A model generated the notes under the pieces. The model was not told the origin of the DNA. It made no database searches and worked only from the letters and a program-made list of their open reading frames with translations. From contig NC_092562.1 of assembly GCF_037975245.1 (NCBI RefSeq), positions 29,651,554-29,715,553 of the forward strand: DNA of 64,000 nt. The letters are read 5' to 3'. This document shows, piece after piece, positions 1 to 64,000 of the stretch. Position 1 is the stretch's first letter. Each line of letters begins with the position of its first letter. The stretch is from Apostichopus japonicus (taxonomy: Eukaryota; Echinodermata; Holothuroidea; Aspidochirotida; Stichopodidae). Both the position numbers and the translations under genes were made by a program.

Positions 1-2069
1 GGGTGTTTTGGTCCGGACAATGCTTGGATTAAGTCTGTTCACTTTTAAGTCAATAATTTCCGGAGAAGTCGCGTGAACTGGTTTGTCTATAACAAGAGCT
101 CCATATGATACAGTTGGCACGTGAAAATGAATTGATGAGGATCTAGTCAGGGAGGACAACATTTTATTTCTTAATTTACAAAGAACAGCGGGCACATCCC
201 TCATCAGAATTGTGTAACCCGCTCCCCCCCCCCCCCCCCCCCAAACGATTTATGAAATAATAGAAGGGTAGTTTAAAATTATCAAAAAGTGAAATGGGTA
301 CTGCTCTGCAAACGGGGCTCCTCTTTCGTCATGAAAACGAGCAGTTGAGGTTTGTTTCCGAAAAACTGGGGGAGCCAACGTTCCCCAACTCGTAGATTTG
401 TAGGCTTTGTTTCCAGACAAGAAAATAGTCCTTCACCGATCCCCAGCTAGAACATGCACCATGACCTTATTGAGTGGTTTAGGGGGAGCCCTTCAGGAAA
501 AAGAATTTCAAACGTGTAATAGCTATCGAATGTCAATCACTTCGATGTAGTGTATGAGAATCTCGTGAATGGAAGTTACCCTATTCTTGTTACGTTGACA
601 ACAAGGGCAATGAAAGCTCCCAACAATTTAATAACACAACTTAACGGACAATACGTTGAGCTTCACCGCTTTTTTTCGCTTTTAAAACACCTCAGAAGAA
701 GCCGTAGATTTCATATGAAGTATTTTACCGGCACAAGACATTGGACAAGGTTTTAAGAAGAAGGCGCAGTAATACTACGGTTCCTTCTGTAAATTACACG
801 ATGAAACAATAACTCCGTTGTTTTGGGAATTTGAAACTATCTCTAATTTTAATTTGGATGTTGAACCAATGAGTAACAACTCCCTGGTTGAACAGACGGC
901 GTTTGGTCTTTAATGTTGTTTCTCCAAAAGACTTCTTTATTTCGGATATAAGTTTCTTTTAAAGCATTCTTGTAACATTTAAAACTTCCACCTACAATAT
1001 CAGGAATGTGTAGAGAAAAGAAGAATATGTCCATTCTACTCCTAGTCTAAATAGAAAAAAAATGTAAAGGTGAAACCATCCCGACCGCACCTACTATACA
1101 CTACCGCATTCGACAATGATCGTTACCCCGGTGGTCTGGGCATTCTGCCAACATCATTGACCAGTTGTATTTCCCCCTTCTTCTAACGCGCTCAAAATGA
1201 TCGCTTTGTAGTGGGCCGAATGGAATGTTAGGAATGCGAGTTGACCGGGAAGTTGCGGTTCAGATGCTTTAGTAGGCCTATTATCAGGGCTTAGTGTTTT
1301 CTGATAAATTCATTCCCACAAAAAGTTTGATTACACGTATCATTTGCACCGGGAAACCTATGATACGTCCGATTTACCTGGAAAAATTGAGCAAACTTTG
1401 GTTTAGCGCTGACATTTAATACAGAGCAAGTTATTGTAATTGTAATTGTTAGAGACTCGACTGAGTGTGCGTGTCGGAAATCTGCGTAAAGTAACGAAAT
1501 ATTAGACGGTGCATAATTCCTATACACCACGCAAAATTCACTTGCTTGGAAGCTCATAATATTCCATAAGACTATTCCCAGTTTTGTTTTGATTTAGATA
1601 TGCCGAAGTGTCTTAGAGTCGGTATTAGAGTTGACAATCGCAAAAGTAAAATAATTGTTGCACTTGGAACATGCCGTGACTAATTAATTTACTTTCCAGC
1701 ATTTTGGGAAACGGAGAGGGCGGGGAATGGGGGGGGGGGCAATGGAAGGGATATCCGTCCAGAACTTGTTGGGTACAATTGGAGGGGTGTGCGTTTTGTT
1801 TGGTGATTATACGCCTAATAAACATTTCTTTTTTTCCTTGGGGGGGGGGGGGAGGAGGAGGAAGGTCTGTTTCAAGCTGGCGACTGATGAGAGGGTACAT
1901 ACCATTTATACTTATACATTGAAAGGTAGAATATCAACAATAGCAAATCATGAACCTATTCAATGGCCTTGGACAGTTCATTCATCTGGTCCGATCTGTA
2001 CCAAAGCCTATTGTAAATTAAACATTTCCTTCTCTAAAACACAAAGCTGCGGTGTGATTCTTCAATAGC
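1..2069. other. Intergenic DNA, no gene recognised
   Basis: I see no gene with recognisable domains here. The short open frames are unrelated to known families and lack supporting splice or codon structure. The notable features are homopolymer runs: a C run near 222-242 and G runs near 1729-1738 and 1841-1852. These create low-complexity glycine or proline frames on both strands. Confidence 0.6.
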
Positions 2070-3974
2070 CAGGGGCGTCAATCTTTATGGGGGGGGGGGT
2101 GGACGCGTCCCCCACTTTCTTAAGGGGGCACAATATAACATCTCCACCCTCCCCCAGGATTAGTGACTGACTTGGTAGGCGCTATAGGACTATGAGGCAC
2201 ATTATTACTCGTGCATCTCATAAAAGGAGCTATTTGATACGAGATTAGTGGTTATTAATGTTTTATTCTCATCTGCTCACCCCCCCCCCCCCCCCTCTCC
2301 TCCTACATAGAGAATAAAACAGCGAAATTATCATATCAATTCTTCTGATTTCATAAGTAAGTAGTGTGTAACCTTAAGATTCTAGGCACGTATTGTAGGA
2401 ATGGCGTTCAAACTGAGAACACACGGTTCATTTTAACCATGCACTGATCACGCATAATGCGAGATTGCGGATTCTACTATGACAGTGCGTTTGTTTTGGG
2501 TTTCGCGAGTTTGGTCAGAATAACAATAAACGCAGAGCTAGAGAGCTCCTAAGATAGAGTAGCCACTCTAAAGTGAATCTACGGTTCATAAATATATTTA
2601 TTACGTCTATATGTGTCATAAATAAGGCATATTAGTCTCATTGTTAGCACCATGATCAGACCCCTATGTTTTAACTAAGAATATTGAGGCACAGTCCCAG
2701 CTACACGGCACGCCCCCCTCCTTCCCAGCCCCTAAGTAGCTCCATGTATAGCATGTAAATCAAATGATGATTACTCAACACTAACAATTAATTTACACCT
2801 AAATTCCCCATATGGCTTCCTCTCAGCATATATAGGCTACGGCTAACATCAGAATGCCATAGCGTGCTTTTATATTCATCTTTTACATCTTACCTGTGTA
2901 AAACTATGACTAACGCAGAGCTTATAAAGTAACGTTATGTCCTATAGTTTTCCCCTACAAAGTGATATCCGGCTAAAATGTTTCTCATTTACCTCTAGTT
3001 TCTTTGAAGTGTAAATTTCTAAACCATGAGATATCAAATTAATAAGAATGTTATAGATGCAACTTACTAGGCCTGGGAAGTTGCGAAGCTCCATTTCCCG
3101 ACAATCAGCTGGGGACGCAGTTTTGGCAAAATTCTTCTTGCTACGCCACGCGCGATAATAGATGCGCTCATGATGATCTCTTAATATTTCTTTAAAAAAG
3201 TTAATACGCACATCAAAAAGAACCACTGTGTAACATTTGGAGGTCTGCGGTTTAGATCCTCCTGCAAGCAGGAATTCGCGAAGAAGCCTCATTGGCTAAT
3301 CAAAGCCGCAAGCTGACCGAAATCAGTCTCTTACATTCATATTTAACGTCCATGATTATGAATTGTTAATTGTCAACAACTCTGTAACTGGACGACATAG
3401 GCCTACATTAATCTGGGAGTGTCTCGAACCGGGGACCTTATGATTGAAATGCACCGGCGTTAACCACTGAGCTAACACTCCTACATAATGGTTACATAAA
3501 GGTTACATAATGTTTCTCGATGTTCCTCAACTACCCCCCCCCCACAGATTCTACACAGGCCCATGTTCCGATAAAATGATTGTGCCCAGATACCCAATAG
3601 TTGTTTATTACAAGTACTTATGATACCATATGTGTGCGTTTTACGGTCGACATCTGTACTAACAAGATGATTTTATTCTTGTGTGCTCGGTCTACGAATG
3701 TTTCAATTTTGGGGTTTTAGTGTCCATTTTATTAATCATGATAAAGGCCTCCAGTCACACCCAAATGTTAAATAGATAAGTCTTTCTTAATGTAGGTCCA
3801 ATGACTTGTCCGGTGTGACGTTAAATATATTTATGGCTGACAAATCAATTCAGGGACCAAACAGAAGCAAACTTCGTCCCCTGGACCCCACCCGATAAGA
3901 CTTCGCCCCTTCAGTTTTATCCGTGTTCAGTCTTTATGCCCCCTCCCAGTTAACGCTTTGTATTGACGCCCCTG
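2070..3974. mobile_element. Putative hAT-type non-autonomous element with CAGGGGCGTCAAT ends
   Basis: The left end reads CAGGGGCGTCAAT at 2070 and the right end is its reverse complement, ATTGACGCCCCTG, ending at 3974. Both ends are followed inward by G/C-rich runs, as in many hAT-like miniature elements. The flanking 8-mers do not match well (4 of 8), so the two ends may come from different copies or the duplication has decayed. The interior has no transposase frame and includes a SINE at 3249-3482. Confidence 0.5.
3249..3482 (-). repeat. tRNA-derived SINE, copy 1
   Basis: Read on the minus strand, the 5' head resembles a tRNA. It starts GGAGTGTTAGCTCAGTGG (A-box-like), followed about 40 bases later by GGTTCGAG (B-box-like) and a closing acceptor-like CACTCC. 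A shared body follows, ending in a tail with CTGCTTGCAGGAGGATCTAAA. The same head, body and tail recur at 13098-13322 (minus) and 58760-58987 (plus). This makes a dispersed SINE family more likely than a real tRNA gene. Confidence 0.85.
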
Positions 3975-4713
3975 CCTATGACAATGTCATAATTACGCAA
4001 CATTATAGTTACTGTCAAACTATCAAGCGTGCATGTAGATCAGTATAGCGGCCTTTAATATTTAGTGCCACTTGACGCTTTTATACTCCTCGACACTCGA
4101 TAGATCAATAAGCTTGGAATCCGAACCCATTGGTCCCAGGCTGATACTATTTTTATCCCCATACCCCTCTTTCTGATATCAGAACTGTTACTAGTGATCA
4201 TGCATTCTGACATTAGTTGTGTTACTATCACTGCAGTTCTCAGTACACGATCTTATAAGGCCTTGTGAAGTTATTCTCATTGCAAATAAGTACCGTGATT
4301 GAAATGCAGTGTTTACAGTGTTTACGGGAATTGTATTATGTAATGTTTTGTTAATTAGGTACCGTACCACAATCAAAGTAGTGTACGTCCGGCGCTCAAT
4401 AGGTTAACAATTGTCAGGAAAAAAGAGCTAAAATGACCTAATGTAACGTTTGCTTTAGCATATTATCAGTTGCCAACACTGCTTAATCTGTCTTTATGTG
4501 ACAGAGCATTACTTAAAGTACAGATGGTGTGAAAATAGGGAGGATTGAAGGTGATATAAACCATTTTAGACATTCTTTGGTTAAATGTTGATTTTTCTCC
4601 AAGCGAGCAGATGGAAGGGTTGGGGTTCAGTATGCTAAACTTGCCCCTCTTCTAGCTCAAAATCTAAACTTTCATGATATGGAAATTTGCAAGTGCCGTG
4701 ATAGGCCAATATA
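3975..4713. other. Intergenic DNA, nothing recognised
   Basis: No coding region, repeat or RNA gene could be supported in this stretch. Confidence 0.5.
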
Positions 4714-5130
4714 GAACGCCAAACGTCCTTATGTGGCGATAGATATGCCACACATAATGACTCAGGGACCGAAAGTCCTTATGTGGCGATAGATATGCCA
4801 CATATAATGACTGGGACCAACAGTCCTTATGTGGCGATAGATATGCAACATAAGGACTTGTGGAGGAGAAAAAGGGAAAATATGTTATTATGTGACAGTA
4901 TGAGTTGCCACATAATGACTTTTGAATTTAGTCCGTTTTGGCGTTCATTATGTAACAGTGTAACAACCGCATGATAAATAAACATGTTCTTGGTCATTAT
5001 GTGACGGTGCTAATAGCGCCACATAAGGACTTGTACAGTTGTATGTCATTAGGTGGCTGCAGTTGTGTATTCACATAATGACTTTGACTGACATAAGTTT
5101 TTACTGAATTGTTGTCCCTTTTGGCGTTCC
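4714..5130. mobile_element. Miniature element made of tandem palindromes
   Basis: The stretch begins with GAACGCCAAA and ends with the inverted TTTGGCGTTC, so it has short inverted ends. Inside are about seven related units, each a small inverted repeat: a GTCCTTATGTGGC-type half, a short loop (GATAGATAT in the best copies), then GCCACATAATGAC or a variant. The first three units at 4726-4860 are nearly identical and later ones are more diverged. No protein is encoded. The flanks are TA-rich, so a TA target duplication is possible but not certain. Confidence 0.65.
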
Positions 5131-5179
5131 ATAGGTCAATAGCTCAGCTATCGTGTGGTGGGTAGGATATGCCAGTTGT

Positions 5180-5654
5180 CTATGGCAAGCCATGTGGGAC
5201 AAACACTGCATAATATATCCGCGTATTAATTGGAATTTATACGCGTATTAATTGGAATATATATACGCGTATATATTATTAGCCAATCATATGGCTTAAA
5301 TATATCCGCGTATTAATTCTAATATATATACACGTATTAATTCAAATATATACACGTATTAATTCGAATATATACACGTATTTATTCGAGTATATACACG
5401 TATTAATTCGAATATATACATGTATTAAATAAATTACATATGGGGATTAAATCCAATATATGCACGGATTAATTAGAATATTCACGAAAAAATATTTCCG
5501 CTCTTGCTGTGTACATATACCAACGATAAATGTTTTGGCGGGCTCGCGAGATCGCTTCAAAAGAAACTTTACACATGTACAATTAATACGCGTATATATT
5601 CGAATTAATACGCGGATATATTATGCGGTGTTTGTCCCACATGGCTTGCCATAG
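5180..5654. mobile_element. AT-rich MITE with about 50-bp inverted ends and a 22-bp internal repeat
   Basis: The first about 50 bases, from CTATGGCAAGCCATGTGGG at 5180, recur inverted at the right end, which finishes in GGCTTGCCATAG at 5654. The inner part of the arm continues into CGCGTATTAATT motifs. Positions 5320-5430 hold about five tandem copies of a 22-bp unit of the type ATACACGTATTAATTCGAAT. The ends are compatible with either a TA duplication inside the ends or a 4-bp TTGT duplication just outside. There is no open frame of interest. Confidence 0.8.
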
Positions 5655-9057
<3,403 letters not shown>

Positions 9058-9658
9058 ATAAACCGTTGGCGGACGATGTAACACTTCTCTCCACACTGTT
9101 AGTTGACACTTCAATAGTTTGTTCCAAACTCGAGGTATTGTTGATAGCATGATGTAAGCCATGGTGGCTGCCTAATTCCTTAACTTTCTTCCAGGGAGTA
9201 GATCACGATAGGTGACTTGTGATTTCACCACGGAAGGGGTTCTTCAAATGCGTTACTTTTCTCTTATAGTCATCTTCTTGATTTATTCTTAAATGTGATA
9301 CTTTTGGAATGTTCGCTTAACTTCCAATGCTTACTTTACTACTAAGTTGGCGTGATGATATCATTCATGTACACTTCTGTTGCCAGATGCCTTCACAGAA
9401 TGTCAACAAATAATACATATATCATTATACAAACTGTGGATGTTGTTTTGACCCAAAGATGCAGAAAATATCCACCATCTTTCTTCTTTAAGCAGTCAAC
9501 TACTTCAGTCACTGGAACAGCCCCTTTAATCGACGGGACCTCGCGTGAAATAGATTAGTGGAAGTGCGCCCTCGATATCAATTGCGGGGATGCTGTAGGT
9601 GTTGCACCGCAATTAATTGATGCCGTTGACTTACACACTAAACTCGTTGCTTAATAAG

Positions 9659-11504
9659 CAGTGGCGTAGCCAGGATTTTTTCAGTGGGGGGGGAGGGCGC
9701 TGGGGGGGGGCTTAAACATTTCCTGGGGGGGCTTGACCATTTTCTTGTTACTATCTAAGCGGAGCGCCATCATAAGTTGGCGCGCAGCGTACCGAATTTT
9801 TTGAGCTAAAAAGGCCGCTTAGATCGTTGGAAATGACACTTCCTAGGCCTTCTAAGCTGCTCTAAAGTTTTCTCAACATCCTTTATTTTGAGATCCCATG
9901 TTTTGATATGGTCATCAAATAGTTTAGTGAAATAGGACAAAAAAACAATTTGGTAAGTTACTTTGAAATATCATGAAATATCTTTTGTGAGTTTGACACC
10001 GGCATTGACATTTTTCGACAAATCTGCAAATTGCGCGTGGAAAATAAAGAAAGATTGACTGGGCTTTCAGCCAAGTAACATACTGAAATGACCGAACTAT
10101 ATGTCAAACCATGGAGGTAGAAACATCAAAGATTGCGTCTGAAATATCATTAGGGTGATAGACTGATTGGCCGGCAGTGGCGGAGCTAGGGGTATTGGTC
10201 AGGGGGCGAGAATGGCCAGTAGGGGCGCTTTCGACACTATCTAAGCGGAGCGCTGCCACAGGTTGGCGCGGAGCGTACAGATTTTTTTGAGTAAAGATAT
10301 TCCCTAGATCGCCGGAAATGACCCTTTCCGGGCCTTGCTAATTTGCAGATAAACGAAGAATAAATATGTGTCATCGCCAATTGTGACAAGTCGGAAGTTT
10401 ATATGGGTGTTGAAAGTAAATGCGCGTCATCACAATCCCTGTTGTATCTTTGTGAGTGCTCATGTTTTCGAAAAAATAGATCGAAAACCCCGTACAGTTC
10501 TTGGAAAGAGTTGCGTACAACAGAATTAAGTGCCGATAAATTAAATACCGCCGTATGTTAGAGCATTTTGTCAGTAAACTACACCCCAAAAAATGTGACA
10601 AATGTCGATAGGTAGATGAGAGTGCAATAAAAATGTCAATAATTGCGAATAAGTAAAAAGTGCTAAAAAGCTGAAAAGGGCGCCAGCAGTCCATTTGAGT
10701 CCGTCAAGGGGGAGGGCGGCATCCGCTCCCCTGACTGTTTGGACGCTCCGCCACTGTTGGCCGGCAGTTCTCAGCAAGAGTGGTGTCTCCTTTCTTGAAA
10801 ATTTGTTTTTTTTAGCGGTTTTAAGAGCATCAGGGTACGTCCCAGAAGTGAAAACCCGATTGAAAATGTAACAGGGTATCGAGGCAATGACGCGAGCAAT
10901 GATGTGAGAAACATGTGTATGATGTCAGCATTTTTTACCTTCATCTTCTTTGGCATTCAAGTACCGGTACCTGGAAACCACCTTTCTATAAGGGTATAGT
11001 ATTGCTCACTAGTTTGTTTGATCAGTTAATGCGCACTGGTTACAAGATACTGATTGGCTGTTTGTATTAGTATTTATTTGTATGTTAGGGATTATGGATA
11101 TTTTAAAAAAGAGTGACAAAGGCAAAGTTTGCCCGAACAGTCGAACACACATATTCAGTAGTTAACATTATGTGTGTTGTAGTCTTGTAGAGCAGGAATT
11201 ATATTATATTATTCGACGGTCGTTAACATGCGTTTTCAGTACAGTGCGACTACTGTAGACTTCTCGGCCTATGCGCTATGTCACGTCAGGGTTTTCAGCA
11301 ACTATAGCCTACTGCCGGTCCGCGGTCGAAGGGTCGTTCATGAGTGGTCATCATGGAGATTCGAGACCATTCAAACCAATGATATATTTTTCGCACATGT
11401 ATTTTTTTTCGACACCCAAAATCCCAGTGGGGGGGCGACTGGGGGCGACAAGCTTTCATGAGGGGGGGGGGTGTCGCCCCCACGCCCCCGTAGCTACGCC
11501 ACTG
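9659..11504. mobile_element. hAT-type non-autonomous element (outer of a nested pair)
   Basis: The left end is CAGTGGCGTAGCCAGG at 9659 and the right end is GTAGCTACGCCACTG, ending at 11504. The flanking 8-mers are TTAATAAG and TTTATAAG (7 of 8 identical), a slightly decayed 8-bp target duplication as expected for hAT-type transposition. Subterminal G/C runs are present at both ends. It encodes no transposase. A second element (10175-10756) was inserted into it later, so the original length was about 1.26 kb. Confidence 0.85.
10175..10756. mobile_element. hAT-type non-autonomous element nested in the 9659-11504 element
   Basis: It starts CAGTGGCGGAGC and ends GCTCCGCCACTG, with a perfect 8-bp duplication TTGGCCGG on both sides (10167-10174 and 10757-10764). 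Near the left end it shares a module with the outer element, of the type CTATCTAAGCGGAGCGC followed by GTTGGCGCGGAGCGTAC. The two are therefore related families. It is non-coding, 582 bp. Confidence 0.92.
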
Positions 11505-11662
11505 TTTATAAGGCCGCTAGAGCATATATAGATAGAAGTTTTCAACTGACATGGCATGCCCACCATATAATAGCTAATGGCTTGGGCTATCACAACATAT
11601 TCAACTGTTGCCACCATGGCCACTTCGATTTTGAGCTGCCTTCGAGAGAATCAGCCAGTCAC

Positions 11663-12314
11663 CAAGGGCGGCGGAAGCACTTTTAATCTGGGGGGGCACC
11701 GACATCAAAGGGCACTTTGCAGAAATTCGATTGGACTAATGCAGCCTTATATTTAGTACCCTTTATGACTCTTATTGAATTATCTTATTTGCGTATACAC
11801 ATCACTCCATCAACGCCCCCCCCCCCCCCAAGAAAAATATGCATACTAGCACTGCAATATCCAATGTGCAAATTGGGAAACAAGGAACAAGTTTTCTTTT
11901 GAGACAAAATGAGGTGAAATCATGCTAGTTGCTAATGTAGGAATCTTCCGAATTAGAGTTTATTTCTTGTTAATATCTTAACAAAATTTTTTCCATTCGC
12001 AATAGCTTTGAGTTTGACCCACAGAAATTCATTAAAAGTCAGGGGCGTAGCCAGGATTTGCAAAGTTGTATGCACGACTATCTGAGCGGAGCGCCACCAT
12101 CGGTTGGCGCGGAGCGTACAAAGAAAATTTTTGGTTTTACAAACCCCTCAGATGGCCGGAAACGGCCCTTCCCGATTGTTCATTCTGGTTCCCTGGCATC
12201 TTGCTAACTTGAGATGAGACACCTCAATTTTTATGTAGAAAAAGGGCACATTTTTAACCTGAGGAAAAGTGGGGGGGCACGTGCCCCCTGTGCCCCCCGG
12301 TTCCGCCGCCCTTG
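11663..12314. mobile_element. hAT-type non-autonomous element with CAAGGGCGGCGGAA ends
   Basis: The left end CAAGGGCGGCGGAAGC and the right end TTCCGCCGCCCTTG are inverted, and a perfect 8-bp duplication CCAGTCAC flanks them (11655-11662 and 12315-12322). Inside, from about 12042, lies a single CAGGGGCGTAGCCAGG end followed by the GAGCGGAGCGCC/GTTGGCGCGGAGCG module. That module also occurs in the 9659-11504 and 10175-10756 elements. The element is thus a chimera or carries an old partial insertion. It is non-coding. Confidence 0.9.
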
Positions 12315-12322
12315 CCAGTCAC

Positions 12323-12699
12323 AGTGTGACACCTCCAGCGAACATACTGATAAACTGGTCAAATCCCTTTCCCATACATAGCTCCTAAACTTATAACAAT
12401 AACCGTAGTTGTAGCATGTCGACCTCTCTACATTTCCGTCTCATTCCATCCTTTCATTCTAGCTAAGGCATGCCAGTAACCTTCATTTCATGCTCACTTC
12501 ATTTTACAAACAGTTCACCTTCATTCATCAACATTCCATTACACTGCTGTTCCATTGTTTACTCCTTGGTGGTCAGGACCCAACTAGAAGCTGTTAGTCA
12601 GAGCTGTCCTAGGACCGAACGGATGCTCTCCTACCATAAAAGTTTCATGTTTCAAATTTATTTAAAATCCAAAAGAATCTAAAAGGACTTGTTTTTCAC
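12323..12699. other. Intergenic DNA, nothing recognised
   Basis: No supported feature is visible. A 70-residue open frame here has no recognisable domain. Confidence 0.5.
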
Positions 12700-13097
12700 T
12701 GGAAGTAAAACATACAATTTACAATCAAAGAACATAAATACAAAATTCGAAAAATTAAAGGTACAAACAGAAGTATGGAATAAAGAAAAAAGGCAGTATA
12801 ACAAGTTCAGAGCGCCATTAAAAATTCAACTGAATGTCAACATATAGTTAAGATTGCACGGTTAAAAAAAAACACCCAGATAATTGAGGCACATTTTGAA
12901 CATTTGAAACATCTATGAGAGAGAGGGAGAGGGATGGAGTTTTGGATTTCGTGTTGAAGAACGATCCAGGCTCTGGCTCCAGTGTACTGGAAGGAATACT
13001 TGTGAACCCGTTCTATATATAGACATTCTAATTTGGTGGAAGAGCGAGTACAAATACCATTACTGGGGTATTTCTCTGGTTTGGTGGTATGTATGTA

Positions 13098-13322
13098 TTT
13101 TAGATCCTCCTGCCAGGAACTCGCAAAGAAGCCATCATCGACTTATCAAAGCCGCAAGCTGACCGAAGTCAGTCTCTTACATTCATATTTAACGTCCATG
13201 ATTATGAATTGTCAATTGTCAATAACTCTGTAACTGGACGACATACATTAATCTTGAAGTGACTCGAACTCGGGACCTTATGATTGAAAGGCACCGCGGC
13301 ATTAACCACTGAGCTAGCACTC
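13098..13322 (-). repeat. tRNA-derived SINE, copy 2 (inserted in a LINE fragment)
   Basis: It has the same head (AGTGCTAGCTCAGTGGTTAA on the minus strand), body and tail as copies 1 and 3. LINE-derived coding pieces lie on both sides in the same orientation, so the SINE landed in an existing LINE copy. Confidence 0.85.
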
Positions 13323-14034
13323 CCTAAATGTGGTAAATGTGTAAACCAGATAGTTTGTAATAAGACCATGAACAATTTTTCCACACTTGATCAAAGATAT
13401 TAAAATTATAGCACTGGTTAATACTCATAAAGTTGAGTTCATTCAGCAGGTCTTTGGCATGGCTCCGTGAGTGAGTGACTAGTGTATAATACGCACACAA
13501 CGATTTTGAACACGCAGAATGTAGGTTTTGGGGGAGGGTACATAAAACTGGCGAGCAATATTCAATATGAGGTGAAATAAAGAGTATTATACAAAATATT
13601 CCGATTGTTATAAGGATTGAAAGGAGATACTCTTTTGATAACACCAATGGCCCTTTTCAATTTCGATATCTGATTTTCAAAATGTGCCCTTAATTGAAAT
13701 TGGTCATAAACTAAAACCACACCAACATGTATAAGTAAACGTTTGGACCTGTTCAATAGGATCATTGTTAACTGCCAGTGAAAAATTTACCTCATGAATG
13801 GTATAGGTTTTTTTTTTACTACAAATCAGGATTGACTTAGTTTGACTAACATTCAAACCAAAATTTTATTGGCAATGAGCCAGTCATGAAAATTACTCAA
13901 ATCACTCTGTAGAGTATACTTCACAACACTGAACTTATTAGATCCAAGATAAAATTCAGTGTCATCAGCATAAAAAGTAGTAAAACCAGGAAATTCAAGA
14001 CAGGAAGGCAGATCATTTACATAAATGATAAATA

Positions 14035-14262
14035 GTATAGTGAACCATGTATTGAGCGAGTCTGCAAGAAATATTATATGGGACCATGTATTGAGCCCTG
14101 AATCTGCAAGAAATAGTATGGGGGACCATGTATTGAGCCCTGAGCCTGCAAGAAATAGTACGGGGGACCATGTATTGAGCCCTAAGTCTGCAAGAAATAG
14201 TACGGGGACCATGTATTGAGCCCTGAGCCTGCAAGAAATAGTACGGGGGACCATGTATGCGT
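14035..14262. repeat. 42-bp minisatellite seeded from a reverse transcriptase motif
   Basis: About five tandem units of 42 bp are present, each containing GGACCATGTATTGAGCC and CTGCAAGAAATAGTA. The 42-bp length equals 14 codons, so the minus-strand frame stays open through the array. One frame reads as repeats of QGSIHGP, close to the conserved QGSxLGP block of non-LTR reverse transcriptases. That block would normally lie directly before the YVNDLP motif found next to the array. Confidence 0.85.
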
Positions 14263-15631
14263 ATTATAGTATAATAATCACTCAGATTGTGTCTCGAAAA
14301 GTTGGGAGTTCGTGGACAATTCTGACATCCACAGGGGGTTCATGGGGGGGGGGGGGGGTAAAGTTAGGGAAACCCTGCTATCAAGGAACTCTAGTACAGA
14401 GTACACCCATGGTACTTTGAATGGTTGGTTTGGGGTGGGGGAATACCTTGCTTTGGTTAACAGAGGTTTAAATGTGAGAGAATAGAGCCGAGCCTGACGT
14501 GCAAGGAACGCCAAATGATTCGGGTTGTAGCACTATTATTAATCATGGATCATTAGAATACGGGAGGGTAGAAGGTACATAATATTGACGACTACTACAC
14601 TCTACTTGGAAGAAGATTATGTTTTAGATCCAAAAACAGTAGCGCAGCCAGCGGGAGGGGGAGGGGTGGGGGAGGTGGCAGACCGCCCGGAAAAAAGAGG
14701 GAAAATTAATGGAGAGATAAAAAGAATGAAAGAACTGAGAAGAGTATAGGGATTATTGACAAATGAAGGGAGGGAGGTAGTGAATGGGGGCTTGGTAATG
14801 AATGGAAGGACTGATGGGAAGAGTACTGAGGCAGGCAGGGCGTACTTTGTATAGAATTGTCTGAAATGTCCGAGGTCTGAGGTTAATGTGCAGAAAAAAT
14901 TGTCTTACAACATTTTATGAAATTATGTTTTATACGACATATACACGAATAACGTGTATATATACATTGCGACTAATCATGATTTTCTCCAGTTCATTAG
15001 AGCGTAGAAAATAACAGGGGTGTAGCTACGTGGGTGGAGTAAAAGGGGGACTGTGCTCCCAAAATTTCCACAGCCCCCGATATAAATAAAGCCATGAACA
15101 TATACATGTGGTTTAGAATAAGTATCAATGTATTTTGTAAAATTGTAACTTTTTTAACTGTTTCCTTCGCTCCTTTCTCTCTCTAGACAAAACATTCCAT
15201 AAAACAACCCATTCCCAGTCCCCCTACTTAAATTCATCAAAACCGGGAATCCCTTAATACTGAACAGAATGCCTATAGCAACGGCTATTACGTCACACTA
15301 CTATACAGTATAGTTATAATTACATAGCCAGCTAGCTAACATGTACGTTACACAAGCACTACAGTCACGTACCTTTCCTTAAAATATGTTGTTTTTTCCC
15401 CATTCTAATGCTCACAATTTTGTAAATACAGCATCCGGGGCATCATGCCCTGGTCTCCCACTGGGGCGTTGAGCTGCAGGGACCCCATCAGGGGCCCTAA
15501 GGCGGGCGCATGGACTCCACGTTCTGAGTTTCGCGCTCCCTTGGCGCCTTGGGTGCCATTGGGTCATTCCAACCTCAGGACCCCAATAATATGTTTGAGC
15601 CCCCAATAATGAAGTCTAGCCACGCCCGGCC
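14263..15631. other. Intergenic DNA with fragments of TIR elements
   Basis: No host gene is seen. A G run lies near 14,345-14,357. CAGTAGCGCAGCCAGCGGG at about 14,637 and CAGGGGTGTAGCTACG at 15,015 look like single left ends of hAT-type miniature elements. The second may pair with TCTAGCCACGCCC near 15,616-15,627, but no matching target duplication was found. The last about 15 bases belong to the left end of element B. Confidence 0.45.
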
Positions 15632-16167
15632 CGCGTGATTTTTTCCCCAGGATGGTTGTGGGTAATTAACATAAAGGAGGCGTGTCTCAATCAGTGCTCA
15701 TGTGCAGTAGGCCTACTTTAGGAAAGTTTGGTATGACCATATGCACTGTACTATACTGCTATTGCTACAAATACCGTACCATCACACAACAACTTGGATA
15801 TCGCGCGCATGCACTGTACTAGCCTAGCCTTTATGACGTATTATAAGGCTAGTGCGAATCACACGTACGTCGACTGGATATGGGCATCGGTTTTTGTTAG
15901 TTCCTAGTCCTAGTTCGCTCACTTACTCACCCTCGTAAAAGTTACAAACTAGTAATAGGCCAGTAGTAATACTGTAGTATATAGGTGGTACCAAATTTCG
16001 TGACCCCTACAAGACACACGTACGGCAGACCATATTATCTACGTATTACGGACTTGTGCACAGAATCAATACACCCACGCAGGGCCAAGGCCAGGGAGTT
16101 TGGTCCTCTCAAGCTTGTGCCATGGATATCCCTACCTGTACAAGACACACGTACGGCAGACCACATC
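15632..16167. mobile_element. Left part of miniature element A (split by the 24-kb hAT element)
   Basis: The left end reads CGCGTGATTTTTTCCCCAGG and continues about 53 bases with GGTTGTGGGTAATTAACAT. The same sequence is found inverted at 40492-40544. Both outer edges abut CCCGGCC (15625-15631 and 40545-40551), a plausible 7-bp target duplication. Removing the hAT element joins 16175 to 40411 and gives an element of about 0.69 kb. The left part contains two copies of ACAAGACACACGTACGGCAG (from 16008 and about 16140), a short internal duplication. Confidence 0.75.
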
Positions 16168-16175
16168 ATCTACGT
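16168..16175. other. 8-bp target duplication (left), ATCTACGT
   Basis: ATCTACGT lies directly before the element end CACGGTTTCCCAAAC at 16176. It recurs directly after GGTTTGGGAACCACTG-type sequence at 40403-40410. An 8-bp duplication is the signature of hAT-superfamily transposition. Confidence 0.92.
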
Positions 16176-16199
16176 CACGGTTTCCCAAACCTGGGGTCG

Positions 16200-17089
16200 C
16201 GACCCCAACTGGGGTCGCGAAGCAATTCTTGTGGGGTCGCAGGCTTGTTTCAAAATATATTAAAAAATCTGAGGGTACCCAAAATTTACCCGAATTTGAA
16301 CGTTCGCAGTCAAAATCCTACAAAATTCACCCTGAAAACTCATATTTAGGGTTTTATTAGCGGCCGTTCTAGCGTTTTCCCTGAGTGAATCTGGCGTTTT
16401 TTGCTCAATTGTCGCTGGCCACCCTGCTTCTGTATATTCACTATATTGTTTTCACACCTGTTTGAACGTAGCAGCCACTAAGAGCAGCCACTAACAGCAG
16501 CCAATAGTGTATACATCAACGTTACACGCCGTTGGCCACTGATGTTTGTACACTGTGACGAGCGCTGGGTACGCTGTGGCGGGAAAGTTGATCCCCAGCA
16601 GCCACTAAGGGCAGCCTAAATTAGCGGACAATAACAAGACTGCTACTTTTTCGTACCTGTTTTAAAGCGATAATAATTAACGCTATGAATACTGTAAAAT
16701 GCCAATAATTGCACCATATAAGAGATGAGTTGTTGCTCTTTCATGTAATATAATTTTGGAATTTAATGGTGGACGAAATCTGCATCCATATTGAACTGAA
16801 ACTTGTGATCCTACCAAATCTTGTGGAGAAAGTCGTAAATGGCGGCAATTTTTATACCATTTTTTTTTCTTTTTTTTTCAAATGTCTAAACAATTAATTT
16901 ATGAGAATATGCAACAGTCAAGAGGGGTACAATGACGATTTTAAGTTATTCCTCTTACAAGTGGTATGAAAAAAACAGCCAGTAACACTTTGATTTATTG
17001 AAATTCGATGGCTACAAACCGTTCGATCCTAACAGGAGTGGGATGCAAATGGGAAAATTAGCTCGAAACGCGCGGTAATGTGTTATGAT
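16200..17089. other. Left subterminal region of the hAT-like element
   Basis: This unique to low-copy sequence lies between the terminal repeat and the satellite arm. It contains GGGGTCGC repeats in the first 70 bases, the AGCAGCCACTAA block shared in inverse with the right end, and a stretch (TTCTAGCGTTTT then TGTCGCTGG near 16,366-16,414) that occurs in direct orientation at about 40,105-40,132. From about 16,830 the sequence begins to resemble very diverged satellite monomers. It is non-coding. Confidence 0.7.
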
Positions 17090-19705
17090 CCAAACGTATT
17101 ATTATTTCAAAATCGGTTAATTTGAGTTATCGACCTAGTTAGGAGGTCCGGTTAGCATCAAATCAAAGAAAACAATTTCTTCTTTCACGTGTAATACCTA
17201 CTATCGCTAACAAAGCCGATTTTTTTGACCAAAAGTGGCCTAAACGTTTTAAAATATTGATATTTTTTTTTTCTTCTTCAAAATCAATTAATTTTAGTTA
17301 TGGAGCATACTGGCATGTCTGGTTAGCACCACATTAAAGTAGAAAGGTTCATCTTTCACGTGGTATACCTCTACTATCGGTAACAAAAATGATTTCTTGA
17401 CCAAAAGTGGCCTTAAAGTTTTAACCCCGATACGGACATCTCTAAACGCGCTGTATATACGGTAGGTGTAATGATCCAAAAAATGATTGTTTTTTTCAAA
17501 AATCGATTAACTTTAGTTATGGAGCCTACTAGGATGTCCGAATAGGACCACATTAAAGTAGAAAGGTTCCTCTTTCACGTGGTATACCTCTACTATCGGT
17601 AACAAAAATGATTTCTTGACCAAAAATGGCCTTAAAGTTTTAACCCCCATACGGACATCTCTAAACGCGCTGTATGTACGTAGTGTGTAATGATAAGAAA
17701 AATGGTTAATTTTTATTTTTTCAAAATCGATTAACTTTAGTTATGGAGCCTACTAGGATGTCCGGTTAGCACCACATTAAAGTAGAAAGGTTCCTTTTTT
17801 ACGTGGTATACCTCTACTATCGGTAACAAAACTGATTTCTTGACCAAAAGTGACCTTGAAGTTTTAACCCCGATACAGACCCTTCTCTAAACGCGCTGTA
17901 TATACGTAATGTGTAATGATCAGATAAATTTATAATTTTTATTTTTTTCAAAATCGATTAACTTTAGTTATGGAGCCTACTGGCATGTCCGGTTAGCATC
18001 ACATTAAAGTAGACAGGTTCATCTTTCACGTGGTATACCTCTACTATCGGTAACAAAAATGATTTCTTGACCAAAAATGGCCTTAAAGTTTTATCCCCGA
18101 TACGGACATCTCTAAACGCGCTGTATATACGTAATGTGTAATGATCAGATAAATTTATAATTTTTATTTTTTTCAAAATCGATTAACTTTAGTTATGGAG
18201 CCTACTGGCATGTCCGGTTAGCATCACATTAAAGTAGACAGGTTCATCTTTCACGTGGTATACCTCTACTATCGGTAACAAAACTGATTTCTTGACCAAA
18301 AGTGGCCTTAAAGTTTTAACCCCGATACGGACATCTCTAAACGCGCTGTATATACGGTATGTGTAATGATCAGATAAATTTATAATTTTTATTTTTTCAA
18401 AATCGATTAACTTTAGTTATGGAGCCTACTGGCATGTCCGGTTAGCACCACATTAAAGTAGACAGGTTCATCTTTCACGTGGTATACCTCTACTATCGGT
18501 AACAAAACTGATTTCTTGACCAAAAATGGCCTTAAAGTTTTATCCCCGATACGGACATCTCTAAACGCGCTGTATATACGGTATGTGTAATGATCAGATA
18601 AATTTATAATTTTTATTTTTGTCAAAATCGATTAACTTTAGTTATGGAGCCTACTGGCATGTCCGGTTAGCACCACATTAAAGTAGACAGGTTCATCTTT
18701 CACGTGGTATACCTCTACTATCGGTAACAAAAATGATTTCTTGACCAAAAATAGCCTTAAAGTTTTAACCCCGATACGGACATCTCTAAACGCGCTGTAT
18801 ATACGTAGTGTGTAATGATCAGAAAAATTTATAATTTTTATTTTTTCAAAATCGATTAACTTTAGTTATGGAGCCTACTGGCATGTCCGGTTAGCACCAC
18901 ATTAAAGTAGACAGGTTCATCTTTCACGTGATATACCTCTACTATCGGTAACAAAAATGATTTCTTGACCAAAAATAGCCTTAAAGTTTTAACCCCGATA
19001 CGGACATCTCTAAACGCGCTGTATATACGTAGTGTGTAATGATCAGAAAAATGGTTAATTTTTATTTTTTCAAAATCGATTAACTTTAGTTATGGAGCCT
19101 ACTGGCATGTCCGGTTAGCACCACATTAAAGTAGACAGGTTCATCTTTCACGTGGTATACCTCTACTATCGGTAACAAAACTGATTTCTTGACCAAAAAT
19201 GGCCTTAAAGTTTTAACCCCGATACGGACATCTCTAAACGCGCTGTATATACGGTATGTGTAATGATCAGATAAATTTATAATTTTTATTTTTTTCAAAA
19301 TCGATTAACTTTAGTTATGGAGCCTACTGGCATGTCCGGTTAGCATCACATGAAAGTAGACAGGTTCATCTTTCACGTGATATACCTCTACTATCGGTAA
19401 CAAAAATGATTTCTTGACCAAAAATGGCCTTAAAATTTTAACCCCGATACGGACATCTCTAAACGCGCTGTATATACGTAATGTGTAATGATCAGAAAAA
19501 TGGTTAATTTTTTATTTTTTCAAAATCGATTAACTTTAGTTATGGAGCCTACTGGCATGTCCGGTTAGCACCACATTAAAGTGAACAGGTTCATCTTTCA
19601 CGTGGTATACCTCTACTATCGGTAACAAAAATGATTTCTTGACCAAAAATGGCCTTAAATTTTAACCCCGATACAGACCCCTAACAAAACTGATTTCTTG
19701 ATTAG
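17090..19705 (-). repeat. Left satellite arm: 226-bp monomers, minus orientation
   Basis: About eleven to twelve head-to-tail monomers of about 226 bp are present. Landmarks recur each period: ATCGATTAACTTTAGTTATGG, then CACGTGGTATACCTCTACTAT, then CTCTAAACGCGCTGTATATAC. The outermost monomers at 17,090-17,500 are clearly diverged, while those from about 17,950 inward are nearly identical. Because 226 is not a multiple of 3, the recurring 70-residue frames on the minus strand end within each monomer and are not genes. The orientation is opposite to the right arm. Confidence 0.95.
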
Positions 19706-20219
19706 ATTTAATTATGATTCAATTTTGTCCTTCTTGTCGGAACAAACTGAATATTTGTGCTCCATAGCTACTGTTTGTATCAAATCTACTTCTGTGCTCC
19801 ACCTGTACCGAAATATCAGACTATATAGACAAAATATGTAATCAAATAAAATTGATAACTTTTCGTCGTACTGTATTTTCTTTCAAAAGAAGTTAGTCAT
19901 TTACCTTTTTGAGGCATGACAAGAAATTCTTCACATCGTACCATAAGACCACATATAACCAACATGAAGTCTGTGTGGAATACATTGTACATTTAACACA
20001 CGATCGGATACTTTTGTTAACTAGTACGAATCATCCTGCAGTATGATCTTGAGGTTCTAAAGAATGACTGACGATATTAATCTCTCTTCTCATTACCTCT
20101 TTGTAAAAGTATAATTTGTAATATTATCACAACAATAAAACGTCTTATAAGTTAAACAGACTCTCTATGAGACATGACAAACCCTATATTCACACTTAGT
20201 TACATCCAGTAGCATATCA
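19706..20219. other. Unique spacer DNA inside the hAT-like element
   Basis: No clear gene is visible. The stretch directly left of the MITE at 20228 is continuous with 21231 onward once the MITE and one duplication copy are removed. The joined sequence forms part of a possible transposase remnant (see 21231-21600). Confidence 0.45.
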
Positions 20220-20227
20220 AATACAAG

Positions 20228-21230
20228 CACTGGCGGATCCAGGGCCTCTGTTTGGGAGGAGCCAAAGTGGCATTAGAGTGATATGGGGGAGGGGTCTAAG
20301 GGGATGGGGTGCCCCCCTCCCCCTTTGGAAAATTTTCTATTGCTGAATGCCCTCAGATGCAATTTGGTGCGACAAAAGTGTACAATGGTGATGTTAATTT
20401 ACTTCTAAAAAAAATGTTTCCCAGGTGTAATTTTCTAAAATATTTATGAAACAAAGTTGGGATCATCTTTCTCAAGAAATTTTATTTCTCATAGGTTATA
20501 AATTTCTTACAACCAGCCTGTAACTGCAAAATGGTGTTAAACTGTAAATCCTCATGCTCATACATTTACATAGCTCCCAACTCTTGAGAAGGCAAATGCT
20601 GGTCCATGCCACGAATCGCCGTCCTGGGGGAGGGGTATAAGGGGAGGGGGTGTCCCCCTCCCCTATTGAATTTTTTTTTAATCCTGGTGATGCCTACATG
20701 TAAAATGGTGGCACTTAGAAAGGCTTTTGTCACCCAAAATTTTCTGAGAAATATGCATTTTTTTTTGTGTAACATCAATAAATTGAATAGTAGGTGATAA
20801 TTCATTCTTTCCCGTGGCATGAAAATGTTCGCTGCTCGCCCCAATTCAAAGGTTCAATGATGCTGTAAAGGAGGTTTTATATTCTATTATGCTAAATGAT
20901 AAAGAAATGATGGTTGCTAAGTCAAAATTCGATGCAAATTTTTTTATGTATACTTGACAATTACAATGCGGTTTTTTCGGACGCTTGTGCGGGTCAGTGG
21001 GTTTGGGTGTTAGACTGCGGGTCTAATTCCCGCGAATCGCGGGTCAGTTGGGAGCTCTGCATTTAATTTTAAACCAGAAAACAAAAAGGTTTAGACTAGT
21101 CTACCACTGCTATTCCTCTCGATTTTTTAAATTTCCAATCATACGATTTAGCGGATGTTCGGAAACACTTTTTTGCTCACCTTTGGGGGGGGGGGCATGG
21201 CCCCCTTGGCCCCCCTTGGATCCGCCAGTG
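20228..21230. mobile_element. 1.0-kb hAT-type non-autonomous element in the spacer
   Basis: It starts CACTGGCGGATCCAGGG and ends TTGGATCCGCCAGTG, with a perfect 8-bp duplication AATACAAG on both sides (20220-20227 and 21231-21238). Two internal blocks (about 20,260-20,345 and 20,620-20,690), both of the type GGGGGAGGGGTMTAAGGGG followed by a C-rich run, show an internal duplication. Its open frames are chance frames. Confidence 0.93.
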
Positions 21231-21600
21231 AATACAAGAACAAATGTATGATCCCAATCTATTTTACTCTCCAGTACTTATGAAAGAATTGGAGACTGTT
21301 TTATTACCGTCATCTGCTTTTTGGTCTGGGTTACTTCTCGGTGACTTGAACCGACATATTAATATAGATGTAGATATAAGTAGTATTACCAGAAACGTTC
21401 GTAAAGTTTCGGTACCACGACACAATTGGTCATGCTGAATCGAGAATGAAAGTTCTTAAATCTAATCAGCTGAGTGATCGCAACATGAAAAGAATTGATG
21501 AATTACTTTCTGTTTATTACCAAGACTTGATTGGAATACAGAGACGATACAGTGATCAGATGATCAGATCATACAAAACTAAGTGAAAACATAACACAAA
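21231..21600 (+). pseudogene. Possible transposase-like remnant in the spacer
   Basis: A frame at 21244-21438 contains SAFWSGLLLGDLNRH. A following stretch in another frame (about 21,430-21,590) contains GHAESRMKVLK and RIDELLSVYYQDL. These look like conserved protein sequence rather than random translation. They resemble, from memory, poorly characterised transposon-derived proteins with WSGLLLGDL-type motifs. The frame is broken and short, and the MITE split its 5' side. The assignment is tentative; a fragment of a captured host gene is the main alternative. Confidence 0.35.
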
Positions 21601-21777
21601 GACAGTCGAAGAGTACGGAGAGCCAAACGTTCCATAAATGTCGAAAAAGGAAGTGGAGTGTCCAAGTTAATATATATGTCCAATTCGATATCAACATGTT
21701 ACAATTCCATATGAACATATCGAGACAAAATACCAATATGTCATTACGTCTATCAACATGTCAAATTCAACATATAT

Positions 21778-23190
21778 ATACGTTATGTGTAATGATCCAA
21801 AAAATGATTAATTCCTGTGTGGGCAATTGGGCCTTTGAGGTTGCTGCATGGGCCCCGTTACAGTTAGAAATGAAGTCGTTGGTATTTTAAGATACCGCAA
21901 TGTCCAATAGGGCCAACACCTCTAAAAGAATTATCCTGATTTTGTTAACATAATCAAATCATGTGTGGGCCATGGGCACTTTATGGCTGTTGCCTGGGGC
22001 CCGGTACAGATAAAAGTCGTAGATGGTATTTTTTGGTTTCTCCAATGTATAAAGGGTCCAATGCAACTATAGAATAATCCTTGTGTCTTTGCACATGATC
22101 AAATCACGCGTGGGCCATGGGCCCTTGAGGTTGTCTGGGCCATGGTAGAGGATAAATTTGCAGTAAATCGACCTGTGACGTCATTATGATGGCTCGCATC
22201 TTGCAGTGATGTGAGCCTAGTTTATTGCATTGCACTGCACTTGGCCCGCGTTTACTTTCAACCCAGTCTGCATCGATTCGATACTCAACTGGACCGGGAA
22301 CCCAGAAGATTTGAAAAGAGACAGAGGGTTTAATGGGCAGCTTATGTCCGTTTATGACCAGGATTCAAGGTTATGTGTTGCTGCCGTGCCACACAATGTG
22401 CGTGTATGTAGTCTAAATGTGCCTTCAATTAAAATAGGGGGCTCAAATGTTGATTTAATCATGTGAAAGACCAAGGCAAAAGCGCTGGATAAAACTCAAA
22501 GTAAGATACTTTTAGAACCATAGCAATGACAGTAATTGTACCTTGTGACGGGCCCTGCAGAAGGGCCCATCAAAATGGTATTAATCATGCGAAAAGAGAA
22601 AAGGATAATTCATTTTGCGGTACACCAGTTAAACATTGGGGTGTCCCAAAATACTAATTACAGCAACTTTATGATGTACATGGGCCCATGCAGGCAGCAA
22701 CCAAAAAAGGCCTGTGGCCCACATATGATTCATTTATGTGAAATGAGAGCAGGGTGATTCTTAAAGTGGCATTGGACCCTTTGGAAATTGGGGTATCCAA
22801 AAATACTAATAACAACAACTTTATGATGTACCAGGACCCATACAGCAGCCAGAAAGGGCCCGTGGCCCACACATGATTTAATCATGTGAAAAGAGAGCAG
22901 TATGATTTCTTTTTATTGGCGCTGGACCATAAGGTTGTCGGGTATTAAAAAAAGAAAAACCTATGACTACAAATTTATCCTCTACCATCGCCTCAAGGGC
23001 CCATGGCCCACACGTGATTTGATTATGTTAACAAAAAGCAGGATAATTCGTTTAGAGGTGTTGGCCCTATTGGACATTGCGGTATCCAAAAATACCAACG
23101 ACTTCATATTTTAACTGTAACGGGACCCATGCAGCAACCTCAAAGGCCCAATTGCCCACACAGGAATTAATCATTTTTTGGATCATTACA
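21778..23190. repeat. Central palindrome of diverged tandem units joining the two satellite arms
   Basis: The left half (about 21,778-22,160) and right half (about 22,540-23,190) are inverted copies. Examples are TGGGCAATTGGGCCTTTGAGG at the left against its complement near 23,135, and GATACCGCAATGTCCAATAGG against its complement near 23,070. Each half consists of several diverged units of about 130-160 bp built on GGCCCACACATGATT. Each half begins with satellite sequence (ACGTTATGTGTAATGATCC at 21,780, its complement at 23,180). The asymmetric centre at about 22,160-22,540 has no recognised gene. Confidence 0.8.
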
Positions 23191-25887
23191 CATAACGTAT
23201 ATACAGCGCGTTTAGAGATGTCCGTACCAGGGTTAAAACTTTAAGGCCACTTTTGGTCAAGAAATCATTTTGTTACCGATAGTAGAGGTATACCACGTGA
23301 AAGAGGAACCTTTCTACTTTAATGTGGTGCTAACCGGACATCCTAGTAGGCTCCATAACTAAAGTAAATCGATTTTGAAAAAAAAAAGAAATTCTGATAA
23401 TTACACATAACGTATATACAGCGCGTTTAGAGAAGGGTCTGTATCGGGGTTAAAACTTTAAGGTCACTTTTGGTCAAGAAATCATTTTTGTTACCGATAG
23501 TAGAGGTATACCACGTGAAAGAGGAACCTTTCCACTTTAATTTGGTCCTATTCGGACATCCTAGTAGGCTCCATAACTAAAGTTAAACGATTTTGAAGAA
23601 AAAAAAAGAAATTCTGATCATTACACATAACGTATATACAGCGCGTTTAGAGATGTCCGTATCGGGGTTAAAACTTTGAGGCCACTTTTGGTCAAGAAAT
23701 CATTTTTGTTACCGATAGTAGATGTATACCACGTGAAAGATGAACCTGTCTACTTTAATGTGGTGCTAACCAGACATGCCAGTAGGCTCCATAACTAAAG
23801 TTAATCGATTTTGAAGGGGAAAAAAATTTGGGATCATTACACACTACGTATATTCAGCGCGTTTAGAGATGTCCGTATCGGGGTTAAAACTTTAAGGCCA
23901 TTTTTGGTCAAGAAATCATTTTTGTTACCGATAGTAGAGGTATACCACGTGTAAGATGAACCTGTCTACTTTAATGTGATGCTAACCGGACATGCCAGTA
24001 GGCTCCATAACTAAAGTTAATCGATTTTGACAAAAATAAAAATTATAAATTTATCTGATCATTACACATACCGTATATACAGCGCGTTTAGAGATGTCCG
24101 TATCGGGGTTAAAACTTTAAGGCCATTTTTGGTCAAGAAATCATTTTTGTTACCGATAGTAGAGGTATACCACGTAAAAGAGGAACCTTTCTACTTTAAT
24201 GTGGTGCTAACCGGACATCCTAGTAGGCTCCATAACTAAAGTAAATCGATTTTGAAAAAAATAAAAATCATAAATTTTTCTGATCATTACACATTACGTA
24301 TATACAGCGCGTTTAGAGATGTCCGTATCGGGGTTAAAACTTCAAGGTCACTTTTGGTCAAGAAATCATTTTTGTTACCGATAGTAGAGGTATACCACGT
24401 AGAAGAGGAACCTTTCTACTTTAATGTGGTGCTAACCGGACATCCTAGTAGGCTCCATAACTAAAGTTAATCGATTTTGAAAAAAATTAAAAATTAACAT
24501 TTTTCTGATCATTACACATAACGTATATACAGCGCGTTTAGAGAAGGATCTGTATCGGGGTTAAAACTTCAAGGTCACTTTTGGTCAAGAAATCATTTTT
24601 GTTACCGATAATAGAGGTATACCACGTAAAAGAGGAACCTTTCTACTTTAATGTGGTGATAACCGGACATCCTAGTAGGCTCCATAACTAAAGTTAATCG
24701 ATTTTGAAAAAAATAAAAATTAACCATTTTTCTGATAATTACACATTTGGTTTATATACAGCGCGTTTAGAGATGTCCGGATCGGGGTTAAAACTTTAAG
24801 GTCACTTTTGGTCAAGAAATCATTTTTGTTACCGATAGTAGAGGTATACCACGTGAAAGATGAACCTGTCTACTTTAAGGTGGTGCTAACCGGACATCCT
24901 AGTAGGCTCCATAACTAAAGTTAATCGATTTTGAAAAAAATAAAAATTAACCATTTTTCTGATCATTACACATTACGTATATACAGCGCGTTTAGAGATG
25001 TCCGGATCGGGGTTAAAACTTTAAGGTCACTTTTGGTCAAGAAATCATTTTTGTTACCGATAGTAGAGGTATACCACGTGAAAGAGGAACCTTTCTACTT
25101 TAATGTGGTGCTAACCGGACATGCCAGTAGGCTCCATAACTAAAGTTAATCGATTTTGAAAAAAATAAAATGTAACCATTTTTCTGATCATTACACACAA
25201 CGTATATACAGCGCGTTTAGAGAAGGGTCTGTAACGGGGTTAAAACTTCAAGGTCACTTTTGGTCAAGAAATCATTTTTGTTACCGATAGTAGAGGTATA
25301 CTACGTAAAAGAGGAACCTTTCTACTTTAATGTGGTGATAACCGGACATCCTAGTAGGCTCCATAACTAAAGTAAATCGATTTTGAAAAAAAAATAAAAA
25401 TTAACCATTTTTCTGATCATTACACATTACGTATATACAGTGCGTTTAGAGATGTCCGGATCGGGGTTAAAACTTCAAGGTCACTTTTGGTCAAGAAATC
25501 ATTTTTGTTACCGATAGTAGAGGTATACCACGTCAAAGAGGAACCTTTCTACTTTAATGTGGTGCTAGCCGGACATCCTAGTAGGCTCCATAACTCAAGT
25601 AAATCGATTTTCAAAAAAAATAAAAATTAACCATTTTTCTGATCATTACACATTACGTATATACAGCGCGTTTAGAGAAGGGTCTGTAACGGGGTTAAAA
25701 GTTCAAGGTCACTTTTGGTCAAGAAATCATTTTTGTTACCGATAGTAGAGGTATACCACGGGAAAGAGGAACCTTTCTACTTTAATGTGGTGCTAACCGG
25801 ACATCCTAGTAGGCTCCATAACTAAAGTAAATCGATTTTGAAACAAATGAAAATCATAAATTTTTCTTATCATTACACATAACGTAT
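23176..25887 (+). repeat. Right satellite arm, first segment: 226-bp monomers, plus orientation
   Basis: About twelve monomers of about 226 bp are present, the same family as the left arm but in reverse orientation. Landmarks are GTATATACAGCGCGTTTAGAG, ATAGTAGAGGTATACCACGT and CCATAACTAAAGTTAATCGAT. Two alternating subtypes are visible: one reads GAGATGTCCG after the TTTA landmark, the other GAGAAGGGTCTGTA. The array is cut within a monomer at GTAT (25884-25887) by the LTR retrotransposon and resumes at 31714. Confidence 0.95.
25884..25887. other. 4-bp target duplication GTAT of the LTR retrotransposon (left)
   Basis: GTAT precedes the 5' LTR and GTAT (31714-31717) follows the 3' LTR. Removing the element and one copy restores the regular satellite sequence ACGTATATACAGCG. 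Confidence 0.95.
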
Positions 25888-27108
25888 TGTAACGACACGT
25901 CAAAGCTCATTGTTTGTCGTTAGCGTTAACAAGTATTTTCTCCAATCAAATGTTTTACCTTGGGTTGATTCTTTTACATTTTTAGACGCTTTACAGAAAT
26001 TGTTTGTTAGATAAAATCTTATAAGGGGGTGTCACTTGCTTGATTTATGAACAACTGTTAAGGGGGAACTCTCTCTTGTTGACCGACTTTGGAGGTCACT
26101 GAGTAGGACGTCTAGTTTACGTTCCGGGGGGCCAAAAATGTTAGGTCTGGGTAAATCTTAACCAGCACGCATGTCGTATTTAATTGTGTTTTATTGGTTG
26201 ATGGTTGTAGACTGGGCGTGGTTTATGTTTCTAATAGGTTTAAGTGTAGGTTCACACGTTATAGGTATAGGAAGTAGTTTCTGTTTAAAAGCAACTGCGG
26301 GCTCGGACCAGGGGGGTGAGGAGGATTCCATGCTCGGACGAGGGGCGGTTCCCGGCTCGGAATAGGAGGGGTAGAACGAATGTGACCATGAGTTAGGAGA
26401 CGAACGAGTCATCTATTGGCAAAAACAGTGGTGGAACAGCCCAGGAAGTCGGATCGGACGACAAGTAAAATAACCCAGAAGACCAGGTTCAACACTTCGG
26501 TTCATCTGCGCCGCAGTTCACCAATCCGCCAACTGCGCCGCCAATCACCAATCCGCCAACTGCGCCGCTGATCACCAATCCGCCAACTGCGCCGCTGATC
26601 ACCAATCCGCCAACTGCGCCGCCGATCACCAATCCGCCAACTGCGCCGCCGATCACCAATTCGCCAACTGCGCCGCCAATCACCAATCCGCCAACTGCGC
26701 CGCTGATCACCAATCCGCCAACTGCGCCGCCAATCACCAATCCGCCAACTGCGCCGCCGTTCACCATTCCGCCAACTGCGCCGCAGTTCATCAATCCGCC
26801 AACTGCGCCGCCGTTCACCATAGCCCAATCTTCAGCGCCGAAGTCTATCGTTCTGCCCTCCGTGTCGAGACCCGCCATTAGTAATGTACTGTGTTGTATT
26901 TAACTTCATCGACTTCTAAGCATGTGTTAAAACCTGGTTTCGTATTTAATAATTGCCTCTGTAATGCACGACCACTGTGCACCATCTTGACATGTATATA
27001 GATCGTAAATAAACGGGTAAACTTTAATATCTCCTGTCGACAGCCTCATTCCTGTGTTCCCGCATTTCCACTCTTCCTTGCGCTCACCACCGAGGACGGC
27101 GCGTTACA
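25888..27108 (+). repeat. 5' LTR
   Basis: It is 1,221 bp, TG...CA bounded with the inverted ends TGTAACG/CGTTACA. A TATA-like TTATAAGG lies at about 26,018 and an AATAAA signal near 27,006-27,011. A 27-bp minisatellite occupies about 26,510-26,822. It is identical to the 3' LTR except for the substitution noted at 26661. Confidence 0.95.
26510..26822. repeat. 27-bp minisatellite inside the 5' LTR (about 12 units)
   Basis: The units are of the type ATCACCAATCCGCCAACTG followed by CGCCGCC. Because 27 bp is nine codons, all frames stay open: the minus strand reads repeated GAVGGLVIG, the plus strand ITNPPTAPP. The same array is in the 3' LTR at about 31,115-31,427. Coding use is not supported. 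Confidence 0.92.
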
Positions 27109-27109
27109 T

Positions 27110-27129
27110 TGGTGGCAGCGGTGGGATTC
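27110..27129 (+). other. Primer binding site, tRNA-Leu type
   Basis: TGGTGGCAGCGGTGGGATTC starts two bases after the 5' LTR. It is complementary over 20 bases to the 3' end (acceptor with CCA, into the T stem) of a common animal leucine tRNA, as I recall that tRNA. This would prime minus-strand DNA synthesis. Confidence 0.85.
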
Positions 27130-27161
27130 CAGTGCGTTCGTTTTGGTTAGAGCGAAGGAAG

Positions 27162-27514
27162 ATGTCGGACAACCCTCCACTCGTCAACCAGATAGGTCCG
27201 GTATCCAAGCTCCAGCTGACTTTACTGCCCAAGGACGAGAGTGGGGAAGCCCCCGGACCATGTGGAGGGATGATGGTAGGCCGAGGGGAGATCCCATCCA
27301 TCGACCGAATTGGGGAACTCCTTTGAGTGCCCTTTTGCAGAAGTACCAGACAAAGAGCAGAAATGACGACAGATTGGATAGGTTAAAATCGATCAAGTTT
27401 TGGACATGTGGAGAAATAGGCCACTTCAGAAGGAATTGCCCTATGCTTAAGAAATACGAGAGCCGACCGGATAACGTAAAGAAGACGGAAAACGAGCAGA
27501 AGTCGGATTCGTAA
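27162..27514 (+). pseudogene. gag remnant with degenerate CCHC zinc knuckle
   Basis: An ATG at 27162 opens a short frame (MSDNPPLVNQ..., ending 27326) that looks like a gag N terminus. A second frame (to 27514) contains FWTCGEIGHFRRNC, a retroviral-type CCHC knuckle whose first cysteine is phenylalanine (CX2C becomes FX2C). The two pieces are in different frames, and the total is far shorter than a usual gag of several hundred residues, so capsid is deleted. The protease frame overlaps the end of this one at +1. Confidence 0.75.
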
Positions 27515-27545
27515 GCGGAGTCCGACCTTTCCGCAAGGGGAGCCC

Positions 27546-28547
27546 GCAATACCACTTTTTAGGAACAGAGTCCGGTCCGTTGGTACCCGTGGTTTGTACG
27601 TGAAGGGACAGCTGGAAGGGGTCGATGTGAATTTCTTAGTCGACACCGGGGCTGAGTTCACTGTTATGCAAACCAAGTTCTTGGAGCAACTGTGCGCGAA
27701 GAGGGATATGGCCCTTGCCGACGTTGCAGAGAATTTGGCGGGAGCGGACGGTAGACCACTGTACAGTATAGGACGTGGTAGATTCCTGGTAAAAGTGGGG
27801 AAACTAGAAGCGATGCATGATATTTGGGTGGCAGATATAGACGCTGATGCACTTCTTGGGTACGAATTCAAACAGAGATTCGATTGCACGATAGCCGCTG
27901 GAAAGGGGGAGATGACCATTGGTGGACTACAACAGAGTACCGTTGAGGAAAAGCTTGATAGGTGCAGAGTTGTGTTAGCCAGGACGGTGGTTGTTCCTGC
28001 CTCGAGCGAAGGGATGGCGACGGCCCGAGTCCCAGGCTGGAAAATGCAAGGAGAATCTGCTGTTGTGGAGTGTAGCGAGAAATTTCTTGAGAAGCACCCT
28101 GTGATAATCGCTAGGGCCATTGTGGACCTCAATAAGGAAACCGCACCTTTACGACTAATGAATCCGACGAGCAGACCCCTAATACTTTACGAAGGCACTA
28201 CTGTGGGTGAATGTCTTTCTGCAGAAGAAATAGGCATTAAAGAAACAACAGTAGCCCGTCGTACGACCAGGGAGAAAAGCGTTGTAGAATTCAAGGAGAA
28301 ATATGCAACTCTGGACAAACATTTGCAGAAGGTAGCAGAGAAGAGCTCTGATTACCTTGGTGACGCGGAAGCGATATTGGCGAAGAAACTTCCGGCCGAT
28401 AATGCAGACGTCTTTGCTTTATGTAAAGGGGACCTTGGGCGCACTGACTTGGTCCAACATGCAATCGACACCGGAACTTCTAGGCCAATTCGACAGGCCC
28501 GCGTCGCCTCCCGGTATACCGTAAGGAAGAGGCCGAGAAAGAGGTAG
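27546..28547 (+). pseudogene. pol remnant: aspartic protease and start of reverse transcriptase
   Basis: The frame is open from upstream of 27546 without a convincing ATG, as expected if it is reached by frameshifting from gag. The protease active site is FLVDTGAEFTVM near 27,630-27,665. The later ALLGYEFKQRFDC block (near 27,850-27,885) matches the second conserved block of retropepsins. The frame then runs through a linker to the region before reverse transcriptase (ending in TSRPIRQA near 28,480-28,499). There, loss of one C in a C run shifts the frame by -1, and the ORF ends at 28547 in basic nonsense. The shifted frame continues only to a stop at about 28,604 and lacks a block before the VVLVRKK motif. 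The polymerase core (YxDD), RNase H and integrase are missing. Confidence 0.85.
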
Positions 28548-28604
28548 AAAAAGTTGTACTGGTCCGGAAGAAGCAGATTTTTCATTCCCTAGAAGAACTC
28601 AAAT

Positions 28605-29247
28605 AGTTGATTGTGTAGCTGTACCACGCACCTCTCGGCACTGTAAGAAAACAGCTAAAACTAGATAGACCGTCCCTTAAAGTTACGCACCAGCCAGAAA
28701 TGTAAACATCCCCGTAAAAGATTGGAAAAAGTCCGCAGCGTTGGAGGTCATCGTTGGGTGTGAAGGCTGTAGAAATAGACGTAAATGTTTACAAATACTT
28801 TGTTTGTGACGAAAAACGAAAGGTTGGCCAGAAAACTTTACCCTTCATCCGCCCCTACTTTTAATTGATATCTGTCAGCAAGTCACCAGACCACCACCGA
28901 TGTACCACGGCTAGCGCTAGCAAAGGCTGAACTAAACCTGGAACAAAGACTTCTTATGTCAAGCCCAGACGGAATTTTGACTACCGGAATCCCCCCTCCT
29001 CGTAAGCTACCTGTCTGGCATAAATCACTGTTTTAGGTACTACCAGTTAGTGAATTGTTTTGTCTGAACACACAGTACTTTTCACACTTGTTCACTTGCT
29101 TTCGCAGGAGTAGCTTATTTCAAACCCTTAATTTGCAAATCGCCGGAGAGAGATTAGACTTAATATTATTTATCTTACTGTATGTGCTGTATAGTGCATT
29201 GAAGAATCTTGCCAATCGAAACTGTTAAGACTATACCAACGCCTGCC
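28605..29247. other. Non-coding interior of the LTR retrotransposon
   Basis: This stretch lies where the rest of pol should be. I could recognise no reverse transcriptase, RNase H or integrase motif in any frame. It may hold the promoter or 5' leader of the downstream zinc-finger gene. Confidence 0.5.
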
Positions 29248-29925
29248 ATGTCGAAAATGTACGACCAAGAATTTAAATGCAAAGTCTGCAGGAAACGCTA
29301 CCAACAAGTTTCTGACTTAGAAAGACATTTTACAGAAAAGCATGCGGCTAATGACAAAAGGCATAAATGTTCTTCTTGCGATTATTCCTCTAACAAAAGG
29401 AGTGATGTTATTAGACACAACAGTAGCCGCCATGGGGAAGCAAAGACGAGGTCGTTCACCACAACGGAGGAAAAGCGCCCGTTAACGGAAGCTGGATCAA
29501 GCGGGATGAGATCGCCTCCAAAAGTACAGAGACTGGGATCCCCACCGAAAACCAAAAATAAAGCTGAAGGCTGGCCCACACTTCAACAGATCTTGGGATC
29601 GCCAACAGAGGAGACTGCGCTCATAGCGACAAACGAGACTGAGGCAAACCTGTCGTTAACGGAGGTGCCTCCCACGCCATATGTCACCCCGGTACGAGGC
29701 CAGGAAAATGGGGAAAATAACATACAAGGATCGGACTTTCGAAAGGTGGTAGCGAAACACCTGTGTGAGCGTTGTAACGATAAACAGACAAACCTTGGTT
29801 TCCTCCGAGAAAAAATCGTCACCGAAGTTTTTAACGACGGGCGAGTAAACGTGACGGTTCATAAGTTTGAAGAAACGAGTAAGAAGAGCAGCCAGACAGG
29901 GGAGAGGAACAACACACTAACCTAA
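29248..29925 (+). CDS. C2H2 zinc-finger protein encoded by the LTR retrotransposon
   Basis: This intact 225-residue frame starts at ATG 29248 (context GCC ATG T; the frame is open further upstream but without a better ATG). Two adjacent C2H2 fingers lie near residues 7-60. Finger 1 is KCKVCRKRY...LERHFTEKH and finger 2 is HKCSSCDYSS...VIRHNSSRH; both have the CX2CX12HX4H spacing. A Ser/Thr/Pro-rich middle follows, then a C-terminal part with HLCERCNDKQTN and a basic tail. It lies between the pol remnant and the 3' LTR, where retroviruses and some retrotransposons place an extra gene. It has no signal peptide or transmembrane segment, so it is not an envelope gene. It probably acts in the nucleus on nucleic acid. 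Origin by capture of a host gene is an inference. Its integrity contrasts with the broken gag and pol. Confidence 0.8.
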   Translation: MSKMYDQEFKCKVCRKRYQQVSDLERHFTEKHAANDKRHKCSSCDYSSNKRSDVIRHNSSRHGEAKTRSFTTTEEKRPLTEAGSSGMRSPPKVQRLGSPPKTKNKAEGWPTLQQILGSPTEETALIATNETEANLSLTEVPPTPYVTPVRGQENGENNIQGSDFRKVVAKHLCERCNDKQTNLGFLREKIVTEVFNDGRVNVTVHKFEETSKKSSQTGERNNTLT

Positions 29926-30492
29926 GAGACTACGGAGAACGTCGCCGCGAGAGACGCGCCGCGAGACAGTGCGCCGCAAGTCAGATTCCGCCAAAGCGAC
30001 GAAGCTTCGTTCGGACCTTGTTTTTATTTCTGTTGGACGATTTTACATGTACTTGCTGATTTTGTTCTATGTATTATGATTGCCTTTGGAAACCACACGT
30101 TACCGTATATGATTTGCAAGACGGGAGTGAACTTCATTCCAACGTTGGTGCTTTTGTTACGTGATTTGAACATTAAGCTTCATTATATACGCATGTTGTA
30201 AATATTTTTCCAACTTTATACTGGACACTTTGATTTTTCATTGTGTTTGTTATACTGGACACTTTGATTTTTCCTTGTGTTTGTTATACTGGACACATTG
30301 ATTTTTCCTTATGTTTGTTTAGTTGAGAGAACATCTGTTATAGAATGGACGCTTCATATTATTCATACTTACTACTCTTTTCCAAGTTGCTAAGTACTGC
30401 GATCGAACGGTATGTGTTTACTATGTTTCATTATTTTCTTTTAAAAGAGCTAAGTTAAATGCGGGACGCATTTCATTCTCGGGTGGGAAAGA
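29926..30492. other. 3' non-coding region and polypurine tract of the LTR retrotransposon
   Basis: This is AT-rich DNA after the zinc-finger stop codon. It contains three direct copies of TTATACTGGACACTTTGATTTTT or a close variant (about 30,214-30,310). It ends in the polypurine tract GGGTGGGAAAGA directly before the 3' LTR. Confidence 0.75.
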
Positions 30493-31713
30493 TGTAACGA
30501 CACGTCAAAGCTCATTGTTTGTCGTTAGCGTTAACAAGTATTTTCTCCAATCAAATGTTTTACCTTGGGTTGATTCTTTTACATTTTTAGACGCTTTACA
30601 GAAATTGTTTGTTAGATAAAATCTTATAAGGGGGTGTCACTTGCTTGATTTATGAACAACTGTTAAGGGGGAACTCTCTCTTGTTGACCGACTTTGGAGG
30701 TCACTGAGTAGGACGTCTAGTTTACGTTCCGGGGGGCCAAAAATGTTAGGTCTGGGTAAATCTTAACCAGCACGCATGTCGTATTTAATTGTGTTTTATT
30801 GGTTGATGGTTGTAGACTGGGCGTGGTTTATGTTTCTAATAGGTTTAAGTGTAGGTTCACACGTTATAGGTATAGGAAGTAGTTTCTGTTTAAAAGCAAC
30901 TGCGGGCTCGGACCAGGGGGGTGAGGAGGATTCCATGCTCGGACGAGGGGCGGTTCCCGGCTCGGAATAGGAGGGGTAGAACGAATGTGACCATGAGTTA
31001 GGAGACGAACGAGTCATCTATTGGCAAAAACAGTGGTGGAACAGCCCAGGAAGTCGGATCGGACGACAAGTAAAATAACCCAGAAGACCAGGTTCAACAC
31101 TTCGGTTCATCTGCGCCGCAGTTCACCAATCCGCCAACTGCGCCGCCAATCACCAATCCGCCAACTGCGCCGCTGATCACCAATCCGCCAACTGCGCCGC
31201 TGATCACCAATCCGCCAACTGCGCCGCCGATCACCAATCCGCCAACTGCGCCGCCGATCACCAATCCGCCAACTGCGCCGCCAATCACCAATCCGCCAAC
31301 TGCGCCGCTGATCACCAATCCGCCAACTGCGCCGCCAATCACCAATCCGCCAACTGCGCCGCCGTTCACCATTCCGCCAACTGCGCCGCAGTTCATCAAT
31401 CCGCCAACTGCGCCGCCGTTCACCATAGCCCAATCTTCAGCGCCGAAGTCTATCGTTCTGCCCTCCGTGTCGAGACCCGCCATTAGTAATGTACTGTGTT
31501 GTATTTAACTTCATCGACTTCTAAGCATGTGTTAAAACCTGGTTTCGTATTTAATAATTGCCTCTGTAATGCACGACCACTGTGCACCATCTTGACATGT
31601 ATATAGATCGTAAATAAACGGGTAAACTTTAATATCTCCTGTCGACAGCCTCATTCCTGTGTTCCCGCATTTCCACTCTTCCTTGCGCTCACCACCGAGG
31701 ACGGCGCGTTACA
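30493..31713 (+). repeat. 3' LTR
   Basis: This is the same length and sequence as the 5' LTR, with C at 31266 where the 5' LTR has T. It is followed by the GTAT duplication and the resumed satellite monomer. Confidence 0.95.
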
Positions 31714-34700
31714 GTATATACAGCGCGTTTAGAGATGTCCGGATCGGGGTTAAAACTTCAAGGTCACTTTTGGTCAAGAAATCATTTTTGTTACCGATAG
31801 TAGAGGCATACCACGTAAAAGAGGAACCTTTCTACTTTAAGGTGGTGATAACCGGACATCCTAATAGGCTCCATAACTAAAGTAAATCGATTTTGAAAAA
31901 AATAAAAATTAACCATTTTTCTGATCATTACACATTACGTATATACAGCGCGTTTAGAGATGTCCGGATCGGGGTTAAAACTTTAAGGTCACTTTTGGTC
32001 AAGAAATCATTTTTGTTACCGATAGTAGAGGTATACCACGTGAAAGAGGAAGCTTTCTACTTTAATGTGGTGCTAACCGGACATGCCAGTAGGCTCCATA
32101 ACTAAAGTTAATCGATTTTGAAAAAAATAAAATGTAACCATTTTTCTGATCATTACACACAACGTATATACAGCGCGTTTAGAGAAGGGTCTGTAACGGG
32201 GTTAAAACTTCAAGGTCACTTTTGGTCAAGAAATCATTTTTGTTACCGATAGTAGAGGTATACCACGTGAAAGAGGAACCTTTCTACTTTAATGTGGTGC
32301 TAACCGGACATGCCAGTAGGCTCCATAACTAAAGTTAATCGATTTTGAAAAAAATAAAAATTAACCATTTTTCTGATCATTACACATTTGGTTTATATAC
32401 AGCGCGTTTAGAGATGTCCGGATCGGGGTTAAAACTTCAAGGTCACTTTTGGTCAAGAAATCATTTTTGTTACCGATAATAGAGGTATACCACGTGAAAG
32501 AGGAACCTTTGTACTTTAATGTGGTGCTAACCGGACATGCCAGTAGGCTCCATAACTAAAGTTAATCGATTTTGAAAAAAATAAAATTTAACCATTTTTC
32601 TGATCATTACACACAACGTATATACAGCGCGTTTAGAGAAGGGTCTGTAACGGGGTTAAAATTTCAAGGTCACCTTTGGTCAAGAAATCATTTTTGTTAC
32701 CGATAGTAGAGGTATACCACGTGAAAGAGGAACCTTTCTACTTTAATGTGGTGCTAACCGGACATCCTAGTAGGCTCCATAACTCAAGTAAATCGATTTT
32801 GAAAAAAAATAAAAATTAACCATTTTTCTGATCATTACACATTACGTATATACAGCGCGTTTAGAGAAGGGTCTGTAACGGGGTTAAAACTTCAAGGTCA
32901 CTTTTGGTCAAGAAATCATTTTTGTCACCGATAGTAGAGGTATACCACGGGAAAGAGGAACCTTTCTACTTTAATGTGGTGCTAACCGGACATCCTAGTA
33001 GGCTCCATAACTAAAGTAAATCGATTTTGAAAAAAATAAAAATCATAAATTTTTCTTATCATTACACATAACGTATATACAGCGCGTTTAGAGATGTCCG
33101 GATCGGGGTTAAAACTTCAAGGTCACTTTTGGTCAAGAAATCATTTTTGTTACCGATAGTAGAGGCATACCACGTAAAAGAGGAACCTTTCTACTTTAAG
33201 GTGGTGCTAACCGGACATCCTAGTAGGCTCCATAACTAAAGTTAATCGATTTTGACAAAAATAAAAATTAACCATTTTTCTGATCATTACACATTACGAA
33301 TATACGGCGCGTTTGGAGATGTCCGTATCGGGATTAAAACTTTAAGGTCACTTTTGGTCAAGAAATCATTTTTGTTACCGATAGTAGAGGTATACCACGT
33401 AAAAGAGGAAGCTTTCTACTTTAATGTGGTGCTATCCGGACATCCTAGTAGGCTCCATAACTCAAGTAAATCGATTTTGAAAAAAATAAAAATTAACCTT
33501 TTTTCTGATCATTACACATTACATATATACAGCGCGTTTAGAGAAGGGTCTGTATCGGGGTTAAAACTTCAAGGTCACTTTTGGTCAAGAAATCATTTTT
33601 GTTACCGATAGTAGAGGTATACCACGGGAAAGAGGAACCTTTCTACTTTAATGTGGTGTTAACCGGACATCCTAGTAGGCTCCATAACTAAAGTAAATCG
33701 ATTTTGAAAAAAATAAAAATCATAAATTTTTCTGATCATTACACATAACGTATATACAGCGCGTTTAGAGAAGGGTCTGTATCGGGGTTAAAACTTCAAG
33801 GTCACTTTTGGTCAAGAAATCATTTTTGTTACCGATAGTAGAGGTATACCACGGGAAAGAGGAACCTTTCTACTTTAATGTGGTGATAACCGGACATCCT
33901 AATAGGCTCCATAACTAAAGTAAATCGATTTTGAAAAAAATAAAAATTAACCATTTTTCTGATCATTACACATTACGTATATACAGCGCGTTTAGAGATG
34001 TCCGGATCGGGGTTAAAACTTTAAGGTCACTTTTGGTCAAGAAATCATTTTTGTTACCGATAGTAGAGGTATACCACGGGAAAGAGGAACCTTTCTACTT
34101 TAATGTGGTGCTAACCGGACATGCCAGTAGGCTCCATAACTAAAGTTAATCGATTTTGAAAAAAATAAAATTTAACCATTTTTCTGATCATTACACACAA
34201 CGTATATACAGCGCGTTTAGAGAAGGGTCTGTAACGGGGTTAAAACTTCAAGGTCACTTTTGGTCAAGAAATCATTTTTGTTACCGATAGTAGAGGTATA
34301 CCACGGGAAAGAGGAACCTTTCTACTTTAATGTGGTGATAACCGGACATCCTAATAGGCTCCATAACTAAAGTAAATCGATTTTGAAAAAAATAAAAATT
34401 AACCATTTTTCTGATCATTACACATTACGTATATACAGCGCGTTTAGAGATGTCCGGATCGGGGTTAAAACTTTAAGGTCACTTTTGGTCAAGAAATCAT
34501 TTTTGTTACCGATAGTAGAGGTATACCACGGGAAAGAGGAACCTTTCTACTTTAATGTGGTGCTAACCGGACATGCCAGTAGGCTCCATAACTAAAGTAA
34601 ATCGATTTTGAAAAAAATAAAATTCATAAATTTTTCTGATCATTACACATAACGTATATACAGCGCGTTTAGAGAAGGGTCTGTATCGGGGTTAAAACTT

Positions 34701-37700
34701 CAAGGTCACTTTTGGTCAAGAAATCATTTTTGTTACCGATAGTAGAGGTATACCACGGGAAAGAGGAACCTTTCTACTTTAATGTGGTGATAACCGGACA
34801 TCCTAATAGGCTCCATAACTAAAGTAAATCGATTTTGAAAAAAATAAAAATTAACCATTTTTCTGATCATTACACATTACGTATATACAGCGCGTTTAGA
34901 GATGTCCGGATCGGGGTTAAAAGTTTAAGGTCACTTTTGGTCAAGAAATCATTTTTGTTACCGATAGTAGAGGTATACCACGGGAAAGAGGAACCTTTCT
35001 ACTTTAATGTGGTGCTAACCGGACATGCCAGTAGGCTCCATAACTAAAGTTAATCGATTTTGAAAAAAATAAAATTTAACCATTTTTCTGATCATTACAC
35101 ACAACGTATATACAGCGCGTTTAGAGAAGGGTCTGTAACGGGGTTAAAACTTCAAGGTCACTTTTGGTCAAGAAATCATTTTTGTTACCGATAGTAGAGG
35201 TATACCACGTGAAAGAGGAACCTTTCTACTTTAATGTGGTGCTAACCGGACATGCCAGTAGGCTCCATAACTAAAGTTAATCGATTTTGAAAAAAATAAA
35301 AATTAACCATTTTTCTGATCATTACACATTTGGTTTATATACAGCGCGTTTAGAGATGTCCGGATCGGGGTTAAAACTTCAAGGTCACTTTTGGTCAAGA
35401 AATCATTTTTGTTACCGATAATAGAGGTATACCACGTGAAAGAGGAACCTTTGTACTTTAATGTGGTGCTAACCGGACATGCCAGTAGGCTCCATAACTA
35501 AAGTTAATCGATTTTGAAAAAAATAAAATTTAACCATTTTTCTGATCATTACACATTACGTATATACAGCGCGTTTAGAGAAGGGTCTGTAACGGGGTTA
35601 AAACTTCAAGGTCACCTTTGGTCAAGAAATCATTTTTGTTACCGATAGTAGAGGTATACCACGTGAAAGAGGAACCTTTCTACTTTAATGTGGTGCTAAC
35701 CGGACATGCCAGTAGGCTCCATAACTAAAGTTAATCGATTTTGAAAAAAATAAAAATTAACCATTTTTCTGATCATTACACATTTGGTTTATATACAGCG
35801 CGTTTAGAGATGTCCGGATCGGGGTTAAAACTTTAAGGTCACTTTTGGTCAAGAAATCATTTTTGTTACCGATATTAGAGGTATATCACGTGAAAGAGGA
35901 ACCTGTCTTTTTTAATGTGGTGCTAACCGGACATGCCAGTAGGCTCCATAACTAAAGTTAATCGATTTTGAAAAAAATAAAAATTAACCATTTTTCTGAT
36001 CATTACACACAACGTATATACAGCGCGTTTAGCGAAGGGTCTGTAACGGGGTTAAAACTTCAAGGTCACTTTTGGTCAAGAAATCATTTTTGTTACCGAT
36101 AGTAGAGGTATACCACGGGAAAGAGGAACCTTTCTACTTTAATGTGGTGCTAACCGGACATCCTAGTAGGCTCCATAACTAAAGTAAATCGATTTTGAAA
36201 AAAATAAAAATCATAAATTTTTCTTATCATTACACATAACGTATATACAGCGCGTTTAGAGATGTCCGGATCGGGGTTAAAACTTCAAGGTCACTTTTGG
36301 TCAAGAAATCATTTTTGTTACCGATAGTAGAGGCATACCACGTAAAAGAGGAACCTTTCTACTTTAAGGTGGTGCTAACCGGACATCCTAGTAGGCTCCA
36401 TAACTAAAGTTAATCGATTTTGACAAAAATAAAAATTAACCATTTTTCTGATCATTACACATTACGAATATACGGCGCGTTTGGAGATGTCCGTATCGGG
36501 ATTAAAACTTTAAGGTCACTTTTGGTCAAGAAATCATTTTTGTTACCGATAGTAGAGGTATACCACGTAAAAGAGGAAGCTTTCTACTTTAATGTGGTGC
36601 TATCCGGACATCCTAGTAGGCTCCATAACTCAAGTAAATCGATTTTGAAAAAAATAAAAATTAACCTTTTTTCTGATCATTACACATTACATATATACAG
36701 CGCGTTTAGAGAAGGGTCTGTATCGGGGTTAAAACTTCAAGGTCACTTTTGGTCAAGAAATCATTTTTGTTACCGATAGTAGAGGTATACCACGGGAAAG
36801 AGGAACCTTTCTACTTTAATGTGGTGTTAACCGGACATCCTAGTAGGCTCCATAACTAAAGTAAATCGATTTTGAAAAAAATAAAAATCATAAATTTTTC
36901 TGATCATTACACATAACGTATATACAGCGCGTTTAGAGAAGGGTCTGTATCGGGGTTAAAACTTCAAGGTCACTTTTGGTCAAGAAATCATTTTTGTTAC
37001 CGATAGTAGAGGTATACCACGGGAAAGAGGAACCTTTCTACTTTAATGTGGTGATAACCGGACATCCTAATAGGCTCCATAACTAAAGTAAATCGATTTT
37101 GAAAAAAATAAAAATTAACCATTTTTCTGATCATTACACATTACGTATATACAGCGCGTTTAGAGATGTCCGGATCGGGGTTAAAACTTTAAGGTCACTT
37201 TTGGTCAAGAAATCATTTTTGTTACCGATAGTAGAGGTATACCACGGGAAAGAGGAACCTTTCTACTTTAATGTGGTGCTAACCGGACATGCCAGTAGGC
37301 TCCATAACTAAAGTTAATCGATTTTGAAAAAAATAAAATTTAACCATTTTTCTGATCATTACACACAACGTATATACAGCGCGTTTAGAGAAGGGTCTGT
37401 AACGGGGTTAAAACTTCAAGGTCACTTTTGGTCAAGAAATCATTTTTGTTACCGATAGTAGAGGTATACCACGGGAAAGAGGAACCTTTCTACTTTAATG
37501 TGGTGATAACCGGACATCCTAATAGGCTCCATAACTAAAGTAAATCGATTTTGAAAAAAATAAAAATTAACCATTTTTCTGATCATTACACATTACGTAT
37601 ATACAGCGCGTTTAGAGATGTCCGGATCGGGGTTAAAACTTTAAGGTCACTTTTGGTCAAGAAATCATTTTTGTTACCGATAGTAGAGGTATACCACGGG

Positions 37701-40085
37701 AAAGAGGAACCTTTCTACTTTAATGTGGTGCTAACCGGACATGCCAGTAGGCTCCATAACTAAAGTAAATCGATTTTGAAAAAAATAAAATTCATAAATT
37801 TTTCTGATCATTACACATAACGTATATACAGCGCGTTTAGAGAAGGGTCTGTATCGGGGTTAAAACTTCAAGGTCACTTTTGGTCAAGAAATCATTTTTG
37901 TTACCGATAGTAGAGGTATACCACGGGAAAGAGGAACCTTTCTACTTTAATGTGGTGATAACCGGACATCCTAATAGGCTCCATAACTAAAGTAAATCGA
38001 TTTTGAAAAAAATAAAAATTAACCATTTTTCTGATCATTACACATTACGTATATACAGCGCGTTTAGAGATGTCCGGATCGGGGTTAAAACTTTAAGGTC
38101 ACTTTTGGTCAAGAAATCATTTTTGTTACCGATAGTAGAGGTATACCACGGGAAAGAGGAACCTTTCTACTTTAATGTGGTGCTAACCGGACATGCCAGT
38201 AGGCTCCATAACTAAAGTTAATCGATTTTGAAAAAAATAAAATTTAACCATTTTTCTGATCATTACACACAACGTATATACAGCGCGTTTAGAGAAGGGT
38301 CTGTAACGGGGTTAAAACTTCAAGGTCACTTTTGGTCAAGAAATCATTTTTGTTACCGATAGTAGAGGTATACCACGTGAAAGAGGAACCTTTCTACTTT
38401 AATGTGGTGCTAACCGGACATGCCAGTAGGCTCCATAACTAAAGTTAATCGATTTTGAAAAAAATAAAAATTAACCATTTTTCTGATCATTACACATTTG
38501 GTTTATATACAGCGCGTTTAGAGATGTCCGGATCGGGGTTAAAACTTCAAGGTCACTTTTGGTCAAGAAATCATTTTTGTTACCGATAATAGAGGTATAC
38601 CACGTGAAAGAGGAACCTTTGTACTTTAATGTGGTGCTAACCGGACATGCCAGTAGGCTCCATAACTAAAGTTAATCGATTTTGAAAAAAATAAAATTTA
38701 ACCATTTTTCTGATCATTACACATTACGTATATACAGCGCGTTTAGAGAAGGGTCTGTAACGGGGTTAAAACTTCAAGGTCACCTTTGGTCAAGAAATCA
38801 TTTTTGTTACCGATAGTAGAGGTATACCACGTGAAAGAGGAACCTTTCTACTTTAATGTGGTGCTAACCGGACATGCCAGTAGGCTCCATAACTAAAGTT
38901 AATCGATTTTGAAAAAAATAAAAATTAACCATTTTTCTGATCATTACACATTTGGTTTATATACAGCGCGTTTAGAGATGTCCGGATCGGGGTTAAAACT
39001 TTAAGGTCACTTTTGGTCAAGAAATCATTTTTGTTACCGATATTAGAGGTATATCACGTGAAAGAGGAACCTGTCTTTTTTAATGTGGTGCTAACCGGAC
39101 ATGCCAGTAGGCTCCATAACTAAAGTTAATCGATTTTGAAAAAAATAAAAATTAACCATTTTTCTGATCATTACACACAACGTATATACAGCGCGTTTAG
39201 CGAAGGGTCTGTAACGGGGTTAAAACTTCAAGGTCACTTTTGGTCAAGAAATCATTTTTGTTACCGATAGTAGAGGTATACCACGGGAAAGAGGAACCTT
39301 TCTACTTTAATGTGGTGCTAACCGGACATCCTAGTAGGCTCCATAACTAAAGTAAATCGATTTTGAAAAAAATAAAAATTAACCATTTTTCTGATCATTA
39401 CACATAACGTATATACAGCGCGTTTAGAGAAGGGTCTGTAACCGGGTTAAAACTTCAAGGTCACTTTTGGTCAAGAAATCATTTTTGTCACCGATAGTAG
39501 AGGTATACTACGTAAAAGAGGGACCTTTCTACTTCAATGTGGTGCTAACCGGACATCCTAGTAGGCTCCATAACTAAAGTAAATCGATTTTGAAAAAAAT
39601 AAAAATTCACCATTTTTCTGATCATTACACATAACGTATATACAGCGCGTTTAGAGAAGGGTCTGTCACGGGGTTAAAACTTCAAGGTCACTTTTGGTCA
39701 AGAAATCATTTTTGTTACCGATAGTAGAGGTATACTACGTAAAAGAGGGACCTTTCTACTTCAATGTGGTGCTAACCGGACATCCTAGTAGGCTCCATAA
39801 CTAAAGTTAATCGATTTTGAAAAAAACTCATTTTCTGATCATTACACATTAAGTATATACAGCGCGTTTAGAGATGTCCTTATCGGGGTTAAAACTTCAA
39901 GGTCACTTTTGGTCAAGAAATCACTTTTGTTACCGATAGTATAGGTAACCACGTAAAAGAGGAACCTTTCTACTTCAATGTGGTGCTAACCGGACATCCT
40001 AGTAGGCTCCATAACTAAAGTTAATCGATTTTGGAAAAAAACTCATTTTCTGATCATTACACATTAAGTATATACAGCGCGTTTG
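31714..40085 (+). repeat. Right satellite arm, second segment: about 37 monomers of 226 bp
   Basis: The array resumes mid-monomer at GTATATACAGCGCG and continues head to tail with the same landmarks as before. Monomer subtypes (GAGATGTCCG versus GAGAAGGGTCTGTA, and ACACATTTGGTTTATATAC variants) alternate, giving local 452-bp dimer repeats at 33,931, 34,383 and 34,835. The last three monomers, from about 39,370, are more diverged and shorter. The array ends at GCGCGTTTGGGGTTTTATT near 40,080. Confidence 0.95.
32927..39380 (+). repeat. Higher-order tandem duplication, period 3,168 bp (14 monomers)
   Basis: Diagnostic monomer variants recur at a fixed offset of 3,168 bp: frames at 33252, 33931, 34383 and 34835 reappear at 36420, 37099, 37551 and 38003. 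Identity is near perfect from about 32,927 in copy 1 and continues to about 39,380 in copy 2. I noticed one base difference, near 34,923 versus 38,091. Upstream of 32,927 the match drops to ordinary between-monomer similarity, so the breakpoint is visible. The cause is a recent unequal exchange or replication slippage event, or possibly an assembly artefact. Confidence 0.88.
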
Positions 40086-40402
40086 GGGTTTTATTTTCGC
40101 CAATCTAGCGTTTTTTCGTCAACTGTCGCTGGTAACACTGATTATAACAAACACACACGACCGCAGTTGTAGTACTGTGTGTCATGTCTTACTGTCCTTT
40201 TTTCCTTAGTGGCTGCTGTTAGTGTCTGCTCTTAGTGGCTGCTACCTTCCACCAGGCTGTTTTCACATACAACTACAGTACTGTACTACAGGTACATGTG
40301 GGCCTGCACAACTTCATTATTCCGTAGACACAAACTTGGGGTCGCGCTCGGATGGCGCTACATGAAATGGGGTCCCCGCCTTGAAAAGTTTGGGAACCAC
40401 TG
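40086..40402. other. Right subterminal region and end of the hAT-like element
   Basis: It contains TTAGTGGCTGCTGTTAGTG and CTCTTAGTGGCTGCTACC, the inverse of the AGCAGCCACTAA block of the left end. A GGGGTCGC/GGGGTCCCC-rich part follows, then the terminal AGTTTGGGAACCACTG. The duplication ATCTACGT follows at 40403-40410. It is non-coding. Confidence 0.85.
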
Positions 40403-40410
40403 ATCTACGT

Positions 40411-40544
40411 GATACTATACTTAAATGCGATCAAACCACGCCTGCTCCAAACCCTGTCTGGTTTGTATACACTGTACAGGAATGCATTGAACACGCCTAC
40501 TTTATGTTAATTACCCACAACCATCCTGGGAAAAAAATCACGCG
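40411..40544. mobile_element. Right part of miniature element A
   Basis: It ends with the inverted copy (40492-40544) of the left arm at 15632-15684. The arm is about 53 bp with roughly 90% identity by eye. It joins to 16175 when the 24-kb element is removed. Confidence 0.75.
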
Positions 40545-41556
40545 CCCGGCCGCGAATATTTTTTTCCCAAACTGAACTGACACTGAAATTATTTCTTCGA
40601 TTCTGATTGGTTCTCAGCGAGCACGTGATATACTTTAGTTTTCAACATGGATCCTCCATAATCTGCCGATATCAGTATGATCAACACGAACAATTTTAAG
40701 ATATTCACATTAGCAACTTCCCAGAACTTTTGGTAGGTATAAACGAAAGTATATAGTAGAGCAACTATTCCCAACTACTGCGCCCATTATAGGCAGACCT
40801 CGATCGTTTGTTTACTCGCTTGACTCCGTTCTACACAGCACATACATGTAATGTAGCCTATTGTACTGTGTATAGTATACAACACAATAAAACACAGTGT
40901 ATTTGTAATTGTATACATGTAGCCGATTTACAAATGTACGTGGTGTTTGTGTACATTCGGGGTTGCGATACTTTCAGTTTTATAATCATAAATTCAAAAT
41001 GTAATACTCGATCATTCAATGAATCAAAATAGGCCTTGTCAAATATGCAGTGGCCATGAAGACGCGCGAGCCATTGAGTGGCATTTGACGATATGTCTGT
41101 GTCTTTTGACTTGTTAACTAGTTGTATATAGCCTTATAACCTATACGTACGGAAACACAGATGTTTACCGGTACCATTAGAAGTTCTTGTACATGGTGAC
41201 CTAGGAGTAGGCCTGCATTAACCGTATATACGTATTCGTATTAGTTCGAGATCTCAAATTCACTAATAAAGGCCCTACCGCCCTTACAGTAGCTTTTGGT
41301 AACTGGAAGCCTCACATTGTATCTACATGCTGGCACACTTAGGCCTACATACTTTAACTTAGCCTGTATAAGGCCTACACACGTATTTTTGACATGATGC
41401 GGCCCATGAGGATTGGTATGATCAACATTTGCAGTGTCACATACATTCATTGATAAACGCAGACTACCATTCCGGTTTTGATCAGCCAATCAGAATCGAG
41501 GAAATAATTTCAGCGTCAGTTCAGTTTGGGAAAAAAATATTCGCCGCCCGGCCCTT
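40545..41556. mobile_element. Miniature element B with about 60-bp inverted ends
   Basis: The left arm (about 40,548-40,610: GCGAATATTTTTTTCCCAAA, then ACTGAACTGACACTGAAATT) is repeated inverted at about 41,486-41,552 with only a few mismatches. Outer edges are GCCCGGCC-like on both sides. Element A inserted into the CCCGGCC edge, so the first bases of B lie at about 15,617-15,631. The interior of about 0.9 kb has no supported gene. The right end lies about 500 bp upstream of the Tie-like start codon. Confidence 0.75.
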
Positions 41557-42054
41557 GGAAAATAATAATAGATACAGTTCAGATAATAGAAGCTCAATAA
41601 TATAGATCACGATGATGTTCGTACAACATATCGACTGTTTTGATTCAGTTTTGTTCACTATTTCACAATTTAAGTCATGAGACCGGGACGGTCATCTTAA
41701 CCCCCCCCCTCCCCGCCCCGTAGGTACTGATAGGGCTGGCTACTTACGCGCCTGTCCAATACTATCCTTAAGTTCTGAGTAGCGATAGATGCCTCCCCAT
41801 CTTCGATAATGGATCAGTTCAATACCTCTTGAACTTTCGAGCAAATGAATGTTATTTATTCTAACACAAGAAAGAACCACAAGGAAATTCAGACCTATAG
41901 CTATAGGCTACCACATAGGTACCTCACACATCCAAGTAAACTTGTACATTTGTGAAATGCAAATTTCGATTGTAGTGGTGGAGCCAGATAACAGAGAACT
42001 ACTGTATAACTTAATTGCCTAATGTAGGCTGTAACCTCATCTGTCGTAAACAAA
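41557..42054 (+). promoter_or_regulatory. Presumed promoter and 5' leader of the Tie-like gene
   Basis: These 498 bp lie between element B and the first coding ATG. A C run lies near 41,701-41,709. I see no convincing TATA box or other defined core element. Promoter function is inferred from position only, and a further upstream non-coding exon cannot be excluded. Confidence 0.3.
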
Positions 42055-42142
42055 ATGGATATCGGTGTGTCTGGAGGTGGAAGAAACGACAAGTTAATCG
42101 GGGCTCTAATCGTGTTTTTGCTAAGTTTTTCTTCAACGTTTG
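42055..42142 (+). CDS. Tie-like gene, exon 1: signal peptide
   Basis: The ATG at 42055 is in context AACAAAATGG. It encodes 29 residues with a hydrophobic core IGALIVFLLSF and small residues at the end (SSTF), a typical signal peptide. It ends phase 1 before GTAAGC. Joining to exon 2 gives Gly-Gln-Ser-Asp-Pro-Pro after the hydrophobic core, a plausible cleavage region. Confidence 0.75.
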
Positions 42143-45100
42143 GTAAGCTGAATCATGACAATGCTTCTATCAACTGTCACTTGTCAGTTACGTTAGGACT
42201 AGAGGCCTAAATTATACAATCCGATACGTTAACAAAATAATGGCACAGACTTCTGGCGGCCCCAAAACACACTATGACTCAATGGCGTCAATTAAGCTGG
42301 CTTGCTGTACAAATATTAATAGTATATAAAGTACACCAAACGAACTTGCTTGACGCCAATGATATTAAGATAGGCCTAACGCTATTAAACAGATAAGATA
42401 CAAGGAACAACTGTGCGCGTAGACTACTGAAGGGAAAGTTTATGTTTTGTACCTAGCAATGGAAAAAATGGAGTCACTCATCAATGTGTTTTTTACAAAA
42501 GTTAAGTCTAAGGATGATGTGAGTTTTTGCAATTCCATCTCCAAATCATCACTATCATCAAGTAACTATAGTATAGGTACAACTTTCAATTAGCTGGAAA
42601 TTGACAGTTATTTGGAAGGCATGTGCTTTAGTCTTGAAGAGGAAATGTAGTATTTTACATACATTGTTGCTGTGGCGATGGATTGAAGGTTTTAACTTTG
42701 AGTACTTTTCATCGGCATACTATTTTCGTTTTCGGTGGTGATTTTATCCACAAAAAAAAAATACATGACTAAAATAAGCTAGCAAACACGTGTTTTCTAA
42801 TTCAGTCGATAGGTTCTGGGTTTTTCGTTGTAAATTTGTAAATAAGTGTTACGTCACAATCAATTAAAAATACACAACATGTGGTATATCTATTTACTTC
42901 TTCATGAATCAAAACATCATCTAGAAGATAAAAATTGTTTAGTTGGGCACTATAAGCAAACAAAAGAGATGGATCTGTGTTAGTGAATGAGAATCCTTTG
43001 AACAGGAAAAGAAGTCGGAAAGCTTTTTGACACATTCAATACGAAAACAGTGTATCATGATTTCAACTAATTCTTGAAATAAATTTCCTTCTTCTGTGGT
43101 CAGAGTGCTATTGTTATGTGAAAACCACAGACCAGGAAAAGCCAAGTACAGGTTTTGTTTACAAACAATAGTAGCGCTTTTCTGTCATTGGAACTGGATG
43201 ATCATTATTTTCACATAGGGTCTGTGGATGTGTGCAATATGCAGGCTGCATAATGAGTAGGTTAAATTTGCGAGCCTTCCCTTCCTGCTCTTCTCTTGAA
43301 CTCTGCGTATTCCACATAGTGTTCTTTGTTGTGATTCTATATTTAGTTGTGTTCTACCACTGTTATAGACTTTCCTTCAGTCGTTTTTATCCTGCATGTG
43401 AAACCATACTGTATGTGATTGAGAGAATACACGAAACCCGAATGCTACATTCAATCTCTGTCCATTGTTACGTACAACAACAGCAAGCCTTCTGTTTTTT
43501 TTATCTGTAAAAGTGACCATTGTCATCAGGCTTAAATTTACAATAAAGCCCTGCACCATTTCCCTTTGATTATATAGACAACATTGTCTGAGAAATGTGT
43601 ATCGGTTTGAATCCAACATGCACACTTCCAAATTGGTTTTAATTGGGACATGATGTACCGTCTTCAAAACGTTGAAAGGGCCCAAGTGAGAGGAAACAAC
43701 ATAACCAGGAATGACAGAAAACAGGGATGATACATAAAATCAGTGTTGTTAAACGCCATTCATCTAGATCTGTTTCAATTTATGGCTGATTCAGAAATAC
43801 TATGATAATAATCAGTTTGATGTCATGATCATGATCGAGGGCTGCACCCACAACTATTTGAATAAAGGGGCTTGGCAGTCACAGTAAATTGTTGCCATTG
43901 GTAATTACAGATGACTTTGAAGGGCATTACGGCGACAAGTGGTAGGTTAATTCAAGTCTTAATTGGAACGTACGTAATGTTACAAGTAATCTTTACCTGA
44001 GTGGTTAAAGTATGGAACACCAAAAGGGCAATGTATTATGTTGTTTACTTCTATGCTGTCTGTTATCATGTTGTTGTCTCTTTTTATGTTGTCTTCTTTT
44101 ATGATGTTGTCTCCTTTGGTGCTGTTTTCTCCTTCAACGTTGTTGTCTACTTTGATGTTGTTGTCTCCTTTGATGTTGTTGTCTCCTTGGAAGCTGGCGG
44201 CGCTGTTCACTTTGATGACGTCAAAATACGTATACAGTTCAAAGTATTTAGTGCTTCAGAAATTGCCAAAGTGTCTGAGAGAGACCGACTAGCCTATCTT
44301 GTAGGGCTAGGTTATACAAACAAAATGAAAGCAGAAATCATGGAAATTTATCCTTGTAAAATCGGTGCAGAACATACGAACGTCTTTCAACCTAAGGAAA
44401 AGAGATATGTGTGGTCAAGTTACTGGCACGTACCTAGCCTTTACGTTAGGTATATAGCCTTAGTTAGTATAACCATAGTGGTATTTAGTATATTATTATA
44501 AATAATAATGTTAGTTTAGTTGCAACTGTAAGAAATGTGAGCAATTCACCGCTTCTTTTCTCTTCAATGATTTTAAGGGCTTTACAACCAGTAGTATATG
44601 GACGTTCACAGCAAGGAAAGCATATTACCATCAATGCTGCCAGTAAATTTTGGCCTTTACAGTAGTGGAACGTAATATTCCAATTAAAGTTACCCTGTGG
44701 TCAATGTGACATCTGTAAACTTACTACACAAAACAGGGATGGACTTTACTATAACACTGTATGTAGCCTTATTTCATAGCTTGAGTCTCAAGCCTAAAAT
44801 GCTAAGAAAGCAATATATTGTGTTTGTAGCAGAAGTAACTGAGACAGTAAAAGAACCCAATGTACAGCAGTAAGTAGAGTATTGTGATGTTTAGCCTTCT
44901 CTGGCTGAAAGCACCTCTGTTTCAAACTCTCTTTTCTTCCTGAGTATATTAGTACAGTACATTTACATGAGTAATTTTTGTCACAACTTCTTAGGCAAAT
45001 ATCAGCACAGTAGGAGTTAACATGTTGTAATGGTTAAAGTCTCGACCTGTGTTTGCCAAATTTTAACTTATATCTTTCCAGCTTGCTGCCCTAAAAGCTC

Positions 45101-48100
45101 AGTGAAAATAACACCGTTCTTTGCATATTTTTTTTATATTAACAATCATTATTTTTATTGAAATATCTGTCATCAAACAGTTTGAGCTGAATAAAATTCG
45201 CCAGACTTTTTAATGAGTCCGTAGATTCTACTAACTCAAAATTTGCAAGCCCTGTCCAACACATCATGCGCCAATCAAATCTCTCTGTTTTGTTTATGAC
45301 CGTTAGGCATAGGACTTAACGAGTGGACGATACGAGTATATATAGGTTACATTTGTGTAATGAACATGCTGATATGGGTGGTCGCAGTGATTTTAAGGTT
45401 AATCGTTCACACCAAGGGCAACAGAAATTAAATTTCTTTCTTTTGATCGCGACAGCTTTTCTCCATATAACCCACCTGGTCAGAGTGCATTTAGAATAAG
45501 AAACATTGAATCTGCTTCGGAAGAATTCCAAAATTCTTCAGCAAAACGTATTGATACTTTAAACTGGTAGTAATGACTAATTATACGTTTGTTTCAATAC
45601 AAACATAAACTATAAACATGATTAAGATCATGCAATATTTTTTTGCAATTTGTGCAGATTAAGGCAAAGAACAAAATTACCATATCTTCGCATGCCAACA
45701 GTGTTGTGGCACCAGTCTTGTATGTAATAACTGTTGTTAGTATACCTACAACTAGCTGTAAACTTGCATCAGAAAATTTCGAACATTTTAATTTACCACG
45801 CTTTCCAACAAATCCCACGCTCCCCTCTATACCTACTGGGGTTGTAGGGTTTGACCATTTGACGCTTGTTTGATATTAATTAAACTAATATATGTTATCG
45901 AAACCTCCACAGTGTTAGTGCTGAATATGTAAAAACCATCAAGTGGCTGACAGATTTCTTAAGATTAACCAAATTACCTACCATTTTACCTTGGAGTTTA
46001 AGTTAAGATCTTGTTGAACATGCAAACTGTCTGCTGCTTCAGGATCTTCTTCACACTTCATCGAACCATTATCAAGTAAATCATTTTCTATTCCTGTTAC
46101 CAGGTCAGTCTGATCCTCCCTATGTTGCTGTGGTAAGGAGTCCCGTAGCAACCACAACAAATCCAACTACCATTGAAGTACACACAGGTGATTCCCAGAC
46201 AGCCAATGTAACATTTGATAAAGCAGTGCTTGAACAAGGAAGATATATGTTTACACTCAATAGTCCTAGAGTACCAGATGAAGCAATGACAAACATCAAC
46301 AGTGAACCAGCTACTCTTACCCTACCTACTACCATGGAGACAGCTGCAAGGACTGGTATCTACACCATCACTGTAACAGAAGATGAAAGCCCAGCTGTTG
46401 CATGGAGGGTCTTAGTGACAAATGAAGCAGGTATGTGAGGGTATATGTGAAGTGAAACAAATTAGTAGGAGGGACAGGACCATACAATAGGACAAGATAG
46501 AGCACCCATACCTTGCTATAGACACAGTGTGGATAAACTGTTTGAAAAAGTCTATAAGACACATCACCCATCTTTACATAAACCATCATGCAAGGGAAAG
46601 CTACTACCTTCATGTAGAGAAGGATATACTTTATACATGAATATCACTCACAGTATAGCCTTGTAGATATGTCATGGAAGTTATTGACTATGCATTACAT
46701 CACTGAGGAAAGCTAATTAAAAACCTCTGTGAATGATTAAAGAATCCTCCAATCTATTGTTCTCAAAACGTGTCATCAGATTTGATGATGTAATGAAATA
46801 TATATGATTGTTCTACAAGATATGTCCATATATAGGCATGCATTAGTTCTTATATGCCATTTATATGCTAACCTTGTTTGCTAAAACTGCAACATAACTC
46901 CATTGATGCCTGTCAGTTCAGTAAGCTATACTGTCCATTGGTGCTCAAATTGGGGATATTGTCTGCCTGGTGGGAGGCGGGAGGGAAGGGAAGAGTTCTT
47001 TGTTGCCATAAATTTCATGTTCAGTGATGAAAATATAATATCAATGTAAGAACGGGAAGATTAGATTGCTATCTAGAAATTGCTTCATTAAAGGACAACT
47101 GCACACACACAGGATATGGTACTCCTCACATGCAAGTTGTACATAAACATATCACTCATGGATTCTATGCCAATCCTTGGATCAGTCTAGTTTACATAAA
47201 TCCATAGAAATAAGTTGATACTCAACTGAAATTTAGCTCTTGTGTAGTAACTTTTAATATATTTTTAACTTTATATTATATGACAAACATTAAAGTTTCC
47301 TACATGAGATCTTGTAATGGTTTACCGTGGGTTCTTTGGTTATTTTGACATGACCATAATGGCAAAACTGCTTTTCAGTTCCAATGACCTTTGACTTTGT
47401 ATATTTCACACTAAAGACATCATCACACATTGAGGCCCAACCACTTGCGTGAATAGCATGAATTCCGTCAACCTTGCAGTTGAGGAGAAGTTCACAATGC
47501 CCCTTTTCTTTCTACAAAGTTGGTCAATTTTGGCCTTTGACCTCCTTTGTGACCATTGACAGTTTACATTGATTAATATGATAAAAACTTTGAGCGTTAT
47601 TCTACACATGGATTTGAGGGTTTTAATCACTATTGATATTGGTAGGACCACACACATAGTTATGTTTTCAGTCTAAATTTTATGTGGATTGTTTTTGTTT
47701 CTGTGTGCCTGATGCCTCGTTTGAAACACTGTATATCACAGAACTTGGATCCTGGGAAGGGTATCAAACAAAACATGCATGCCCTATATTGAATTAAAAA
47801 TAGCTTGCTGTTATTATGGAGTTCAACGGTCAGCAAAGGTCAAATCTGAAAACCTTGCAAACATAGTATCTCTAGAATGGAAATGTGCTTGCATCTCATG
47901 TAAATATCACATATCACAAGATGGAAGACTTTTGTTGCTGCCATATGTGCCAGGAGGCATAATGGGCAATAAGTAAGTAAGTAAGCACCACAAGATCACT
48001 TTAAGGTAAACTGTGATGTATCTTGAATGGATATATGAACCCTGGTGTTTTCTGTTATTATGTCAAAGGTCATCAGAAATCAAAGTGTTCAATCACAATA

Positions 48101-51100
48101 TCTCAAGAGAGGAAACTTGTATGTAATTATTTAGAATCAAAGCCTTTACAGTTGTTTGTTTCATGTGTTGCATGGTCATTTCTCAAGAATGAAACAGAAA
48201 AATCTATGAAACTGTAAGCATATCTGAAGAAGGGATTTATCCTTTTGATATCAGATTCTTAAAAACTTGTTATGTTATTGCAACCTGAATGCATTTTGTG
48301 CATTTCTGTTTGGTAGTTTAAATGTTGACTTTGGAGTGTGTGAGGTCTAACAACTCATTCAGGGCATACACCTACCAACTGTTAAACTTCATTGATCTTA
48401 ATCTTTAGGATGAGTTAGTGAAACTTTTTCTTGATGCACACACACAGACAAGTACTACCCACACAAGTTCATCTGCATACCTGCTTCAATTTTTTTTTGT
48501 ACCTGATTATAAAGCAACTAATTAAACTAAAATGATCAAAAATTGAAGCAACACATTTTTGAGATTGAAGACAGATTTACCAATTATGTACATGTATGGC
48601 AATGATTGTAGCAAAATAATAGTTACAAAAATTTGTAAGTACAACAGACTGTGTGCTGGTATCTCTACTTTACGGTCTCAATTTCTTCTCAGCAATTACT
48701 AAAGCTTTGGAGTATTCCACTGGTGCATCAATGGGCGATAACGTGACTGTCATGGTTGAGTCAAGCATAGATACAGCAAGGCTTCGTTGGAGGAGAGATG
48801 GTGTGAATAATCCAGACGGGTCAACAGGCAGCTCTTGTGTGAGAAAGACATCTTGTGGTGATGCTAGTGCTTCGAACTCTGTTGTCTTTGAGAGCCATGA
48901 AACTGGTGCATACAGTGAACAAGTCCATGCCATCATGAATGTGATTGTCAGAGGTGGGTATTTCTTTTGACTTTCATGTTTGTGTGTACTATCCAATGTA
49001 GTATTCCTCATTACAATACTTATAACACTGAATGGATATTTAATAAAATAAAATCCAGTTTCTAAAGGAGACACAATCCCAAGCATCTTCAATGGCTTAA
49101 ATGACAGGAATAATTGTGATAACGTTGTGTAAAAAGCTAAGAAAAATCATGTTAGCGCTTTCGTTAATCTCTGATGTCGTAGTGCCACTAAAATCTAAAA
49201 CATATAACTCTCTTTGGTTTCGTTTTTGTATAATTTCCTGCTGAACTGAGGTGAAAGGAGTCTATGGGATGGTGATGGTATGTGTGTGTATTGTAATGTG
49301 GAGAATATCATCTGCAGCTTGGTAGAGATGGTACTATTGTTGCCCCTGGGAAAAATCATTTGGAAGGCTATTTCGGAAGCCTAAATCCAAGAAGCTCCAC
49401 TCAAGTATATGATTCAAACATTCTGTTGATTAAAAGATGATTTATTCTCTCTGTGATAAAATTAAAAGATCAATTAAATGCTGTAAAATTACTTGATGAT
49501 ACATTGTGTGAAGTATTTCATGTAAGAATGTAGTGTGGGATGAGATACTGAAATAACTAAAATGTATATAGGCAAACAGTTTAGACTGACTGTTGAGTAT
49601 ACTGACATCTTCATGACTTACACAATTTTTTAAATGTACATATCTCGTTTACTTAGTTTTGGTTCAGATAACATTCATTAAGCTATGCAATCCAAATAAC
49701 ATGTGTATACGTGAATTTGTGTATGGTATGCCTAATTGCTCCTAACATGATTTCAAGATCTAATATATAAAATGGATCTCTTTTGGATCATACAGATACC
49801 CTATTATAACTAAAGTAATCAGCACAATGTCAGGGTAAAAGGCTGACTGGGTAGAAGAATGTTAACAAAATCATATTGTTAGCAAATTATTTAAATTTGG
49901 TTTGTAGCACCTTAAGATGTGCATAACATCAAGGATAGCATGTTGTATGTTTAACATTTGGTCTGTTGAGCCATTGCATTACACAAATAATAATAACATG
50001 CATGTTTGGATAGCTTTGGTCTGTCTGTCGAGTCTTTTAACTAAATCAAGGATAGTATGTTGTTGTTTAAGATTGGGTATGTAGACTCTTTGCACCAAAT
50101 CAAGGATAACATGTTTTATGTTTAAGATTTGGTCCGAAGAGTCTATGCATTACATGAATAATAGCATGTTGTATGTTTATATAGCTTTGGTATGTAATAC
50201 TTTTAAATTAAATCAAGGATAGCATGTTGCATGTTTAAATTTTGGTTGGTATAGAACCTTTGCATTGCACCAAGGATAGCATGATTTAGGTTTCTTCAGT
50301 AGTCTTTGTATTATATGAAGTGTAGTATGTTTATGAATTGATCTTTAGAACCTTTGTATTACATCATGTACAGAATGTCCTATGTTTGGATAAATTTGGT
50401 AGCTAGAACCTTCGTATTACATCAAGGATAGCATGATGTATGTTTAGATCTGTATAGGTTTCATATCACATACCATGTTGTTGGTTTAAATAAATTTTGT
50501 CTGTAGAAACTTTGTATTACATCAATGATCAAGGATACCATGTTATATGTGTTTATAAGATTTGGTCTGAAGGGTCTTTGTATTACACATTGCATGTTTA
50601 AAATAGCTTTGGTCTGTAGAACCTTTCAATAATTCAAGAATAGCATGTTGTATGTTTAAATTTTGGTCTGTATAGAACCTTTGTATTGCACCAAGGATAG
50701 CATGATTTATGTTTTAGGTTTTTTCAGTAGAGGCATTGTATTATATGGAGGATATGATGTCTAAGAATTGATCTGTAGAACCTTTGTATGATATCATAAC
50801 AGAATGTGTTATGTTTGGATTAGGGCCATTCCACACTAATGGGGTACTAATTTGTGACATAGTGGGTGAAAATTTAAAGTCATAGGGAAAGCATGAAACT
50901 TGGTTTGAGTAATGACCTAGAGTGTATAGCAACTGTATATACCCTCAATGAGATAAGTTTTTGATAAGGTTGGCAATGACAGCCAAGCAAAGTATAATAT
51001 ATGGCGTGTATTACGTACGTAACAAGGACAGATATCTGAGCATAAACAGGCCACAAACAACAATTGTACATGAGTTTTAACAGTTTTTGTTTATTGCAAA

Positions 51101-54100
51101 CTTTGTAATTATAACAATTAACAAAGACAAAATGGATCCAAGGGTGAAAAACTGGAAAAAATATGAATCTTTGATAATACAACGAGAGGGCATTTCAACA
51201 TTCCCTATGCACAGAACAAATTTTAGTGCCACAAGAACCTTTTTTCCCTGAGTATTTGTTACAATATATCTCACATCTTAATGCAAACCACTGCTAGAAG
51301 CTATAGTGCAGAAAATGATATGGACTTGCATAAAGGTAGGATGTATGGTTACCATGTTCAGGGTCTTACGTACGTAACAAGGACAGAATATTTTTCAATC
51401 TCCACATTAATTTGTCATCAGAAATACTATGGATTACAAATTATTATTTTCAATTGAATGTACATCTGGGCACTCATTTGTAGCTGTTTCTTTGCTGCTG
51501 TACTTTGGAATTATCATGAAATTGTGATGATATATCATATCCTGTGGGAAACAACAACTTATCCAGAGTGGTCTGTTTAAGATTGTAAATGTCAGACTTT
51601 AATTAAAGAAAAATTAAATAGTTGAATGAATAGTTGTAGGCTTGCATATGATTAATTGCATATATCTAGCAAAGTTAAAAAGATACTACTAATACTGACA
51701 CCTCTAGTGTAGGTCATTGAATGCATTGTTCAACTGAAAATTGAATAGTTAACAATTGAATATTTATAAAATTCAATAATTTCAAAATTGCATATGAATA
51801 GTGAAAATCCGAAAATTTCATATAATCGAAGGATTGTTAAGCTGTAGACTTGAATACAGTATGTCAGAAATTTTAAAAGAGTAAACTTGCATACCATTGG
51901 AAAGATATCAAATTACAAGAGGGTATTAGATACCAACAATATTAGCACCAATGCAACACTAAAATGTACCAATATGTACACTAATATCATGTTTGAAACA
52001 TGGACAGACGAAAAACCATAAATTGTTTTTACTTTTTTATCAAACTGGCTAATGGTTAAATGTTTACTTTTCAAACTTTCTGAAATGTATCAGATGAAGT
52101 GGGATAGCCTCACATGTCATGGAATGGAATAAACATAAATTTGAAGATGTTTTCAGAAAAAATGCTAAAAAGAAAGCACACACTATCACAAGCATATCTG
52201 ACTGTTTCTTTTTTGCTCTTTCCTATATAGTCAAGCATGCAGTATATTGAAGACAAGCAATCAAGCAAGAACCTAAAACATCTAAGATTCCTGCAGAATA
52301 GATGCTGTCAACTAAAACTGTACACAGTACAACTAGCTAGATGGAAAGCAAGAGTGTACTTGTTAAAACTTTGAAATATATACAAAATATGCATTATGTG
52401 ATTAGCATGGGAATGGACAAAGACTATGCTTTACCACTTTACAGCTCAGCTTGTGTTATTGCTTTCATTTCAGCATATGCTTTCTCCACATTTTCAATTT
52501 CTTGCACAGAAAATGGTCCACTGCCCACCAATGTAAGGGGTCCATCGATAACGAATTTGCCTAAAACCTTCTCAGAATCTGACCTTATAGGCCAATCATA
52601 CATCTTAGATGCACTGCGAACTCTATGGAGAAACTTAAACAGATATTCCTCCCCATCTTTCTCAAGCAATCGTCCAATATAGAATTCGTTGTCATAGAAG
52701 ACAGCATAATACTCTTCAAGGCGAATTTCAATCCCTCTTTGCTGTGGTTTTAGTAATGCCTCATACTTGTTCTCTGGTAGGCAGACATCACATAAGAGAT
52801 CTTTTAAGACCTTTTCATTCAACACATCCAAGTGTGTCTGGACAACTTCAGATTCATCATAATCTGTAATTTATGAAAAGAGCAAAAAAAAAATTAAATA
52901 GGAAATATTCACTGGCTGTCTTCAATCTTGATGACTGCAATGACCAACCAAATGGTATGGGCAATCCATAACAACTATTCCAGCATTTTTCACGAAGAAG
53001 TGAACTTAAAGTCCACGACTCACCCCACCCTCACGTTTGATTAGAGTTCACTGATAAGGAGTTTCAATCTAATTAATGAAATCAAGGCCCTTAATAAAGT
53101 TAAGTAACATATCATTTCCCATGAAAAGAAACACTGGAATATGCAACATCAAACATAACACTTCTGTTGATGCATTTTGTTTTTGATTCTGCAAATAGAA
53201 GGAAATCTCTTTCAATGTCATGTTGCTTAGCACTTAAAATTTAAGTAAAAAGGGACTGACCCACTTTGTTGGAAGTTAGTATGCCACCTGCATTACCCAC
53301 TTCAGATAAGTCCCCTGTCTCAGATCTTTCAGATGATGATTTACCCACAGTTGCTCCAGTTGCATTATCAGTTGCACTCTCAAGTGTACAGACCGGAATC
53401 TCATCCATCTCAGCGTGACCTACATCTGCAGCTTCCATATCACTGCTAGTAGTTGCTTCAAATGAAATCCCTTTAGCAGACATCTTGCATTCACTCCAAG
53501 ACTTCACAAACTCCAGATTGATGCACGGTGCTACTGAGTTCAGATCCTGACAGGGTGAACAGAAGCATGAAAGACGCCTTTTGTGCAATTAGTATGGAGA
53601 GATCCCAGCTACAGCATGCAACTTTCGCGTTCCAGCCACAGTGTCAACATTTGTTCTGGTTGGCCTTTCCCTCTGTATATCACCTTCCTTCACTTAGTAA
53701 AAAGTACGACGAGAGTGGTTGCACGATCCATCTGGTTTCACTGGTGCCTTAGCAAGATTTTTGGAGCAGAAGTCATAGAACTCCCAGGGTCCATCAATGG
53801 TGATGTTGACATCAGACTTCACTGACCTTGTGACTGTATTTTTAACCACCCCCACCCTCTCCATCACATGGATTTTTTCCATGGCATGAGCCAAAGAAAT
53901 ACCGCTCAACTTGCACGCCAAAATCTATGTTTCCAAATGAGATGTCAGCAAATCCTGTGCGAGATTTGTGTTGTGCGCCACACCCATCAGTGAACTGGAT
54001 CAGTCTGTTAAACTCCACTTTCCCCTCCACCTTCAGATGTGTGCAGGTCAGTTTACAGAAGTGGGTAACTGCATGTGTATCATATCCTCGCTTCCTGAGA

Positions 54101-57100
54101 CAGGGTTTGACGATATTCTTTCACTCGCTCAGTCTCTTTAGCTTGATACTGAACATAACATTCCTGATCAGCTTTTATGCGGCCTCGATACCTGCGCATA
54201 TACGTTGCTGCATTGCTAAAACCAGTTGTTCGTTGTCCTTCAATATCCTCTAGTTGAGGTACCGTCCTGTTTAAGGAACGAAGGCGAATTTTCAGGCTCA
54301 TCTTACCTGAAAAGAGAATAATTTGTAAAACAAAATATCCTGGAGCAAATAAGGTAACATTTTCCATTTTAATATGGAAGTTAAGGAAAAGACAAAACTT
54401 GGTTTGTTTCAAAATACAGGAGAAAGTTGTAATCCATGGTATGGTAGAAGAAAGTTTAAACCTTCAATACAGGAGTGTCAATTTCAATGGTGAAATTGTT
54501 GCCTCAATAAGCTTTTAAATTAAAGAGATTTGTCATCCACTGGAATTTGCCAAGGATGTTATTTGTGTTTGATAACAGTTAGAGCTTACATGATAATTAA
54601 AAGCAGCCTGTAGGTAAGTACGTGTAAAGACAGATGCACCTCATGCATATATTATATTGTAAGCTGCCTTAATATGGCAGAATGTTGTGTATGGAATTAG
54701 GCTGTTTTGAGATAAAGAATCAGGGGCAAGCTGCAATGAAAACTACCACCAGAATTTTTAATAAGAGGTCCCAAGATACTGACATTTGGTGGCTAACTCC
54801 CTAATTAGGCCAGCCTGTCCCTGAGAACAATAAATACACTGTGGGTTCTTTAGGCCATAGATGATTCTTCTCATTAAAGCAAGTACGATGAACATGCCCA
54901 TTTTCAGTCCTCGCAGATCAAACTCAATGGTAAGTTTTAATTAGAAAGCAAGACGATACATGTTGATTGTCGTTTTTTGTTTGTACTAAAAATGAGAGTT
55001 GAATAAACAAAATTTTTTTTTTTTTTTTAAATTAGACCTAGGCAGGCCTAGCCTACACATTATATGCATCAGTAATGAGAAAACCCAGTGTTAGGCTTCG
55101 CCTACGTGTCGGCCTAGTTGCAAATTAAAATACGTAATAAAACATGAAGCATCATCTATTGTCTGTACTGCATTTGTTTAAAACCTAGGCTAGATCTGCA
55201 CGAAAATATAACGCTACCCTTAACGTTAGGCTAGTAGGCCTAAGTTAGTACTCAACCAGGGAAGATACTAACGTTCGTAAAACAGACCGACTGGGCAAAT
55301 ATGTCTCACCACAGCTAGATTCGAACGTGAGCTTTTTCAATTGAAGCCTAGCATGCAGGTCTAACCTAACCTTTGCTTAATGAAATATTGTTAACGTTAT
55401 ATTTACGGAATCATCGTATGCACTCAGTTCATTTACATCGGTACGTCGACATTAGATTATACATCAAAATACCGAAATCGTGCTAACGTTCACACGAGTG
55501 ACCGAATCTGAAATCTGTCTACCAACAATTACGTTTGAACGTAGGCCTAGGCTAGTTCATTTTAACTAAACTGCTATTAAATTGCACTTCAATGCCAATG
55601 CGAGATGAACATTCGTGCCCAGTAAACATTTAGCAAGTTTCATGGTATTATCATGCACCTTTACATCGAACTAAATGAATAATGGAGGTCTTTTGCCAAC
55701 GTTCGTAACTTCAGACATATTGACTCAATCTGTCTGCAGTTACGTGCATTAGTTGTGTTTTCTGTCTCACGCAGTGCAATTATACCAAAGGTGGCAACTG
55801 CATCTACGAATCCGCTCACCTAGCGGTGTAAGAACTTTCACTTACTGAGTGAGAAGTCTCTAAATTGAACCATACCTTGATCACATTGCAAAGTGCTTTA
55901 TTTTCGGTAAAATTGGTAGTGATTTCGAACGCTCGTAATTTGACTTGCGCTCGTAACTTACCGAGATTCAGAAGACAGATCTCAAACTTCCCTCCATGGT
56001 TTTAAAAGTCGGTGGGTGACCAGGGTTGTTGTTTTCTCTGAAATACGCATGCGCCCAAGGATGTTTATCATACTAAACACTCACAGGATCGCATGCGCGA
56101 TTTCCGTGAAAAGTGATGTAAAAGTACGTTCGAACGTAAGCTCTCTTGGACAGATTTTTTTAAAGCTAATTTGGCCGTCGTTTTCCGGGGGATTGGAAGA
56201 CTCAACTCCCTCAAAACCATGTTCATTACTGAGATACGATGTTGTAACAAGGCACAACATTTTATCTCCGCCAAATGTTTTTAGATTACCTTACTCATGA
56301 GGCAAGTTACGCTCGTAACTGTTAGGACAGATGTCAATTACGAACGTTTATATATTTTTGTGTGGTCATTTTCTCAATTTTCACGAGTTGGACAAGAAAG
56401 AAGACAACAACAGCATTCAGATGATTGAATTCTTTAATCATTTTGATACATTACATTGGTCATTTTTGTAACTAAAACATAAAACAAGGGGATTAAAAAT
56501 CTCCATTAATGCTCTGTCACATATTCCTTGCACAAATTGGTGAGACATGCAAAGAGTTTTTTTAAAAATAATTACCAATGAATTGACATAAAGACTTCCA
56601 GCTGTTAACACTATTTTGCAATATTAAAGTATGGAATCAAATACTTCAAACCATGCAGTTTGTTATTGCCAGGAAGCTTTGTAGACCGATTTCCAACAAG
56701 GCTTTGCAGTAACATACATAAGTACCCCATTAGTGTGGAATGGCCCATTACTTTGGTAGCTAGAACATTTGTATTACATCAAGGATAGCATGATATATGT
56801 TTAAATGCAGTGGATACAATAACACTTTTCTATACATCGTGAATAACATGCTAAGGTCTGGAGAAACTTTGTATTGCATAAAGGATACCATGTTGTCTGT
56901 TAAAGATTTGTTCTGAAAAACCTTTGTATTTCCAATACTTCACGAAGAACAAAATGTATGAAAACAAGAAAGTACACAATGTATGCACTAAATTAATCTC
57001 TGCAAATTGATTCATCAATGCTACTGATATATTTTTCACTCCTTTACATTTAAGAATGTCCAGAGAACATGTGGAGTCCACCTGACTGTACTAATATATG

Positions 57101-60100
57101 TGAACCTTGTATTAACGGAGGAGTTTGCTCAGATTTGACTGGTCTGTGTCTTTGTCCTCCTGGATTCAGTGGAAAAAATTGTGAAAATAGTAAGTAATAG
57201 TAAATTGTCTTAACAATTAACAATGCATGATTATCCTGTTAAGTACCTTTTTCCATAGGCGTAGGGGCCAAATTTGATTTGTAACGTTACGACTAATACC
57301 GAAAAATATAACCAAAAGTTTTCGCGCTTCAACATCTTAATGTGCATATCATATAGGCATGCATCGGTTATTACATCGCATGCCAATAGCATACAATCAT
57401 TTTCCGTGTTATAACCCTTCCATATTGGTTAGAATTATTGGGGAAGTTGTCACAATAATAATAATAATAATAATATAAGTTTAACCATTGTAAAACACAT
57501 TACAAATTATTTCAGTAGGTGCCTGAAAAATTCTCAGCAGTTGCCCGAATTTTCACCAAAAAATTTAGTTGGGGGCTGCAGTCCCCCCCCTGCCCCCCCG
57601 CCACCTACGCCCATGCCTTTTCCCTCAAGCAGTACTTAGCAAAAAATTGCTGAATCAGCACTGATTAATAATGTACTCTTCATTTTCACCTCTTGAGAAA
57701 TGTTAGGGATGATACCATAATCAATCAATCAATAAACATGTAACTAGAATACTAGATGCTCTCAATGTTTGTTATGGTTTACCAGATTGTGTCACTGATC
57801 TGGTATTTGTTGTCAGAAATCTTGTCAACATTAATTCTAACTTAACTGCTTATTAGTGAAACGAACCACAGATGGCGAGAGATATTACAGATTTAAGTAC
57901 CTTCGCTTCTGCCAGACAAGGTTTGCAGGAGAAAATGACGGTCATTCCGGAGGTCAACAGACAAAACACAATAAACAATCTCTTTGGTCAAATATGGACA
58001 AATGAAAATATATTGTAAGGAATCGTGATGCCAGATGGAATAAATGGCTAACATGAAATTCTTCAAAATGAAATTCAAACCTTCTTACACACCAGGGGCA
58101 ACAGTCTCAGTCAATACAGTAATATTACAGATAATCACACTTACACAAAAATAATGTGATATAAATAGAAGAAAATACAATAACAAAACAAGCAATACTA
58201 CTATTTGTGAAAGCTCTGAATACTAACCAATCTGTATGATGAACACAGTACATCTCTTTCACACTAAGTTAATAATAATTGACAGTACAACTCGTGGTGA
58301 CACAGCAAAACTTAAACAATGTAACACTGCACTATGCTCAACTGGTGAAAAATTCTTATCTTACTTATTTAACTGGTGAGGTATTCTGCTCATTGGCTTC
58401 CATAATAGCTTGGGAGTAAAAAGTGAAAGACTTCAAGTTACTCGCACATCTTGTTTTGCTAACTTGGGTTGGCTTTCCACCACCAGTGCTCACGATCAAT
58501 ATTACCGCCATATAATATATACCTATATTTTTGTTTCCAATCAATATCAGTTGCAGCTAAGAAATTTAACAGCATTTAGTTGAACTTTTAATTGGATCAC
58601 GGAGAGAATCATCTTTCAATCAACAAAATGTTTTAATCATATATTTGAGTGGAGCTTTTTGGATTTCGGCTTCCAAAATAGCCTACAAAATAATTTCCGC
58701 AGGGGCAACGATAGTACCATCTCTACCAAGCTGCAGGGGATATTCATTACAAATGTGAGAGGAGTGTTAACTCAGTGGTTAACGCCGGTGCATTTCAATC
58801 ATAAGGTCCTGAATTCGAGTCACTCCAAGATTAATGTTTGTCGTCCAGTTGCAGAGTTGTTGACAATGGACAATTCATAATCATGGACGTTAAATTTGAA
58901 TGTAAGAGACTGACTTTGGTGAGCTTGAGGCTTTGATAAGCCAATGATGGCTTCTTCACGAGTTCCTGCTTGCAGGCGGATCTAATATACATAAATACAT
59001 ACATATTTTCATCAACAGTTCATGGCAGGAATGTCTTTGGTCAGAATGCTGAGTATAAATGTGATGATTCTGGTGATGACCATGCTGATGGATGTCAGGG
59101 TGCAATCATCTGTTATCCTGATCCTCTTGGCTGTTTCTGTCCTGCTGGCTATAAAGGACTAAACTGTACAGAAGGTATTAATAATACTTTATAATACTTT
59201 GTTTTTAACAAACAGGTGTTGAGTCTCAAAATAAAATAAACTGATAGCAAACTGCTTATCCACTAGAGAGCCTGTGTAATAGAATGTGTAATTGTGTGAT
59301 TCTATGGTCACAGATCCACAGTCAACACCATAAAGACTGAGACCCCAGTTGGAGAACACTTTAACCTTCCCAACCATAACATTAACGACATGTCCCTACA
59401 GGGGATTGAATCCTTAGGTAGCCGCCCTGACCTAGTACGAATCAGCAAAAGAGAGGCTGTAGATGCAACGCCTTCGCACCATATAATGTCATGGGCTCAA
59501 CATTCAGGAAGGACATGAATAACTTTTCCTATGTTTCCTCTCCCCCTCCTTTTCCCCTTGTTCCCCCCATCACTCTTCTCCTCATAGCTCCCTTACACCT
59601 TTTTTCTCCACACCTTTTTGTCTTTGTCCTTCTCCAGTTTATTCCCTACCCCCTCCTCTTTAGCCTCATTTTGTCCCTCCACTGTTTATCTCTTACCTCT
59701 CCTATTCCCCTGTAGCTTTCTTTTCTCTATCCCTTCTCTACTAATCCCTGTACACACATCTCTTTGTGTTCACCATGCTCATTAACCTGTCTGCATTCTT
59801 TGCGTGTTTTTGTCCCTTCTGTTACTGTTACTTGTCGTTTAGCCTCTGAAGCAGATCCTGCTAGGATCGAAACTTCAGGCCAACTTACTTTTACACAGGT
59901 GTTGAGTCTATTAGAATAGTCACCAATACAATTGCTTAGAGTATTAAAATGAATGGCTGTAGATACAGACTCTATAACGATGAGGTCTTTCTTGCTTAAA
60001 GAAATTGAAATCAAATTTGTATCATGTTTAAATTATTTTCCTGATGTATGTTTACATTTGGAAACATTAATGTTAATAATATTAGTAAAACATGTGTGAT

Positions 60101-60933
60101 ATGCTCTCAAAAACTGTTGTTTATAACACTTTTGGCATATGTACATCAGGTTAGGTTGTCTGGTAAGTTATATATGTGTTGATATTAACATACATGTCAT
60201 ACTACATAATTTATACACTGTAGTTTTTTTTCTGATTTGGTTTCTTTGTTGTTGAAATATGGTAATAAATAAAATGAAATTTTGTTCCTGGCAGTGAATT
60301 TGCTCTTTAGAAGCTTTCCAAAAGGAAAATATTACATTCATATTGTTAAGTGATAACATTGCATTTTTATCGTCCTCTTTTATATGAATTTAATAACGAT
60401 TCATAAAATGGCAAGGAGTATACCCGTTTATCTTTCAATGCTGACAATAGTTTCAATGTTGTTAGTTGTATCATAATTCAGTAAGCTCCATTTGTTGCTT
60501 CTGTTTTTGGTAGAGACAGCTTCCTGATATTTGAAATAAGGGAGATCATCCAAATATCCATTCTGTAAAATTGGAAGAAATGTCACTTTTATGACTAGGT
60601 ACTGTACCTTGTAGGAGTTTGTTGACTTTCATTGATAGAATACATTCTATCACTTTGCACATCTCTCAGAACAATTATTTTAGCAGTGTAGATCATATCT
60701 GGAATGTGTGCTCTTTAGTTTTCTGATACCAAAACCATGTTTCAGTACTTCATCAGCAATGTCATGACTTACATTTTACCTTCTTCAATTCTTTCCAGAG
60801 TGTGAAACAGGGAAGTTTGGTGCTAACTGTAAACAGGAGTGTCATTGTGCTGATAACTCTCTCTGTGCTTTAGACACAGGTGTGTGTGAAAATAACCAAT
60901 GCGAGGATGGCTGGAGAGGAACAAACTGTCAAT
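42055..60933 (+). CDS. Tie/TEK-like receptor tyrosine kinase gene, ectodomain part (six exons)
   Basis: Six exons splice in frame: 42055-42142, 46104-46430, 48693-48953, 57055-57189, 59019-59174 and 60799-60933. They give 1,102 coding bases, 367 codons plus one base. All five introns are GT-AG and phase 1. The predicted chain is signal peptide, two Ig-like segments and three consecutive EGF-like modules. The EGF region, with CPPGFSGKNC, YPDPLGCFCPAGYKGLNC and GTNC, matches the pattern of the EGF triplet in Tie1/TEK. The second module's PDPLGC motif mirrors the PDPYGC of vertebrate Tie proteins. The product should be a single-pass surface receptor. Fibronectin III repeats, the membrane segment and the kinase are not in the window and presumably follow downstream. 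A kinase-less relative cannot be excluded. Confidence 0.85.
42143..46103 (+). other. Tie-like intron 1
   Basis: It runs from donor GTAAGC to acceptor TTCCTGTTACCAG. It includes an 18-bp tandem repeat (about 44,036-44,190). An open frame at 44001-44501 ends in a hydrophobic stretch; its C-terminal half looks less random than its surroundings, but no family is recognised. A possible 31-bp micro-exon at 43,912-43,942 was considered and rejected. Confidence 0.6.
44036..44190. repeat. 18-bp minisatellite in intron 1
   Basis: Imperfect tandem units of the type GATGTTGTTGTCTCCTTT. The minus strand reads repeated GDNNIK. No coding role is supported. Confidence 0.8.
46104..46430 (+). CDS. Tie-like gene, exon 2: Ig-like segment
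   Basis: 109 codons, phase 1 to phase 1, with acceptor TTCCTGTTACCAG and donor GTATGT. The predicted sequence has beta-strand-like alternation and a RTGIYTITV stretch resembling the DxGxYxC strand of Ig domains. It contains no cysteine at all, so the canonical Ig disulfide is absent. The assignment as an Ig-like domain rests on position and pattern. Confidence 0.75.
48693..48953 (+). CDS. Tie-like gene, exon 3: Ig-like segment
   Basis: 87 codons, phase 1 to phase 1, with acceptor TTTCTTCTCAG and donor GTGGGT. It contains the Ig-type tryptophan strand ARLRWRRDG and, 40-50 residues later, ETGAYSEQV, similar to the strand before the second Ig cysteine. The two cysteines present (SSCVRKTSC) are close together and not in the canonical positions. 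Confidence 0.75.
49905..50818. repeat. Diverged tandem repeat, about 59-bp unit
   Basis: Many imperfect copies of a unit containing TTGTATTACATCAAGGATAG then CATGTTGTATGTTTA then TTTGGTCTGTAGAACC are present. The array continues after the DNA transposon at about 56,751-56,935, so the transposon split it. Confidence 0.85.
52439..54301 (-). pseudogene. Decayed two-exon transposase-like gene of the 5.9-kb transposon
   Basis: It is read on the minus strand. The ATG at 54301 sits just after a splice-acceptor-like TTCTCTTTTCAG, so a 5' leader exon is likely. The N-terminal part has a basic helical stretch (TYMRRYRGRIKADQE). A stop near 54,080 and a frame change lead into the central conserved part, LIQFTDGCGAQHKSRTGFAD then ERYFFGSCHGKNPCDGEGG. 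An extra G in a G run near 53,848 shifts the frame, and TAA at 53694-53696 is a further in-frame stop. Exon 1 ends at 53261 (donor GTCAGT) and exon 2 is 52439-52863 (acceptor ATAAATTACAG), phase 1, ending with DGPLTLVGSGPF and a helical tail. From memory, the DGC(G/A)xQ(H/Y)KS and HGKxPCDG motifs occur in uncharacterised invertebrate proteins. Their place between transposon ends argues for a transposase with D-type catalytic residues, which is an inference. Confidence 0.7.
52864..53260 (-). other. Intron of the transposase-like pseudogene
   Basis: On the minus strand the donor GTCAGT at 53260 and the acceptor AATTACAG at 52864 enclose 397 bp. Joining gives GTG|GAT TAT GAT GAA in frame with both flanking open frames. 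Confidence 0.7.
56040..56160 (-). promoter_or_regulatory. Possible promoter region of the transposon
   Basis: Two NRF1-like palindromic cores, ACGCATGCGCCC (56044-56055) and CGCATGCGCG (about 56,090-56,099), lie about 1.8 kb upstream of the pseudogene ATG. A palindrome ACGTTCGAACGT (about 56,125-56,136) lies nearby. Such sites are typical of CpG-rich animal promoters. Function is inferred from motif and position. Confidence 0.35.
57055..57189 (+). CDS. Tie-like gene, exon 4: EGF-like module 1
   Basis: 45 codons, phase 1 to phase 1, with acceptor TTTACATTTAAG and donor GTAAGT. The module has eight cysteines with CEPCINGGVC and CLCPPGFSGKNC, the classic EGF/laminin-EGF spacing. In Tie-family proteins this module follows the Ig domains, and the order here is the same. 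Confidence 0.9.
57254..57615. mobile_element. hAT-type miniature element in Tie-like intron 4
   Basis: The left end CATAGGCGTAGGGGCC and the right end CCACCTACGCCCATG are inverted over about 12 bases. The flanking 8-mers are CCTTTTTC and CCTTTTCC (7 of 8). A C-rich run precedes the right end, as in the other hAT-like elements of this window. It is non-coding, 362 bp. Confidence 0.78.
58760..58987 (+). repeat. tRNA-derived SINE, copy 3 (sense, next to exon 5)
   Basis: It is in plus orientation, with A-box-like TTAACTCAGTGG, B-box-like ATTCGAGTC at about 58,812, the shared body and the CTGCTTGCAGGCGGATCTAA tail. It lies in the same orientation as the host gene and ends about 30 bp before the exon 5 acceptor. 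Confidence 0.87.
59019..59174 (+). CDS. Tie-like gene, exon 5: EGF-like module 2
   Basis: 52 codons, phase 1 to phase 1, with acceptor TTTTCATCAACAG and donor GTATTA. It contains HGRNVFGQNAEYKC, then an acidic insert DDSGDDHADGC, then YPDPLGCFCPAGYKGLNC. The PDPxGCxC block is characteristic of the second EGF module of Tie receptors. Six cysteines are present. Confidence 0.9.
59175..60798 (+). other. Tie-like intron 5
   Basis: 1.6 kb. It includes a C/T-rich low-complexity tract at about 59,515-59,720. A short block containing AGCAGATCCTGCTAGGATCG (about 59,850-59,869) resembles conserved tails of dispersed animal repeats. Nothing else is supported. Confidence 0.65.
60799..60933 (+). CDS. Tie-like gene, exon 6: EGF-like module 3
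   Basis: 45 codons, phase 1 to phase 1, with acceptor TTCAATTCTTTCCAG and donor GTATGT. It contains ETGKFGANCKQECHC and CEDGWRGTNC, the typical MEGF/Tie-type EGF pattern with eight cysteines. This is the last exon visible in the window. Confidence 0.9.
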
Positions 60934-62039
60934 GTATGTATTTTCATTATGTCATTACTGCTATATGCTGGTAACTGAACAGTTATTGGAGCATGGATTT
61001 ATCTGTATTGATGGATAATGGTAATATTTATTTAACAGCCATTAATTTTCTTCATGCAAATTAATGAATAATTTCTGCTGGGTGATGTCTGCATCATCCT
61101 AGATGGCTGAGGAATGTCAGGTGAGTGGCCTAATTTCCTAACACAAAAGTTTACTTCTGTTTATTCACTTCACTACGCGTGCATTTTTACAAATCGCACA
61201 TGAAAATGCCATCAATATGCGCAACCTGTTGAATAAAATGCACTTCAAACAGTATGAATACTCACTTCAGGTTAAAAAATGCCCAAAGGAAATGCGTATT
61301 GCAATAAATACGCACATAAAATATGTACATTAAACGCACATGGAGGCACCATTTACTCGTTTGAAACTGCTGTATGAGTATTCTATGCGTAAACAAAATG
61401 AAACAATACTACATGATACAGCCAATATGCACAACCTGCTGGCTAATACACACTTCAAGTGAATATGCATTTCAAGTCAAATATGTACATAAAACATAGA
61501 TACATTATTCACCTTTAAAGCTAAATATGTATATAAGACATTCATACATTGTTCACCTGTAACGTTTATCCAGTCCAGTCTTGGTTATGCATAGTTTGTT
61601 ATGTTGTTTCTAAAGACAATTACTGTATAGGGGCCGGAAGAGAGATGGGTAGGGGGCATATTTCAGGGAAACAAAACTTGTTTAAATTTGTCGCTTGACA
61701 AAGAACAGCAATGACGAATGACCTCGTTCCATTGGTGGGAAGCACTGGTTCCTGTTTAGTTAGTATACACCCCATAGAAGCATTGAATCACTTTTAAACA
61801 GTCCATTGATATCTCACCTCTCATTGAAATTACAGAGTCCAGGACATGCATACAATTCACTTCGGCCACACACACTACACTCATCAAGAATAACAGTTAA
61901 TTGACAAGAAATTCCAAGACAAGTCTGAAATATGCACTTCATGACATAATGAAAAGTCCCCAATACACATTTGCTCACGATCTGGCTGGGCATGAGTCTC
62001 AAATCGTAGGAATCGAAACATAACAATTTTAAATTGACA

Positions 62040-62470
62040 TATACCAATTTTCTTTGATTTTTACCAGTTTATAGCAGCTTAAATTGACTCTTACCGATTA
62101 AAATTGACAGCGATTAAGACTGGTAGATGTGGATTTAAATTTTTGTTTACCAGTTTAATTCGACATATTGATTTAAATTCGACAGCTACAAGATTAAATT
62201 GATGTCAAATTACATTGGTGGTTGTCATTTTAAATCAACATATACCAATTGAATTCTACTTTAACCAGTTCAAAAACATCATATACCAATTTGAACTGAC
62301 ATATACTTATTGAAATGGATGATACGTAAAACAAATCGTTATATATCAATTTAAATCGACATCTACCAGTTTAAATGGATGATGTGTGAAATTAAAATGG
62401 TAGAAGTCAATTTCATTTGACTTTTAGCAGTTTCTAGCAGCTTAAGCTGACTTCTATCGATTTAAGCTCA
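62040..62470. repeat. Diverged short tandem or palindromic repeat
   Basis: More than ten imperfect copies of AAATTGACATATACCAGTTT-like sequence and its complement are spaced 25-50 bp apart. The motif is itself close to palindromic (AAATTGAC/TACCAATTT). Confidence 0.65.
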
Positions 62471-63139
62471 TTAACATATTGCAAATCCTTATTTTGATGA
62501 TGATGTAACTGATGATGCACTTGATGTTTACGCACACAGTATCTGAAGAGCGTAAGTTGTGCATATTTTGGGCGAAAGAAGCGTTTACGCCCAAAGATTT
62601 TTTTATGCGTATTTAGCCTTACGTACAATATGTGCGCAAATAACGCATACCAACTTTCATGTAAGGGAAGTTAAAATTTCAATATAATCAATAATAATGG
62701 GGCTTAATAACAACAAGTGTAAACATCAACTTTAATATGTACGTGCCAAATCTACAATAATACATTAACAGGGAAATTCCTCTGCTAGCACACTGACTAC
62801 TTCAACCCATGCACATGAAACTACTGACTTATATCACAGGTTGCCATGACAACTAACACCTTTGGCAGGCTGTAGGCCCTAAGCATTCCCTGGGTTTAAC
62901 CAGGGAGTTGTTATGGAATGGAGTTCTGTCTTCAGATATTTTATCACCATGTCCTTAAAACCACCTCAGGATATACCACGCAGCCTATGTAAATCCTATG
63001 ACTAAACACGAAGGTCAGGCAACCCCAGAGAGCGATCAGATTTCCTTTGAACCATATGAAGTTGCCGACTCAGGCGACTTGTTCAAAACGCCCTCTACCA
63101 TTCGACCGTATCTAGCCGATTACTTCATGGGGCTTCCCC

Positions 63140-63560
63140 TGATATTTACCGCATGCGCAGTAGTTATTCCTTGTAGTGTCATGGCCGAAACTTATGGGCA
63201 GTTGAAGAAGAATCAGTGAACTTTTTCTTCGTGAAAACCAGAAATTTGGCCGATTTTTTTTCGAGAAGTTATGCCAAATTGATCTCCATGTTTTCGTCGA
63301 ATATTGTATGTAATTTGGGGAATTTTAGGCTAGAAACAAGTGACTTTTTAGTAAATTTGCGCATCGTTTCGGCGATTTGTTATTGTGTTGTCGTGTACAT
63401 CAATCACTTAGCTGCCCAAAACTGGATCGTAAAGTCATGGCACTTACTGCCAATTTGGAGAAAAACTGGAAAGTCTAATGTCAAAATTTAGTATTTCGTG
63501 GGCCGTTACCATGGTAATTTCACGATCGGTAAAATTTTGGCGCCATTTGTTGGCAATAAC
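63140..63560. promoter_or_regulatory. Possible CpG-rich promoter
   Basis: It contains an NRF1-like ACCGCATGCGCAGT (63149-63162), a YY1-like GGCGCCATTT (63540-63549) and a CCGTTACCATGGTAA palindrome-like block (about 63,503-63,517). These motifs often mark animal TATA-less promoters. No linked gene is visible inside the window, so this is speculative. Confidence 0.25.
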
Positions 63561-64000
63561 GGCGAAACCATTATAGCCTATTTTGTGTAGGAATCGGTTT
63601 CACGATACAATGATACACTGTGTTACTATGTGGTAGTGGTACTGTGGTAGGGCTAGGACTAACGTGAGTTCTAAATTTTTAAGTTGTTACAACATTTCAT
63701 TCGTATATTTGGGGAATTTAGTACTTTTTACAGGATATTATTCACGGAAAGTCTCAATCGAGAAAATGGTTACTGCTTGGCCCCCTAGTCAAGACTGAGG
63801 TGTACACATAGACAAAATTAGCTAAATAAACAGCCTACTGTATTCTGAATACTTTAGCTTAGGCGTTCAGACAGTTGCTTATATTTTGGTCCATAAGTCG
63901 TGCAAGTGAGCCGCGTATTTGATCATATCTTATGATTATTTGCCTAATGCTTCTAAAAGACAATATGTTTTTCAGGATAATGAATTGTCACCATTTCGCT

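What the first reader, a model, noticed from the sequence alone, without database searches (positions are those of the whole stretch)
16176..40402. Foldback-like giant hAT element whose arms are inverted satellite arrays
The ends are Charlie-type hAT termini with a perfect 8-bp duplication (ATCTACGT). Nearly everything between them is one 226-bp satellite, minus-oriented on the left and plus-oriented on the right, around a partly palindromic spacer. Foldback elements with tandem-repeat arms are known (Drosophila FB and Tetris, Galileo of the P superfamily). A hAT-ended element with satellite arms of this size is, to my knowledge, not a standard description. It suggests a route by which a DNA transposon seeds satellite DNA at new sites.
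Basis: partly seen in the sequence, partly recalled or inferred. Interest (0 to 1): 0.93.

Follow-up and report, generated by a model that had tools for sequence, protein, structure and literature searches.

The report
Jumping element with satellite-DNA arms
A block whose two long arms are one short DNA repeat in opposite directions, with matching ends, was found at 28 places of this genome and is mostly flanked by exact 9-base duplications, so it likely spreads by jumping, probably with a Mutator-type enzyme made elsewhere, and likely carries its satellite DNA along.

Summary
The sequence observation holds in part; the hAT reading does not. The hAT-like ends (16176, 40402; duplication ATCTACGT) belong to a ~416-bp miniature element that is the insertion target. 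Inside it, at 16456-40257, lies a separate 23.8-kb element with its own ends (13-bp tandem repeats in short inverted repeats) and a 9-bp duplication, TGTTTTCAC. Two uninterrupted copies of the miniature element show the empty site. The inner element recurs genome-wide: both ends pair at 28 places (3.1-36.8 kb), and 27 of 32 copies read have a perfect 9-bp duplication (0 of 992 in swapped controls). All nine other longer copies examined have inverted arms of the same 227-bp satellite. Spacer orientation differs between copies (8 one way, 15 the other) and needs at least two flips on a tree of nine. Of 150 satellite matches listed, 145 lie inside such elements. Ends and duplication size resemble Mutator/Phantom foldback elements (Tm1; Tetris). 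No transposase with these ends was found. Verdict: a non-autonomous, likely Mutator-type foldback family with giant satellite arms; a new variant of a known kind. Whether it moved at full size or its arms grew after insertion is open. The organism is likely the sea cucumber Apostichopus japonicus (by assembly size).

The parts
16168..16175 (.). 8-bp duplication ATCTACGT of the outer hAT-like miniature element, left copy
   Evidence: the same 8 bp also occur at 16037 in a local repeat of the flank
16176..16455 (+). Left part of the outer hAT-like miniature element (the insertion target)
   Evidence: uninterrupted copies L067 (415 bp) and L068 (416 bp) elsewhere
16447..16455 (.). 9-bp target duplication TGTTTTCAC of the foldback element, left copy
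16456..17074 (+). Left end of the foldback element; starts ACCTGTTTGAACGT, then 13-bp tandem repeats AGCAGCCACTAA(G/C) at 16470-16502
17075..19689 (-). Left satellite arm, 12 monomers
19690..23161 (+). Spacer between the arms; occurs in both orientations in other copies
20228..21230 (+). Miniature element nested in the spacer (CACTGGCGGATCC ends, hAT-like by recall), 8-bp duplication AATACAAG
21775..23203 (+). Palindromic core of the spacer region; its outer arms run into satellite
23162..25887 (+). Right satellite arm, inner part, 12 monomers
25888..31713 (+). Later insertion: LTR retrotransposon (1,221-bp LTRs, 1 difference; 4-bp duplication GTAT)
31714..40084 (+). Right satellite arm, outer part, 37 monomers; 33080-36020 and 36248-39188 are a 14-monomer duplication
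40085..40257 (-). Right end of the foldback element; reverse strand starts GCCTGGTGGAAGGT, then 13-bp repeats (40205-40243)
40258..40266 (.). 9-bp target duplication TGTTTTCAC, right copy
40267..40402 (+). Right part of the outer hAT-like miniature element
40403..40410 (.). 8-bp duplication ATCTACGT of the outer miniature element, right copy

Best explanation
The 23.8-kb block at 16456-40257 is one copy of a dispersed element with short inverted ends, 9-bp target duplications and long inverted arms of a 227-bp satellite, inserted in a separate hAT-like miniature element, and it is likely moved in trans by a Mutator-type (Phantom-like) transposase. Shown: the ends, the duplications, the empty target, the many copies, arms of very different length, and the spacer in both orientations. 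Inferred: that a transposase recognises the end repeats and inserts the element; that unequal exchange within arms changes their length; that recombination between the two inverted arms turns the spacer round; and that the arms already held many different monomers when the young long copies spread.
For: Ends pair at 28 places, the window included, 3.1-36.8 kb, median 15.6 kb; the longest, on C3, is a tandem duplication, the next is 32.2 kb. Perfect 9-bp duplications in 27 of 32 copies read: 23 of 25 of the 28 paired places (three were not read) and 4 of 7 others; swapped control 0 of 992. Empty target: L067 and L068 are miniature elements with a single TGTTTTCAC. The end pattern GAASGTAGCAGCCACTAA (one mismatch allowed) occurs 185 times, reversed control 0. 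Spacer orientation: 8 as in the window, 15 inverted, of 23 copies (of 25 core rows at 98% or more, one C3 duplicate and C21:7.06M, whose ends are unknown, were dropped); a tree of nine spacers needs 3 changes, at least 2 forced by starred branches. Left ends of the long copies are 99.6% identical (11 rows) and core loops 99.5% (10 rows), yet random monomers are about 88% identical, gaps counted, both within and between elements, so the monomer diversity is likely older than the spread. Same-named arms of other elements are closer than opposite-named arms in 15 of 18 comparisons (C3 left out). Composite ends with asymmetric outermost bases, 13-15-bp tandem motifs and 9-bp duplications are described for Tm1 (PMC3169594). 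The genome has 38 MULE-domain matches; one of eight loci fetched (L080) encodes a 503-aa protein with a MULE domain and a FLYWCH match just under its cut-off, in a stretch with 17-bp tandem repeats and a 28-bp inverted repeat.
Against: No transposase gene was found between or near these ends: 8 of 38 MULE loci were fetched and none has this end motif, and by eye no listed end (100 of 185 places shown) lies within 50 kb of a MULE match. 5 of 32 copies read lack a perfect duplication (8, 7, 2, 1 and 0 of 9). Arrays are not colinear between copies beyond about two monomers from the left end, and C16b, whose right end equals the window's over 198 bases, differs in its array within 100-200 bp, so intact transfer of a long array was not shown. 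Other parts of the long copies are less alike than the left ends: right ends 97.9% (6 rows), outer spacer 98.9%, nested miniature element 98.8%.
Confidence: 0.76

Rival explanations
1. One reading: one giant hAT element bounded by the Charlie-type ends, with the satellite arms as its interior.
For: Perfect 8-bp duplication ATCTACGT directly outside the hAT ends.
Against: The miniature element exists without the insert (L067, L068); the satellite element exists at 27 other places with other flanks and mostly its own 9-bp duplications; only the window joins the two in the scored rows.
Confidence: 0.03
2. The element moved while short (few monomers per arm, as in the 0.7-2.4-kb members) and the long arms grew later in place by unequal exchange.
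For: Six members of 0.7-2.4 kb with few monomers were read, three with perfect 9-bp duplications. Arrays are scrambled between copies, so turnover is fast. The window holds a fresh 14-monomer duplication. A review states that DNA transposition efficiency falls over 6 kb of cargo (PMC6431247, passages seen).
Against: Long copies carry 9-24 monomer clusters at 97% (1-13 haplotype clusters in single 75-column windows), a diversity shared between elements although their left ends differ by under 1%; regrowth from one or two founders would give near-identical arrays. The 3.5-kb spacer with its nested element was already present. A lower bound of roughly 6-7 kb at the time of the spread follows, by inference; recombinant monomers weaken it.
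Confidence: 0.4
3. The family belongs to another superfamily with 8-9-bp duplications, for example Merlin (duplication size recalled).
For: No transposase with these ends was found; duplication length alone does not fix a superfamily.
Against: Composite asymmetric ends with 13-bp tandem motifs match the Tm1/Phantom description; the genome has a MULE protein with a sub-threshold FLYWCH match beside tandem repeats and an inverted repeat. Merlin was not searched.
Confidence: 0.14
4. The copies are segmental duplications or re-inserted satellite circles, not transposition products.
For: One copy, on C3, is tandemly duplicated; at C1:18638513/18638520 two elements lie six bases apart.
Against: Different flanks, fixed end points and exact 9-bp duplications in 27 of 32 copies read.
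Confidence: 0.03

Closest known systems
Tetris (foldback transposon of Drosophila virilis; PMC4079207, passages read)
   Same: Outer flanking domain, then a variable number of about 220-bp tandem repeats in inverted arms, then a middle domain; duplications of 8-10 bp; no autonomous copy found; authors suggest Mutator; arrays seed satellite DNA. Fibre hybridisation there shows long repeat arrays flanked by two outer domains, and assembled arrays reach 66 copies.
   Different: Tetris inverted repeats reach 1,735 bp, with three structurally complete copies; here one sequenced copy with both ends and a perfect duplication has an arm of 59 monomers (13 kb). Tetris authors suggest that large arrays may have disrupted transposition. 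Spacer flipping was not in the passages read.
Tm1 (Mutator/Foldback family of root-knot nematodes; PMC3169594: abstract, Results part 1 of 3, Discussion part 1 of 2 read)
   Same: 9-bp duplications; asymmetric outermost bases outside the inverted repeat; 13-15-bp tandem motif in the ends; miniature members. A purine-rich stretch follows the right-end repeats here as Motif D does there.
   Different: Tm1 has a member that encodes a FLYWCH-MULE transposase; none was found here. Satellite arms are not described in the parts read.
Galileo (P superfamily foldback; PMC3573991, passages read)
   Same: Long inverted repeats with internal tandem repeats of about 210 bp in one subfamily.
   Different: 7-bp duplications, P-type transposase, inverted repeats up to about 1.26 kb.
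Miniature elements that carry internal tandem arrays, such as Xstir of Xenopus (review PMC12628747, passages read)
   Same: Tandem arrays inside element ends, proposed as a source of satellite DNA.
   Different: The passages do not describe inverted arms around a spacer.
Drosophila FB (recalled; named in PMC3169594)
   Same: Inverted arms of tandem repeats.
   Different: Details of FB repeats and duplications are recalled, not tested here.

Membership tests
hAT (Charlie-type) | Element ends are hAT ends with 8-bp duplication | tested here: not met
   Met for the outer miniature element in the window only (8 of 8; L067 6 of 8, L068 3 of 8); the satellite element ends elsewhere with 9-bp duplications
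Foldback-like elements (structural class) | Long inverted arms built of tandem repeats around a middle part | tested here: met
   10 of 10 copies examined (window and nine) have a minus arm then a plus arm; one (C18) has no middle part
Mutator superfamily (MULE), Phantom group | 9-bp target duplication | tested here: met
   27 of 32 perfect
Mutator superfamily (MULE), Phantom group | Transposase of the MULE type encoded by a member with the same ends | tested here: inconclusive
   None found; 8 of 38 MULE loci inspected; 85 of 185 end places not listed
Tm1-like composite ends | Asymmetric outer bases, then 13-15-bp tandem motif | tested here: met
   ACCTGTTTGAACGT versus GCCTCATTGAAGGT in most copies read (GCCTGGTGGAAGGT in the window and C16b), then AGCAGCCACTAA repeats
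Satellite DNA | Tandem array of one monomer | tested here: met
   about 227-bp unit, 624 matches in the scored places
Recent mobility | Presence/absence polymorphism between individuals | not testable with these tools
   One assembly only

The most novel reading that the evidence does not exclude
A transposable satellite: a Mutator-type foldback element that moves as a unit of well over 10 kb, carrying dozens of satellite monomers to each new site and turning its centre round by recombination between the arms, so that the satellite of this genome lives almost only inside transposon ends. This would go beyond the 6-7-kb working limit quoted for such elements.
Probability: 0.42. Interest if true: 0.78.

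Novelty: new variant of a known kind. Interest (0 to 1): 0.62.

Why it matters
How satellite DNA gets to new chromosomal sites is an old question. Here one satellite is found, in the sample listed, almost only inside a mobile element, in copies with from one or two to 59 counted monomers per arm and mostly exact insertion duplications. That gives a series in which array growth, arm-to-arm inversion and spread can be measured in one genome, and it lets the suggestion that large arrays stop transposition (made for Tetris) be tested directly.

Tried and rejected
Giant hAT element: rejected. Autonomous partner: the 4.6-kb stretch with a member, L069, has no frame over 135 aa; eight MULE loci lack the ends. 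Comparing listed ends with MULE places by eye gave no neighbour within 50 kb, but only 100 of 185 ends were listed. A search with the exact right-end pattern, meant to list the rest, did not complete. A search with the outer miniature element alone did not complete. Colinear-array test of transfer at full size: negative or uninformative; a first all-against-all comparison gave almost no output and was replaced by pairwise runs. Satellite pattern in viral contigs: 0. A test for exchange between arms of one element was mixed: own opposite arm closer than other elements' opposite arms in 13 of 18, but closer than other elements' same-named arms in only 9 of 18. The nine longer copies were picked from the best matches to the window's left end, so their high identity is partly selected; an exception among the paired places is C8b, 32 kb with a 95% left end. 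The grouping of long copies apart from four small ones has 92/89 support, under the tool's star, with an unsettled bootstrap.
Full report
WHAT WAS CLAIMED AND WHAT IS THERE. The ends at 16176 and 40402 are hAT-like (label recalled) and carry a perfect 8-bp duplication, ATCTACGT. A 225-229-bp satellite lies minus-oriented on the left (17075-19689, 12 monomers) and plus-oriented on the right (23162-25887 and 31714-40084, 49 monomers), around a spacer with a 95% palindromic part. The satellite makes up 57% of the marked span. The rest is the ends, a 3.5-kb spacer with a nested miniature element (20228-21230, duplication AATACAAG), and a young LTR retrotransposon in the right arm (25888-31713, LTRs 1,221 bp with one difference, duplication GTAT).

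THE TRUE ENDS. The window lies in an assembly of 671.6 Mb. A search with 16176-17050 gave 41 matches, 40 candidates scored of 201. Of the 40 matches other than the window, 37 start at query position 273-289, that is at about 16456; two start at 192 and 213, and one is a 45-base piece. For one of those two (C16:3389506) the fetched flank shows the usual end, ACCTGTTTGAACGT. A search with 40060-40402 gave 43 matches, 40 scored of 365: one family matches up to about 198 and another, with 11 rows, from about 199 to 343; only the window has both. So two different repeats meet at 16455/16456 and 40257/40258. The inner one starts ACCTGTTTGAACGTAGCAGCCACTAAG and, on the other strand, GCCT..GAAGGTAGCAGCCACTAAG.

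INSERTION DUPLICATIONS. Directly outside these ends the window has TGTTTTCAC on both sides. I read both flanks of 32 copies: 27 have a perfect 9-bp duplication, the other five 8, 7, 2, 1 and 0 of 9. With left and right flanks of different copies paired, 0 of 992 are perfect. Two miniature elements from other chromosomes (L067, 415 bp; L068, 416 bp) are uninterrupted and hold TGTTTTCAC once. The miniature element is thus the target of the satellite element. Those two do not show a clean 8-bp duplication of their own (6 and 3 of 8).

THE FAMILY. The end pattern with one mismatch occurs 185 times, its reversed control 0. Both ends could be paired at 28 places, the window included: 3.1-36.8 kb, median 15.6 kb (made). 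The longest, C3, is a tandem duplication whose inner right end is truncated; the next is 32.2 kb. Nine other copies were fetched, five of them to the right end. All nine have the left end, a minus arm and a plus arm. Left arms hold 14-59 monomers; right arms were counted up to 30, four of them cut by the fetched stretch; C18 has no spacer. Six members of 0.7-2.4 kb have far fewer monomers. The left ends of the ten long copies are 99.6% identical and group apart from four small members (92/89, rough), with the selection bias named under Tried and rejected.

FLIPPING OF THE SPACER. Strands of the core (40 of 84 candidates scored) and of the left end show 8 copies with the window's orientation and 15 inverted, of 23. 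A tree of the nine spacers I held needs three changes of orientation; two are forced by starred branches, the window groups at 100/99 with three inverted copies, and the labels are not clustered (293 of 500 shuffles need as few changes). Recombination between the inverted arms is the simplest cause; this is inferred.

ARRAY TURNOVER. Monomers next to the left end match between copies at 97%, the next at 94%, later ones mostly near 90%, close to the background of 88%. C16b, identical to the window over 198 bases at the right end, differs in the array within 100-200 bp. Yet monomers within one element are as diverse (88.6% alike) as between elements (88.1%), and each element holds 9-24 clusters at 97%; recombinant monomers inflate this number, and 75-column windows give 1-13. 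Arms keep some identity: same-named arms of other elements are closer than opposite-named ones in 15 of 18 comparisons. I read this as inheritance of a diverse array with each copy, followed by quick reshuffling. It does not settle how long the element was when it moved.

SATELLITE OUTSIDE THE ELEMENT. A monomer search gave 624 matches (35 of 220 candidates scored), 150 listed. By my count of the list 145 lie inside paired elements, 21 of them in the window; five lie at C21:7064725-7066313, about 2.6 kb from a core copy whose ends were not among the scored rows. The scored places are those most like a window monomer, so older or distant arrays are not excluded.

CLASSIFICATION. 9-bp duplications, asymmetric outer bases and 13-bp tandem motifs in the ends match the description of Tm1, a Phantom-type Mutator/foldback family (PMC3169594: abstract, first part of Results and first part of Discussion read). 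Tetris has arms of about 220-bp repeats, duplications of 8-10 bp, no autonomous copy, long arrays between two outer domains on stretched fibres, and is placed with Mutator by its authors (PMC4079207, passages read). The genome has 38 matches to the MULE domain. One of eight loci fetched, L080, encodes a 503-aa MULE protein with a FLYWCH match of 21.2 bits against a cut-off of 23.6, with 17-bp tandem repeats at its left edge and a 28-bp inverted repeat, both cut by the ends of the stretch; its ends differ from those studied here. No transposase with these ends was found, so membership of Mutator is likely but not shown.

ORGANISM. Total length 671.58 Mb, 35 contigs and a longest contig seen of 46.04 Mb come close to the Apostichopus japonicus assembly of 671.6 Mb in 34 scaffolds with 23 chromosomes of 18.21-46.02 Mb, built from HiFi reads (PMC10344927, passages read). 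This is inferred from size. A search for that species with satellite DNA and transposable elements found 0 papers in the library.

NOVELTY. Searches (listings seen) gave Tm1, Tetris and Galileo as the nearest; in the titles, abstract starts and passages that I saw, none reports sequenced copies with satellite arms of this size, matched ends and a flipping centre. A review notes that Pack-MULEs of one study stay within 7 kb and that transposition efficiency drops over 6 kb, while naming 16-20-kb elements of another superfamily (PMC6431247, passages). I rate this a new variant of a known kind.

Noticed in passing
25888-31713: Young LTR retrotransposon in the right arm: LTRs differ at 1 of 1,221 bases; frames with a zinc knuckle, an aspartyl protease and zinc-finger matches; the other frames of 150 aa or more there were not searched.
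   Followed up: partly
16388-16429 and 40102-40143: The right end of the foldback element holds about 42 bp, in direct orientation, that resemble the left part of the miniature element.
   Followed up: partly
33080-36020 and 36248-39188: A 14-monomer block of the right arm is duplicated almost without difference, a very recent event.
   Followed up: partly
L080 (G000:C17:19937300-19943300): MULE transposase gene with a sub-threshold FLYWCH match, 17-bp tandem repeats on the side seen and a 28-bp inverted repeat: perhaps a second foldback-like Mutator family in the same genome. 13 of the 38 MULE matches lie on C17.
   Followed up: partly
L049-L052 and L045, L046, L059, L060: Copies C1b and C9b have the same duplication (TGACCCTAA / TTAGGGTCA) and similar flanks, as if inserted at one point of a repeat; C12c and C3b also share a flank.
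   Followed up: no
L075 (G000:C14:27136050-27137480): A member with left ends on both sides whose flanking DNA is also inverted, as if formed by a fold-back template switch.
   Followed up: no
L063 (G000:C1:18638280-18638640): Two members of the family lie six bases apart, right end to left end.
   Followed up: no
window 22140-22700; C7:26.81M, C10:11.23M, C14:12.16M, C12:8.03M, C22:20.25M: Copies of the spacer core at 88-96% lie at places without this element's ends in my lists; the core may come from another repeat.
   Followed up: no
5180-5654: Short 22-bp minisatellite (AATATATACACGTATTAATTCG) in the left flank, with an inverted pair at 5180-5254/5580-5654.
   Followed up: no
16037 and 16168: The 8 bp ATCTACGT occur twice in the left flank within a local repeat, so they are ordinary flank sequence.
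   Followed up: yes
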